NCBI GenBank assembly: GCA_030765065.1
Contig: CM060988.1
Span: forward strand, 200,382,565 to 200,446,564
Length of the DNA: 64,000 nt
Direction of reading: 5' to 3'
Source of the DNA: Deroplatys truncata
Taxonomy: Eukaryota; Arthropoda; Insecta; Mantodea; Mantidae
The notes under the pieces were generated by a model. That model made no database searches. It was not told the origin of the DNA and saw only the letters and a program-made list of their open reading frames with translations. This document shows, piece by piece, positions 1-64,000 of the stretch. Each line of letters starts with the position of its first letter. The stretch's first letter is position 1. The position numbers and the translations under genes were made by a program.

Positions 1-216
1 CAGCTATTAAGAGATATGTATGTGCTTAAAGGCTACTGTATTTCTATATTGCTCTTGTAAATATATATTCCCCTTACATCTACAAGAAAATTAGCAATAA
101 GATAGAGTCTGCAAATGTTTATCTCGATTAACATGAAGTAGATGGAGAATAAGCGTTTGTAAAAATAGTTTGAACAAGAGTAGAGAAAGTCATGTGAGTG
201 TAACACATCAGATTTT
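1..216 (-). repeat. R1 interspersed repeat, head fragment cut by window edge
   Basis: This matches the 5' third of an ~0.85-kb repeat (R1) that recurs many times in the window. It reads on the minus strand and ends at the hallmark head, seen here as gagtgtaacacatcaga. The internal block atctcgattaacatgaag is shared with 13250-13300 and 15780-15815. No coding capacity is visible. The rest lies beyond position 1. Confidence 0.7.
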
Positions 217-591
217 TTGATATAGTGAGGTATTGTGACTGGTTACATGCAGATGTGTATTTTCCTAGGTGAGTGTTTATGCACAGTATAATTCATTGTA
301 AATGGCACATCACTGGCGTTAACGTTCTTCATTACAAGTATAACTGCTTTGTGTATATAAATGCACGGAAGTGGAAGAATGCCCATTTTTTTAAAGGGAG
401 ACTTGCATTATGACTTTAGGCTAACATCTTTCATGGTTCTAAGAACTTTTTTTCTGTGCTATGAAGGTTATCTTTCTTGCTTATTCTCCTCAGAAAACTC
501 TGCCATATCTTAGAAGTGAATTGAATGCACAAAATATGTTGCCCTGTTTCTTTTCTTGTGCATGTGATTAATATTCTTATTATGTACATAG

Positions 592-1520
592 GGTCACTCC
601 AAAAGTTTTGAGAATGGACGCAATAAAATATTAAAAATTTAAATCTGATCATTGCATCTTTTCCAAATATTCTCCACTGCATTCTATACACCGTCTCATC
701 CTTTCAAACCATTTTCAAATGCTGAACACCATTCTTCTTTGAGGAGAGTGCAAATGCATTCTTTGTAAGCAGCTACTGCAATTTCAGGTAACTCAAATCA
801 TTGACCTCAAATTTTTTTCTTTCATTTTGGGGAATAGAAAAAAGCCACATGGGAACAGATCTGGACTGTAGGGAGGAGGGGAGAAATAACTGATTCCTGA
901 CTCCTGCAGAAATTGGGTTGTTTTTTGTGCAGTGTCGGCAAAGGCATTGTCATGGTGCAACAAAATTCCACGCAGACCAGTCTTAGGACGCTTTTTTCCA
1001 AGTTCACTGAACACTTGTGGCATCCGGCAGTAAGTCTCTTGTCCCTCAAGTGGAATTGTCACACTGTGCTACTTGCTGAGAAGAAGGAACAGATCATCTT
1101 CTTGCCAACACTTCTCGTTTGCTTCACTTTTGTTGGGGGATCTTCTCCTGGGAAGACCCAGACCGATGACTGTTGTTTACTTTCTGGATCATACTGGTAA
1201 ATCCAGCTTTCATCACCTATTTCAATATTAAATATATTTTTGGATCTTCCTCCATTGAATTTTTCAATCATTTCCTGGCATCATTGCACACGTGCTTGTT
1301 TCTGCTCATTTGTGAGGTGGTGGGGGATCCAGCGACTGCAGAGCTTCCTGACATCAAGTTTTTCTTTGAGGATTGTTTTCAGTGCTGCCGATCCAATACT
1401 TAGGGCTTCTTGAATCTGACCATATGTGCAACGATGATCTTCCCGCTCTGCTTTCACCACATTTTCATCCATTGTTGCAGCCATCCTGCTCGGTCTTCAT
1501 CTTCGAGGGAATCCCTTCCT
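592..1520 (-). pseudogene. Mariner transposase relic
   Basis: On the minus strand, reading from about 1520 down, pieces of a mariner transposase appear in order. First comes the DNA-binding domain end (ENVVKAEREDHRCTYGQIQ, then LCSRWIPHHLTNEQKQ). Next is the first catalytic Asp in GDESWIYQYDPESKQQ, then VGKKMICSFF. The second catalytic Asp follows in LHHDNAFADTA, then YSPDLFPCGFFLFPKMKE. The third catalytic Asp of the family (P-C/S-D-F) is replaced by Gly in FPCGFF, so the protein would be inactive even without the frameshifts near 1060 and 1480. A C-terminal piece with EYLEKMQ lies near 670. The left end, agggtcactccaaaagttt, sits next to a TA, as expected for mariner. The right end is decayed. 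Confidence 0.85.
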
Positions 1521-2459
1521 CTTCTAAAGTCTGCTTACCATCAATAAATGGTGGATTGCGAAAGGCAAAGATTTGTAAAAATAACACAAAAGTCGCAGAT
1601 ATTTCATTCCAAGCAATAGACAGTCACAACTTTGGAAGAGAAAAACAAGCTCCAAAACGAAGACATTTGGATCTGTTTAAAACAGTAAATATGTATGTGA
1701 TACTTATGTCGAAACCTTTCAATAATCCCTATGTACGAAAATGTTGCTGTATTTCTTCTTTATGTTGTAACCAAGTTCATTACCAGTGTATGTTATATAA
1801 TTTTGTCCAGTGCAACATCAGAAATTACTCAACCATTATTTATAATTAACAAGTGAGGAAATTATTTGGTTATAGACTGCATGTCATTTCCAAAATGTTT
1901 AACATGGTGACCTGGGAATTTTCACCAGAACAATGCCAATGTCTGCTGAGGTTTATTGCAATGTTGGCCAAACTCAACAAGAATTTCTTCCTGCACATTT
2001 CAGCCGTTAAGGGGAATGAGTATCCCACATTTGTTTACCCCACTTTCATAACTTTTTTTATCAGTTCAGTCCATATACAATAAATTCCACCGTAAAATAG
2101 GTTATGTTTCAATCTGTGATTTTGCTTTCAGGACTCAATATTTTTGTAGCCAAGGAGGAACATTTAGTTGTGACATATTTAAGTTTTAATACAAGATGAG
2201 ACCACTTGACACACACTAACTGCTTCGGTACACAAAATTTTAGGGACATGTTTCACAGAATATTGTCTGCACATCTTGTTGTTGACTGTTGGCATTGGAT
2301 AAATTTTCAGTACAGGAGCTCCTGAGCACTAGTGGTGGAGACTTAATGAACTTAATACAGTTAATAAAAAGTTTACTTATCACCCTCAGGCAATGAACAA
2401 GCTTTGAACCATTTTCAATGATTACAACAGTTTCAGCATCGGAAATTTAATTAAGTTAA
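1521..2459. other. Intergenic or intronic DNA, nothing recognised
   Basis: This is A+T-rich sequence with short ORFs only, no similarity that I recognise and no splice-bounded exon. It lies on the far side of the STT3A exons and is probably inside a long STT3A intron, because the remaining exons were not found in 1-7500. Confidence 0.4.
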
Positions 2460-2519
2460 ACTAAGTAAACCTATGGTAGCCCCAGTCAACAGCATTGCTA
2501 CACAACCAACCAACACAAA

Positions 2520-2597
2520 GGACAAAATTCTGGTGGGAAAAACTTCAGGTATTTATGAAATGGGATGTAAATATTGTAAGAAAACATACATAGGGAA
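2520..2597 (+). pseudogene. Penelope-like element fragment, start of GIY-YIG domain
   Basis: The plus-strand translation gives SGIYEMGCKYCKKTYIGNN. This is the GIY...YIG entry of the endonuclease domain found at the C-terminus of Penelope-like retroelements, and the cysteine pair (CKYC) is typical of them. The reading stops where an inverted-repeat segment begins. The fragment seems to belong to the same decayed element as the pieces at 2740-2830 and 3956-4150. Confidence 0.7.
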
Positions 2598-2604
2598 CAA
2601 CTTG

Positions 2605-2975
2605 AAAGTGACACCAACTCCACTTACTTAAATTTGGTTTTAGAACATGTTTCAGAGGCAATTGCTTCTATCTTCCACCTTGCTCCAACTGGCAACACTG
2701 AAAACATCATTCTGAATGCCAGTATGTGCACTGACTTAAAAGTTTGGGAAAACATCCACATCATAAAGAGGAAAGAACATGTAATGAATTTTGAAATCCC
2801 GCCCTTAAACAACCTCAGCAGTTTCATCATAAGGAAACTAGTGACACTATCTCTTCATCCAACACCAGCAATGTCTCCAGTGTTGCCAGTCGGACCAAGG
2901 CTGAACATGGAAGCAATTGCTTCTGAAACATGTTCCGAAAATGAAATTTAAGTAAGTGACATTAGTGTCACTAAC
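2605..2975. repeat. Inverted repeat enclosing a PLE C-terminal fragment
   Basis: The arm at about 2605-2707 (cacttacttaaatttgg, gaacatgtttcag, gcaattgcttc, ggcaacactg) recurs as a reverse complement at about 2870-2975. Between the arms the plus strand encodes KVWENIHIIKRKEHVMNFEI followed by PPLNNL. This resembles the conserved tail (W-E-x-I-x-I-x-K...MNFEIPP) seen in the other PLE copies in this window. The arms are about 100 bp long and roughly 80-85% alike by eye. Confidence 0.65.
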
Positions 2976-3038
2976 CCATTCAACAATGTTTCAAATTATT
3001 GTTTCATTTTACTGTTCCCAACTTCTAACTTTTAAATA

Positions 3039-3953
3039 CAAGGGCAGTCCCCGAAGTATAGATAGCGGTTGTTTCAAACAAATGACTGTGATAGAAACTA
3101 CCAACCTTATAAACATTAAAGTTTGACGATGCTACGTTGTTTAGTAATTGTTTGGCAGCCATCAATAGTGAACCTTCTCAGTGAATTAACATGGATAAAA
3201 CTGGCCATCGTTATTTGATACAATACTTTCATTTGAAAGGTCTTAATCCAACTAATATTAAAGCTGAGCTAGATTCTACTCTGGGGGAGTCTGCTCCTTT
3301 GTTTACAACAGTAAAATATTGGGTAGCGGAGTTTAAGAGCTGCCAAGACGAACATCGCAGTGTTTGACCAAATGAGATGACCACGCCAGAAATTGTGAAG
3401 AAAATTCACAAGATGGTATTGGATGACCGTCAACTGAAAGTGTACGAGGTAGCACATATAGTAGGCATTTCAAAAAGCGCTGTACATCGCATACTAACTG
3501 AAAATTTAGACATAAGAAAGCTGTGCGCAAGATGGGTGCCGCGTTTATTCACAATGGAACAAAAGCAGTGTCATGAGGATGTTTCAGTCGAGTGTTTGGT
3601 GATGTTTCGCTGCAATAAAGCCGAGTTTTTGCATCGGTTCATAACCATGGATGAAACATAGGTCCATCACTTCACACCTGAGACAAAAGAACAGTCAAAA
3701 CATGGGTTGAAAGGAGAGAATCAGCTCCAAAGAAGGCGAAGACAGTTCCATCTGCAGGCAAGGTCATGGCGTCAGTTTTTTGGGATGCGCGTGGGATAAT
3801 TTTCATAGATTATCTTCAAAAAGGAAAAGCAATCAATGGCGAGCATTATGCAAACTTATTGCAGCATTTGAATGATGAAGAGAAATAAAGATGTTCTTTT
3901 CCAAAATGTTTGTGTTTTCTTTGTTAGGTCGGGTACTTCTGAGACAGCTCTCG
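3039..3953 (+). pseudogene. Mariner element with internal deletion
   Basis: This short mariner is flanked by TA on both sides (3037-3038, 3954-3955). Its imperfect terminal inverted repeats contain cagtccccgaagta on the left and tacttctgagacagc on the right. The transposase starts at 3191 (MDKTGHRYLIQYFHLKGL) and runs into stops after DEHRS and at MDET. The helix-turn-helix region (VGISKSAVHRILTENLDIRK) is readable. Compared with the sister copy at 37025-38301, about 340 bp is missing between 3879 and 3880. That removes the second and third catalytic aspartates. Confidence 0.9.
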
Positions 3954-3955
3954 TA

Positions 3956-4310
3956 AACTACATAGGAATGACAAAGAGGAGCATAGACACAAGGTTTAAA
4001 AAAGACATGAGGAGCATGAAACACAAACAAACAGAGAAATCTGCAGTTGCAGAGCACTTTTGGTCCACAGATCATCAGTTGAAAGAGAAACCTAAGCTTC
4101 TAATGACCCTTAGAAAACCGGTAGAACTCTTCATTTGGTGAAAATTATTCATACATAAAAATAAACACAATTTATTAAACTTTTATGTCCCTTATGAAAA
4201 GATTACAGTGTACAGTATACGTCCTGACAAAAAAATGTCATCTACAAGCCACAGAGCGAAGTGCAGCAATGAGTCTGGGCTGATGATGTCTTCGAAACAT
4301 CTCATTATCA
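3956..4310 (+). pseudogene. Penelope-like element C-terminus (GIY-YIG) and 3' end
   Basis: The translation gives NYIGMTKRSIDTRF and then the PLE signature TEKSAVAEHFWSTDH. This is the second half of a GIY-YIG nuclease domain as found in PLEs. It is followed, with a frameshift, by a decayed tail ending near 4200. The plus-strand motif ctgatga...gaaac at 4280-4298 sits in the 3' flank, where other PLE copies in the window carry a similar motif. The mariner at 3039-3953 sits immediately upstream and appears to have inserted into this element. Confidence 0.75.
4280..4298 (+). ncRNA. Possible hammerhead-ribozyme-like core in PLE 3' region
   Basis: ctgatga is followed 7 bases later by gaaac. The CTGANGA...GAAA pairing is the conserved core of hammerhead ribozymes, which are known in Penelope-like elements. 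Stem II would be very short here and stems I and III are not clear, so this is weak support. Confidence 0.25.
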
Positions 4311-4736
4311 ATAGAAAGTTAAGCTGGAGTAATAAACATCTCAATCTGTGCATGTTCAGTAGAACCCCTTTCTAACATCCACACTTTTAAGGAATTCCCG
4401 TTTTCAAAAGTCCTGGCAAAAGTTCCATAAGCACAATGTTAAAGCACACCCGCTAATAACAAAACTTTCTTTAATGAAAAGTCCACTTTTAAGGAACATA
4501 TGGGAGATTAAGGCAGCACATCTCGGCCTTCGCTCTGATATATCGACTCAATTGTATGTGCTGCTAAGAGTGTATCCGATCATTGGTTCAGTAAAAGTGC
4601 GGGAATTAGCAGGTGACTGGCATTCTTTAGAAGCAAAAGTGTGGCATCACTTCCTGTACCTGTTCAGTTTCGGCCCAGCTTCAGTTTGTTATACATGTTA
4701 TGGCTTGTGTATTCCAGCAGTATTGAAGACCTATAC

Positions 4737-5660
4737 AATGGCTGCTAAACGAAAAAAAGTTAACCCTTCAAGAAAAGTTGACCATTATTAAGCATGTGGA
4801 ACATGGCAAAAAAAAATACAAAATGGCTCGTACATCATTGTTCGGCATTTTGAAGCCAAAGGATTATATTTGAATGTAGAGTTGCAAAGCAGTTCTGTGA
4901 TCCAGAAGCATAAGAATATGCATATTTCACCATATGACGAATTAGAAAATGTATTAATGTAGTGGTTCAAGGGAAAAAGTGAGATCATTCTACTTGATGG
5001 AAGTATTTTACAGGTAAGTGTTGGAAATTGCCACTAAGACAGGCTTGGAGAATCTCAGTGCATCAAATGGATGGATGGTTTGAGCGCTTTTATTCAAAAT
5101 CATGTGTGGTGAAAGTGCCAGTGTATGTGAAGAAACTGTCAAATTTTGGAAAAATGAAACACTGTCTCATCTTCTTGAGGGCTATAACCCCAAAAATGCT
5201 CTTAATACGGATGAAACAGGTGTAATTTTTTATTTGCTTCCAAATAAAACATACACAGTTTCAAGGGAAAAATGCTATGGGGCAAAGCAAGCAAGGAACA
5301 GTTTATTGCTCTGTTTTGCACCAATAGTGATGGCAGTAAAAAACTTTCCCTTTTAATTATTGGGAAATTCAAAACTCTGAGGTGCTTCAAGAACATTCGT
5401 ACACTGCTGTGCAAATATGACTTCAACAAGAGTGCCTGGATGATTTCTGAGATTTTTTCAACATTTTTAAGATCTTTAGATGCCAGAATGGGATCAATGG
5501 GAAGAAAGATACTGCTGTTCATAGACAAATGTCCTGCTTATCACTCTGATGTATCTTTTCTGCATAACATAAAGGTAGTTTTCTTTCCACCTAACTGTAC
5601 AAGTCTTTAGATGCTCTTATAATTCACTCTACAGGTGAAGTTCCATAGAGCAGTTGTGCA
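4737..5660 (+). pseudogene. pogo/Tigger-type transposase relic
   Basis: The relic begins MAAKRKKVNPSRK at 4738, like the CENP-B/pogo helix-turn-helix N-terminus. It continues through several frames and stops. The best preserved part is the DDE region at 5240-5610: KMLWGKASKEQFIALF, KKLSLLIIGKFKTLRCFKNI, NKSAWMISEIFSTFL, then the second catalytic Asp in LLFIDKCPAYHSDV and FFPPNCTSL. This order (GGK/WGK, LVIGKS, CFKN, WM, DNCPAH, LPPNTTS) is diagnostic of pogo/Tigger elements of the Tc1/mariner superfamily. Cys precedes Pro at the usual DNCPAH position as DKCPAY. Multiple stops make it non-functional. No clear ends were found. Confidence 0.85.
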
Positions 5661-5702
5661 GAAAGCTATCTCTTTCTTTGATGACCTCTTAACGTTTATG
5701 AG

Positions 5703-5878
5703 TTATACAAGTTTATAAAAATTCCTTCCGAATGAAGAGGACTTCACAGGCTATTCCCAGAAAATTCAAGATATACATTTATTTTTCATATAAATATCTT
5801 TAATATATGGTATTTTAAACAAAATCATTAGTCATTTTTTAGAAACTCAAACTTTTCGAAAAATGTTCCATGTTAAAA
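5703..5878 (+). repeat. R1 repeat, internal fragment
   Basis: The fragment shares gaatgaagaggacttcac, ccagaaaattcaagatatac and the run to gttccatgt with the R1 copies at 23530, 25420 and 44650. It has no ends and no ORF. Confidence 0.65.
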
Positions 5879-5884
5879 AGGCGA

Positions 5885-6085
5885 GTTTTATTTATGGATG
5901 CTCTTTAACCACTATAGTTCTTAGTGTCACATTCTATATTGGGCATGAAAGACCTGAAATTTTGCTCCTAGACCTCTTTACCAGGCTTGAGGTGCTATTA
6001 CGTTCCATAAAGTATGACACAGCACCACTGGCTTTACTTCTCTTCTGAAGGAAGCCATGCTAAGGATTTTTCATAAAAATCTTTG
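5885..6085 (-). repeat. tRNA-derived SINE, 3' part
   Basis: This is the reverse complement of the SINE body seen at 47400-47595. It contains gagttttatttatggatgctc at the 3' end, the block ggcttgaggt and gaaggaagccatgctaag. The tRNA-like head is missing. It forms an inverted pair with the copy at 6128-6437. Confidence 0.75.
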
Positions 6086-6127
6086 TGTTGCATCCTTGGA
6101 AGATACTGAACATAAATACTGCACGCA

Positions 6128-6405
6128 CGCACGCCGTCCTCCATGGTGTAGTTGTTACCATGTTCCCGAGGTCACGGGTTCAAACCTGGTGGAGGACGAT
6201 GGATCTTTTTGGGCATAAAAATACTTACCATGGCTTCGTTCAGAAGAGAAGTAAAGCCGGTGGTTCCGTATCATAGATTTATGGCACGTAAAAGAACCTC
6301 AAGCTGATAAAGCGGCCTCTGAGCAAAATTACCAATCTTTCACGCTCAGTATAGAATGCGACGCTAAGGCTTTATTTATGGATGCTCTCAGTTGAAGAGC
6401 ATCCA

Positions 6406-6436
<31 letters not shown>

Positions 6437-6437
6437 A
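6128..6437 (+). repeat. tRNA-derived SINE with ATAA-rich tail
   Basis: The head has a Pol III box A-like ccatggtgtagttgttac and a box B-like gggttcaaacctgg, followed by the body found in the copies at 34222-34500, 39908-40200 and 47313-47595. It ends in a tail of repeated ataa units (about 6405-6437). The duplicated gagcatccataaata before the tail is probably part of the 3' end. Confidence 0.8.
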
Positions 6438-6454
6438 AAACACTCTCACAGGCA

Positions 6455-6566
6455 TTTTTCTAAAAATGTTTAATTTGAATTCAGGGGGTCTCAAAACATA
6501 TATTTCCAGTGAAATCTTGGTATCAAATTGTTGGTGGAATGCTAGGTATGTGGAAGAGAAAGTAAA
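6455..6566 (+). repeat. R1 repeat, tail fragment
   Basis: It carries the R1 3' end: ggggtctcaaaacatatat, tttccagtgaaatcttggta and a terminal gaagagaaagtaaaa. Confidence 0.65.
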
Positions 6567-7440
6567 AATGAGAGAAAAATTTAAAGATGTAGGGCTGGTT
6601 TTTGACTTAGAAAAAGCATAATATAGTGTTCCCAGAAATTTACTATAGCAAGCATTACGACAGTGTTCCACAATTGAAGATGTGATAGAAATATTAAAAG
6701 CTATATATTTGGGAACTAAGTGCTAAATAAAATTAGGAAATTATGTATCAAGGAATTTTATACAACTAAGGGACTGTTACAAGAAAGTTGTCTATCACCA
6801 GCACTCTTTAAAAAATATATTTGTTTAGTCTAATGGTCCAAAAAATGCAATACCAAGGGAATTCTAATGAATCAAAATTACAACCAAGTAATAATAACAC
6901 AAGATCTTGAGGATGCTTCATACATGATTATTAAAAAATTAACTGAAGAATAAAAAATGCGACATCTTAATATTAACTAACAAAACAGAATATTCAACAA
7001 AAACACGGAAGAAAAATTAAAGGTTTATCAATAAGGAAATTAGAAGGTCAGTAAATTTAACTATTTGAAATCAATCATAGAAACAGATACAATTAGTAGA
7101 ATAGAAATACAAAAAAGAAAAAGTGAAGGTAGAAAAACAATCAAATGTTGAACTAGATATTATGGAGCAGAAATATTTTAAATAAAACTAAAAAGCCTGT
7201 TTATACTTCAATAGTACAAAATATATTATTCTATCAAGCAGAAACGAAGACGATAAATATAAAACAAGAAAGAAAATTATTGACGACAGAGTTGGACTTT
7301 TGGCGGAGGCTTCTTGAATCTCAAGGATGGGGAAGACCAAGAGAACAATGGATGGATGGGGTCCGAAGAAGAGAACTAACAGATGAAGATGCAGAGGATA
7401 GGCATTTATGGAGAAATAAAATTATGAATGGGTTATAGGA
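6567..7440 (+). pseudogene. Non-LTR retrotransposon reverse transcriptase relic
   Basis: Starting just after an R1 tail, the plus strand reads like an endonuclease/RT ORF in pieces. They are GLVFDLEKA (the family has FIDLEKAYD, so a catalytic Asp region), then YSVPRNLL, IEDVIEILKAIYLGTKC and IKLGNYVSR. Next comes FNYLKSIIETDTISRIEIQ with KRKSEGRKT (the FKYLGS-like block), and finally LDFWRRLLESQGWGRPREQW and RHLWRNKIMNGL before a stop near 7437. Stops and frameshifts are frequent, so it is dead. The C-terminal RPREQWMDGVRRRE motif is typical of RTE/craniate-L2-like insect LINEs. Confidence 0.8.
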
Positions 7441-7538
7441 AAACTACTGCATGATACAATATTCCTAAATGAAAAAAAAAAAAGAAGCAGTAAGAGAGTG
7501 TTAAGTCATTTCTGTTGAGTATGTTTAAGCTTGCTTAC

Positions 7539-7730
7539 CAACATGTGTTCAGAACTCTGTACTGGCTGGAAGCCGACAAAGCTGATCTGCATTGACAGTA
7601 CGGTGCCGACGCAGTAGAGGATGCTGTATGCTACGTATATTCTGTGAGAGAAGCGACCCGTAGCCATCAGTGTGAGCACGTGCAGTGGAATCAGGTTAAT
7701 AAGGAACACATAACCTCCCCAAGATGACAC
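7539..7730 (-). CDS. STT3A: STT3A coding exon 6
   Basis: Acceptor TTTGTCCAG, then [55 protein letters not shown] and PVQSSEHM, plus one extra Leu codon before the strong donor TTG|GTAAGC. Most animal STT3A proteins read SSEHMAA here, so the Leu is unexpected. A weaker donor directly after CAT (GTTGGT) is the alternative, and would move the exon end to 7544. The next exon is outside the window. Confidence 0.9.
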
Positions 7731-10700
7731 CTGGACAAAGAAAACACTGTAGTATTAAATTTAAAGTAATGGGTATGATACAGTAAACTTTTCCTCAGTG
7801 TGGAACCAGAACTACAATATGTCTATCAGCACAAGAATATACAAGTCTTAAACTATGGAAGATTAGTTGACGTTAAGCACTCATGCTGTTCCACTTATCA
7901 TGATACAACCCACTGTTCCCATTTATAACCCTATGCTTAACATCAATTCATTTTCCATATTAAAACTGTGCTTAGTCACTTTTCCAAAAATCTCATGTGA
8001 TACATTCACATGACACTCTCACCCTCTATCTACATTTTAATCCAAATAAACCTTTACCAAAATAGCTACAGCACACATTTCACTATACAAAGGGAACAGT
8101 GATAGTCAAATGATTAAGAGCTGGACGCTATATGCCTTAAAATTCCATACTGTTTCAAAACACTCACATGAAACATCTGAATGTTGACAGAATTTGAGGC
8201 AGTATTTTGATACCTAAATAATTTCAATTGTATTTTACAATAAGTAAATTCAATAACAGCCTGCCTTGAAACAATATGTATGTAATAATTATTTAAATTG
8301 TATGTAACAGTCATTGCAAATGCTTATTTTTTATTATAAACATGTTTTATAATGTTATGTGAATACATTATATACTTTAATAATGCAAGAGCTGTGAGAA
8401 TAACAAGTTTTAACTTGCTAACAATGAGGTAATAATGAGGTAACCCTGTGTCAATAATGAGTTTTAAAGTTTGAAAGTTACTAGTCATAATTAAAGCAAA
8501 CGATAATGTAATTTCTCTAACAGTTTTAAATTAGCCAATGAACAGCAAAGAAAAGCTTTAAGTAAAATGCAGATATTCCATTGGACTAGAATTAGCCAAT
8601 CAGAGACTTGAAATACCGAAGCTTACGAGTTTTAACCGTTGAAAGTTGCTCAGTTGCTGGCAAGCCTTGGTAGTGAACAGATGGAAGATGTGTTCTCCAC
8701 GTGTGAATCGTAAAATATGTATACATGCTAAGTGAAAGTATTAAAGATTCTCACAATTCTTAAAAAGTGTAGTGCTTTATAAAAATGAGCAAGAACTAAT
8801 AAAAGATGTGAATTAAAAAAAACTTAAATTCTGTGATGTCTACAATCATTGTCACACCGCGCCCTGCTTAAGACACATGACTCTACAAACATTACTGACA
8901 CAGCCGAGGCAAATTCAAACATAAATAATATATAGAAGCACTGTTAATAACAAAGTTAAATATTATAGTGTAAAACTTGGAGTATAATAACAAAAAACAC
9001 ATCTTAAAATCAGCTTCTCATACGTAGGAGCATATACGTAATAACAGTAACTATTATGTAATCAACAAATTCAAACTGACGCCCAAAGCGTGTTCTAGGA
9101 ACTCCTTAAATGCAACTAAATAAATATTACGTAAAATACAATTACATAAGCATACATTGTCTTCAAGTTAAATAAAAATTACGTAAACATATTGCGTGAA
9201 ACCAACTACTGCTTAAAACTTAAAAAGAATGACCGGGTAATGAACAATTTGAGCCAATAATAACAGATATCTCGGAAATGGTTGATGCCACAAAAAAACC
9301 TATTTGAAATAAATTGTGTGTTTTTAAAGAGATCTATGTTTTTAGCATAGTACATTTTCATCTATTGGTTCATGTCCTGGTCATTAGAGGTGTATACTAT
9401 ACATTTTGTTGCAGCCCAGTGAAGGGGGGACCATGATCATGATGAAGGATAGACACACAGATAAGCTCTGGTCTATCATAGCACTGTATACCATTTATTA
9501 GAGGTCACTAGTGGTACTATACATTTTGTTGTAGCCCAGTGAAGGGGGACCATGATCATGATGAAGGATAGACACACAGATAAGCTCTGGTCTATCATAG
9601 CACTGTATACCATTTACTAGAGGTCACTAGTGGTACTATACATTTTGTTGTAGCCCAGTGAAGGGGGACCATGATCATGATGAAGGATAGACACACAGAT
9701 AAGCTCTGGTGTATCATAGCACTGTATACCATTTAATAGAGGTCACTAGTGGTGCTATACATTTTGTTGCAGTCCAGTGAAGGGGGGACCATGATCATGA
9801 TGAAGAATAGACACACAGATAAGCTCTGGTCTATCACAGCACTGTACACCATTTACTTGAGGTCACTAGTGGTGCTATACATTTTGTTGCAGCCCAGTGA
9901 AGGGGACCATGATCATGATGAAGAATAGATACACAGATAAGCTCTGGTCTATCATAGCACTGTATACCATTTACAGAGGTCACTAGTGGTACTATACATT
10001 ATGTTGCAGTCCAGTGAAGGGGGGCCATGATCATGATGAAGAATAGACACACAGATAAGCTCTGGTCTATCATAGCACTGTATACCATTTACTAGAGGTC
10101 ACTAGTGGTACTATGCATTTTGTTGCAGTCCAGTGAAGGGGGACCATGATCATGATGAAGGATAGACACACAGATAAGCTCTGGTCTATCATAGCACTGT
10201 ATACCATTTACTAGAGGTCACTGGTGGTACTATACATTTTGTTGCAACCCAGTGAAGGGGGACCATGATCATGATGAAGGATAGACACACAGATAAGTTC
10301 TGGTCTATCATAGCACTGTATACCATTTACTAGAGGTCACTAGTGGTGCTATACATTTTGTTGTAGCCCAGTAAAGGGGGGACCATGATCATGATGAAGG
10401 ATAGACACACAGATAAGCTCTGGTCTATCATAGCACTGTATACCATTTACTAGAGGTCACTAGTGGTGCTAGACATTTTGTTGGAGCCCAGTGAAGGGGG
10501 ACCATGATCGTGATGGAGGATAGACACACAGATAAGCTCTGGTCTATCATAGCACTGTATACCATTTACTAGAGGTCACTAGCGGTGCTATACATTTTGT
10601 TGTAGCCCAGTGAAGGGGGACCATGATCGTGATGAAGGATAGACACACAGATAAGCTCTGGTCTATCATAGCACTGTATACCATTTACTAGAGGTCACTA

Positions 10701-13700
10701 GCGGTGCTATACATTTTGTTGTAGCCCAGTGAAGGGGGACCATGATCATGAAGGATAGACACACAGATAAGCTCTGGTTTATCATAGCACTGTATACCAT
10801 TTACTAGAGGTCACTAGCGGTGCTATACATTTTGTTGCAGGCCAGTGAAGGGGGACCATGATCGTGATGGAGGATAGACACACAGATAAGCTCTGGTCTA
10901 TTATAGCACTGTATACCATTTACTAGAGGTCTCTAGTGGTGCTAGACATTTTGTTGGAGCCCAGTGAAGGGGGACCATGATCGTGATGGAGGATAGACAC
11001 ACAGATAAGCTCTGGTTTATCATAGCACTGAATACGATTTTGTCTGTAATCCTGAAGTTACAATATAATGCAATAGAATTTAATGCTTTGACATTTAATT
11101 GGTGAAAGTCTGTAACATTTTGAATCTGTTTACAAAGCTGTAAAATTGCCTGTTTTGCTGTAAATGCCGCCACTCCCATACATTTTACAGGCAAACCATA
11201 AAAGTTGGCAAGCATGCATGTTTAACTATAGAGAAAAAATGTGACTGAGGGAATCTCATTTATTGTTGTTTCTCAATGGGTTTCTCAACGGTGCATAATT
11301 TTTATACTTTAAGTCTGTGATGTTGGGTTCCCTAACCCACATCACTTGCACAGTGAAAATATCCAAGTATTCCCAAAATGTCTGTAACTATATAAGCTTT
11401 AAAATAATAATTACCATGTAGAAATAAGCAAGGGCTGCCATTGCTGACCAGAATATAGAGCCAGTTTTCACTGCCTTGATCCACATGTAGTACGTCAACA
11501 GCATACAGAATATGGCAATCCCTGCAGACAAGCAACACCACCACTATTAACTCTATGTACCACCAACATATACTCAGATGTTAGGTAAAATGTGCTACAA
11601 ATAAAACATTATGTAGATATAATGGAGAGTGAGAAAATAGGGGTGACAGCGGAGAGAGCATTGAAATATTGGTACAGATACTAAATCTAGATAAAAATAA
11701 TGTTTTAAGACAATGTTTACAGTATCAACAAAAGGTCCTATAACCAATCAATGGGCAAACAGTCTTTAAAATAACCTGCAGAGTAATGGGCTATGAGAGG
11801 TATACAGAGGAGGGAAAATAACACAAAGGGATTTTGGAAGGCTTTAAGAAAAAGATTTGAGGACATAGAAATACTAAAAGTCTTTACTACAATAGCAGAT
11901 ACGAACTCCTTGACCTTCTATGCTCACAAAAAAAGTCCCTGGGAAAGGGAAACACATACAGGACCCATATCATCCTTTTAAACTATGGAGGAGCATGTTG
12001 TTTTGAGTGTTTCTCCTGAATACATTTTTTTTCCATAAACCTTTCCGTTCTTGAGATAATTACTTTTTATTTTGCACAATATTGTAACACAGAAAATTCA
12101 ACAGGTTCACTTTTAATTCTTCAGTTTCTGCTGCTATGGTAACAAACAAATAAACATTTCCGGTATCCAAATAAACAGTAAACTACACCCGATCGTAACA
12201 TAACCTAAATATCATATGGAATATGGAACTGGGGAAGCATTTACAATATTATGCAAATTATTAATAGGAACACTTATATATATATATATATATATCATAA
12301 ATAAAAGCTTGAGAAACCCAAGTTACAAGATTATGCTTCCTATCTTTGTAAATTATAAAACTCTGTGAATTATAATTAAAGCAAGACAAGAATAGAAAAT
12401 CAATGACAACTTCTTTTTAAAGTTGAAAGAAATTGTTCAAGATGTGCACCCTTCACCAACATTTTCTCCAGTTCTGCTGCACTCTACAAGTGGTCAGGTT
12501 ATTACTTTCTCTACTACGTATAGTAAGTAGGGGAAGTATTGTATTCCACACAAAAATTCAATACCAAGATTTCACTGGAAATACATGTTTTGAGACCCCC
12601 TGAATCCAAAAAAAGCATTTTTGGAAACATGTCCGTGTGTGTGTCTGTGAACAGCATAATTCAGAAACGAACAGTCGGATAAACACCAAACTTGATATTT
12701 AGGTTCAGTATCTTCCAGAGATGCGACACAAAGGTTTTCAAGAAAATCCCCCCCACCTCAGATTACCCTTTATATAGAACATTTTTCGAAAATTTTAATT
12801 TTCTCAAACATGGCTTTAACGGTTTTGATTAAAATATCATATGTTTAAAATATTTTCATGACAAATGAAATGTATATCTTGAATTCTCTGGGAATGTCTC
12901 CAAAAGTATTCTTAATTGTGAACGACTTTTGCATAATTCATAAACCATAAGAGGTAGACAAAATTTTACTACACAAAAAATATAGATCACATTAAAATAC
13001 ACAATTTATGTCATAATTTTTTTTTTTGTTGGGTGAACCATTTTCGAGATATTGCTTGTTATTCCCTTAAATTTTCCAATATTTATACTTTTTCTCAAAT
13101 GGAAATTCGTTTTTCATTTTCTTTTTTTTTTTTTTTTGTTTGTTCTGGTAATGCAAAGAAAATGGAATACTCCACATAGCAATCAACTCTTAAAATATTT
13201 GACTATAGCTTAAAGCCTACCAATTCCCCTTGCATCTATAAGAAAATTATCAATAAGATTAACATCTCAATTAACATAAAGCATATGGAGAATAAGCGTT
13301 TGAAAAAAATAGTTTGTACAAGAGTAGAGAAAGTCATGTGAGTGTAACACATCAGATTTTTTTTATTTCTTTTGCTGCTCAAAGTATTCTTTCTTACAAT
13401 GTTTCCACATCAGGCACTTCTGTAATGTATATGCGAATGTTCATATCGCCCCAAAGAAAACAACTGACTGGATTTAGATCTAGGGATCTTGGTGGCCATC
13501 TTTTTGATCCATTCCAAGTGATCAAGCGTACTACGTAGGTGTTTGTAGATGGCCCCACATGGCTCTATTTATGTGCAGAGGTGCACCATCATGTAATAGC
13601 CACATAACATTTCTTACTGCCAGGGAAACATCCTCAAGCAGAACTCGCAACGTTTCTTGAAGAAATTGGAGAGAGATGGCTTGTGTCAAAACCGGGGAAG

Positions 13701-16700
13701 GAATCCACAGACCAATTAATGTGTTTCCTATGATTCCTGCCAAAACATCTACAGAAAATCTGTTGAAAGCTATCTTATTGTGTGTGCATCATGGCAATTA
13801 CTTACTCCATTTCTGGTAAACGTTGCTTCATCCACTGCAAGAATTTTATGGGGAAAGTCCCCTCCTTCTTGAACAAACCATTCAGAAAATGCTACCCTTA
13901 ACACATAATGTGCTTCAGATATACTGGACACACTGAGTATGAAAAGGGCGCAGCAATTCTTCATTTAATGTTCTCAAAACAGTTCAATGGGATACATCGA
14001 TAATGCGAGCTATACCATGGCTGCTGCTTCCAGATCTTCTTCCACCAAGTGAACGATTTCTTCTTCTTCTTCTTCTTCTTCTTCTTCTTCTTCTTCTTCT
14101 TCTTCTTCTTCTTCTTCTTCTTCTTCTTCTTCTTCTTCTTCTTCTTCTTGTGCAACATTAATTCTTTGTCAAACTCCTTCAACAAGAGGGTATACACTTC
14201 CTGTATCTAAAACTCTTTGACATATGAAAACAAATACCCTATGATATGGTGCTCGTCTATTTGGAAATCTTTCCTGATAAATTCTTGCCGCAGCTGCTGC
14301 ATTATGATGTGCTACACCGTAAATGAGTAACATTTCAATATATTCGACATTAGTAAAGAGCCATTTTATAACTGTTAATCCGCAGATTTGAAAGCAAGCC
14401 ATAAGTGCAATAAACAACAGCTGAAGTGCACTTCTTTCAATCTTACAGTGTTGTCATGTTGTGTAGTCTCATGTCTAATGAATGTGGATTCAACTGAGAC
14501 AAATTTCAAAAGCTTAATAGTAAGAGTGTGAATTGTTTTACTTCAAAATGTATTTAAACATGTAGAAAACATTTATCTTTCAGTCTCCTGTAAGAAACAT
14601 TTAAGTATTTAAGTTTCATAAAAATAGAGTTAATATAAAGCAATTTTCACTTTTTTCTCAAAAATTAATTTAAAAACAACAAAACTGCACTAAGACTTTT
14701 TGATCTATTCATTAAAAAGTGTAATCCTGTTCAAGGATGATAACAGGCCACCTTGCACCCTGTATAGATAAGGTAAATAAAGAGGAACGAGAGAGCATTG
14801 CATGGTTAAGAACTGGTGCTTGGAGATTAAAAGGATTTAGAAATGGCATACCCCATGACCAATGTCCCTTATGTGATGATAACGGCTGGTTCACAACCAA
14901 TGGGAACGGTAACCAGAACAAGAAAGTTGAAATACATGTATTCAAATGAGAGCATTCACAATCAATGGGAAGCCTTCCCAGACCCTGGGAACGGGAAAGA
15001 ACAGTTGCCCAACTTTTAACTTTCTCATCCTCGTTCCCGGGCACGGCATATTAGATCCATATTGTGTGTATTGGACTCTTCACTCTAGAGATTATTCTAG
15101 GCGGCCGTGACATGAAACAGCCGCTACTGCTCTCTATAGTCGCAAGCTGGAAACATTAAACTGGAGGAAATTAGTAGTAAATGTGCTTCGTAACCTCATC
15201 CTGACACCCACAAATCCAATGAGCGTTGGTTCCCCTAGAGAAAGGGTTATTTGTAGTTTGTTTATATGCAACTCAAAAATTGCTATTGCCTCAAAAACAA
15301 TAGCAAAAACCGGTAGAAATTAACAAAGAACAATAAACAACTTTAATGTATGTCATTAAATAAAGGAATGAAAGCTTGGTTTGACTAGAGGAATCAGAGA
15401 ATCTGCATTTAAATAATGTTCACTCTATCAAATTTTGACGATGGCTAACCCGCATTCTGTTAGCTGAGCTGTAAGCAGGCGAAAAAATATCATTGGTCAG
15501 TTAAAAATAAATGAAATCCCAATGCACAAAATCAACTTTCCACTTTGTGACCAGTACGATCATTGATGTGCATTCCTGTTCTTGTTACCTGGCTATTGTG
15601 AACCAGCCTTTAAAAGTAAACTTCGCAGTTATATTTGTGAATTTGGTGCAATGAGTTTTCAACTGATGAAACAGTTTTACTGGAAGGTTTGTGAAGGGAT
15701 GGTAAAAATACAAAAAAAAATTCTGATGTGTTACACTCACATGACTTTCTCTACTCTTGTACAAACTATTTTTACAAACCCTTATTCTCCATCTACTTCA
15801 TGTTAATCGAGATAAACATTTGCAGACTCTATCTTATCGCTAATTTTCTTGTAGATATAAGGGGATAATATATTTACAAGGGCAATATAGAAATACAGTA
15901 GCCTTTAAGCACATACATATCTCTTAATAGCTGGTTGCTAGGTGCAGCACCATTCCCTTTCCCACAGATTAATACTCTTTGCATATCCAAGACAAAAAAA
16001 TGAATAACAAATTTCCATTTGAGAAAATAAGTATTGAAAAATTTAAGGGAATAACAAGCAATATCTCGAAAATGGTTCACTCAACAAAAAAATGTATATG
16101 ACATTAATTGAGTATTTTAACGCGATCTACATTTTTTGTGTAGTAAAATTTTGTCTATCTCTTATGGTTTACCAGTTATGCAAAACTCGTTCACATTGAA
16201 GAATACTTTTGGAGACATTCCCAGAAAATTCAAGATATACATTTCATTTGTCATAAAAATATCTTAAACATATGATATTTTAATCAAAATTGTTAGAGTC
16301 ATTTTTGAGAAAATTAAAATTTTCGAAAAGTCTTCCATGTAAAGGGTAATCTGGGGTGGGGGGATTTTCTTGAAAACCTTCGTGTCGCATCCTTGGAAGA
16401 TACTGAACCTAAATACCAAGTTTGGTGTTTATCTCACGCACGCACGCACGCACACACACACATGGACATGTTTCCAAAAATACTTTTTTTGGATTCAGGG
16501 GGTCTCATAACATATATTTCCGGAGAAATCTCGGTATCGAATTTTTGGGTGGAATACAATACTTCCCCTACTTACTATACGTAGTAGAGAAAGTAAAAAA
16601 GTATTTTATCAATCAGGGATGCCTATGGGGGGAAATCATGGTACAAGTTGCACTTTTTAGGGGGAATTCAAAACTCATAGAAAGTCATTTATTACAATTT

Positions 16701-19700
16701 TTTAATTGAGTACTGTAACTTAACTCAAGTTTGTTTCTTTGAGTTTGTTAGCTGTATCAAAGAAGAAAAAACAAGCACAATTCATACTCTATGGTATAGT
16801 ATGATGTATCAAATGATAATTTTTGGAAATTTATAAAAGAAACTATAAAATTACAGAAGGGTATGTAAATTATTACGCTTACTATTGTGTTTCACCACCT
16901 ACCAAATATTTTTATTTATAATTTTTTACTGTAAATATCACAATTTTTATTGATTTTAACTTACCAATTATATGTTAAGCTTTTATTGTATACTGATATC
17001 ACAGTAGCTGCTGTAGAACTTATTGAGACAGCCTCTTTGCGAAGCTTTCCAGCAGCATAAAAAAGGTACTCAATAGTTGAAATTGAGCTCTCAGTAAAAA
17101 CTGGGGTCAGGGGAGAATGATTGTTTTTGGAGGGGAATATGCCATAGCTTTTGGGGGGATGCGCACTTATGTCATCAACCAATATATGTTAAAAACAAAT
17201 CACAAATCTACCCACTTCTAAGAGTGGTGACAACAAAGTAAGGCAATTTCCAACAGCTGTTGCCACATTTAGCAGTCACAGTTTTCATTAGATTTGTGTA
17301 AATGCTGGCAGTATTTATCACCCTCATGTTTAACTCAACAGTAAACGAGTGTCTCCAATGAACAAGTCTTACATAATATGTTGATTGAACATGTCTTGGC
17401 TAAACAAAACTGTTCTCCATTGGCAGTGGAAAACATGTTGAGTGCGATTGGCTAACTTTGTGTAGACCCAACTAATTTCCGCCAGACATGACAGAGACAA
17501 TTGACCCATGCATATTATCATTCAGTTCTAGTCAGAAAAATACAAGATAAGACAATTCAGTTAATTGATGAATTCATGCAAGACCCATCATCTTGGATGT
17601 CTCTTTAAAAGACTATGAAATAAAATCAAGAATAAAGAGTGTTTAAGTGAGGTTGCCTGAATTTTTTTAGAACATAGAAAAAAAGAAAGAGGCTTACCTA
17701 AACTCAGTTCAGCTGATATAGCTGCTCCTGTTTTGCTATTGCTGGTGAAATTATATCAGTAACAAATTGAAATAATCTTTCAACATTGTTGAAGCCAAAT
17801 CTGTCCTCAACTTTCAGTTCAGACAAGATGCTATTTGCATTGTTTCTACTGCTTAGAAAAGGACACACCCATAACTTTCTTCTTTTATTTTTGCGCCTCT
17901 CTCACCAAACACAGATTGTGACTACAAAGGCTGGTTCACAATCAACGAGAATAGTAACAAGAACGAAAAAGTTGAAATACATGTATTCAAAAGGGAGCAT
18001 TCACAATCGATGGGAAGCCTTCCTGGGAACAGGAAAGAAGAGTTGCCCAAATTTAACTTTCTCGTTCTCATTCCCGGGCACAGCATATTAGACTCTTCAC
18101 TCTAGAGATTATTCTAGGTGGCCGTGACATGAAACAGCCGCTAGTGCTCTCTTTAGTCACAAGCTGGAAACATGAAACTGGAAGAAATGTGCTTCCTAAC
18201 CTCATCCTGACACTGAAAATCCAATGAGCATTGGTTCCTCTGGTGAAAGGGTCATTTGTAGTTTGTTTAAATGCAACTCAAAACTGGCTATTACCTCAAA
18301 AACAATGCTAAAAAATTACAAAGAACAGCAAAAACTGGTGGAAATTAAAAAAAGGACAATAAACAACTTTAATATATGCCATTAAATAAAGGAATGAAAG
18401 CTTGGCACAACTAGAGGGACTGGAAATTTAATGGATATGCATTTAGATAATGTTTACGTTATGGAATTTTGACATTGCGTTATGTTGGCTAAATTGGAAG
18501 TAGGTGAAAAAATATCATTGGTCAGTTAAAAACAAATGAAATCGCAATGCGCAAAATCGACTTTCAGTTTGTGATCGATATGCATTCCTGTTCTCGTTAC
18601 CGGGCTGTTGTGAATCAATATCTTGTACGGTGTATTGCTTCCCATTCTGGTTAATGCTCTCAGGCAGTGCTGAACCAATCTTTAATCTTCATAATCAGAA
18701 CTCATGTGATCATTGATATTAACAAATGCAACATGTTTACATTGTACCTCACTTGTTAATGCAGTGGAGACAGAATAATGATGAGAATTCCAACTTCACG
18801 TATAGCTCAACATGTTTTACATTACATGTTTAACATTGAGTGTTGAGGCAGTACAGACCTGTCTTAACACAAGAGCATTTACAAACGAACAAAAAAAACA
18901 AAAAAACAAAAACAAAAAAAAATATGCAACAATAAAAATGTATATGTATTATTTTTAAACCAAATATTCGTTGTATATTACGATTATGACTTTTTAAAAT
19001 TTATAGTAATTTTTTCTTAAACTTGCTGTGCCTATTTTTACATTTTTATTCTTTTTTGTTATCTGCCTATTTTGATTGTAATAAAAGCCTAAAGATACAG
19101 GCCCTACACATTACATACCTTCATTATCATAAGAACCTGCAACTGAACGAGAAATATAACCAGGTACGATTGAGATCATTGCAGCCGCTACCAATCCAGA
19201 AGCAGAATCCTAAAACAGTAAATTATAACACTTCTTAATGCAGCAATTGCTGTTCAAAACAGAAAAAATAAAAAAGAATTTGATCTGTTACATTCGTAAG
19301 ACTTTCTCTTCCCAGTGTAGTTTAGTTTCCTTTTTCTAACTACTTCATGTTAACAAAGTTTATTTACACATTATGGAAAAACTGAGTGGATAGAAAAAAT
19401 AATGTGAATGTAACACATCAGAAAAAAAAAATTTTTTAGTACAATGCAAAAAATTTTATGAAATTACTAAGAATTACACAAAAAAGTGTTAAAAATTTAA
19501 AGAGAAACTAAATGTGTAAATTATAGGTATTTCATTAATAAACTACTCTACTATGTCATTATTACAATAAATTGAATATTGTAAAAACAAATTAGCTCTT
19601 CAGATTTCCCTGACCATACATTAATCCTGTATTTTGATTTCAGGTATTCGCAAGCTTAGTAAAGGTAAGAGATTTAGAAATATTTAATATTTTTCCAAAC

Positions 19701-20619
19701 TTCTTGACTGAATAATGCAATGCTTTGTGCTGCAATTTCATATTAGCTGCAGAAATATGTTTACGGATGCTTTGGGTTAGGCATAAATTTGTTAAAATTT
19801 CAAGCTAAAACCACATCATCAAGTTCGCTGAAGTTTTAGCACACTTACCCTTAATTCTTTAGTAAGCAGGTATGTCACTATTGTAGTCAGACTGGAGAAG
19901 AGTGGCGCTAGGAACACGCACACATTCCTAATGTCAATTGTTACATTCAACAGCCATGCTAAGTGGTACAACACTGCAGACGTCACCATCAACCCTGGGT
20001 ATATAGTTCCTGTAACAAACCAGTATTGCAGCTATGGCACACCATCTGTCTCTGGCTTTAACCTCAAAACGTTGACAAAACAAACCATACCTCCAATGAT
20101 CCTCCCCAATGGGTACCAGGCTCTGTCATCAAACCAGTTGTGGAAGCTATAAAATCCTTCCTCTGCTAAGAACTTTGTTGTTCGATAATTGAAGTATGGA
20201 TCAAATTCGTGAATAACACTTTCAAATCTTAACACAGAAAATAATCTTGTAGCAAAAGCTGTAAAACAAAACACACTCAGGTCAGAAAATATGCTCATCC
20301 TACAGAAAAACGATTTAAGGATTCTTCGTTTTCCTACATTAATACGCCTGCCAGAAGTTCCCCAACCCATGACGATAAAAATTATTAAAAGCTATTGTAA
20401 TAAGAAAGACATATTTTGAGGAAGAGCAATTTAAAAGCAAAGCACAGCATGAGAATTTTGCTTCTACAATGTATCTCATGTTTAAGTATCTCTGAATTAA
20501 AATACATTGATATACTTACAAAGTATCGCAGCTAGTGACAATATAGTCAGCTTAAGAAGGGTCTCCTGTTTTTCTGGAGACATTCGCATCCTGTGCGATT
20601 TTAGCAATGTTCCGCCCAT
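7539..20619 (-). CDS. STT3A: STT3A, oligosaccharyltransferase catalytic subunit (partial gene, first six coding exons)
   Basis: STT3 transfers the lipid-linked oligosaccharide to Asn in N-X-S/T sequons in the ER membrane. The STT3A form works with the translocon. Coding exons (minus): 20619-20520, 20258-20091, 20009-19849, 19209-19119, 11521-11415, 7730-7539. All introns are GT-AG and the phases join without a break (819 nt, 273 codons). Visible hallmarks are the metal-site loop [11 protein letters not shown] with [11 protein letters not shown], the second acidic motif [10 protein letters not shown], and long hydrophobic segments from exon 3 onward. STT3A is preferred over STT3B because of [33 protein letters not shown] and [11 protein letters not shown]. 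The family is about 700 residues long, so more than half is missing, including the WWDYG region. It should lie past position 1. Confidence 0.95.
7990..8198 (+). repeat. R1 repeat, left part, interrupted by LTR-like insertion
   Basis: This is the R1 head (gatacattcacatgacact) and following block as far as gaatgttgacagaattt. The same element resumes at 9226 with aacagatatctcggaaatgg, so the ~1.03 kb between is a later insertion. Confidence 0.7.
8199..9225 (+). mobile_element. LTR-like element (copy 1), inside an R1 repeat
   Basis: This ~1-kb non-coding unit begins gaggcagtattttgat and shares extended similarity with 53216-53905 (gcaaatgcttatttttta, agaattagccaat, attctgtgat, cagccgaggcaaatt). 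It contains CCAAT-like boxes (attagccaat twice), several aataaa signals and no ORF, as expected for a solo LTR or other non-coding terminal repeat. AATTT on both sides may be a 5-bp target duplication. The canonical TG...CA ends are not clear, so the class is uncertain. Confidence 0.5.
9226..9370 (+). repeat. R1 repeat, right part after the insertion
   Basis: It contains ccaataataacagatatctc and agagatctatgtttttag, continuing the R1 copy whose head is at 7990-8198. It ends where the 119-bp array begins. Confidence 0.6.
9395..11032. repeat. Tandem array, ~14 copies of a ~119-bp unit, in an STT3A intron
   Basis: The unit runs from ctatacattttgttgcag through ccagtgaaggggg, accatgatcatgatgaa, agacacacagataagctct, ggtctatcatagcac and tgtataccattta to gaggtcactagt. 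Copies begin near 9398, 9517, 9637, 9757, 9877, 9993, 10113, 10232, 10352, 10472, 10590, 10709, 10825 and 10943. Identity is high (a few changes per unit), and the last copy decays at 11032. Each unit has the palindrome atgatcat. No ORF runs through the array. It lies wholly inside the intron between STT3A exons 5 and 6. Confidence 0.95.
11415..11521 (-). CDS. STT3A: STT3A coding exon 5
   Basis: Acceptor TGTCTGCAG, then [20 protein letters not shown] and [15 protein letters not shown], then donor ATG|GTAATT. It matches the STT3A helix pair that follows the DNE motif. The upstream intron is about 7.6 kb and the downstream intron about 3.7 kb, the latter holding the 14-copy tandem array. Confidence 0.95.
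12507..13358 (-). repeat. R1 repeat, near full length
   Basis: Read on the minus strand, it starts tctgatgtgttacactcac (13358) and ends gtagtagagaaagt (12507). The terminal 11 bases actttctctac/gtagagaaagt are inverted repeats of each other. It lacks any ORF above about 75 codons and has no frame conserved between copies. Confidence 0.8.
13370..14440 (-). pseudogene. DDE-type (Tc1/mariner-like) transposase relic with TTC expansion
   Basis: The minus-strand pieces in order are [20 protein letters not shown] with [18 protein letters not shown] (helix-turn-helix region), [16 protein letters not shown] (first Asp), [21 protein letters not shown], then [20 protein letters not shown] (second Asp). 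In another frame come [17 protein letters not shown] (third-Asp region; the usual LTPLDFFLWG has lost its Asp). This is the widespread arthropod transposase family with QHDGAPxHF and WPPRSPDLTPLDFFLWG. A (TTC)n microsatellite at 14056-14149 interrupts the linker after the DNA-binding region. Confidence 0.85.
14056..14149. repeat. (TTC)n / (GAA)n microsatellite
   Basis: About 31 uninterrupted TTC units lie inside a dead transposase. On the minus strand it would read poly-Lys, poly-Glu or poly-Arg depending on frame. Purine/pyrimidine asymmetry of this length can form triplex DNA. Confidence 0.97.
14884..15608. mobile_element. Non-autonomous DNA element with GGCTGGTTCACAA ends (copy 1)
   Basis: The left end ggctggttcacaaccaat and right end attgtgaaccagcc are inverted repeats, and the homology continues inward (ggtaaccagaacaagaa / ttcttgttacctgg). 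Copies 2 (17929-18683) and 3 (48473-50386) share the interior (gagattattctaggcggcc, tgacatgaaacagccgct, agtttgtttatatgcaa). There is no transposase ORF. The superfamily cannot be assigned from the ends alone. Confidence 0.75.
15714..16598 (+). repeat. R1 repeat, full length (reference copy)
   Basis: This is the best complete copy: A-tract, then tctgatgtgttacactcac ... ttactatacgtagtagaga and aagtaaaaa. Both ends can fold (atgtg..cacat at the head; tacta..tagta at the tail), and the terminal actttctctac/gtagagaaagt are inverted. Internal features are an A-tract at about 15995-16000 that other copies use as an insertion site, and a (AC)n stretch at about 16440-16460. Confidence 0.85.
16599..17928. 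other. STT3A intron 4 sequence, nothing recognised
   Basis: This A+T-rich intron DNA lies between an R1 copy and copy 2 of the GGCTGGTTCACAA element. Only short ORFs without recognisable similarity are present. Confidence 0.4.
17929..18683. mobile_element. Non-autonomous DNA element with GGCTGGTTCACAA ends (copy 2)
   Basis: It starts ggctggttcacaatcaac at 17929 and follows copy 1 through ctagagattattctagg and the A-rich middle. The right end is weaker (gaaccaatcttt near 18683), matching the longer right end of copy 3. There is no ORF. Confidence 0.7.
19119..19209 (-). CDS. STT3A: STT3A coding exon 4
   Basis: This exon is too short to stand out as an ORF. It was found by reading between acceptor TGTTTTAG (19211-19210) and donor GAAG|GTATGT. 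It encodes [20 protein letters not shown] then [10 protein letters not shown](G). The SYDNEG motif is the second conserved acidic motif of STT3. Exon 4 is 91 nt and restores the frame between exons 3 and 5. Confidence 0.93.
19282..19430. repeat. R1 head fragments, inverted pair
   Basis: The plus-oriented head atctgttacattcgtaagac with the cttcatgttaac block is followed at 19385-19428 by a minus-oriented head (aatgtgaatgtaacacatcag). Together they make a ~150-bp imperfect palindrome in the intron between STT3A exons 3 and 4 or next to it. Confidence 0.55.
19849..20009 (-). CDS. STT3A: STT3A coding exon 3
   Basis: Acceptor TAACAG/GTTACAG is followed by [36 protein letters not shown] and [18 protein letters not shown], then donor AGG|GTAAGTG. 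It covers the next membrane helices, and [16 protein letters not shown] is near-invariant in animal STT3A. Confidence 0.95.
20091..20258 (-). CDS. STT3A: STT3A coding exon 2
   Basis: The exon lies between acceptor TTTTACAG and donor GGAG|GTATGG. It encodes [36 protein letters not shown] and [19 protein letters not shown]. The EFDPYF loop carries the first metal-binding/catalytic acidic residue of STT3 proteins. This is the most conserved exon in the window. Confidence 0.95.
20520..20619 (-). CDS. STT3A: STT3A coding exon 1 (start codon)
   Basis: ATG is at 20619-20617. The exon encodes [20 protein letters not shown] and then [13 protein letters not shown], followed by donor T|GTAAGTATA. The second half matches the start of animal STT3A, where [20 protein letters not shown] leads into the first membrane helix. 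Two further in-frame Met codons (residues 11 and 13) could also start. A possible 5'UTR splice acceptor, tatcttctag, lies at about 20631-20640. Confidence 0.9.
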
Positions 20620-22829
20620 TTCAAGTCTTTCTAGAAGATAAAAGTTATTATAATCACTTATTTTTATTGAGAAACAAGGCTAAAAGCGTAAAGAAGCTTC
20701 CGCCAAATACAATACATATATAAATTAGTAATGAACATGCTTAACCTATAGCAGACCTTCTAATATTGATCTTGCGTTACCATACAAAGATAAACAACCA
20801 GCTATCTCTAAAAGCACATGACAAAGATACCATCGTTTGTGATGGCTATTAACAATTAACTTAATTTAGTGTGTCATTTAAAGATTATCAATAGAACGTA
20901 CATGTTTTAACCTCAGCCGGCTTTCCAAAATCTACACGAGACCGAACATCAACACCAGCGTGGCAATATCCAACGTTGCCAATTTTTTGTTTGTGTTTAC
21001 TGAGAATTAAAAGAGAACTTATTTCATTACAAAAATTTACACTTAATATTGCATTAGACACAATAACACATAAATGTAATTACCTTCAACAATAGGCCTC
21101 CAGAAATTATCTTACCTGGATGCTGAGCCTATCAGATCCTTACACGGAGCGACTGATGTGGCTATGTATTTTTATTTGATTGTATGAATATCCCCATGCG
21201 TCCTAAAAGCAAGGCTTCTCATTAAGCTGTCTGTTATTTCGCATTACAGTAAAAGACCAAAAAGAAATGTAAAAATTATTGAAAACACTGCATTGATTTC
21301 GACACTAAGGTCTTCGACAAAATTCAGTTATCAGTGGTGGCTGGTGACCCGTGACCCCCGTGACACAATAAACTACCGGAAAAAAGCTCAATTTTGTTTT
21401 TTTCCCCCCATTGTTTATTTTTGTTGCTTTTGATCTCCCAGAATATCACCTTTTTGCGGAATATTTTATGCAAAAGTGCATGTTAGCTGTAATATGACGA
21501 AATAACTATCCTAATTGGCACTGCAATCCTGTTTTAATGGGAAATTATGGAACAAGATCTTTATTTTATGCCACACCACGCCCTTTCTTATCAATATATC
21601 CCTCTAAAGTGGGTGATTTATGTATGTACTGCATTTTTAAAATTAGCTAGCTGATCTTTCAGCTTATCAGTTTGGACAAGGAAACTTTCAGCTTCAGATT
21701 GAACTGTGAAAAGTCAACAAACCATATCTTATAGTTTTTTGGTGCTGACATGCTTCAAATCAATTTGAGACCATTTTAATTGAATACATGAAATGTATAC
21801 AAATTTTAGAAATAAAGTCATATTTATTGCTTTTTAAGACTTTTTTGCATTGCTTTGGTTAGTCGTTTTTGACTTTTGAAAGGAATGGCTGCCAACGTGA
21901 ATCATTCGAGTTTTAGATCCGCAGATCTCTCGGCTACGCCCTGTCGTCGCTTCCCAGTTGCGGTCTAGTGCTACTCTCCTCTCCTAAAAAACATCCCTCG
22001 GCTACGCCTTAAGGCTGAGGGCTCTAAATCGTGTTTTCAGCTATGTTGGGATTTCAACTGTTGGCTTTGAAGACCAACGTAATGCAAGTTACCTATGTTT
22101 TCAATGAAGACCAAAGTAATGTAAAATGTCCCTTTTTAAATATCATTTGTATGCTGTGCATAGGTGATTCAGAAAAGACTCAAGATTATAAATGCCGCCA
22201 CCCAGAAAAAAAAAGTGGATGGATTTTAAGGAATTCTGGGACTAAACTTTATCTATAGTAATATTAAATGAGATTTGGCCATTGATTTATTTTATTCATT
22301 AAATAGGTGCTGAAAACATGTTTCCTTCTAGGCTTTATAGGTTGGATGGCATTTCTTTTATGAGGGATTTCACCCAAGTTTTCTAAATAGCTATAATCAG
22401 CCTTTGATCCCTCTTATAAATGTATGCAGAAAGAGGTGAACAGGCAGGACTCAAAAATTTATATTTTAGCTAAGAAATTACACAGCTTATTTAAATTTTT
22501 TCACTATTTATTTTATAAGGTTTATAGGTCAAAAAGTTTTAGGTTTTCTTTGCTTCCTGTAATTTTCCATAAACCTTGAGAAACTCTGGTACAGAGAAAC
22601 CTTAAGAGGTCTTTTTAATGGAAATACTTCTGTTTCCCTGACTTTGTGGTTAAAAACATGTGTCAAGTTCCCTGAATTATAAGGAAATACAGAAACAAAA
22701 CTTAAAACAGGTAAGACCTTTTGCACATCAATGTTGCAGAGTATATTACTTAGAGAAATGTTAGGCCTATAACATTTCTAACACTTTCACCACTCTCAGG
22801 AGGCAGTGAAGTACAGCAGCTATGAATAT
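20620..22829. other. STT3A upstream/5' flank; no further gene recognised
   Basis: This should contain the STT3A promoter and 5'UTR, but no TATA/Inr arrangement can be singled out. A more G+C-rich patch at 21895-22030 includes an ATG-led reading (MAANVNHSSFRS) that stops after about 27 codons. It also has a hairpin candidate, ccctcgg...ctgaggg, at 21990-22020. Nothing else is recognisable. Confidence 0.4.
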
Positions 22830-23089
22830 TTTCTCTAGGTACCCATTCTTCAACAAACTATTGTTACTAAAGCTTATTCTTCTATCTATTTCATGTTAAT
22901 CAAGATAAGCATTTGCACAAATTGCTGTTATTAAATAAACATCTCCTTATAGGTACAATGGGAATAATGGAATACCATATGTTTGACTATCACCATTAAG
23001 TGATAGTCAAATCTTTTAAGAACAGGTGACTATGCGAGGGCTTTGAAATTTTGTTCTCTTTGCATGATAATGGAAAAAAATAAATAAAT
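22830..23089 (+). repeat. R1 repeat, older copy, left part
   Basis: It contains ttcaacaaactattgtta, ttcatgttaatcaagataag and ctctttgcatgataatgg, and stops in an A-tract (ggaaaaaaataaataaataa). The same copy resumes at 23963. A complete younger R1 sits between. Confidence 0.75.
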
Positions 23090-23962
23090 AATCTGATGTG
23101 TTACATTCACATGGCTTTCTCTCCCTCTTCTGCTTATTAGTGGGTATACAAATTATTCTTACGAAAGTTTAGCTTACCTACTTAATTTTAATCAAGATAA
23201 ACCTTTCCAGAAATAGCTGCATTACACATTTTGTTAATAGATACAAAGGGAATGATAGTCAAATGTTTAGCAACTGGATGCTATATGCTGGCCTTAAAGT
23301 TCCATTCTCTTTCCAGACATTACAAAAAACAACTGAATGTTGACACAGCTTTAAAAGAATCACTAAGTATTGAAAAATTCAAACCACCATTAATAACAGA
23401 TATCTCGGAAATGGCTAATGCCACAAAAAATATTTGAATTAAATTCTGTGTTTCAAAGAGATCTACATTTTTTCTGTAGTGCATTTTTGTCTATCACTTA
23501 ATATTTACCAGTTATACAAGGTTATACAAAATTCCTTCAGAATGAAGAGGACTTCGCAGGCTATTCTCAGAAAATTCAAATATACATTTTATTTGCCATG
23601 TAAATATCTTTAATATATAATATTTTAATAAAAATCATTAGAGCCATTTTTTTAAAATAAAAAATGTTACATGTAATAGGTAAGTTGGGATGGGGGGGAT
23701 TTTCTTGAAAATCTTTGGGTCGTATCTTTGGAAGGTACTGAACCTAAATACTAAGTTTGGTATTTATCCAAACTTCTTGTATTTGAGTTATGATATTCAC
23801 AGACACACATACAAATGCAGACTTTCTTTCTATAAATGCTTTTTTTATGGATTCAGAGGGCCTAAAAAAATGTATTTCCATTGAAATATCAGTATTGAAT
23901 TTTTGTGTGGAATGCAATACCTTCTCTATGTCTTATATATGTGGTACAGAAAGTAAAAAATG
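23090..23962 (+). repeat. R1 repeat, complete, nested in an older R1
   Basis: The head tctgatgtgttacattcac abuts the A-tract of the older copy and the tail ggtacagaaagtaaaaa is followed at once by the older copy's next bases (tgcataccgatttt). This is a clean self-insertion. Confidence 0.8.
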
Positions 23963-24546
23963 CATACCGATTTTACAGCTAAAAAGCATAAAGTATTTGA
24001 CAATTCAAACCAATAATAAAGAATATATTGAAAATGACCAATGCTACAAAAACTTATGTTTGACATGAAATGTGATTTAACAAGATCTACATTTTTTGTG
24101 TAGCAAGTTTTTGTCTTTTTGTTATGGTTTACATGTTATACAAAATTCATTCACAGACTATTCCCAAAAAATTCAAGATTAACATTTTGTCATATAAACA
24201 TCATTCTTAAATATATGGTGTTTTGATCAAAATCTTTGAGCCATTTTTGAGAAAATACAAAATTTTGAAAAATTTTCTATATAAAGGATAGTTTGCTTTG
24301 GGAACATTTTCTTGAAAATCTTTGTGTCACAACTTTGGAGGATACTGAACTTAGACGTCAAGTTTGGTATTTATCATACTTTTTGTTTTGGAGTTAGATC
24401 ACAGACAAACAAAAACCTTTTTCTAAAACTATTTTTTATTCAGGGGGCCTCAAAACATGTATTTCTGGTGAGATCTCATAATCATATTTTTAGGTGAAAT
24501 ACAATACCACTTCTACCTACTGGGTACATGGTAGAGAAAGTAAAAA
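23963..24546 (+). repeat. R1 repeat, older copy, right part
   Basis: It runs from just after the internal A-tract to a proper tail (catggtagagaaagtaaaaa), completing the copy begun at 22830. Confidence 0.75.
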
Positions 24547-25027
24547 AGCAAATAAATTTCTCATTAAATTAATTGAAAATGTGATATCACATTAAGAAAT
24601 TTTTCATTCTTGACTGTGTTCCAAGTGCTACATAACTAGATTCATGCTGCAGCCTGTCTGTTTCATTAGCCTTGCATACTTTACCACTTAATTGCTCTCT
24701 GTTCTTCCCAATTTTTGTATGTCATTCACCTTTAGAACTCATTATGATAATAGAAACTCAAGTTTTCAGTCTATGCTAAAAACATTGCTCAAAGACTGGG
24801 ATAGTTGGAGCTTTTGCAAAACACATCAGAAGCTTTTAATGAACTTTTGTACCTTCTTTGGTCCCGTAGTTATTTAATAATACAGGAACTCCTGACATCA
24901 ATACATAGACAAAACTGGTGAATATGAAGAAGATTCCCCACTCCCAGGCCACCAAGTTAAACATTTTGGAAATAGCACATGGTCTGCAACCATCAAGGAA
25001 TATACTTTTCTCATCAATAAAATGTTT
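24547..25027. other. Intergenic, nothing recognised
   Basis: A+T-rich spacer between R1 copies. No ORF of interest. Confidence 0.4.
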
Positions 25028-25826
25028 TAATGTGTTACATTCACATGACTTTCTCTACCCTCTATCGCTTATTAGTGGGTATATAAACTATTATTACGAA
25101 AGTTTATTTTCCTATCTATTTCAATTTAATTGAGATAAAACTTTCCAGAATGTGCATTACACATTTTGTTGTAGATACAAATGGAATAGCAATATTCAAA
25201 TGTTTTAGAACTGATACTATATGCTGGCCTTAAAATTCCATTCTTTTTCCATGACATCACAAGAAACAACTGAAAATTGACATTAGAACCATTAATAAAG
25301 GATATCTCGGAAATGGTTGATGCCACAAAAAAGGTTATTTGAAATAAATAGTGTTTTTAAAGAGATCTGCATTTTTTGCGCAGTACTTCTTTATCTATCA
25401 GATTGTATAACTTCCTTCAGAATGAAGAGGACTTCACAAGCTATATCTAGAAAATCCAAGATATATATTTTATTGGTCATGTAAATATATTTAATATATG
25501 GTATTTTAATCGAAATCATTACAGCCATTTTTCAGAAAATCAAAAATACTCAAAAAATGTTCCATGTAAAGGGTAGTTTGCAGTTGGGAGATTTTTTCGA
25601 AAATCATGTTACATCTTTGGAAGATATTAAACTTAAATATTAAGTTTGGTATTTACGCGACATTTTGTTTTTGAGTTATGCTGTTCACAGAACACACATA
25701 GAAATTTTTCTAAATATACTATTTTTTTTTTTTTGTTTGATAAAGGGAGCCTCAAAACATGTAACTTTGGATAGAGTGCAATACCTTGTCTACCTGCTAT
25801 GTATGTGGTAAAGAAAGTAGAAATCT
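25028..25826 (+). repeat. R1 repeat, near full length, diverged
   Basis: The head tgtgttacattcacatgac and a tail near tgtggtaaagaaagtag are both present. The internal order is the same as the reference copy. Confidence 0.75.
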
Positions 25827-26689
25827 AAGATGTGTTACTGGAAGAATTCTCACCATCGGCAGAATTTGATGATGGGGAGAGTCATCTCATCTTATGCATC
25901 TTGGATTTTTTAAATTCAACGTATGTGTAGCATATGTGTCTACATGTTAAAATATTTTATAAATTCATAATACTTCATTATGCTCCTCTCCATTAATAAG
26001 TATATATATTGGCTGAATAGTTTCTAATTCTGTAGAATTAGAAATGGACCACTCTGAGGTTTTAATGTTAACTCTAGCACACAATTGCAGTATTTGAATA
26101 AAATGTCAAAATACATATTACTGTGATGAGGCAAGGTGTCCACTTCATGGTTAGCAGACATGTCCTTCAGTGCTAGCTGGCAAATGATTGGTTGGGGAGA
26201 GAGACAGGGGAAGTGCTCCCTGCTGAGGAAGCATCTAGTAGAGGACTAACTGAGAATAATGGCAAAACTTCCAAAACCTGACCCCCCCCCCCCTCAGCAG
26301 CATACAAAGTTTCTTGAAGGCACCTGTGGGTATAAAGAGCAGTAGCTTTTTGACATGATGAGGGAAGCAAGGGAGAGAGGAGTCCTGTGATCAACACTCT
26401 GGTGAGCGATTGTGGAAGATAGGAAGGAATCCTATGTTCAACACACTAGTGAGTGATTGAAGAGAAATGCAACAATGGAGACACTCTTGAACCTGACTCC
26501 ATTGCATTTAGTTGTAATGATGGAGGCCACTCTATACACTGCAACACACTAAGCAACTGAGAATTCCTGAAATAGATTCAGACTTGCTAAGAATTAGGGA
26601 ATACATAGGAGATGCATCTTTAGAAATGCACTCAGACTATATAATTCATATTAAACACTTCATAAAGAACTTCAGGTCATTACTGATCC
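25827..26689. other. Intergenic, no gene; poly-C tract
   Basis: A run of C at 26281-26292 is the only marked feature. A 74-codon minus ORF here has no support. Confidence 0.35.
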
Positions 26690-27560
26690 TGAATCAATGA
26701 ATGAATAAAACGCTGGAAGCTCATATAAAAACTTTGATGTGGTTTATAGGCAGCTCCAAGGATGGCTCAGGAACAGGATCCAGAGTATATGGCATAAGGC
26801 CAAGGTGCAAGAAGTTATTTTTCCCCCTTGGGTGAATATGCTACTGTTTTTAAAACAGAAGTTTATTCTATTATTCAATGCACACATGAGGAGAGCTTAC
26901 ACTAGTAAACATATCCTTATCTTCTCAGACAGCCAGGCTGCACTTAAGGCTCTAAGTAGTCATAAGGTAATGTCAGGACTGGCTTTAAACTGCTTAAGCA
27001 TGCTCACAAGCTTAACAGAACAGAATGAAGTTCAACTCATTTGAGTACCAAGTCAAAGTGGCATAGAGGGAAATGAAAAAGATGATGAACTCTCAAGACA
27101 AGGAGCAGCTTCATAATTTATTGGGCCAGAACCGGCTCTAGGAATATCTCAATGTTTAGTAAGAAAGGCTATTAAGAACTGGTCCAAAGTCGATCATAAA
27201 ACCTGGCTTAAAACTCCAGGAAACAAACATGGTAAACTATTTATTAGAAAATTATGTAAGAAAATAGCTGAAAGCTTACATAAATGTAAAGACGTCAGCT
27301 GAGAACAATTATAGCATTTCTCAGGACATGCTTCTGTGAAAAAGCATCTTAACACAATGGGAGTGTTTCAGGGTAACTTAGATTGCAGATTGTGCAAGAA
27401 AGAAACTGAAACAGCTCAGCACATTGTATGCTCCTGTGAGGCTTTGGCTTTTGGGAAAATGTTTTTAGAACCAAAAGAGTTTGAAACATATCGGTTATGA
27501 GACTGTATTCCTTGGTAAAGGGTACAGGTATAATGAATTGCTTTAAAACATAACAGGTAG
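26690..27560 (+). pseudogene. LINE fragment with RNase H domain (I/Jockey-type)
   Basis: Plus-strand pieces over several frames: SKDGSGTGSRVYG (RNase H start, family TDGSK), FPLGEYATVFKTEVYS (Glu region), LIFSDSQAALKALSSHK (the conserved D-S-Q-A-A-L-K block), then NEVQLI and a decayed W-V-P-G-H region. The C-terminal zinc-knuckle-like LDCRLCKKETETAQHIVC follows at 27375-27430. This order (RNase H then CxxC...H..C) is typical of I-clade and related insect LINEs. Stops at several places make it non-functional. The RT is missing upstream. Confidence 0.85.
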
Positions 27561-27899
27561 CACAATAAGCCCAAGGCTGAAGTGTGTCTGGAGCAATGAT
27601 GGGAATCTGTATCGAACAAGACAAGATTGAAGAAAAAAAGTCTGCTTCACAAGCGGTTTATTGCAAAATTACATGCAAGGAAAAACTGACGAAGACACAT
27701 TATTCTATCATGATAAACAGGTTCTGATGCCTTTAGTTGGACCAGTTATTCATATACCTGAATTGTTCCTCTGTGAAGAATGTCTGGATATTCACGATCT
27801 CAGAGAAAAGATTTGGACGAGTTACACCTGAGATGCTTCATCATACCTGAGAGATACTAGCCATGAAGTGAACAAACTTCTCAATATTCTAGAATATAT

Positions 27900-28560
27900 T
27901 TACAGATTACACAAATATACATACAGAGCCTTTGTTTGATACCTGGCTGGCTTTATGGAAATTGTCTTGGCACTGGGAAGTACGCTGTTTGTCAGCAGAG
28001 TCGGATATTCATAGCCCCTTGAATTCAAGTGCATAGATTTCTTATGCAAATTATAACTGCAATAACCACATACCTTCATCACAGATGATGTTGGAAATGA
28101 TGTCCACATCTTTCACACCTTTTAACAAAATTTGTATTAACATGGCCACAGAGCAATCATTAACCATAGCCAATACCCAGTTGTACAAATTAACTCCACC
28201 CACACTATTACGTTGTTTCAATTCCTGAACTACAGATATCTTATAGACTTTTGATTTTAAAGGTTTACTGACATTTCAAGCCGAGGTTTGCAAAATTAAG
28301 GATTCCTATGCAAGATTTCTCAAAGTTTTTTTTGGACTTTGTTCTAACATTTTTCCGATGTCATCAAGCTTTTCCTCTGTATGAACACAGCAATTTACTT
28401 TTGATTTCTTATCAATAGATCCCATTTCCCTAAATCTATTCACAATATTATGAACCATTTCTGTGTGAGGCACACAAACAGCAGGGAATCTTCTCACTTC
28501 TCTACAAGAGTTTGTTGTCACATAGAAATTCTGTGTGCAGGCATTTTAAGGTGAGGCCAC
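27900..28560 (-). pseudogene. DDE-type transposase relic, N-terminal half
   Basis: The minus strand reads PAVCVPHTEMVHNIVNRFRE, then KLDDIGKMLEQSPKKTLRNL and KVYKISVVQELKQRNSVGG. This matches the helix-turn-helix and linker of the arthropod transposase family also present at 41418-42760 (there LDQSPKKSLRRLSQETGYSY and PYRITIVHQLQEPD). The catalytic half has decayed. Confidence 0.75.
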
Positions 28561-28789
28561 AGACCGGCTATATGCATAGCATACTGTACTGAATGACCTC
28601 GGTACTTTTCCAATGTGCAATGGTGGCACATGGCTCATTCAAGGTTATTTTATCAGCTGTGTTCGTGCTGTAACGAGAGTTGTGCATCTCAAAGGTGAAA
28701 GTTTATTCAAGACATCTGAGTTGCGTGTTAATGTCCTGTTATTAGTTCATTACAATGTCTGCTAACAAATTCATGCTGAATGAGTTTTT

Positions 28790-28990
28790 ATGTGCGATAC
28801 ACATGTAAAAACCGAATCATGAAGACAGATGTGTAGACAATTTCAGGTATTCCAGTTCCAGGCAGAGAAACTGTTAGATGTCTGGTTAATAAGTTTAAGA
28901 CAATGGGATCGCTAAACCTAAGAAGTGAAAACAAAATATTTTAATGGAGGAAAAAATTATGAAATTGGTGCATCTATTTGTGGGGAAGCC
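28790..28990 (+). pseudogene. DDE-type transposase N-terminal fragment
   Basis: The plus-strand reading SGIPVPGRETVRCLVNKFKT, then MGSLN, is the same helix-turn-helix block as at 28400-28520 but on the opposite strand. The two form a head-to-head pair separated by about 230 bp. Confidence 0.6.
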
Positions 28991-29075
28991 TGAAAAAAAG
29001 GTTTATAGGAACAATTCCCACACCATATACAAACTTAAGGAAAATATAAATACAGAAATTATGAACATTATGCAA

Positions 29076-29310
29076 GAATTTATGCATGTGTATGGAAATG
29101 TCAGGTATTGATGTAGATGTCACATTTATAACAAGGTCAGTACTTGTTATAGTGCAGCTTAATATCACTCGTGAGTAAGAAATGCAGGAGTTACGCATGT
29201 GTATGGAAATGTCAGGTATTGATGTAGATGTCACATTTATAACAAGGTCAGTACTTGTTATAGTGCAGCTTACTATCACTCGTGAGTAAGAAACGCAGGA
29301 GTTATGGAAC
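29076..29310. repeat. Tandem duplication, 2 copies of 111 bp
   Basis: catgtgtatggaaatgtcag, gtagatgtcacatttataac and cttgttatagtgcagctta recur at a spacing of 111 bp with few differences. The duplicated unit gives a repeated peptide (SRVIVSCTITSTDLVINVTS) on the minus strand, but there is no independent evidence that it is expressed. Confidence 0.9.
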
Positions 29311-29859
29311 AAAAAAACTCTCAGTGTGCACAGCACATATACGCACGATCCAAGGCCCACCATAAAACAATTGCATTGCTTTATGGACGTTTTGGCATTG
29401 TGACAGCACTGACACATATGACACTAAAATACGTGGTCTCACAACATATCAACCTCTGAACACCAGACTGATTAGCCAGCACATGGAGAGGGAACAGAAA
29501 CAGTGCAGGGCAAGCAATTCCCTGTAAGTTTTATAGCTTTCAAAACGTATCACCCTGTCTGTATTTGCAAGAGAGTTTTTACGACTTTCTTTATAGCATA
29601 TTACATTACTTTTACATTGAGCCTCTGGTTCCTGTCTGTTTCACATGGACTAGCAATTTTCAGCAATTTTTATTTTTTTAAAGAAATAAACAACTTACAT
29701 AACAACACATCTGTTAAAATAACTGACTATTGTACTATTCTCCGCTAAAACTAGTTTATGAGTTATGAATGTTTGGATTTTTTAAGAAATGTATGAAAAC
29801 TGAATGTTTCAGCTAATTCAGTTGCTTTTCACTTTTGGACTCAAAACCATGAAATAGAC

Positions 29860-30110
29860 ACCAATATCCAGTTGCTGAAACCAGCCCAAAAACCCAGAGC
29901 TTGAAGTATGGGAGAAGATTTACATAAACAAGTTTGAAAACCGCATCATGAATTTTGATTTGCCAGAAGCAAACAACTCTCTATTTAGCTTCATCCACCA
30001 GAGGACACCCCAGGCTTTCAACAATACAACTTGAGAGTTCATCTGACAGTCAACACGCAGCTGATGATGTGAACTCATACTCACGATACTTGTTCTACAA
30101 AATAAATAGT
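29860..30110 (+). pseudogene. Penelope-like element C-terminal tail
   Basis: The plus strand reads LEVWEKIYINKFENRIMNFD, then LPEANNSLFSFIHQRTPQAF. The W-E-K-I-x-I-x-K...MNFD/EIP pattern is the one following the GIY-YIG domain in the other PLE pieces here. A hammerhead-like motif follows at 30061-30088. Confidence 0.65.
30061..30088 (+). ncRNA. Hammerhead-like core motif downstream of a PLE tail
   Basis: ctgatga, then a possible stem (gtga...tcac), then gata in place of gaaa. Its position after the PLE coding tail matches the copies at 58326 and 59726. It is probably decayed. Confidence 0.3.
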
Positions 30111-30261
30111 TGAGTGAAGCTAGTAAGAGTGTTTAGGTTGACTCCACTTTCATCAAGTGTATTTTATTAATTGCTTCACTGTATGTGATTCCACTACTTT
30201 TTGGATAATTTTAAAATGTTGTAGCTTTTATTTAGATAATACTAGTTATAATTAAACATAA

Positions 30262-30800
30262 TAACAAAATTTGATATGTTCCATTCACATGACCTTCTCT
30301 AAGTACTATCATTTATTTTTATTTCTGTTTTACAAACTGTTCTTATAAAAGCTTATTTTTCTATCTACTTCATGTTGAGACAAACATTTGCAGAAATAAT
30401 TTTGTTGCTTTTGATAAGAGAGAGATATAGAAGCGAGGTGATCAGGTCACTATAAGCTGGCTTTGGAATTCCATTCTCTTTGCACGACATCACAAAAAAC
30501 AAACAAATGTGCCTTAGCACTAAAAAAAAAAATGTGAGGAAAGTATTGGAACATTTAAAGCAATAGCAACAAATATCTTGAAAAGTGATTAATGACATAT
30601 AAATGGTACGTTTGAATGAGATCTATATCTTTTGCATAATAGTTTTTACTATCTTATAGTTCTCTAAATTCATTGAGAAGGACTTCATAGCCCTATCACA
30701 GAATATTCAATAATGCAGTCATGCAAATATGTTAACTATACAATATTATAATAAATATCATTTGAGCTATTTCTTAGAAAATCAAAACTGAAGAACAATT
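30262..30800 (+). repeat. R1 repeat, left two thirds, diverged
   Basis: The head tgatatgttccattcacatg, the block acttcatgttgagacaaac and attccattctctttgca follow the R1 order. The tail is replaced by a C/T-rich run (30820-30930). Confidence 0.65.
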
Positions 30801-31048
30801 TTCCACGTACATACCTATCTCTCCCTCCCATCTCTTTCCATCACTATCTGTCTCTATCTCTCCTTCTATCTTCCCTCTTTCCATAGCTATCTCCCTTCCC
30901 CATCAATCCCTCCCTCTCTTGTTACCATGAATATACATTTCAACACAGTTTCCACATATTGAAACCTTGTTTAATAATGAAACAATTCTCAGGTAAAAAT
31001 ATATTGTGATTTAACATAGTGAGGATCGAAAATCACTTTTTATATGAA

Positions 31049-32357
31049 TACTACCAAGAGAGCCAATGAACTAAGGACCAGCTGCACAGTGTTTTTTTCA
31101 CTGGGCATGCGGACGCATAATTCCATGCTACTGGCTTGGCTTTGCTCTACTCTGGCTCTGCAGTTAACAGTGATATGCTGTAGTTCAGTTATTACAAGTT
31201 ATTTATTATTTTGTACTGTATTTAGTCACAAAGTATATTACGGCTCAGTATATGTTTTCTACTGTGCAGCGTGTATTTATTTATGATTTGTATGTGTTAA
31301 CTCAGTCAGCTCATCCTATGAAAACACCATTTGCAGAAAGATTTTCAGGTGTAAAAGTTCCAGGTCGTCGTACAACAATCCACACACTTTATAATAAATT
31401 TCACGCCACAGAAAGTGTTTGTTCAGTCTAAGAAACCTAAAAGACAGTGTGAGGTTCTTACTGAAGAAACATTAGATGACATTAGTCATCGTTTGGAGAC
31501 TTCCCCTCAAAAATCACATAGGCATCTTTCACAACAGTCACATGGCTCTGTGTGAAGAGCTACTAAATTGTTGAAGTTAAAACCAAATAAAATAGCTGTG
31601 GCACATGATCTTCAAACAGGTCATCCTGCAAATAGGCACACATTTTGTAAGTGGAATCTCAATAGTGTATACAATGGTGAACTAGACCCATATTTAACAG
31701 ACGAGGCTTGGTTCCACCTTTATGAATATCTGTGTACACAAAATAATTGTTACTGGAGCTCTAACAAACCTAATATTGTCTATGAATTACCCCTCCATTA
31801 CGAAAAAATTGTTGTATGGTGCACCATGAGCGGAGAAAGAATTATAGGGCCAACTTTTTTGAGTCAGTTGGCACTCCTACATACATGAATACCATTTTGA
31901 GCCCAACTTTTACAGAATTAACACACATTGAGCATGATTTTGCCTTTTCTCAACAACACTCTGCCACAGCTCATACTGCCAATATTTTGATGAGGACAAC
32001 TGAAAAAGTGTTTGAGAAGAGCATTATTAGCAGAGATTTGTGTGTAAGACAAACCCACACACCCTGGAAGAATTAAAACAAAATATCCACCAGAAATTGC
32101 CAGCAGTTCTCAACATGAACTACAGCGAGTGATGGTTAGTTTCCTAAAGAGGTGCCAGAAATGTATGGACAACGACGGTGGCCAGTTTCAGCATCTCCTT
32201 TCATAAAGTTAGTAAGTAAAGCCTTTAAAAGTAGTTTTAAAAATGTGGTATGGTTGCATCCACCCATTCTATGATAGCTACAGATGGCAAGTGCCAACTG
32301 CACAAACAGGAAAAACAGTGTGTAAGCAGTTTTTAGCTCATTGGCTCTCCAGGTATA
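31049..32357 (+). mobile_element. DDE-type DNA transposon with ~55-bp TIRs, broken transposase
   Basis: The terminal inverted repeats share agagccaatgaactaa (31058) and ttagctcattggctct (32335), with homology extending through the cacactgttttt region. Inside, the plus strand encodes a decayed transposase: HRKCLFSLRNLK, LETSPQKSHRHLSQQ-like, LQTGHPANRHTFCKWNLNS, DEAWFHLYEYLCTQNN (catalytic DE) and VVWCTMSGERIIGPTF. Near the end is a degenerate HSATAHTANI with its Asp lost. It is the same family as 41418-42760, but with different TIR sequence and many stops. Confidence 0.8.
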
Positions 32358-32554
32358 ATATACACTAACTTTTAATTGAAACAGAAAGTCATGTGAATAC
32401 ATCACATCAGATATTTTTTAAACAAATATCTATTTCAACAAACTTCTATATCCCAATGTTACCTTCATAACTAACTGCATACATAATTTCTTTTTCCTCC
32501 CTCTTTCTTCTTTAGTTTCAATTTTCTTCATGAGAAGGCTAAAAACAAAAGCTT

Positions 32555-32559
32555 TATGC

Positions 32560-32642
<83 letters not shown>
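32555..32642. repeat. (AAT)n microsatellite
   Basis: About 29 perfect units. It abuts the repeat at 32643-32960 and is likely its 3' tail read on the minus strand as (ATT)n. Confidence 0.97.
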
Positions 32643-32643
<1 letters not shown>

Positions 32644-32960
32644 CCTGTGGTGCTACAGCCCACAAAGAGGCTTGACCTGCCAACCCGACTGCTGCTCTCA
32701 CGCCCACGTAGCACAGCAGAAGTGGCTGATCATCCAACCAATGTAGGGAAGTGATGTGGCCAGCATTGCACATCCCCAAGACAGAATGTTGGCCTTCGTG
32801 GCCGGGATTGCTGCCTGTCGCAGCCTCTCACTTTCCTCATGATGCTTAGTGGGCACCAGTCCTATACCCGGGACATGAAATCTGCACTCCCATGGGTGAG
32901 ATTGAAGCCGGGCAAATTGTGTGGCCGGGAACCAGAACTCCACGCCACAGTGCAGGACAT
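32643..32960 (-). repeat. SINE-like insect repeat with (ATT)n tail
   Basis: This relatively G+C-rich unit starts cctgtggtgctacagccc next to the AAT run and continues tgacctgccaacccga, tggctgatcatccaacc and atgatgcttagtgggcacc. The combination of cctgtggtgctacagccca with an adjacent AAT run resembles a repeat common in insect genomes. I cannot name it and only one copy is here. Confidence 0.45.
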
Positions 32961-33069
32961 TTATGGAAGAATAAGTTGTAGAAAACATATGAATATTTAA
33001 TAAAACTTACCATGTAAATGCTAGAAGGTGAAAAATGAAAATAAATTAAGTATCAACAATAATCATATT

Positions 33070-33075
33070 TTTATT
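33070..33075 (-). terminator. Poly(A) signal of the MED12-like gene
   Basis: AATAAA on the minus strand lies 194 nt downstream of the TAG stop at 33269-33271. It is the first canonical signal after the stop, and is consistent with a short 3'UTR ending near 33050. Confidence 0.6.
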
Positions 33076-33268
33076 TTGACAATCACATCATCACAGAAAG
33101 AAGGAGAAGTTTGTTTTTACTTGTTTAAAATTATCGCTATGGAATATTTGTCAAGGAAGCATTTGTAATTTTTGTACATAAAGTCAATTCCGTAGCAGCC
33201 AAAGTCTTCTGTACACTTACACTGTATAACAAAGAATCTCTGTTTTAATATAAATATAAATTTGTACA

Positions 33269-33466
33269 CTAATACGGTGGAGGTTGGTGACCCTGATGAG
33301 TGTATGGATTGTGTTGCTGTGCTTGTGGGTTGCCCCCGGGCTGCTGCTGTTGCGAGAGCGTGCGCTGAAGCTGCGCCACTAACGCCGTCTGTGGCTGCTG
33401 GCTTGCTTGCTGATTTGGACCCTGTTGCTGTTGTTGTTGCTGCATGACCAGCATTTGTCTCATGCG
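33269..33466 (-). CDS. MED12: MED12-like terminal coding exon
   Basis: Acceptor TTTTACTGCAG, then RMRQMLVMQQQQQQQGPNQ, ASQQPQTALVAQLQRTLSQQ and QHNPYTHQGHQPPPY, then TAG. The short amphipathic TALVAQLQRTL segment is the only part with a recognisable counterpart (the MED12 C-terminus). The intron to the previous exon is about 9.45 kb and packed with mobile elements. Confidence 0.85.
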   Translation of the reverse strand, partial: RMRQMLVMQQQQQQQGPNQQASQQPQTALVAQLQRTLSQQQQPGGNPQAQQHNPYTHQGHQPPPY

Positions 33467-35323
33467 CTGCAGTAAAATACCAACATTAATAATCTCAAAC
33501 AGACATCAGAAGGGAATGTATGTTAACAGTGACATAGGCTCAGTTTCTCAATTTAAGCTCAAGCTGAGACTTAGGCTACAATGGAGGTTTACAGTGTGCA
33601 GTTGAAGCAATAATCCGACTTTATATGTGGCTTGGCTTAAGCTGTACTCAACTGTGGCTTAAGCTAACGAGTCAATGTGCTATCTGAAGAAAAAAAATCA
33701 AATTCAGTTTTGGAAAGGTAGAATCAGATGACTGAAAAATTCAATGCCATAGCCGGAATTTGAACCACGGATCTCCCGGTCTCTGTCCGGTTGCTCTAAC
33801 CACTGAGCTACCATGGCAACATGCCGGCACGCCATTAAATTCTCCAGCTGACTCACATTTTTCCCGGTAAACCACAAGGAGATCTCAAATTGCATTGAGA
33901 TGTCATACCCCAATGGCAAATTACATTCTTTGTAAGTACTTAAGTCCCGGGCTTTTAGTTTCAACCACTATTAGATCAATTAATGGAATTAATTGTTCTT
34001 TCACACAAGCCTTGTGTTGGACAGGGTGTGAGTCAGCTGGAGAATTTAATGGCGTGCCAGCATGTTGCCATGGTAGCTCAGTGGTTAGAGCAACCGGACG
34101 GAGACCGGGAGATCCGTGGTTCAAATCCCGGCTGTGGCATTGAATTTTACAGTCATCTGATTCTACCTTTCCAACCCTGTCCAACACAAGGCTTGTGTGA
34201 AAGAACAATTAATTCCATAAATTGAGTTTTATTTATGGACACTCTTTAACTACTATACTTGTTAGCGTCCCATTTTATATTGGGCGTGAAAGAGTGGTAA
34301 TTTTGCTCAAGGCCTCTTTATCAGGCTTGAGGTTCTTTTATGTGCCATAAATCTACAAGACAGGACCACCGGCTTTACTTCCCTTCCAAAGGAAGCCATG
34401 CCAAGGATTTTTATACCTGAAAAAAATTCATCGCCCTCCACTGGGTTTGAACCCACGATCTAGGGATCTAGCATGGTAACCACTACACCACAGAGGACGA
34501 CTATCTGAAGTAGACAATATTAGTGATTGAGTAATGCAAATTATTTTAACCCACATGCTCAAAAGAAGACGTTCTAGTATGTTTAGAATGCCTCCAAACC
34601 ACTTTCATGTATGCAATGACCCAAGAGATTTTGATTAAGTTAACAGTCGGCAATCTTGGTACCAGAAATTATTGATGCTGCAATTAAACATAGAAACAAA
34701 ACATAACTTTAAATTTATACTTCATACCTTTATCATATACACTGTTTCACTCATTGCCATCACATCTACATATTGCTTTATATTTCAGTAACAAAACCCT
34801 CTCATCAGAAACAATGCTTCTCTTAACATTGACGCGTTACAATCGATTTCTTTCACGTGTAAAAATCCTTAGCATGGCTTCCTTCAGAAGGAAGTATAGC
34901 CAGTGGTCCTGTGTCATAGATTTACAGCACGTAATGAGCCTCAAGCTTGATAAAGAGGCCTCTGAGCAAAATTCCCGGTCTTTCACGTCCAATATAAAAT
35001 GGGATGCTAACAAGTATATACCCCCGCCGCTGTAACGTTGCACTTGATAGCTAGCTTTTAAGTTGGTACACTCGCAAAAAAACAGATGAAAAGCTTCAAC
35101 CGTTTGACTTCCTAAGCCAATCACAAGGCAGCATTCCGGATGGTCGATGACAACGCGGAACCGGAACTGGAATTGGCTCTGTTGCCGGATGTAACTATTC
35201 CCAACCACGTGCTTCAGTTTGTGAATCTCTAGCATGAGCGCCGAGTTGTTCATTGTTATTTATATTTGTGGTTATTGTTTGATAGTTTTTTATTGTTCGT
35301 TTATACATATATTTATATTTATC

Positions 35324-35371
<48 letters not shown>

Positions 35372-38300
35372 CATTCATATTATTTATTTAAACAAAACTT
35401 AAGTGCAACAATGTCTGAAAAACGACGCCGATCGCTGAGTGATGATTCAAGAAAAGTGAAATCCTTTGCGCCGAGGTGTGCCACTTAATAGTCAGGCATT
35501 GGAACTATTAAGGAGAACCCGGGAATTCTTTGAACAGGAAAAGGAGTATGTGAAGCTTCATGGCAATCCCTCTATTCTTGCTGATAAAGCCGTACAAGGA
35601 ACTGCAGCAGCTCTTGGACTAAGCATGAGAACTGTTATTCACAAGGCTACGGTGGATGCGGCTTCGTGGAAGAAGAAAGTAGATCATGTGAGTAAGCTAA
35701 TACGAAAAGCACAAGAAATAGACAAGGAATTATTAGTGACTGTGAACCATTGATGATATGCCTTGATGATGATGACAATGATGCTTCCGACAACGGGGAT
35801 TTGAATGGAATTGAGCTATTGCAGTTTTAAATGGGTGAGTGAAAATAACTTTGCTATAGCATGCTTATAATTTGTTTTATTTCTTCTCATTGTAGCAGGA
35901 AGTTTGTATTATTTTGTTTCTATATTCTCAAAAGTAAGTAATTTATTCTACATACGCTGCAATGTTTATACAGAGTTATTTTCAATTAACAATAATAATA
36001 CGAAATAGTTATTATTCATTGATGTTCGCTACTTAGTACACTTTTTGTATGTGGCTTAGACACGATAGAAACGAGAACAATCAGCTGTTGTTGTTTACTA
36101 GCCACTCTGGCAACCACAATGCAGCCAACCTTCGCGAAGCCACACGAACTGTCAAGTGCAAAGATACAGCGGCGGGGGTATAGTAGTTAAAGAGTGTCCA
36201 TAAATAAAACTCAATTTAGTTTAATTTTTTAACACTCAAGTTATATGCAAGCGAAAGCATGCTAATTGCAACTGGAGAGTTTTCCGGCATCTCAGAACTT
36301 ACAGCATGTAGAACTATCAAAATTGTTTCACACCATAGTAATCCATCCTTCGAATCGCAGTTTTTCCCTTCTTTTGGTTTTTATTACTCCATAGTAATTC
36401 GTCCGACTGCTTGCACTCTATTATACGCTTATGCTGCTTCACAATTTGCTGACTTGTTGAGAAGTAAAGTTTCACATTCTGACTCTCATTTTAACTTTAT
36501 GTTGCTGGATAACATACAAAACCTTGTTTTAGGAACAGCACTATCATAAACAAACTATGGGAACTCACTCAATGCGCAAGTGATGCCAACTTTACTGTTC
36601 CGTGGTGTTGTTCACGTCAGTAAAGTCGAACCTGGTTGCCCTCCTGTGAAATTTGCAAAGTTTAAACCACAAATTACTAAAGCTTTGGCTTAAGCTTAAA
36701 CTGTGAAACCAGCCCTTAGTGCAGAACAATCTTAAGGACCATTTTTATTCTGTTGTGCAGTCTTATTAACTTTAAGTTTCTCTTTAATTTGATATTTATT
36801 TTTATCATTGCAGACACAATACTTAAATTTTAAAATTACTTTTAAAAGTTGGCACTGCATCTGCCATTTTGTACTGTGAATCACTTCACAGGGAAAACTA
36901 TAACTTCTAAACACTTTGGAGGAGAGCCCATCTTTCAGGGTAAGTTCTGTTCTACACATTGGTACTACTGTTAAGTATGGCAGTTTCTATTGTTCAAGTC
37001 ATGTGGATTCTTTCTTTGCAAATATGAAGGCAGTCTCAGAAGTACCCGACCTGACGTATATTTAGCAGTTATTGTTTCAAACAAATGACTATGGTAGAAA
37101 GTGCCAACCTTATAAAGCTTAAGTTTGATGACGATGCTATATTGTTTAGTAATTGTTTGGCAGCATTAATAGTGAACTCTCCCAGCGAATTTGTAAACAT
37201 GGATAAAACTGGTCATTGTTATGTGATACAATACTTTCATTTGAAAGGTCTTAGTCCAATTAATATTAAAGCTGAGCTAGATTCTACCCTGGGGGAGTCT
37301 GCTCCTTCGTTTACAACAGTAAAATATTGGTGGCAGAGTTTAAAAGCTGCCAAGACGAACATCGCAGTGGTCGACCAATTGAGGTGATCACGCCAGAAAT
37401 TGTGAAGGAAATCCACAAAATGGTATTGGATGACCATCGACTGAAAGTGCGCGAGCTAGCAGACATCGCAGGCATTTCAAAAAGTGCTGTACATCACACA
37501 CTAACTGAAAATTTAGACATGAGAAAGCTGTGCGCAAGATGGGTACCACATTTACTCACAATAGAACAAAAGCAGTGTCGTCAGGATGTTTCACTCGATG
37601 TTTGGCGATACTTTGCTGCAATAAAGCCAAGTTTTTGTGTCGATTCATAACCATGGATGAAACATGGGTCCATCACTTCACACCTGAGAAGCAGGAACAG
37701 TCAAAACAGTGGATTGAAAGGGGAGAATCGGCTCCAAAGAAGGCAAAGACAGTTCCATCCGCAGGCATGGTCATGGCGTCATTTTTTTGCGATGCGCATG
37801 GGATAATTTTCATTGATTATCTTCAAAAAGAAAAAGCAATCAATGGTGAGTATTATGCAAACTTATTGCAGGGTTTGAATGATGAAATCAAGCAAAAACG
37901 GCTGCATTTAGCAAAAAAAGAGAGTTCTGTTTCATCAAGACAACGCACTAGTTCACACATCCATTATCGCCATGGCCAAAATCAATGAGTTAAAGTTTGA
38001 AATGCTTCCTCCTGCATCCTATTTACAAGACTTAGCCACTTCTGATTATTTTCTGTTTCCAAAGTCAAAGAAATGGCTTGGTGGCAACAGATTTGCCAAC
38101 AATGAAGAGCTGGAGTTTGCAGCTGATGGCTATTTTGCAGAACTCCACAGTTCTCACTATAAAGAGAGTATCAAAGCTATTGAACATTGCTGGGAAAAGT
38201 GTATCCATATGTAAGGAGACTATGTAGAGAAATAAAAATGTTTTTCTCCCAAAATTTTTGTGTTTTCTTTGTTAGATCGGGTACTTCTGGGACAGCTGTC

Positions 38301-41300
38301 GTATATGTGAGTTTGCTTTCTCTAATTTTGCTTTGAACAGCTTTTTTCTGTGAATGACATTTTCTGGTATAAATGACCTGCGTTCTCAGAAAGTATTGAT
38401 GATTAGGATTATAAAAGCAATCCACTTCAGTGTTAATAACATAGTAACTTATTTTTTACAAAACATAATTGCTGATAAATTTTAATCAAAAGATGCTATA
38501 ACTCAGAAGACATGCATCTACATCTTGTAAAAATTTCAGGCTGAGCTGTATAACACAATTGTTTTTCTTGCTGCTGACACATAAGAGTTTCCCCTTACAA
38601 TAACTGAGCTCAAAGGTACCTGCACATTCTGCCATTATGCAGCATTTACATAGGATATACAGAAACTCACACACTTTCAGTTGTTCAATGGGTAACATTG
38701 CTCCCAAAGCGTCCAGTATCCACATAATCATATCACCCCTATGCCAGGAAATCAGCGAAGATTAGGAGAGCATTGATAACTCTTAACATTAGCAATGGAA
38801 CAGAAGTGGGATAGAAATGGAAGTAATCGCAACAAAAGTGGAAGTGGAGGGAAACCGAACCGGTTCTAAGGAAACAGAAGTGAAACTGAAAAGTTTCCAT
38901 AGAGGAAAGAAGATATCATGTGATTACCGAGCAAATGAAAATAAAGCATAAAAGGGATGTACCATAATCAGAAAGGAGTATTGAGTACAGAATTCATTTT
39001 CCTTCAGTTTAAGCTGCCCCATTCTGTTCCAGCTATTAATTACTTGAGCATCCACATTTAAAATAGCATTGTATCAATAATTTGCAAAACTTAGTTACCA
39101 GTAATATCAGATTATTAAAGAATACCATTTGTCAATCACATGTAACTGTATAATGCAACTTTGTATGTGTTGAAGAAGCATACATTAAAAAATATATTTA
39201 CACTTTAAGGTTATCTACCCATTGCGCAGGTTATGAATTAATAATTATTTCAGTTTGTCATACTACCCATGCTTCTATAATGGTTATTTGTTAAATAAAC
39301 ATATTACAAGCTACATTGATATTTTAAGGTTATGTACCTATTGCGCAGGTTATGAATTAATAATTATTCCAATTCACCATTTTGAGGATAATGTTATTTC
39401 CACCTTCCTAAACCTTATGAAAACCTTGTATAGCTCATACCAATTTAATACATCATACGTAATGATGCTTATGCTGCAAGTCGCTATATTAAGTTTGCAT
39501 ATGTTGCCTGACATGCCATTACGTGGCCTTGAACGCTTTGGAAGCAATATTACCCAGTCATGGTAATGCACTTCAGCTGAGGTATTAATCTGCAGTCATG
39601 CACCAAGCAGTAAACCATCTGCTCATGACTTCTGCCACTAACCTCCCACTCATTTTGGAATACTGTCGCCTGAATATACAAATGAGTCAATGTCACCATA
39701 TTATAATTTGATGAATTTTCTTGTTGTTTTTATTGTTTTAAAACCAAGGAACTAAGTTTTATTGCCATATGCTGTATGCCATTTTATGGCCCACCCAAAA
39801 CCACTTCCAGTCCTTGAATCGACCACCAGAAAAGTAATAATTTCAGAGAGACTAGTATCTATGATGGACAAGAGATATCAGTGTAACACTCAGTACTGGA
39901 AATTAAAACTGAGTTTTTATTTATGGTCGCTCTTTAATGACTATGGTCCTTAGCGTCCCATTCTATACTGGGCGTGAAAGTCTGGAAATGTTGCTCAGAG
40001 GCCTCTATCAGGCTTGAGGTACTTTTACGTGCCGTAAATCTACGACACGGGACCACCGGTTTTACTTCCCTTCCGAAGGAAGCCATACTAAGGACTTTTA
40101 CACCCAAAAAAAATCCATTGCCTTCTGCCAGATTTGAAGACACAACCTCGGGAACTAGAAGCTAGCATGGTACCCCTAGACCATGGAGGCTGCACTAATG
40201 GCGGTGGTATCACTTCTCCTCCCTCAAGTCGCTGATGGGTGTAGCCAGTAAAGCGAGGAACAGAGTCTTTCACTGGGCACACAAAGAGAAACAACCCTTC
40301 AGAGCTATGATGCACCAAGGGACTACGTGACTTACGAGCATCCAGCATTTTTCGGACTTTGTAAAATTTTCAGCAGTAAGTAATTCAAAATTTCACATTT
40401 AGTCCGCTCATGTCATGTAGTGTGTGGCTTTATTGAATCTTATTCCATGTAAAATTCTTTTCTAAAAAAGTAACTATTTGAAGTTAGAATTATGTGAGGA
40501 AGAAGGAAGTGTTGGTACCTCAGTTTGCAGGGCACCCAGGCCTGGCAGCTCTTGTTATCCCTTCCCCTTTATCTTAATTACCCCCTTACTCCCTCTATCT
40601 TCTTCTCTTGTACTCCTTACTTTCCTCGCCCATTTTTCTTTTGCTTTCTGTAAAAATTCACCTATACTTCTTTCTTTCTTCTTTCCCCATTAACATTTTT
40701 ATAGCAACAATTTTCCCCTCTGTTTTCTTCCCATTTTTCCTACCAAACCTTTTTCTCCATAATGCCAACTCCTTACATTCCGTCATGTAATGTGTTATAC
40801 TTTCTTTCTCACTGCACATTTCCATATTCGTTTACTTTTACCTCTTATCCATCTTAGAAAGATTGTTCCTATTCTCATCCAAGATATACATTCTTTTTCT
40901 TGTCCAGTAATCTATATATGGTTCTTGTCCTCAGTTTCTGTATTTGTTTATAAAATTGTAATGATTTCTTGTTTTCTAAATTTCCCTATATCTCCTGCCT
41001 TTCTATGTCTTGTATTCTGTTTTTTACCAGTTTACCTACATCACTTTCATTCCTTTCTTCTGACTTCCATATGCCTCGCATTCCTTAATTCTTCCTATCC
41101 TTGCCCACCAACTGCTCATACTCTCTAAGCTATTTTGTTGCTTCATACATAACTTTAAGATTTCTCCCTCTTCTTTAATCAAACATCTATATCAACATTT
41201 TATTATTCTCCCTATTATTATTCCTTTCCTTCTTGCTTTTCCTAGTTCTACTAAAGCTACTTAATTCACCAGTTAGGGAAATTGGGTAAATAAGATTTCA

Positions 41301-44300
41301 CTCCTGGGTATCTATACATAATGCTTCAAAATGATAGCAATGTATCGCTATAATATGGTAACAGAGCAAGAAAACCTACTTTATGGTACAAAATGCTAGC
41401 ACAGCATTTAACATTATATAGGCTGATTTATGAATAACTGACACATTTCTTTCTTTAATTATTCTGTTCAAAATTCACTCAATGCCCCAATTTGAGCACC
41501 AAATTAAGCAGAATGTTCTGGAGTTTTGATTGCCTATCACTAGAGGGTAGATGTTCGTATTTTATTTATAATTGTTAGTTTTATTGTCGGCAACTGTTTT
41601 TGAGATTTTGTTCTAGTCAACGTGTAAATGGAGTACACATTAAATGAATGACTCTTCCTCGTAAAGCAATACTGGGTTACGAATTCAATTACAGGTACTC
41701 AAAGGGCATACCAGAGAGAATTTGGTGTTCAGAATCCTCCCCAAAGAAACACAAAACTGGGACTGGTAAATAAATTGGAAACAACAGAATCTCTGGTGAG
41801 TGAAAAAGGCAAAACTCGTTCATCTAGGCTTCCCACGGTTGACATAAGAGCACGACTGGATCAGTCACCCAAAAAATCATTAAGACGTTTGTCGCAGGAG
41901 ACAGGGTACAGCTACTCAATGTGTCAGAGAGCTGTGAAAAGTGCAGGCCTAAAGCCGTATAGGATTACGATTGTCCATCAGTTACAGGAACCAGATAAGG
42001 ATAGACGACTGAATTATTGTCGTTGCTTTCAGGTGTTCATTGTACAAACTCCTGCCACATTGTCCATCACATGGTTCACAGAGGAAACATGGTTCCATTT
42101 ATCCGGCTATGTGAACTCAAATAACTCACGCTATTGGGCCAGTGAAAATCTACATGTTATTCATAAAGCACCTATGCACCCGGTTAAAATTGGAGTTTGG
42201 TGCGCAATATCCGCACAGAGAATAGTGGGACCAATTTTTTTTAAAACAACGTGAACACTGCAGAATACCGACGAATTGTCATGAGTTTGCTGAGCAACTA
42301 GACGATGTAGAGCTGGGTCAAGGATATTTTCAGCAAGACGGCGCTACATGCCATATATCAAATAAATCCATGGCATTAATTGCAAGTTTCTTTGATGACC
42401 GGATAATTTTCAAGAACTTGTGGCTACCGAGATCTCCGGATTTGACATCACCAGACTTCTTTCATTGGGGTTACTTAAAAGACAGGGTTTATGCCACACA
42501 TCCCCAGACATTGGACAATCTGAAGCACAACATTACACAGGAGATTCAAGCTATTAGCAACAGAGTCCTCCGAGTGGCCAGTAACATGGAACGACGTGTT
42601 GAGTTGTGCCTTATGCAGGATGGAGGACATTTTCAACATTTGCTATAGAGGTAAATAACCTCCCAAAATTCTTCTGCATTTCAGGTATTGTCGCTAGCAT
42701 AACTCGTTTTGAAACAATTGAAGAAATAAATGTGTCAGTTCTTCATAAATTACCCTGTATAATACACAACAGCTGTTATGCATCCATCAACCAATAAGAG
42801 ATGCACATGCATTTGTTTACATGCAAATTAAAGTGCATAGGGAGTATTAAATTTTAAATACATTATAAGTTTTAAAAATTTCTCTGTTTCCCACTAAGAA
42901 TAAATCAAGACCAGACCTGTTGAAATTGTTGGTTCTGTTGCTGCTGTTGTGAGGCATGAGTTGGCGGAGGGCCTTGTGCACCTGCACCAGCTCGTCCATA
43001 TGGTGGCGCTGGTTGAGGCTGACCCTGTCCTTGCTGTCCCATGGGACCTCCCATTGTCGTCATTGTAACATTTGGTGCCTGCAACCAACAAATATTTAAT
43101 TTACTCTGGTTCTATGAGGTACACACTTGCTTGTCACCAAGCACAAGAGTCTGCAAGAAGCCTACCAGTGTAACAACAACTATTATTACTTTTTCCACTG
43201 CTTACTTACAGTATCGTAATCCACCGAAACCACAAGCTTTGGGGCCCACTGAATCCAAAGAAAAAGATTTTAGGTCATGCATGTCTCAACAGCATAACTC
43301 AAAAACAAAATTTCAGGTTGAAAAAAGAAAAGACAGACAGAAAGAAATCCTGATATGTTACATTCACTTTCATGTAACAACTTTCACATGACTCTCTACC
43401 CATTCTTCAACAAACTATTCTTACAGAAGCTTATTCTTTTATTTACTTTATGTTAATCGAGATAAACGTTTGCAGAAATGGTTTTATTACTTATTTCCTT
43501 GCAGGTATAATGGGAATAGGGAAACATAGTAGGCTTAAGCGATGGCCAAATCTTTTAAGAGCTGGTCACTATATGATGGCTTTGAAATTCCATTCTCTTT
43601 GCATGACCAGAAGAAAAAAATCTGATGTGTTACACTCACATGACTTTCTCTACTCTTGTACAAACTATTTTTGCAAACATTTATTCTCCATATGCTTCAT
43701 GTTAATTGAGATGTTAATCTTATTGCTAATTTTCTTGTAAATGCAAGGGGAATATGGTAGGTTTTAAGCGATAGTCAAATTTTAAAGAACTGGTTGCTAT
43801 GTGGCGCATTCCATTCTCTTTGCCTTACCAGGACAAAAAAAAAATGAATACCGAATTTGAGAAGAAGTGTAAGAATTGGAAAATTTAAGGGAATAACATG
43901 CAATATCTCGAAAATGGTTCACTCAACAACAAAAATGTATATGACATAAATTGTGTATTTTACATGATCTACATTTTTTGTGTAGTAAAATTTTGTCTAT
44001 CTCTTATGGTTTACCAGTTATGCAAAAGTCATTCACAATGAAGAATACTTTTGGAGACATTCCCAGAAAATTTGAGATATACATTTCATTTGTCATGAAA
44101 ATATCTTAAACATATGATATTTTAATCAAAATCATTAGAGCCATTTTTGAGAAAATTCAAATTTTTGAAAAATGTTCCATGTAAAGGATAGTCTGGGGTG
44201 GGGAGATTTTCTTGAAAACCTTCGAGTCGCATCTCTGGAAGATACTGAACCTAAATATCAAGTTTGGTGCTTGTGCGACTGTTCGTTTCTGAGTTATGCT

Positions 44301-44863
44301 GTTCACAGACACACACACGGACATGTTTCCAAATATACTTTTTTGGATTCAGGGGGTCTTAAAACATATATTTCCGGTGAAATCTCGATATTGAATTTTT
44401 GAGTGAAATACAATATTTCCCCTACTTACTATACGTAGTAGAGAAAGTAAAAAAATGAATGACTTCCAATTTGAGAAATGTATAAGTATTTGAAAATTCA
44501 AACCAATAACAAGGAATATCTTGAAAATGGTTAACTCAACAAAAAAATATATTTAATATAAATTGTGTGCTTTAATGGAGATGTACATTTTTTGTTTAGT
44601 AAGATTTTGTCTATCTCTTAAAATTTACCAGTTATACAAAAGTCATTCAGAATGAAGAGGACTTCACAGGCTGCTTCCAGAAAATTCAAGATGTATGTTT
44701 TATTTGTCATGAAAATATCTTAAACACATGGTGTTTTAAACAAAACAGTTAAAGCCTTTTTTAAGAAAATTAAGAATTTCAAAAATTGTTGCATGTAAAG
44801 GGTAGTTAAGGGCTTGGAAGATTTTCTTCAAAATCTTCTTGTCACATCCTTGGAAGGTCCTGA

Positions 44864-44897
<34 letters not shown>

Positions 44898-47800
44898 GCA
44901 CACGCCCACGCACACACACACGCACACAAACACACAACATGCCCGCACGCACTCTCTCTCTCCCCCTCTCTCTCTCCCCCTCCCTCCCCCCCTCTCTCTC
45001 CCTCCCTCCCTCTCTCTCATATACATGCAAGCACACATACATACTGTAAGTACATAGGAAGGAAGGAAGACATACCTTGATATTTTACGTTCAGAATCTT
45101 CCATGCATGCCACACAAAGATTTTCAAGAAAATCCTCCAGCCCAAACTACCCTTGACATGGAAAAATGTTCATTATTTTCTCAAAAATCTGATGTGTTAC
45201 ACTCACAAGACTTTCTCTAATCTTGTACAAACTATTTTTACAAACACTTATTCTTGATATGCTTCATGTTAATCGAGATGTTAATCTTATTGCTAATTTT
45301 CTTGTAGATGCAAGGGGAATTGGTAGGCTTTAAGCGATAGTCAAATATTTTAAGAGCTGGTTGCTATGTGGAGTATTCCATTCTCTTTGTATTACCAGGA
45401 CAAAAAAAATGAATAACGAATTTGAGAAAAAGTGTAAGTATTGGAAAATTTAAGGAATAACAAGCAATATCTTGAAAATGGTTCACTCAACAAAAAAAAT
45501 GTATATGACATAAATTGTGTATTTTAATGCGATCTACATTTTTTGTGTAGTAAAATTTTGTCTATCTCTTATGGTTTACCAGTTATGCAAAAGTCGTTCA
45601 CAATGAAGAACACTTTTGGAGACATTCCCAGAAAATTCGAGATATACATTTCATTTGTCATGGAAATATCTTAAACATATGATATTTTAATCAAAATCAT
45701 TACAGCCATTTTTGAGAAAATTCAAATTTTCGAAAAATCTTCCATGTAAAGGGTAATCTGGGGTGGGGGGATTTTCTTGTAAACCTTCGTGTCGCATCTC
45801 TGGAAGATACTGAACCTAGATACCAAGTTTGGTGTTAATCCGACTGTTCCTTTCTGAGTTATGCTGTTCACAGACACACACATGGACCTGTTTCCAAAAA
45901 TGCTTTTTTTGGATTCAGGGGGTCTCAAAACATGTATTTCTGGTGAAATCTCGGTATTGAATTTTTGGGTGGAATGCAATACCTACCCTACTTACTATAC
46001 GTAGTAGGGAAAGTAAAAATGCCTTTAACAATTATATTTAAAATACTGTATGTTTAAGATATTTCCATGACAAAATGCATATCTTGAATTTTCTGTAAAT
46101 GCCTGTGAAGTCCAATTCATTCTGAATGACTTTTGTATAACTGGTAAACCATAAGAGATAGACAAAATCTTACTACAGAAAAAATGTATATCTCATTAAA
46201 ACACACACAGAATCTTTTGTGACACTAACCATTTCCAAGATTCTTTCTTATTGGTTTGAATTTTCAAATACTTATACTTTTTTTCATGTAGTAAGTAATT
46301 ATTAATTTTTTCTTGTGATCGTGCAAAGAGCCTGGAATTACAAAGCCATCACATAACAATCCCCTTTTTAAAAATGTGATTATACATAAAAGGAAAACAT
46401 TAATGAAGGTTTACCTCGATTATCAAGACAAGCAACATGAAGTAGGGTGGGAGATTTTCTTGAAAGTCTACATGTTGCATCCTTGGAAGAGTTGAATTTA
46501 AACCATCCCCATCCCAACACCATTATCCATCATCCCCATCCCCAACCCCCTTATCCCAACTCAATCTTCTAACCTTCCCCAATCCCATTATCCATCATCC
46601 CCAAACCTAACCTTCCCCAACCCCCTTATCCCAACTCAATCTTCCCCAACCCCATTATCCACCATCCCCATCATTCCCATCCCAAACTCAATCTTCCCCA
46701 ACCCCATTATCCACCATCCCCATCATTCCCATCCCAAACTCAATCTTCCCCAACCCCATTATCCACCATCCCCATCATTCCCATCCCAAACTCAATCTTC
46801 CCCAACCCCATTATCCACCATCCACATCATTCCTATCCCCAACACAATATTCCCCAACCCCATTATCCACCATCCACATCATTCCTATCCCCAACACAAT
46901 ATTCCCCAACCCCATTATCCACCATCCACATCATTCCTATCCCCAACACAATATTCCCCAACCCCATTATCCACCATCCACATCATTCCTATCCCCAACA
47001 CAATATTCCCCAACCCCATTATCCCAACTCAATCTTCCCCAACCCCATTATCCACCATCCACATCATTCCTATCCCCAACACAATATTCCCCAACCCCAT
47101 TATCCACCATCCACATCATTCCTATCCCCAGCACAATATTCCCCAACCCCATTATCCCAACTCAATCTTCCCCAACCCCATTATCCACCATCCACATCAT
47201 TCCTATCCCCAACACAATATTCCCCAACCCCATTATCCCAACTCAATCTTCCCCAACCCATTATCCACCACCCCCATCATTCCCATCCCCAACACAATCT
47301 TCCCCAACCCCATTGTCCTCCATGGTCTAAGGGTACCATGCTAGTCTCTAATTCCCAAGGTTGCGGGTTCAAATGCAGCTGAGGGCGCTGGATTTTTTTT
47401 ACGGGCATAAAAATCCTTAGCATGGCTTCCTTCAGAAGGGAAGTAAAGTTCGTGATCCCGTGTTTGCCGTTAAAGAACCTCAAGTCTGATAAAGAGGCTT
47501 CTGAGCAAACTTTCTGGTCCTTCACGCCCAGTATAGAATGGGATGCTAAGAACCATACTAGTTAAAGATTGTCCAAAAATAAAACTCAATTTTTTCTATC
47601 ATCCCCTTCCCCATTCAGACTTTTTTCTAAAACTACTCTTTTTGGAATCAGAGAACCTCAAAACATATATTTTCTGTGAAATTTTCATACTGAATTACTA
47701 TTGTAAGTATAGGCAAAGTAAAAATTAATCTTTTTGCACTTCATATAAAATCTCCAAGAAAATCAACACAAAATCCGAATGAAATGAAATGCTACCTGGA

Positions 47801-48284
47801 GATATGGGGGCCGAGCCCCTTGCTGAGCCATTGCTCTTTGTTGTTGAGCTGACATAGCACTTTGTGGACCCATATAGTCTGCTGGACCACCTGCTCCTCG
47901 TGGCTGCTGTGGAGGCATGGGTCCCCCAGTTCCCATCATACCAGGTGGGGGTTGCTGCTGAGGTACGAAGCCACCACCTTGCTGTCCAGGGAAGCCTCCC
48001 ATCATTGCTTGACCACCCTGCCCCATCAACTGCTGCTGGGGCACCATCTGAGGCCCTGGCTGTCCTCCATAGCCTCCATAGTTTTGGTTCATTCCTGCAT
48101 TTACAATAATCTCTATATCTCATTGTTATAAACACAGGCAATTCTGGAAGTGCTGAAACAAGTGTATGAATACCAACCTTGCTGCATGTTGGCGTACATA
48201 GGAGCACTCTGCTGCTGGGAAAACATTCCTTGTTGAGGTGGGGGCTGCATCGCTGGACCACCATGCGACGCTCGTAGCTGTTGC
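33269..48284 (-). CDS. MED12: Mediator subunit 12-like (kohtalo) gene, 3' end: last four coding exons
   Basis: Coding exons (minus) are 48284-48178, 48094-47796, 43078-42917 and 33466-33269. All junctions are AG/GT and the frame is open throughout (35+100+54+65 codons, then TAG). The product is rich in Gln, Pro, Gly and Met and has no structured domain. The last exon reads TALVAQLQRTLSQQQQ near the C-terminus. This resembles TAALVRQLQQQLSNTQ at the end of vertebrate MED12, whose PQL region is equally Gln/Pro-rich. MED12 is part of the Mediator kinase module (MED12, MED13, CDK8, cyclin C) in the nucleus. The assignment rests on composition plus this C-terminal motif. Another Q-rich coregulator such as an ARID1/osa or MED15-type protein is possible. 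The 5' exons would lie beyond 64000, unusually far. Confidence 0.65.
33712..33880 (-). repeat. tRNA-headed SINE, minus copy
   Basis: The minus strand carries a tRNA-like cloverleaf region: tagctcagtggttagagc (box A) and gtggttcaaattcc (box B), with a matching acceptor stem tgccat/atggca. The flanks gtagaatcagatgact and aattctccagctgactcac are shared, inverted, with the copy at 33984-34221. The anticodon-stem loop acagaga lacks the U before the anticodon, so it is not a functional tRNA gene. Confidence 0.7.
33984..34221 (+). mobile_element. tRNA-derived SINE enclosed by ~40-bp terminal inverted repeats
   Basis: The left end ggaattaattgttctttcac (with cacaagccttgtgttgg) recurs as an exact-looking reverse complement at 34172-34221 (ccaacacaaggcttgtg, aaagaacaattaattcc). 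Between them lies a tRNA-like unit at 34066-34140 (tagctcagtggttagagc; gtggttcaaatcccgg). A SINE bounded by terminal inverted repeats is unusual; see findings. Confidence 0.65.
34222..34500 (-). repeat. tRNA-derived SINE, full length
   Basis: The minus-strand head starts near 34500 with tctgtggtgtagtggttacc (box A) and gtgggttcaaacccag (box B). It then follows the SINE body seen at 47313-47595 and ends at tccataaataaaactcaat (34222-34240). Confidence 0.85.
34838..35012 (+). repeat. SINE body, left part, split by a DNA transposon
   Basis: The SINE body (ccttagcatggcttccttc, aagaggcctctgagcaaaa, aaatgggatgctaa) lacks its tRNA head and breaks at 35012. The 3' end (gtagttaaagagtgtcca) resumes at 36182. 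Confidence 0.85.
35013..36181 (+). mobile_element. DNA transposon with TACCCCCGCCGC TIRs (copy 1), inside a SINE
   Basis: The ends tacccccgccgctgtaacg / cagcggcgggggta are inverted repeats of about 30 bp, and TATA lies at both borders. The plus strand encodes a transposase-like start, MSEKRRRSLSDDSRKVKS, then GVPLNSQALELLRRTREFFE, ILADKAVQGTAAALGLSMRT (helix-turn-helix-like) and then directly KKKVDHVSKLIRKAQEIDKE. The catalytic part is missing, so this is an internal-deletion derivative. One frameshift lies near 35465. The family resembles arthropod Tc1/mariner-superfamily proteins with an A-A-x-L-G-x-S-x-R-T-V DNA-binding motif, but placement is tentative. Confidence 0.8.
35326..35368. repeat. 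(TA)n microsatellite
   Basis: About 20 TA units upstream of the transposase start in the element at 35013-36181. The second copy (62560-62600) has an interrupted A/T-rich counterpart. Confidence 0.95.
36182..36216 (+). repeat. SINE 3' end after the transposon
   Basis: gtagttaaagagtgtccat and aaataaaactcaattt complete the SINE started at 34838. Compare the uninterrupted ctagttaaagattgtcca at 47560. Confidence 0.85.
36256..36550 (+). pseudogene. HARBI1-like transposase fragment
   Basis: MLIATGEFSGISELTACRTI, then KIVSHHSNPSFESQ. Harbinger transposases have a comparable stretch (G-D-F-x-G-I-S-x-S-T-x-C-R-I-I-K-x-V-S). The catalytic domain is not recognisable downstream. Confidence 0.5.
37025..38301 (+). 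pseudogene. Mariner element, full length, broken transposase
   Basis: TA-flanked (37023-37024, 38302-38303), with TIRs sharing cagtctcagaagtacccga / tcgggtacttctgggacag. The transposase begins MDKTGHCYVIQYFHLKGL at 37199. It then shifts frame near 37335, near 37590 and near 37910. All three catalytic Asp positions survive across frames: MDETWVHHF, FHQDNA (shifted frame) and LATSDYFLFP, ending with a GDYVEK-like C-terminus at 38212-38230. The helix-turn-helix reads IAGISKSAVHHTLTENLD. It is the parent form of the deleted copy at 3039-3953. A short direct ORF of 152 codons covers the first catalytic domain. Confidence 0.92.
38304..39907. other. MED12-like intron, no gene; short duplication
   Basis: A block containing gcgcaggttatgaattaata (39222-39250) recurs at 39340-39365 with a spacing of about 120 bp. 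The rest is unremarkable A+T-rich intron. Confidence 0.45.
39908..40200 (-). repeat. tRNA-derived SINE, full length, diverged head
   Basis: The minus-strand body is the same as at 47313-47595 (gcatggcttccttcgg-like, aagtaaaaccggtggtccc). The box B equivalent is degenerate (gtcttcaaatctgg), and the head starts near 40195 with ccatggtctaggggtacc. Confidence 0.75.
40550..41250. repeat. Pyrimidine-rich, low-complexity intron stretch
   Basis: A strongly T/C-biased plus strand (runs such as ccctctatcttcttctctt) creates open frames of 60-112 codons that encode only Phe/Leu/Ser/Pro/Ile mixes. No coding evidence. Confidence 0.6.
41418..42760 (+). mobile_element. DDE-type DNA transposon with intact ends, nearly complete transposase
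   Basis: TIRs of about 35-40 bp: gatttatgaataactgaca with catttctttctttaatt on the left, and the inverse aagaaataaatgtgtcagt with tcttcataaattaccc on the right. Both are bordered by TATA. The transposase reads from about 41690: helix-turn-helix (TGTQRAYQREFGVQNPPQRN; ARLDQSPKKSLRRLSQETGY), FTEETWFHLSGYVNSNNSRY (the usual DE is EE), VKIGVWCAISAQRIVGPIFF, a frameshift at about 42250, QQDGATCHISN, LPRSPDLTSPDFFHWGYLKD and DGGHFQHLL before a stop at 42646. It is broken by one or two frameshifts and the first catalytic residue is altered. It is the youngest-looking member of its family here. Confidence 0.88.
42917..43078 (-). CDS. MED12: MED12-like exon, third in window
   Basis: Acceptor GGTTGCAG, 162 nt (54 codons, phase 0 at both ends), donor CAACAG|GTCTGG. 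It encodes APNVTMTTMGGPMGQQGQGQ, PQPAPPYGRAGAGAQ and HASQQQQQNQQFQQ. It was not obvious as an ORF because the ATG-led reading lies in another frame. Confidence 0.8.
43345..43617 (+). repeat. R1 repeat, older copy, left part
   Basis: From gatatgttacattcacttt to ctctttgcatgaccagaag, then the A-tract aaaaaaa. It resumes at 44453 after a complete nested R1. Confidence 0.75.
43618..44452 (+). repeat. R1 repeat, complete, nested in an older R1
   Basis: tctgatgtgttacactcac ... gtagtagagaaagtaaaaa, seated exactly in the A-tract of the older copy. This is the same internal site as in the 22.8-24.5 kb nest. Confidence 0.82.
44453..44870 (+). repeat. R1 repeat, older copy, right part
   Basis: It begins atgaatgacttccaatttga, the sequence expected right after the R1 internal A-tract, and continues to ttggaaggtcctgaattt. 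It then ends in poly-A and simple repeats. Confidence 0.72.
44868..45040. repeat. Compound simple repeat: A-run, (CA)n, (CT)n
   Basis: About 16 A, then about 60 bp of ca/cg-ca units, then about 80 bp of ct/ccct units. The R1 family carries a short (AC)n at this very point (for example 16440), so this is probably an expansion of that internal tract. Confidence 0.9.
45065..45179 (-). repeat. R1 repeat, minus-oriented older copy, part 1
   Basis: Minus-oriented R1 interior (gttcagaatcttccatg, aagattttcaagaaaatcc, ttattttctcaaaaa). It continues at 46019 after the nested copy. Confidence 0.65.
45180..46018 (+). repeat. R1 repeat, complete, nested in a minus-oriented R1
   Basis: tctgatgtgttacactcac ... 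gtagtagggaaagtaaaaa, inserted at a ctcaaaaa|tg position of the older minus-strand R1. Confidence 0.8.
46019..46330 (-). repeat. R1 repeat, minus-oriented older copy, part 2
   Basis: tgtttaagatatttccatg, ttgaattttctgtaaatgc and accataagagatagacaaa match the minus strand of R1. Confidence 0.7.
46498..47312. repeat. C-rich minisatellite, ~53-bp units with higher-order variants
   Basis: Units of ccaaccccattatccacca + tccacatcattcctatccc + caacacaatattcc, in variants with ccccatcattcccatcc or a short form (cccaactcaatcttcc). The plus strand is nearly free of G for about 800 bp. Unit types alternate (A-A-A, B-B-B-B-B, B-short-B), suggesting successive block duplications. It lies in the intron between the MED12-like exons at 43078 and 47796. 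Confidence 0.93.
47313..47595 (+). repeat. tRNA-derived SINE, full length, inserted at the end of the minisatellite
   Basis: The head has tccatggtctaagggtacc (box A-like) and gcgggttcaaatgcag (box B). The body is catggcttccttcagaagg, aagaggcttctgagcaaac and gcccagtatagaatgggat, and the 3' end is aaaaataaaactcaatt. It starts directly in the last ccaaccccatt unit. Confidence 0.85.
47796..48094 (-). CDS. MED12: MED12-like exon, Gly/Gln/Pro-rich
   Basis: Acceptor AAATGCAG, 299 nt, donor CCAG|GTAGCA. It encodes MNQNYGGYGGQPGPQMVPQ, MMGGFPGQQGGGFVPQQQ, PPGMMGTGGPMPPQQP and QRAMAQQGARPPYLQ. Low-complexity and probably disordered. The codon phase (1 nt carried in) agrees with the previous exon. Confidence 0.8.
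48178..48284 (-). CDS. MED12: MED12-like exon (first of four in window)
   Basis: Acceptor TTTGTGACAG, then QQLRASHGGPAMQPPPQQ and GMFSQQQSAPMYANMQQ, then donor CAAG|GTTGGT (a weak but in-phase donor). The split Gly codon is completed by the next exon. Confidence 0.75.
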
Positions 48285-48472
48285 CTGTCACAAAGGCAAG
48301 TCAATTTAACAATCTCTCAGTACAGAGATTAACAGTTCATAAAATGCAAGGTGCTACCCAAAAGTTCCTGAAATTCTAAGTAGCTTGCAACCAAGCAGTA
48401 GTATGGGAAAATGCCACTAGGTAACACTTCATACATCTCTTGTGAGTCAGTGTGCCAAGGCATCATTCTTAA

Positions 48473-50386
48473 GACTGGTTCACAACAACTGAGAACAGTA
48501 ACCAGAATGAGAATGACAAAGTTGAAATACGTATTCTAATGGGAGCATTTACAATCGACAGGAAACTTGGCCAAGTTTTAACTTTCTTGTTCTTGTTCCC
48601 AGGCATGGCATATTAGATCCATATTGTGCATATTAAACTGTAGAGGTTATTCTAGGCAGCTGTGACACGAAACAGCCACTAGTGATCTCTATAATCGCAA
48701 GCTGGAAACATGAAACTGGAAGAAATTCTAGCATATCTTTATCTTTATTGAGTGTTGAGCTATTACAATTCATTTGGGCATGATCAGCATCGAGCCCTGG
48801 CTCCTATTGCCTATCATACCCAAGCTTACACCATTTAACAATCATGTGTGTTGAGTTTGCTTTATTACGCTAACAGTTCCTCATTTAAATTCAATATACT
48901 GCTTAGTATTCTTTTCCCATTCCCATCTCACTTCCCTTCTTCCTCTGATCATCTTTGAATCTCCACTACCAGCGGGAAGTAGCACCTATTAGATAAAAGT
49001 TTAATACCTTAAAGTTACTTATTGTGTACCCCATGCTGATCGGCCATAATAACGCTTGCTCGTTCATATTAACAAAGGTAAACTCTCCCTCCAAGCCATC
49101 TCCGTATTTACCATTCAATATATTACAAAATTCAATAAATTGATCACTTGACTTATCAATACACTTATCTTTACTTCGTCTGTTGTTCTCTTCTAGAACA
49201 TGTTTCATTTCCACAACATATTCATTCTATATTCACATCCTCCTCACCTATTCTAATACTGACATCTCACATTATTATTATTACTTCCGTATTCCCGTGC
49301 TTCTCTTTGAGCCTGTTCTATTTCTATACCTATCCCCCACTTTCCCCCCACGGTCCCGCTATGTTTCTATCTAAAACCAGTAAACTCCCATTGGGTGTCG
49401 ACACAATGCTTTCTTCTCCCTCCATTCCGTCACTCTGCGACCACGCCTCAGCCCTGCCCACAGCCAGGTCACGTGCCAATTGAAGTTCCTCCCTCCTAGG
49501 TGATATAATTTTCCTTGCTTTGCCAGCTGTTGTCCTTACGTCACTCTGATCTGACATTCTCGCTATGTCATCTCCACGTCTTCCCTCTGACCAGTCATCT
49601 CCTTTCCGCCAGCCCCACGTGCTGGCGAAGTAACTTCCATCTATCTATCCTTTTCCTCTAGTCTCCGATCGCTCTTTGTACTTCCTTCTGATCTGAATTC
49701 CTTCTCTCTGGTCCCGAATGTATTTAGCTGAGTCATTTCCTGCTCCTGCAATCTGCTGCTCCTTATGTCACATTCGTATCCAACCACCATGTACCCATCG
49801 ACCCACAACCGTAAATTGTTTATGAAGGCCCGTTTCCCTTCCATTCTTGCCAGCTTCATTTGTTGCATTAAGTTTTTCTCGAAGGCCCGTTTCTAGCATA
49901 TGTGCTTCCTAACCTCAGATCCTGACACCCGCAGATCCATTTAGCATTAGTTTTTCTAGTGAAAGTGCCATCTGTAGTTTGTTTATACGCAACTCAAAAA
50001 CAATAGCAAAAACAGGGAAACATTAACAGAGAACAATAAACAACTTTAATGTACGCCATTAAACAAAGGAATGACAGCTTAGTACAACTAGAGGAATTGG
50101 AAATGTAATGGATCTGCATTTAGATAAGGTTTACTCTATCAAATTTTGATATTGGTAATGCATATTATGTTGGCTGAATTGGAAGTAGATGAAAAAATAT
50201 TGTTGATCAGTTCAAAGCAAATGAAGTACCAATCCGCTAAACTGACTTTCCACTTTGTGATTGGTGTGATCATCGATATGCATTCCCGTTCTCATTACCA
50301 GGAACCAAAATCTTGTATGTTGGCTGCATTGCTTCCTGTTCTCGTTTCTGTTTTGGTTACCATTCTAGGACTATTGTGAACCAGCC
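48473..50386. mobile_element. Non-autonomous GGCTGGTTCACAA element (copy 3), split by a LINE-like insertion
   Basis: The left end gactggttcacaacaact and right end attgtgaaccagcctt match copy 1. The left interior runs to ctggaagaaattctagc (48732) and resumes at atgtgcttcctaacctcag (49900), as in copies 1 and 2. The segment between is a separate insertion. Confidence 0.78.
48737..49890 (-). mobile_element. LINE-like insertion with 11-bp target duplication
   Basis: Direct repeats ttctagcatat at 48726-48736 and 49891-49901 flank it. On the minus strand the 3' end is caataaagataaag, a simple-repeat tail typical of non-LTR elements. Short open segments (QQMKLARMEGKRAFINNLRL; KIISPRREELQLARDLAVG) resemble a gag-like ORF1. 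The second has a counterpart at 56020-56080 (VSPGREEREAVRVLAKK). RT is absent, so it is a truncated or non-autonomous copy. Confidence 0.7.
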
Positions 50387-50534
50387 TTATGTGGATGTAT
50401 TAGGTATATTTGTGAGTATTTTTCATTGTTGGGTGTTGCTTACATTGCAGTTTCACTATGACAGATGTGAGGGAGCAGCGCATCTGCATACAGCTTTGTT
50501 TCAACTCTGCAAAACTCAGCAGAAACATATAAAT

Positions 50535-51700
50535 TGTTGTTGTTGTTGACCAATGGCACTGGGGATTAATTGATCTGCATCATTTTCCCTCTGGCTTCTT
50601 CCCAATATAAAGTCTGTAAGTTATCACTTTTAAGGCCTTTGCATTTGGTGAGATGATGTTTGTTCAGGATGACATCTTCTTCACAGAGAGTGCACTTGGG
50701 TGTCGGTAGGCATCCTATCGTGTAGAGGTGTTCTGCGAGGCAATTGTGGCCAGTTGCTATCCTAAATAAGGCCACTGCAGTCTTCCTTGGCATTTTTTAT
50801 ATATCAACTCTATCTTTAATATTCTTTAATATAATCTTTATCTTTTAATTTATCTTCTTCATCAAGTCTCTGCTGTCTTTTGAAATGTTGTTTAATGTTA
50901 TTTAATTCTTTATTTATTTCTATTTGTCCTACAGGTTTTATTTGTTGTGTTGCAGCTGTCTTTGTTAATTAATCCGCATGTTCATTGCCCAAAAGTCCAA
51001 CATGAGCTGGGATCCATTGTAGAGTGACATGATTTCTAGGCTTCTTATTTCTTTAATACTTCTTGTTGTTTTATTATTGTAATTTACTATCCCATTGATT
51101 ATGAGTCTGATAAGATGACTATTTTTTGTTTTATGTATTGATATATAAAATGTTCTGTAATGCTGGTTTTATAGCTGTTAATTCTCCATCATAGTGGTTT
51201 GATGTTTCATCTAATGTTAGATACTGTGCAAAATGTTTACAGTATACTCCTGTACCGGCATTTTTTTTATTGATGAAGGATCCATCTGTATATATTCGGA
51301 TTCATTCTTTTTCTGGGTATCTTTCATTTTCCGTAGCTATTGCTATGGCTCTCATTTCATCTGGTATATTGTTTTGTTTGTGTATTGTATATATCAGGTC
51401 ATTTTGATATTGTATATCAATATATTCTATAAGACTCTTTACCTCTGTAGTAATTATATTCTTGTATTTTAAGTTATTAATATATGTTCTGAAGCTTATT
51501 TGAGGTTTTAAATTACTTACAGTATCTGCTGTGTGGTACCATTTGTATCTGTTTCCATTGACTTGCAGTTTTTGTGCTAGAGTAATTGCTTTCAACTCAT
51601 GTTCCAATTCTGTAGCCATGTTTTTGTGAAGCTTTATAGTACTGTAATTTGTGTTGTTTTTACTGAACCTGTTATTATTCTTAGTGAATTATTTTGTGAA
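50535..51700 (-). pseudogene. LINE 3' part: RNase H and C-terminal zinc-binding region
   Basis: Reading from high to low coordinates: ELEHELKAITLAQKLQVNG and FRTYINNLKYKNIITTEVKS (pre-RNase H region). Next comes RNase H with YTDGSFINKKNAGTGVYC and NHYDGELTAIKPALQ. Then VTLQWIPAHVGLLGNEHAD and a stop, and finally KTAVALFRIATGHNCLAEHL with CTLCEEDVILNKHHLTKC. The 3' end has (CAA) units (gtcaacaacaacaacaa). This is an R1/I-type LINE terminus, with stops in the linker. Confidence 0.85.
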
Positions 51701-51719
51701 ATTTCTAGATATAAAATAT

Positions 51720-51895
51720 AAAACACATAAAATGTTAAAGCAAGCATTTGGAGATGATGCTCTGCCATAGCCAAACCTAAGTGTAGTTCAAGCTGTTTAA
51801 CAATTGGAAAACATCGGTTAATGACGATGCTCATTCTGGACGGCCATCAACTCACATTAGACCCGAAAATGTTGCTGCTGTTCTTGCAGACCATC
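51720..51895 (+). pseudogene. Mariner transposase N-terminal fragment
   Basis: MLKQAFGDDALP, then after a frameshift DDAHSGRPSTHIRPENVAA, matching the mariner N-terminal helix-turn-helix (A-Y-G-x-D-A-L, then S-G-R-P-S-T). No catalytic part. Confidence 0.6.
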
Positions 51896-52004
51896 CACAA
51901 CATCTGCAACATTGCTGGACTATTGTATGGCATGCGCCAGAGGATTCTGTCCAATAAACTCAGCATGAACAGGATCATGTGCAAGATTTCATGAGGGAAA
52001 ACAA

Positions 52005-53045
52005 AATGACAATCATTCCCCAACCACCATGTTGAATTCAAAACTTGGTATGTCGGCAATGTTGAGGTCGCATCGCTGACATCAAGACGGTGTGAAGGAA
52101 TGTTTTTGGGATGTGATTTCATTCCATCTTCAGCTGAAGGTCGACTGTGAGGCTTGTCCATTCTGTTGCTAGTATAAGAAATGGAAAACGTTTCTGCTGC
52201 CCTCTGATGTAATCAGTTGCTATTTAGATCTGCTTCTTTTGTTTTTCCATGGATTGAGAAAACTGCCCTCTGAGGTGTAGGTAGAGAAACCATCTTCCTC
52301 ATCTCGTGTCTCTTATGAGCTGATTGAATAAACTGCATAATGATGTCAGGTGGTGGGATTTCAAAATGCACAATGTTGCCAATGTTACTATAAATAAACA
52401 TTTTTTTCCAAATATCTAGTTGTAATAGAGTTTGAATTGGTTTCAGTCATTTTATTTCATGACCTACCTCATGGCTTGATGTGTAAAAGTGGTTGGCAAC
52501 AACAGATCTGTCAGTCTGTTTTAATTTAATATTCCTTTGATGTTCACTCATACAATTTTTCAGGTTTTGTTTTATTCTATCAATATAAACACCATCACAA
52601 TACTTGCAATCCATCTGGTAAATTCCTGATTTTTTGTAACTTATTTACAGTTTTACTCAATGGTTTATTCAACAAATTTATCAAACTGAAAATATTTTGA
52701 GGAGCAAGTGAACATTATGAACCACTTGATGTCATTATGCAGTTTATCCAATTGACCCACAGGAGATGAGAAGAGGAAGAAGGGTTCTCCATCTACACCT
52801 CAGAGGGTAGTTTTCTCAATCCATGGGAAATAACAGAAGCAGCATATGCGAGTAGTAATTGGTTATATCAGAGGGTAGCACAAACGTTTTCAACTTGTTA
52901 TACTGGAGAGAGAAGGGACGTGCCTCACAGTTGACCTGGAATGAAATCACATTCTGAAAAGTTCCTTCCACATCATCTTGATGTCAGTGATGTGGCCTCA
53001 ACATTGTTGACATAGCAAGTTTTAAACTCAACATGAATGTTGCAT
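52005..53045. mobile_element. Head-to-head inverted pair of Penelope-like elements
   Basis: The left arm (about 52005-52370) and right arm (about 52710-53045) are inverted copies. For example, gttgaattcaaaacttgg at 52030 matches the reverse complement of caagttttaaactcaac at 53017, and catggattgagaaaac at 52250 matches near 52810. The left copy (minus) keeps more: KSGIYQMDCKYCDGVYID (GIY-YIG) at about 52640-52580, TDRSVVANHFYTSSHEVGH, then FIYSNIGNIVHFEIPPPDII. The right copy (plus) has only the tail (HYEPLDVIMQFIQLTHRR). Confidence 0.75.
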
Positions 53046-53215
53046 CACTTTGGACATTGCTTCTTTTTTTTATCATAACATCCATCCACCAGTTTACTCC
53101 TGCAACTTCTTTTTTTTTGTTCCCCAAGATGAAAATCAATTTCAGGAGTTGAATAATTGAGGCAGTTGAAGAAATGCAAGCAAAATTGCAGGAGGCACTG
53201 AACAAACTCTGAAAA

Positions 53216-53905
53216 ATGAGGCAGTATTTTAATGCCTAAATAATATTAATTGTGTTTTATTGTAATTAAATTCAATAACAGCCCACCTTGAAAGTGGTAT
53301 GTATGTAATTATTATTTAAATTGTATGTAAGTCATTGCAAATACTTATTTTTTATTGTAAACTTGTTTATTAGTGATATGTAAATGTTTATATACTCTAA
53401 TAGTGCAAAAACTGTGAGAATAATATGTTTTAGGATGTTAATAATGAGGTAATAATGTAAATTTTGGTGACAATAATGTGTTTGGAGTTTTAAAAAAATA
53501 CTGGTTATGAAAAGATCGGTAATAACGTAATTTCGCATACAGTTTGGAATTAGCCAATCAACAGTAAAGAAAAATTTTAGTTTGAATATTTAAATTCTAT
53601 TGGACTAGAATTAGCCAATAAGAGACTGGCATTACGGAAGCTATAAGATCTTTTACCGTTGAATTTAGTCAGTCACGGGTAAGATGTTGTAGAGTACGGA
53701 TGGTAAAAATTGTGTTCTCCGCTAGAATGTATAAAGTGCTCACAGTTTTACTTTATAAAGTGTTGTGTTAATAAATGTGCAAGTATAAAGAGAAATAAAA
53801 AGAAGTGAAATTAAAAAGTAAATTCTGTGACATCTTTTAATTTTTGTCTTATCACAACCTAAAAAGAACTTGTGTTCCTATAGTGTGACTGAAGCAGCCG
53901 AGGCA
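53216..53905 (+). mobile_element. LTR-like element (copy 2)
   Basis: Same order as 8199-9225: gaggcagtattttaatgcc, ataacagcccaccttga, gtgagaataatatgtttta, attagccaat twice, tataaagtg and attctgtgac. It ends in gcagccgaggcaaattt. No ORF. Same strand as copy 1. Confidence 0.55.
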
Positions 53906-54540
53906 AATTTAAATAATATTACGTAAAACAAGCATCATCTTACTATAACGTTTGGTGTACCAAGCATCTAACAACATCAAAGTGTATCTTAAAAATGTTG
54001 GGTTAAATACTTCTTCAAAGTGACACACATACGTGGGGATTCTCACATCTCATATCCAGCATCCGGCTAAATAACTTTTTCAAAGTTGGCAACAAACATA
54101 CTTCTTCAAATTACAATTGTGGGGCAAACTCCTCCAAACAACTACCATCATCATAACTATCCACAAATTGGCATCCCTCAACGTGGAGCTAAATAATTAC
54201 ATAACAACACACTTTTTCAAATATACGTAATAATATTAGTAACCTATACTTCCGCAAATTGGCTCCCAAAGAGTGGGGCTTAATATACAAACTGCAAATT
54301 GAAGAACAAATACTTCTTCAAAAAAGAACTCCCAGATGGCGTTCAATATTTGGAAGAGTCTCTGGGAGCGACGTATTCACTCGCAAGGAAACTATTTCAA
54401 AGGTGATACTGGTGAATAAGGTATAGTGTAATTCCATTTACTGACGCACTTCGGGAACTTTTGAGTAGCACCTCATATTTATTTAATCTGTATGTTGAAA
54501 TTGTGAGTGGACTGATGACGCTTTAGTTTCATTCACAACA
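53906..54540. other. Intergenic, no gene recognised
   Basis: Repeated short blocks such as acttcttcaaa and caaattggc give it a degenerate repetitive look (54000-54310). It may be the internal region of the LTR-like element. No ORF over 60 codons. Confidence 0.3.
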
Positions 54541-54541
54541 T

Positions 54542-54570
54542 GTTTCGAAGACGTTCATTTCCATCGTCAG
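54542..54570 (-). ncRNA. Hammerhead-like core motif (minus strand)
   Basis: Minus strand: CTGACGA, a 17-nt spacer and then GAAAC, fitting CTGANGA...GAAA. It lies downstream of the minus-strand PLE at 55130-55660, where a PLE-borne ribozyme would be expected. Confidence 0.4.
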
Positions 54571-55129
54571 TTGTGTGTCCACTGGCATCTGCAAGGGGAT
54601 CCCCTACTTGAGTGTTAGTATTGTACTGCCCTCTAGCTGTCTAGTGAAGCAATTCACTATTGTGACCATGTGCATGAAGATGCCAACAGGCTGCGCCATA
54701 TGTGAGAGCAATGCAGCCAGCTCTTTTAAGACAATGGTCTAGTTGTATTGGTCAGGTTGTTACCCAATCTCCTCTCCTGGGCACCATCCCACTTCTGACA
54801 CCAGTGTAACAAATGATGACTTCAATTGATGCCGAACAACTTTTCTTATTGCTTACATGTTCTGTTCCACTCAACTTCTTTGCTGCTCTCAGCTATCGAA
54901 TGCACACAACTATCTAACTCAACAAGTGCTGTCTGCCAGCAGCCCCCTTATATAGCCCCGCAACAAAGCAAGAATGTTACCTATGGAGCGGAGAGCACAC
55001 AGTGTTTGTTGCTTGGCCCATTACTGCGCAGGCCATTTGTCTTAAAGGAGCCAGCTGCTGGCACTAACAATCAGGCGGCCAGGTAAAGGAGCTTTTATAC
55101 TCTCACACATAGCACAGACCACCAGCATC

Positions 55130-55660
55130 TTTGCACATGTGGTCACACTATGTTATCTAATGGCGAATTTTATCTTTATTTTTTGTGATGTGGATCTTTT
55201 GCCCTACTGAGAGTTCTGCTGGTGTTTTGGAATGATTTAAAAGCTTTATTTCTCATTTAATGTTGTGCTGTATTGATCAAAAATACTGAGATACTGCAGA
55301 TTTGTCTATTAGCTTAGGTTTTAAATTTCTTAAGCGTTCCTTTAGACTGGTTTGTAGTTTTCTCTTGGCTTTTCCTATATATCTTTCAAGGCATTCTTCA
55401 CAATAAATCTGGTAAATCCCTGATTTCTTAGTGTCTAGTAAAGGGTCCTTTAGCGGATAATAAAGTAAATTGCTAAGGTTCTGTTTATTGTATAGAGCCA
55501 ATTTTATGCCATATTCTAGAAACAGTTCATTAAATTTGTTATGAATTTTTTGGGTGGAACATGAATATTTATATCTTTTTGGTGAGGTATCTCTGCTGTT
55601 GGGAGTGTTGTCCTTCAATATTTTTTGTTTTTGGTGTATCTGTATTAATTTGTCCACTAT
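55130..55660 (-). pseudogene. Penelope-like element, linker and GIY-YIG domain
   Basis: An open stretch of 126 codons (55657-55277) encodes a basic linker (NKFNELFLEYGIKLALYNK) and then KSGIYQIYCEECLERYIGKA, KRKLQTSLKERLRNLK and DKSAVSQYF. This is the GIY-YIG endonuclease with the CxxC insertion that PLEs carry C-terminal to the RT. Further down, KTPAELSVGQKIHITKNKDK is the tail. The RT domain is not found upstream. Confidence 0.8.
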
Positions 55661-55733
55661 ATGTGTGCTGCACTAGACAGCATAACTGACACTAAAATAG
55701 GAGATCCCTTTCCAGACTCCAGTAGACATACAG

Positions 55734-55759
55734 CTGATGGAGACAAACATCTTTGAAAC
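55734..55759 (+). ncRNA. Hammerhead-like motif, degenerate
   Basis: ctgatgg (A to G at the last core base), spacer with aga...tct, then gaaac. Orientation is opposite to the neighbouring PLE. Weak. Confidence 0.2.
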
Positions 55760-55837
55760 ATTTTCTGAGTGGAAAAGTTAGTAAGTGAAACTGAACTATC
55801 ATCAGTCCTCTAATAATTTCTAATTAAGTGTATAAGA

Positions 55838-56880
55838 TAGAGTCATCGGGGAGAGAGGAGAGGGAAGCCGCACGTGTCCTTGCAAATAAGGGGAAAGAGG
55901 CGTGGCCACAGTGTCTAGTGAGTAATGAAAAAAAGCATGTGGCGAGGAAGGGAAGTGGTGTGAATCGCCGGAAAAGTGTGGAGTATTCGGAGGAAGAAGG
56001 GGAAGAAAACATTGTGTCACCAGGGAGAGAGGAGAGGGAAGCCGTACGCGTCCTTGCAAAGAAGAGGAAAGAGGTGTGACAACAGTGTGCAGTGAGCAGT
56101 GTAAAATAGCACATAACGGGGATGGGAAGGGGAGAGAATCGTTGGAAAAGTGGGGAGTATTTGGAGGAAGAAGGGGAAGAAAACATTATATCATCTCCAC
56201 ATGGTGCTCCAGAAAGAAATGCAAAAATCAGTGGAGGGAATCAAACTGAGAAGTAAAAAAACTTTAGAGAAGTTTACACCTTTCCGTAACAGAATGAGAT
56301 CGCAATAGCGGTCAACAAGGAGATTGGGATTTTGGAATTATGAAGGCCAAACTGGCTGCTTCACAATTTCACTATCTTGGACTGTAACATCTTTTAGAGA
56401 AAGGTATATAAATGTTAAAGGATAAATATACAAACATAGAAATTATAATAATGGGGACTTTAACGTAAGAATAGGGGAAAGAGACAAGCAGAGAAAATAA
56501 CTAAAATTATTACAGAAAATAATGTGAGTAAAATATGGAAGGGTATAAAATTAATGTATCTAAAGAAATAGAGATTAGGGGAAAAGAAAGTTCATGGTAT
56601 GGAATGAACAGGAATAAATGGATATGGATGGTTAAAAGAAGAAAATAATGTAAATATAAATAAATATAAGAATTACCAATTGTATTAACATGTAATAGTA
56701 ATCCAAGAAGACATCTAATATGTAATAACTTAATGCTGAATAGATTAATATATCATTATTATAACTAAAGGAGGGGAGATAACTATAAAATGGCCAGAGC
56801 CAGAAGCAGTCACTCCCAATATGATTGTAATTACTTTGGCACTCAATAAATATTACATTACATATTACATTACATTACAA
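55838..56880 (+). pseudogene. LINE fragment: ORF1-like region, endonuclease remnant and (TTACA)n tail
   Basis: The 5' part holds two tandem copies of a ~189-bp unit (55838-56026, 56027-56200) encoding GREEREAARVLANKGKEAW and then EYSEEEGEENIVSPGREERE. Near 56450 the reading NNGDFNVRIGERDKQ is the G-D-F-N motif of an apurinic endonuclease-like domain. The 3' end is caataaatattacattacat with repeated ttaca units, a typical LINE tail. Stops and an internal deletion (the RT is missing) make it non-functional. Confidence 0.7.
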
Positions 56881-57054
56881 TTAAGTATATAATTCTTTAG
56901 ATTATATGTGTATATAATGCTCAGGAATTAATAATGAAATCATTTTCCTTCTTGCTTCCCAATATTTTTCCTTTAGATTATGATAGGAGCAAATATTTAA
57001 TGCATTCACTGTCACTTGTATAGCATACAACATTTTATACAATCCTAGCATTAT

Positions 57055-57888
57055 GCGAGGATGAATCAAATATAAACCGGAATTATTCTTTACAGTTTTA
57101 TTGAATCCAAAAACAAAACCACCACCTCATTTTTCTACATAGTCTCCAGAATTTGACACACATTTTTACCATAAGTTGGCAACTTTTTGATACCATCCTC
57201 CAGAAAGAAAAGGAACACGTGTGCAGCCAGTTGCTCATGTACTCCTCCACCACTGCATCATCCAAATCACTTTCCTCCCCATTCTTCTTTCAGTGGCCCA
57301 AACAAATGGTAGCAACAGGATGATAAATCTGGACTGTAAGGAGGATGTTCCAGAGGTGTCCAATGCATTTCCCACGGTGTTTCCTGTGTTAAGACAGCAG
57401 TGTGTGGCCTTGCTTTGACAGACAATTTCCGGAAGTTGAGTTCATCATTAATGTGGCTTGAACACGTGCAAAGCCTATTCTTGCAAGTGAAGAAATTTCA
57501 GAAATTCTTATGTGCCAATCTTCTTCAATAAGGCCACGTACAGCACAAATGTTGTCTGCAGTGATGCTTGTGCGTGGTCGTCCTTGGTGGGGCTCATTTT
57601 CCACTGCTTCCCGTTTACCAAAAATTGCTTGTGCCATTCATACACCTGATTCTCTGAAGCTTGGTGCGTTCTTTCGCCAGAAACTTGATGATATGCTGTG
57701 CAACAGACTTATGTACCGCTTGCTTGCTCATGGCGTACTGAAGCAACCCATTGAGGTGTGTGATGCATCAAGGACCCCTACTCCTGACATCCCCAAAAAC
57801 ATCTTCCCAAAGCCCCACCCATTCGTTTCCTACCAGAGCCGCTAATTTAAAATTCCGGTTTTTATCTGATTCACCCTCGTAAATTGAT
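57055..57888 (-). pseudogene. Mariner-like element with TIRs, internally decayed
   Basis: Ends: gaggatgaatcaaatataaa with ccggaatt at 57057, and the inverse aattccggttttta with gattcaccctcg at 57850-57888. Minus-strand reading: MSKQAVHKS and KFLAKERTK (N-terminus), then GKREAVENEPHQGRPRTSIT, then the C-terminal EHPPYSPDLSSCCYHLFGPL, in which the third catalytic Asp (S-D-Y-H-L-F) is Cys. The central domain with the first two aspartates is deleted (the element is about 830 bp instead of 1.3 kb). Confidence 0.82.
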
Positions 57889-58325
57889 AATAAACTTCAA
57901 AACTACAGAATTAAATTTAACCTCATTTTCTTGTTAGCTCAAAAAGTGACATTTCAACCGCCCAACTACTTAAGTCTACACTAATGTAGGAGAGCTAACA
58001 ATTTGGGAGAAAATTCATATTCACAAACACAGAGGACGTGTTATGAGCTTTCAAATGATGCCTCCCCCTACTTTGTAGATTAATCATTCCTCATCCACCA
58101 GTCTCCATGAGCACAACAAGTAAATTCACCAGCATACCACCAGTCATGGCAGAACATGTGTATTTAAACAAGTGAAATGTTAGGTTTCATCACAATTTTA
58201 ACAATTGTTCGCTTAGCTGCTAAAAACAGAAGTACTACAAACAGTGAAGTTTTCTTTATGTAGAATCTGGAACGAGTCACACTATCTTTACACAAACCAT
58301 TTACTAAGTTTTCGAAACTGGAACA

Positions 58326-58354
58326 TTTTCAAGGACATTCATCCTCATCATCAG
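58326..58354 (-). ncRNA. Hammerhead-like core motif, PLE minus arm
   Basis: Minus strand: CTGATGA, then TGAGGATGAATGTCCTT, which can pair AGGA with TCCT as stem II, then GAAA. This is the best-formed example in the window. Confidence 0.45.
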
Positions 58355-59370
58355 CAGTCAGGTGACTGAAGCATATTCCTTCTTCTTTCCTCTTCGTCGT
58401 CTACTGACTGGGCTGGATCCTGCTACCACCTCTTGGTAGGGTGATAAAGCTTTAACACACTACTCATTGGCGGGATTTCAAAATTTATATCTGCATTCTT
58501 GAGTATTTTCTCCCAAATAGTCAGTTCTAGTGATGAGGAAACTGGTTTTAAATACATTTATGGCTTGACCATAAACCTAACAAAGATTTACAAACTGGAA
58601 ATATAAAAAGCTCACATATCATCCATTGGCGTTTAGATATTTGAGAAAATCTTCAATAAATTTGGCATCCAATTAGCTCCTCAAAACAATACAGCCAGAA
58701 CAATCTGCTCAAATACACAGTCCCAGACACACTTACGATGGACATCCAATAAGTAAGTTTCCCTATTTTATAAAAAACATTACACACAATTGATCATGTT
58801 GAATTAATTTTATTTATATTGTATAATCTTTCTCTTACTTTTCTACATATTCAACATGTATTTCCAACCATTTTTGGGGATGTGACACAAGTTTTTCCAA
58901 GCCAGTGTTGTACCAGGTCGGGTCCTGTGCTCGCAACCAGCTGTTCACTGATTTGACTTCATCATCGGTGTTAAAAGTGCTTACCTTTGAGTTGGAGGAA
59001 CATGTGGAAATCACTTGGGACAAGCTCCGGTGAATATGGAGGATGCGAGTAAGCTTCCCAGTTGAATCTTCAGAGCTCCGTCTGGATCAAGATTGAACTT
59101 GGAAGTTTTCTCGTATCCTCCATATTCGCCGGAGCTTGCCCCAAGTGACATTCACATGTTCCTCCAACTCAAAGGTAAGCACTTTTATCACTGATGATAA
59201 GGTCGTATCAGTGAACAGCTGACTGTGAGCACAGGACCCGACCTGGTACAACATTGGCTTGGAAAAACTTGTGTCACATCCCCAAAAATGGTTGGAAAAA
59301 CATTTTGACTATGTAGAAAAGTAACAGAAAGATTGTACAATATAAATAAAATTAATTCAACATGATCAGC

Positions 59371-59540
59371 TGTGAACAATGTGAGAAATACTACATAGGA
59401 ATAAAACCAAGAGAAATTTGAGCATTAGATTGAAAGAATGCCGGGAAATATATAACACAAACAAACAAACAAATCTGCTGTCTCACACCATTTTTGCTGT
59501 GAGAACCACAAATTTGGTCAAGCCACAAAATTGTTAAAAC
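59371..59540 (+). pseudogene. PLE GIY-YIG fragment in the plus arm
   Basis: ISCEQCEKYYIGIKPREI, then a shifted SAVSHHF-like stretch. It is absent from the minus arm, where unrelated sequence (58566-58789) takes its place. Confidence 0.6.
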
Positions 59541-59725
59541 CAGTTTCATCACTAGAACTGATTATTTGGGAGAAAATATTTATTGTCAAGAATGCAGGTA
59601 ATAATATAAATTTTGAAATCCCAGCGAGTAGTTTCTTAGAACTGTCACCCTACCAATAGCTGGTAGATGGATCCAACCCCGCCAGGAAGGGAGGAAGAAG
59701 GAATATGCTTCAGTAAACCTAACTG

Positions 59726-59754
59726 CTGATGATGAGGACAAATGCCCTTGAAAA
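59726..59754 (+). ncRNA. Hammerhead-like core motif, PLE plus arm
   Basis: ctgatga, spacer tgaggacaaatgccctt (AGG pairs CCT), then gaaaa. It is the mirror partner of the motif at 58326-58354. Confidence 0.42.
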
Positions 59755-60124
59755 TGTTCCAGTTTTAAAAACTTAGTAAGTGAATGTTTATGTAAAGATG
59801 GTGTGACTCATTCCAAATTCAATGTTTGTTCATACCACTGTCAACAACTCCTGTGTTGATACACATAGTTTGAAGATTGCCAAATTGTTCACGGAACTCC
59901 ATTGCCATATCCTGCCTACTCCCCGTGGCCCTTGATGCCTACATATGGGGTACGCTGAAAGCATCAGTTTTTTAGACACTGACCCACCTACAAATATTGC
60001 TGAACTACACAAGATGATATCGTTTTTTGTGTCCTTACAGCAATCTTTGTTCATTACCATTCTTAGTATTGGACCCGCAGACATATGTTTGGTAAAATCT
60101 GGGGGCTGAAGCCTTTAATAGCTG

Positions 60125-60786
60125 TATTATAACTTGACCTTAAGACAGCTCAGTGACGGTTCACGTCACTGCAGCAGCAGGAGGAGGGGTAGGAGCAGTG
60201 ATGTTAAATACATACAAGTGTGCAAGGATGAAAAAGTCTTTAGTTTTCAACACTGAGCTCTGTCACTGATTTTGAGCACTTATTAATATAGTATGTGGTA
60301 TTTATCGCAATTTAGCTCACAGAGTTTACAAATATATTTATCAATTACTACATGAAAATTAAATTATTATGGAGCATATTTTATGCATGACTCATCACAA
60401 TGTTTCTTATGCATTGAATTGGTTCTGCTATCAAATGTTTGTCCTGTTGTCAGAAATGCTATTCACAAATAACATGTAACCCTCCCTCTTTCTGCTATCT
60501 CACCTCGCAACGCTACAATTAAATATATAATAGCGGTAGTTAATATGGCTTTTGATAATAGCATTATAGTTTCACAGTATAAACATTAACTTACAATTTT
60601 TTCTTTCGTTAAAAGTGTGAGAAAGGTAATTTATTTAGTCTTGTACAATAATGAATCAACTCTTAGCATTGTCAACTGAGGGCATAAGGTAGCATTGCAC
60701 CCTCTTGTTTTCCTCCATGCAATAGGTTGCAACGTAGCTCTCCCACCACTTCACTCAGAGCTGTCTCAAGGGACAAGTTATAGTAC
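60125..60786. mobile_element. MITE, ~660 bp, with ~50-bp TIRs
   Basis: tataacttgaccttaagac with agctcagtg at the left matches the reverse complement of cagagctgtctcaagggac with aagttata at the right. TA or TATA borders. No ORF over 50 codons. Superfamily unknown. Confidence 0.65.
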
Positions 60787-60789
60787 AGC

Positions 60790-61650
60790 GATTATAAAGC
60801 AATGTACTGGATCTACATCACTATGGTCAGATCCATTATATCCTATGCTGCTTTCATTTCATTACCCAGAGTGAGACAGAGAATGACTTTATCAGAAGGG
60901 GGTGCTGGGAACAGTTGCCTGGATAATATTTTAAATATGGTTCCAGACAAAATGATGACCAGGAAAGCCATTGAAACAACATTTTCTGCATCTTACCCAG
61001 GGTGCAATGTATGGAAAAAAGAGGTTGGTCAGAAGGTTGGATCGAAGACTAGTCTCGGCACAGAAATCTTTAGCTGTGGCAAGTAAATGTCATAGGTCAC
61101 CATCAATATGCCACTGTTTTGCGGGCAGAAGTATATGCTCTTCTGGCTGGCACATTGTTTAATAGGTACTATACTTTTAGAGAGTCATTCAGCCTTGAAG
61201 GCTTTTGAAGTGTATGAAGTCAATTCAAAACTTGTCTGGGAGTGCCACGAGTCATGAAACTGCCTGAACATAACACAATGTCACTGTTATGGATGCCAGG
61301 ACATATAGACATTCATGGCAATACATGGGCATCGATTTCGTTAAAACAGGATGAGCTACTCCACCAATCAGACCAAAAATCATTTTCGGATTATCCAATG
61401 GATATGTTTAAAGCACTATTGGTGGGTGGCCTGCTGGAAAACATGAAAAGTACTGGGAGTCAATTGCAGACATAGGTACTTAAAAATAACAACCCTTGAC
61501 TTAAACAATGGCAACACTCATGAACTACCTTCCATGAACAGAATAAACACAGCTATCAAGGGACACCTCTACAAGATGGATAAAGAAGTTGATCCAACTT
61601 GTACAAGATAAAACACCGAGTCATCATTTATGTGACTGGGAACTATGTTG
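60790..61650 (+). pseudogene. LINE fragment, RT C-terminus and RNase H region
   Basis: YWIYITMVRSIISYAAFISL, then PRVRQ (the conserved Y-x-x-x-V-R-P/S-I-x-x-Y-A-x block after the RT). Then MSLLWMPGHIDIHGNTWAS (RNase H V-P-G-H-x-x-x-x-G-N block) and a decayed tail. Internal frameshifts and deletions are frequent. A MITE lies directly upstream. Confidence 0.7.
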
Positions 61651-61867
61651 TAAGAGAACACCTACCTATAACTGATAATGTATAGATTGGTAAATATCAC
61701 TGTAAACAGTATATATTATAAAATATCAGAATTTCACATACATAATATTTAAAAACTGTTAACCAGGACAAGGTGAGCAAGCAATTAGGGGACAATTAGC
61801 AAGTAAACTTTGTAATCATGAAGCTGGTAAATAGTAGCTACAATGAGAGAGAGAGAGAGATGGAAAT

Positions 61868-62913
61868 ATACCCCTGCCGCTGTATCTTTGCACTTGACAG
61901 TTCGTGTGGCTTCGCGTAAGATTGGCTACATTGTGGTTGCAACGTTACCTGAGTGGCTAGTAAACAACAACAGCCGATTGTTCTCCTTTCTATCGTGTCT
62001 AAGCCACATACAAAAAGTGTATGTAAGTAGCAGACGTCAGTGAATAATAACTATTTCGTGTTATTATTGTTAATTGAAAATAAGCGATATAAGCAGCTTT
62101 GGTATGGTCAGATACTCCTTTCTATGATAATAGGCATAAATGTGTCTACGTATGACGTCTAATTGGAAAGCATCAAGATTTGTGACTGGACGAGGCTGCT
62201 TTCTTTTCTTCCCTGGAGTTGATAGAAATACCTGTTGCGTTCCAGATGGTTCAGGAATTTTGTCCTCTTACTCTTGGAGATTCACTCCCTTGCAAATAAC
62301 AGTTCTCGTGCTTAGTCCAAGAACTGCAGCAGTTCGTTGTACGGCTTTATCAGCAGGAATAGAGGGATTGCCATGAAGCTTCACATACTCCTTTTCCTGT
62401 TCAAAGAATTCCCGGGTTCTCCTTAATAGTTCCAATGCCTGACTATTAAGTGGCACACCTTGGCGCAAAGGATTTTCACTTCGTGAATCATCACTCAGTG
62501 ATCGGCGTCGTTTTTTCAGACATTGTTGCACTTTAGTTTTGTTTAAATAAATAATATGAATGAAATATATATAAAATAGATAATATAAATAAATATAAAT
62601 GTATAAATGAACAATAACAAAACTATCAAACAATAACCACAAATATAAATAACAATGAACAATATGTAGCTTGCAAAGAGCAGCTCGACGCTCGTGCTAG
62701 AGAATCACAAACTGAAGCACGTGGTTGGGAATAGTTACATCCGGCAACAGAGCCAATTCTAGTTCCGGTTCCACTTTGTCATCGACCATTCGGAATGCTG
62801 CCTGGTGACTGGCTTAGGAAGTCAAACGGTTGAAGCTTTACATCTGTTTTTTTGTGAGTGTACCAACTTAAACGCTAGCTGTCAAGTGCAACGTTACAGC
62901 GGCGGGGGTATAG
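61868..62913 (-). mobile_element. DNA transposon with TACCCCCGCCGC TIRs (copy 2)
   Basis: The ends tacccctgccgctgtatct (61869) and the inverse acagcggcgggggta (62913) match copy 1 at 35013-36181, again with TATA borders. The minus strand encodes KKRRRSLSDDSRSENPLRQG, VPLNSQALELLRRTREFFEQ, IPADKAVQRTAAVLGLSTRT and VICKGVNLQE. A frameshift follows, then TPGKKRKQPRPVTNLDAFQL with DVIRRHIYAYYHRKEYLTI. It keeps more of the DNA-binding half than copy 1 but lacks the catalytic domain and the C-terminal segment that copy 1 has. Confidence 0.82.
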
Positions 62914-63311
62914 AGTTAAATTCTTAGAAGTGTCAGTCACAGAACAGGGAGTTGGATAAAATGAGAGACTGTATGGGAGAGAAAGTCATGTGAAAGAGAT
63001 GGAGATAAGGCGAAATTTGACAAGTCAAGTGAAGCCTGACTCCTAAATATTGGGCAATTTAACTCTCATACCATGCTAAACACTGCCAATCAAAAGACAC
63101 ATTATAAATATTGGCGTGAATGTTAGCATCATGACAGTTGTATATAGAAGGCAGGAATTTGCCCAGAACTAACAGTCTTATTTGGATATTGATGGTGTGA
63201 AGAGACACTGTTATGCATTGTGAAGGGTGGGGGAAGATAGCGTGTGATGAGAGATAGCTTTCCCCACACTTATGAAGATAGCTGGTGTGTGAAACAGTTC
63301 ATGTATGTACG

Positions 63312-64000
63312 AGAGCTGATCAATAAAGACTGAGACTGATTTCTTTTCACAGATATTTATTACTCCATTTCAATGTTGTCCCAATGTTTCAAAGTATTCC
63401 CCTCCTATTTGAATGCACTTTTTATAGCGTCTCTGCCAGTCCTCGAACACATGGTGCAGGCCATTCTTTGAGAATCGCCTCACTTTTCTTCAGCACTGCT
63501 TCACTGCTCTCAAATCGAATGCCCCGGAGCTTTGCCTTTAATGATGGGAATAAAAAGAAATCACAGGTGGCAAGATCTGGGCTATAAGGCGGATGCGCAC
63601 ACAGGTAATGTTGAATTTAGTCAAAAATGCCTAGACTTGACTGGCGACGTGAGGCCGCGCGTTGTCGTTATGAAGTTGCCACTCATTCCGATGAAGTTCT
63701 GGACGTTTCCTTGCAATGTGCTTCCTCAGTGTAGCCAATACTGACCTGTAGTACACTGCTGTATCAGTAGAGTGAGGGGGAACAACAATCTCAGCAGCTG
63801 TGTTGATGTTGACTTCAGTCATAGCAGAAGCCGAAACATCAGGCCCACCTTGCTTAGCACAGAGGACTCGCCCTTCTTTGAAGTCCTTGAACCACCTAAA
63901 CACCGTTGCACGAGGTAGTGCATCTTCACCGTATGCTTGCTTCAGCTTTTCCAAAGTTTCAGAGGCTGTATGATTTAAACAAAAACAAAATTTTATTGCG
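63312..64000 (-). pseudogene. Mariner element with in-frame internal deletion, cut by window edge
   Basis: A 107-codon open frame (63954-63631) reads KLKQAYGEDALPRATVFRWF, KDFKEGRV, TEVNINTAAEIV, then directly VPPHSTDTAVYYRSVLATLR and LHNDNARPHVASQV. Thus the N-terminal helix-turn-helix is fused to the region of the second catalytic Asp, with the domain carrying the first Asp removed without breaking the frame. Further C-terminal sequence (FEDWQRRYKKCIQIGGEYFE) is in other frames. The left end is near gagctgatcaataaagac (63312). Confidence 0.85.

Follow-up and report, generated by a model that had tools for sequence, protein, structure and literature searches.

The window, meaning the whole 64,000-nucleotide stretch of Deroplatys truncata DNA analysed here, is rich in an abundant repeat, R1. 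A sequence-only reading had listed its copies, and a BLAST search of the window with the three inner copies recovers them; R1-derived DNA makes up 15 intervals, equal to 8,702 bp or 13.6% of the window. One R1 terminus was found in 12 window copies with at most 10 mismatches allowed (20 random order-1 Markov windows gave 11, a background of about 0.55 each), and the other in 4 copies with at most 8 mismatches allowed (20 random windows gave 4, or 0.2 each). A further terminus near 43349, with an insert of ~20 bases inside it, escapes the terminus pattern. The R1 parts are listed below, where strand signs give the element's own 5' to 3' direction.

1..217, +, R1 3' part
5684..6568, -, R1 remnant, interrupted by an inverted-repeat element; contains a 5' end at 6553-6568
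7991..9370, -, R1 remnant carrying an unrelated insertion (~8190-9218)
12499..13361, +, complete copy c4
15717..16600, -, complete copy c5, nearest to the autonomous Helentron among c1, c3 and c5
22830..23089, -, outer copy o1, 3' part
23090..23962, -, complete copy c1, older subfamily, inside o1
23963..24547, -, outer copy o1, 5' part
25025..25825, -, copy c6, older subfamily together with c1
30270..30809, -, old R1 remnant including a 3' end
43345..43617, -, outer copy o2, 3' part
43618..44452, -, complete copy c2, inside o2; edges fuzzy within T-runs
43621..43651, -, 3' subTIR, palindrome and CAGA end (example, c2)
43835..43844, -, internal T-tract (A10 on the + strand), empty in c2; the same site is occupied in o1 and o2
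44421..44448, -, 5' subTIR and hairpin (example, c2)
44453..44870, -, outer copy o2, 5' part; continues into an A-run and microsatellite
45076..45184, +, outer copy o3, left part
45185..46018, -, complete copy c3, inside the oppositely oriented o3
45402..45409, -, internal T-tract (A8 on the + strand), empty in c3
46019..46383, +, outer copy o3, right part
47618..47724, -, R1 5'-end remnant

None of the 20 scanned window ORFs of at least 120 aa (26 listed) encodes a Helentron protein. Viral contigs gave no match to the exact pattern of an R1 end, plasmids gave none in a distant BLAST search with R1, and short words from the R1 ends retrieved no transposon paper, by title, among the listed matches in paper full texts.

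Several copies lie inside other copies. Two nestings (23090-23962 and 43618-44452) had been read as sharing one internal site, and in an alignment with the outer copies rejoined both break this internal A/T tract at one common boundary. The third nesting also holds: the copy at 45185-46018 interrupts an oppositely oriented one within CTCAAAAA|TG. In a tree of nine rows, the inner copy c1 pairs with c6 and the inner copy c2 with c3, c4 and c5 (both groupings 100/100). Hence, the two same-site nestings are separate insertions and not one duplicated nest, as c1 and c2 belong to different groups.

The direction in which R1 had been read must be reversed, as the end taken for its 5' end is the 3' end of the element. 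In its own orientation, R1 opens with a T-run and an inverted repeat inside a hairpin, closes with an inverted repeat, a palindrome and CAGA, and is flanked by T-runs. The subterminal inverted repeats (subTIRs) are the 12-nt pair ACTTTCTCTACT/AGTAGAGAAAGT, the first abutting the 5' T-run and the second lying 22 nt ahead of the 3' T-run. The energy of the 5' hairpin is matched by 6 of 500 shuffles, its covariation score (0.202 versus 0.150) is reached by 3 of 500, and over nine rows 79.3% of cells are paired, with 2 of 500 shuffles as good. Two of the five measures are weak, namely pair changes on both sides (54/500) and further pair types (92/500), and two rows of the alignment (f6k and f47k) fit poorly over the 3' arm. 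In the 3' palindrome, the 5-bp stem is perfect at 9 of the 12 window ends; the palindrome's energy by itself is unremarkable (34 of 500 shuffles fold equally well).

The flanks of R1 are strongly T-rich. TTTT directly follows 6 of the 12 window R1 3' ends (background 1.6%, P = 1e-8), and a T-run of at least four begins within 12 bases of all 12 (background 13%). Occupied internal tracts have 4-6 T on the 5' side (8 in one case) and 6-9 T on the 3' side, and the mode of unoccupied tracts is 8 T. From sequence, R1 and its Helentron insert into T-runs, where a short T-only target duplication would be masked by the run itself. The A-tract targeting recognised earlier is thus sound, as T-tract targeting in the element's own orientation. 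Likewise, the ends do adjoin A's as had been noted, but host A's and element A's are indistinguishable there.

An autonomous partner with both R1 ends, the search for which had been suggested with the first reading, is found in the same genome. The PF14214 profile gave 152 matches in this 4.29 Gb genome, and six 20-kb neighbourhoods of such matches each contain an element with R1's ends. These six copies are 9.8-11.0 kb long with a single ORF of 2343-2441 aa. A piecewise domain scan of one copy, C13, gave Helitron_like_N (4e-28), PIF1 (8.7e-29) and, with the last 251 aa scanned alone, Exo_endo_phos_2 (1.9e-6; 28.2 bits versus a cut-off of 27.4), which is not listed for the longer 1366-aa piece at E <= 0.01. 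The C13 helicase matches Helraiser 7lcc (1.1e-25), and the motif VEFQMRGSPHEH in C13 carries the Helentron-diagnostic S. By its predicted protein, the partner is a Helentron with Rep, a PIF1-type helicase and a C-terminal endonuclease in one open frame, the Helentron assignment of the RepHel protein resting on the motif rule. The ORF also has an extra N-terminal Herpes_teg_N-like stretch, and a 63-bp tandem repeat lies within the ORF region. The last 5 kb of the six copies are 99.1-99.8% identical, and the partner is apparently recent. Extra 5' ends are carried by C4, C8, C13 and C1b, stacked in three layers in C1b; the duplicated 5' pieces measure ~610 nt and stop at one fixed T-tract.

The partner shares the first ~730 nt of R1 at 85-88% identity (c5 compared) and the last 33 nt at 94% in three partner copies. 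Beyond these 33 nt, the R1 3' module does not match the partner 3' end in the three copies, so R1 did not arise simply by deletion from the partner copies seen. With only ~33 terminal nt aligning, the two fall apart under the rule for subfamily membership, and R1 would belong to the same family (by subTIR) but to another subfamily. As a control, loci L019-L021 of a higher-scoring PF14214 lineage hold one short R1 match in total (E <= 1e-8).

R1 is almost certainly a HINE, that is, a non-autonomous Helentron (rolling-circle, Helitron2-type) of ~0.85 kb moved by the Helentron of the same genome. HINEs are described as having two subTIRs of ~11-15 bp, close to the 5' end and ~20-60 bp from the 3' end, respectively, a hairpin formed by the 5' subTIR and an adjacent inverted repeat, and a palindrome near the 3' end, and as inserting at TT in T-rich surroundings with the target left unmodified. 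R1 has the subTIRs, the 5' hairpin, the 3' palindrome, the T-rich target and a partner with shared ends, and its layout agrees with published descriptions of HINE/Helentron and Helitron2. The earlier view of a non-autonomous element borrowing its machinery therefore stands, the element being a T-tract HINE and the machinery a Helentron with shared ends. R1 is new as a family; its kind is already known.

A SINE-like retroposon that entered A-tracts through target-primed reverse transcription, leaving an A-tail and duplicating only A's of the target, would explain why, on the strand first read, one end enters A's and the other follows A's, and a T-only duplication is indistinguishable from T's borne by the element. 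Such an origin is nevertheless very improbable, as neither a conserved hairpin with inverted-repeat ends nor termini common to a RepHel element is a SINE feature, and the window tRNA matches all lie outside R1. It is scarcely credible that, in the orientation first read, R1 represents a non-autonomous form of the canonical Helitron, with 5'-TC, an A|T target and a 3' hairpin, even though most copies would then start with TC after A's and the nested insertions lie at A|T. CTRR is absent at either end of the aligned R1 copies, the long ORF of the partner runs opposite to that direction with a Helentron endonuclease and a GSPHEH motif, and inverted repeats at the termini together with a 5' hairpin are characteristic of Helitron2/Helentron.

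The cause of the repeated use of one internal site is less clear-cut. The self-preference raised as a possibility by the first reading finds no support in the window alone, since R1 supplies 26% of the window A/T runs of at least 5 and about 3 of 12 insertions are expected in R1 without it, as observed (3/12, P = 0.64). The wider sample does favour one internal tract: of 47 recognisable copies, 13 have it occupied, whereas a similar neighbouring tract is occupied in 0 of 20 (p = 0.007, from a small, partly non-independent sample of the neighbourhoods analysed and ignoring relatedness). Five of the six autonomous copies are inserted in the R1/Helentron internal T-tract. That tract length alone accounts for the nesting, the site being among the longest T-runs of a common repeat, has nearly an even chance of being right: of 51 ends, 12 lie at the tract, which is unremarkable against runs of at least 7 (P = 0.13) but not against runs of at least 6 (P = 6e-4) or at least 5 (P = 9e-8), and the comparison tract, ~90 nt away and almost equal (mode 7 T versus 8), is intact in 20/20. 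It is rather unlikely that the same-site nests are one old nested unit copied many times. Four autonomous copies (C4, C8, C13 and C1b) have host 5' halves that are 98.4-99.4% identical and form a cluster with 98/85 support, the bootstrap not being fully settled; joint movement of some nests is therefore possible. Against this, besides the separate subfamilies of c1 and c2 (100/100), C5 and C3 sit in hosts distinct both from these four and from one another (91.6-93.1% identity), and between C8 and C13 the divergence is 4.9% in the host 3' halves but 0.16% in the last 5 kb of the bodies. We tentatively propose, as a possibility with the chances somewhat against it, that the element carries a preferred landing site, the internal T-tract of HINE and Helentron being used far above equal T-runs in its vicinity. 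Self-insertion would then be a regular part of the life cycle, each round adding a complete 5' end and building multi-ended composites and arrays.

For a T-tract HINE and its Helentron, what is known of the family suggests that Rep would nick at the element 5' end, that a strand would be copied or peeled off as far as the first 3' end, and that the intermediate would be joined into a run of T's. Copies would land in copies because R1 and the Helentron bear their own T-tract ~610 nt from the 5' end, in addition to terminal T-runs. A later mobilisation that starts at the outer 5' end and stops at the first 3' end may give composites with stacked 5' ends; alternatively, C8 and C13 may have lost the outer 3' half instead of being composites.

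An abundant unnamed repeat is now matched to an open-framed, apparently recent autonomous partner in a 4.29 Gb genome, and its layered nests let the order of insertions be read. The self-insertion route to composite Helitrons, so far argued from a number of Fusarium elements, becomes countable genome-wide.

R1 resembles the HINE/DINE-1 (INE-1) elements described from mite, Drosophila and oyster in being non-coding, with subTIRs in the 11-15 bp range, a partial inverted repeat beside the 5' subTIR, a 3' palindrome, a GTCY-like microsatellite stretch, T-rich targets and no proven target duplication. It differs from those compared in its subTIR sequence, in the lack of a central satellite array in complete window copies, and in an internal T-tract repeatedly taken by its own kind. 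The partner is Helentron-like in its Rep, PIF1 and C-terminal Exo_endo_phos_2 match in one ORF, its GSPHxH motif and its ends common to a non-autonomous element. It departs from Helentrons in the Herpes_teg_N-like N-terminus and the 63-bp repeat, and also in the RPA ORF known from mite elements, since no forward ORF of at least 250 aa occurs outside the RepHel gene in the six copies. For Helitron2 and the Fusarium FoHeli composites, self-insertion has been reported and explained as the source of several 5' ends with one 3' end, and the stacked 5' ends observed here fit the same process. The duplicated 5' pieces of FoHeli are typically <200 bp, whereas those of the mantis element are ~610 nt long, end at a fixed T-tract and reach up to three layers.

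The nested R1 copies of the window were mapped with BLAST, an alignment in which the outer copies were rejoined, and an end search on both strands. Together these bore out the two nestings at one internal site described in the sequence-only reading (inner copies c1, 23090-23962, and c2, 43618-44452) and the third one in an oppositely oriented host (c3, 45185-46018). R1-derived DNA makes up 13.6% of the window in 15 intervals. The inner copies fall into different subfamilies (c1 and c6 versus c2 with c3, c4 and c5; support 100/100 each), hence the two same-site nests are separate events.

Several other repeats lie among the R1 copies. An inverted-repeat element family that also interrupts an R1 remnant is found at 5887-6413, 34224-34499, 39906-40189 and 47315-47593 (roughly 71-83% alike), and another remnant is split by an unrelated insertion at 8190-9218, with a partial relative (77%) at 53217-53720. 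A 119-bp tandem array (13.8 copies, 9397-11040) starts ~27 bases past the end of an R1 remnant, with no R1 match between the array and c4 at 12499. Two outward-facing R1-like 3' ends ~82 bases apart (19279-19422) are a possible fold-back remnant. The window also holds a 606-bp palindrome (58777-59382, ~88% identity with its own reverse complement), Transposase_1 and DDE_1 matches in an ORF scan, and a 465-bp inverted repeat (33710-34174, arms ~80% alike) with a tRNA-like gene on each arm:

34066-34140, + strand, tRNA-Ser(GGA) on one arm
33745-33817, - strand, Rfam tRNA match on the other arm

The homopolymer tract of the sequence-only reading stands but its direction does not, as the anatomy of R1 fits the reverse reading, in which the proposed A-tract is a T-tract. 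The layout of R1, a HINE (non-autonomous Helentron), is, from 5' to 3', TTTTT-ACTTTCTCTACT-ACGTATAGTA-AGTAGGGGAAGT ... AGTAGAGAAAGT-CATGTGAGTGTAACACAT-CAGA-TTTT. Its first part folds into a 5' hairpin whose folding energy was equalled by 6/500 shuffles. Across nine 5' ends, 79.3% of the hairpin cells are paired (2/500 shuffles reach this; slid versions give 39-56%), and 3/500 shuffles match the covariation score; less telling are the pairs changed on both sides (54/500), the cells changed on both sides (24/500) and further pair types (92/500). Of the 12 window ends, 9 show a perfect 5-bp stem in the 3' palindrome, the folding energy of which is unremarkable on its own (34/500 shuffles as good). 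TTTT follows the 3' end immediately in 6/12 window copies (background 1.6%), and a T-run of at least 4 starts within 12 bases of it in all 12 (background 13%).

The genome (4,289,915,091 bases, 818 contigs) was searched for an autonomous partner. The PF14214 (Helitron_like_N) profile gave at least 152 matches (150 scored of 291 candidates), including a group with near-identical scores and open frames up to ~2,500 aa, and no match in any of 14 control genomes. Neighbourhoods of 20 kb around six long-frame matches and of 10 kb around eight others were fetched. All six of the former contain the partner with both R1 ends which the sequence-only reading had proposed to look for, an element of 9.8-11.0 kb that begins with the R1 5' end and finishes with the R1 3' end. 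In the copies compared (C13, C3, C1b), the first ~730 nt are common with the window copy c5 at 85-88% and the last 33 nt at 94%. The long forward ORF spans 2343-2441 aa across the six copies, and that of C13, scanned in pieces, carries Helitron_like_N, PIF1, DUF6570 and a Herpes_teg_N-like stretch. Exo_endo_phos_2 was absent from this main scan at E <= 0.01 and was found just above the cut-off (E 1.9e-6) when the last 251 aa were scanned alone. The serine that the relevant part of PMC4067079 describes as diagnostic of Helentrons is present in the Rep motif, VEFQMRGSPHEH.

The Herpes_teg_N-like stretch (6.3e-11) lies towards the N-terminus of this protein (locus L015, 6875-7700). A 63-bp tandem repeat, recognised from BLAST hits offset by multiples of 63, is present inside the long ORF (e.g., C5, in the 20-kb join of L009 and L010, ~7085-8386). 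Three 10-kb loci (L019, L020, L021) represent a second, higher-scoring Helitron_like_N lineage, with one short R1 match among all three at E <= 1e-8.

Five of the six autonomous copies sit exactly in the internal T-tract of R1, with P5 (R1 up to the tract, 609 nt) directly upstream and P3 (the remainder, 217 nt) directly downstream. In C1b the nesting has three layers, P5 P5 [Helentron] P3 P3, and the sixth copy, C4, has P5 upstream and unrelated DNA downstream. Two further Helentron-type 3' ends occur in the 10-kb loci, followed by the tract and P3 in L027 and by other DNA in L028, and therefore 6/8 such ends run into the tract and P3. A broader count covered 51 non-independent 3' ends from the window and 14 neighbourhoods, leaving out the 3.5-kb loci L001-L008, some of which overlap. 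Twelve of these ends are followed by the internal tract and P3 (11 assigned from their BLAST class and one, at window 23092, from the rejoined alignment, BLAST having put it at R1 651-683), 27 by non-R1 DNA, seven by the start of another R1 adjoining or close by, and five by R1 elsewhere, three of the last being copies of one insertion inside a Helentron. C4 is a [P5 + Helentron] unit that adjoins the 3' end of another R1 on its upstream side and terminates with the 3' end of the Helentron itself; C8 and C13 read P5 P5 [Helentron] P3. For C8 and C13, an alternative is that the outer P3 halves were lost; mobilisation that starts at an outer 5' end and stops at the first 3' end could have produced these two and C4.

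Whether R1 prefers its own tract depends on the yardstick. The self-preference suggested by the sequence-only reading is not borne out within the window, where R1 holds 26% of the A/T runs of at least 5 and 3/12 insertions lie in R1, as expected (P = 0.64). With the neighbourhoods added, 12/51 at the internal tract, recognised by a loose pattern, gives P = 9e-8 for runs of at least 5, 6e-4 for at least 6 and 0.13 for at least 7, and the verdict shifts with the weight given to long runs. A better control is the second T-run in P5, ~90 nt away (mode 7 versus 8 for the nesting tract), which is intact in 20/20 recognisable copies. The nesting tract is occupied in 13/47 by 5' junctions (p = 0.007 against the control) and in 10/44 by 3' junctions (p = 0.024), with copies treated as independent and the two tracts recognised by different patterns. 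The true support is weaker, since the host P5s of C4, C8, C13 and C1b are 98.4-99.4% alike and cluster together. Nests at the internal tract may also be mobilised whole, as composites, which would inflate their number, a further bias. The repeatedly used internal T-tract is the part of the R1 story worth following.

Our literature search found no printed description of the R1 family. R1, together with its Helentron, is a new HINE family, of an already known kind. In the portions of the literature that describe HINE/DINE-1 and Helitron2 elements, the plan comprises a 5' inverted repeat near the end which pairs with its neighbour, a palindrome directly after the 3' inverted repeat, and T-rich targets (PMC4067079, PMC7492417, PMC3627910, PMC3630058, PMC2374699), and the ends and T-run flanks of R1 follow this same plan. 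The GT/CTGT-rich stretch near the R1 5' end resembles, by description only, the GTCY-rich or (CCGT)n(CTGT)n stretch in the corresponding portions of PMC3630058 and PMC2374699. The model that the pertinent part of PMC5148889 gives for the Fusarium FoHeli elements is mobilisation beginning at an outer 5' end and stopping at the first 3' end, which would account for C4, C8 and C13.
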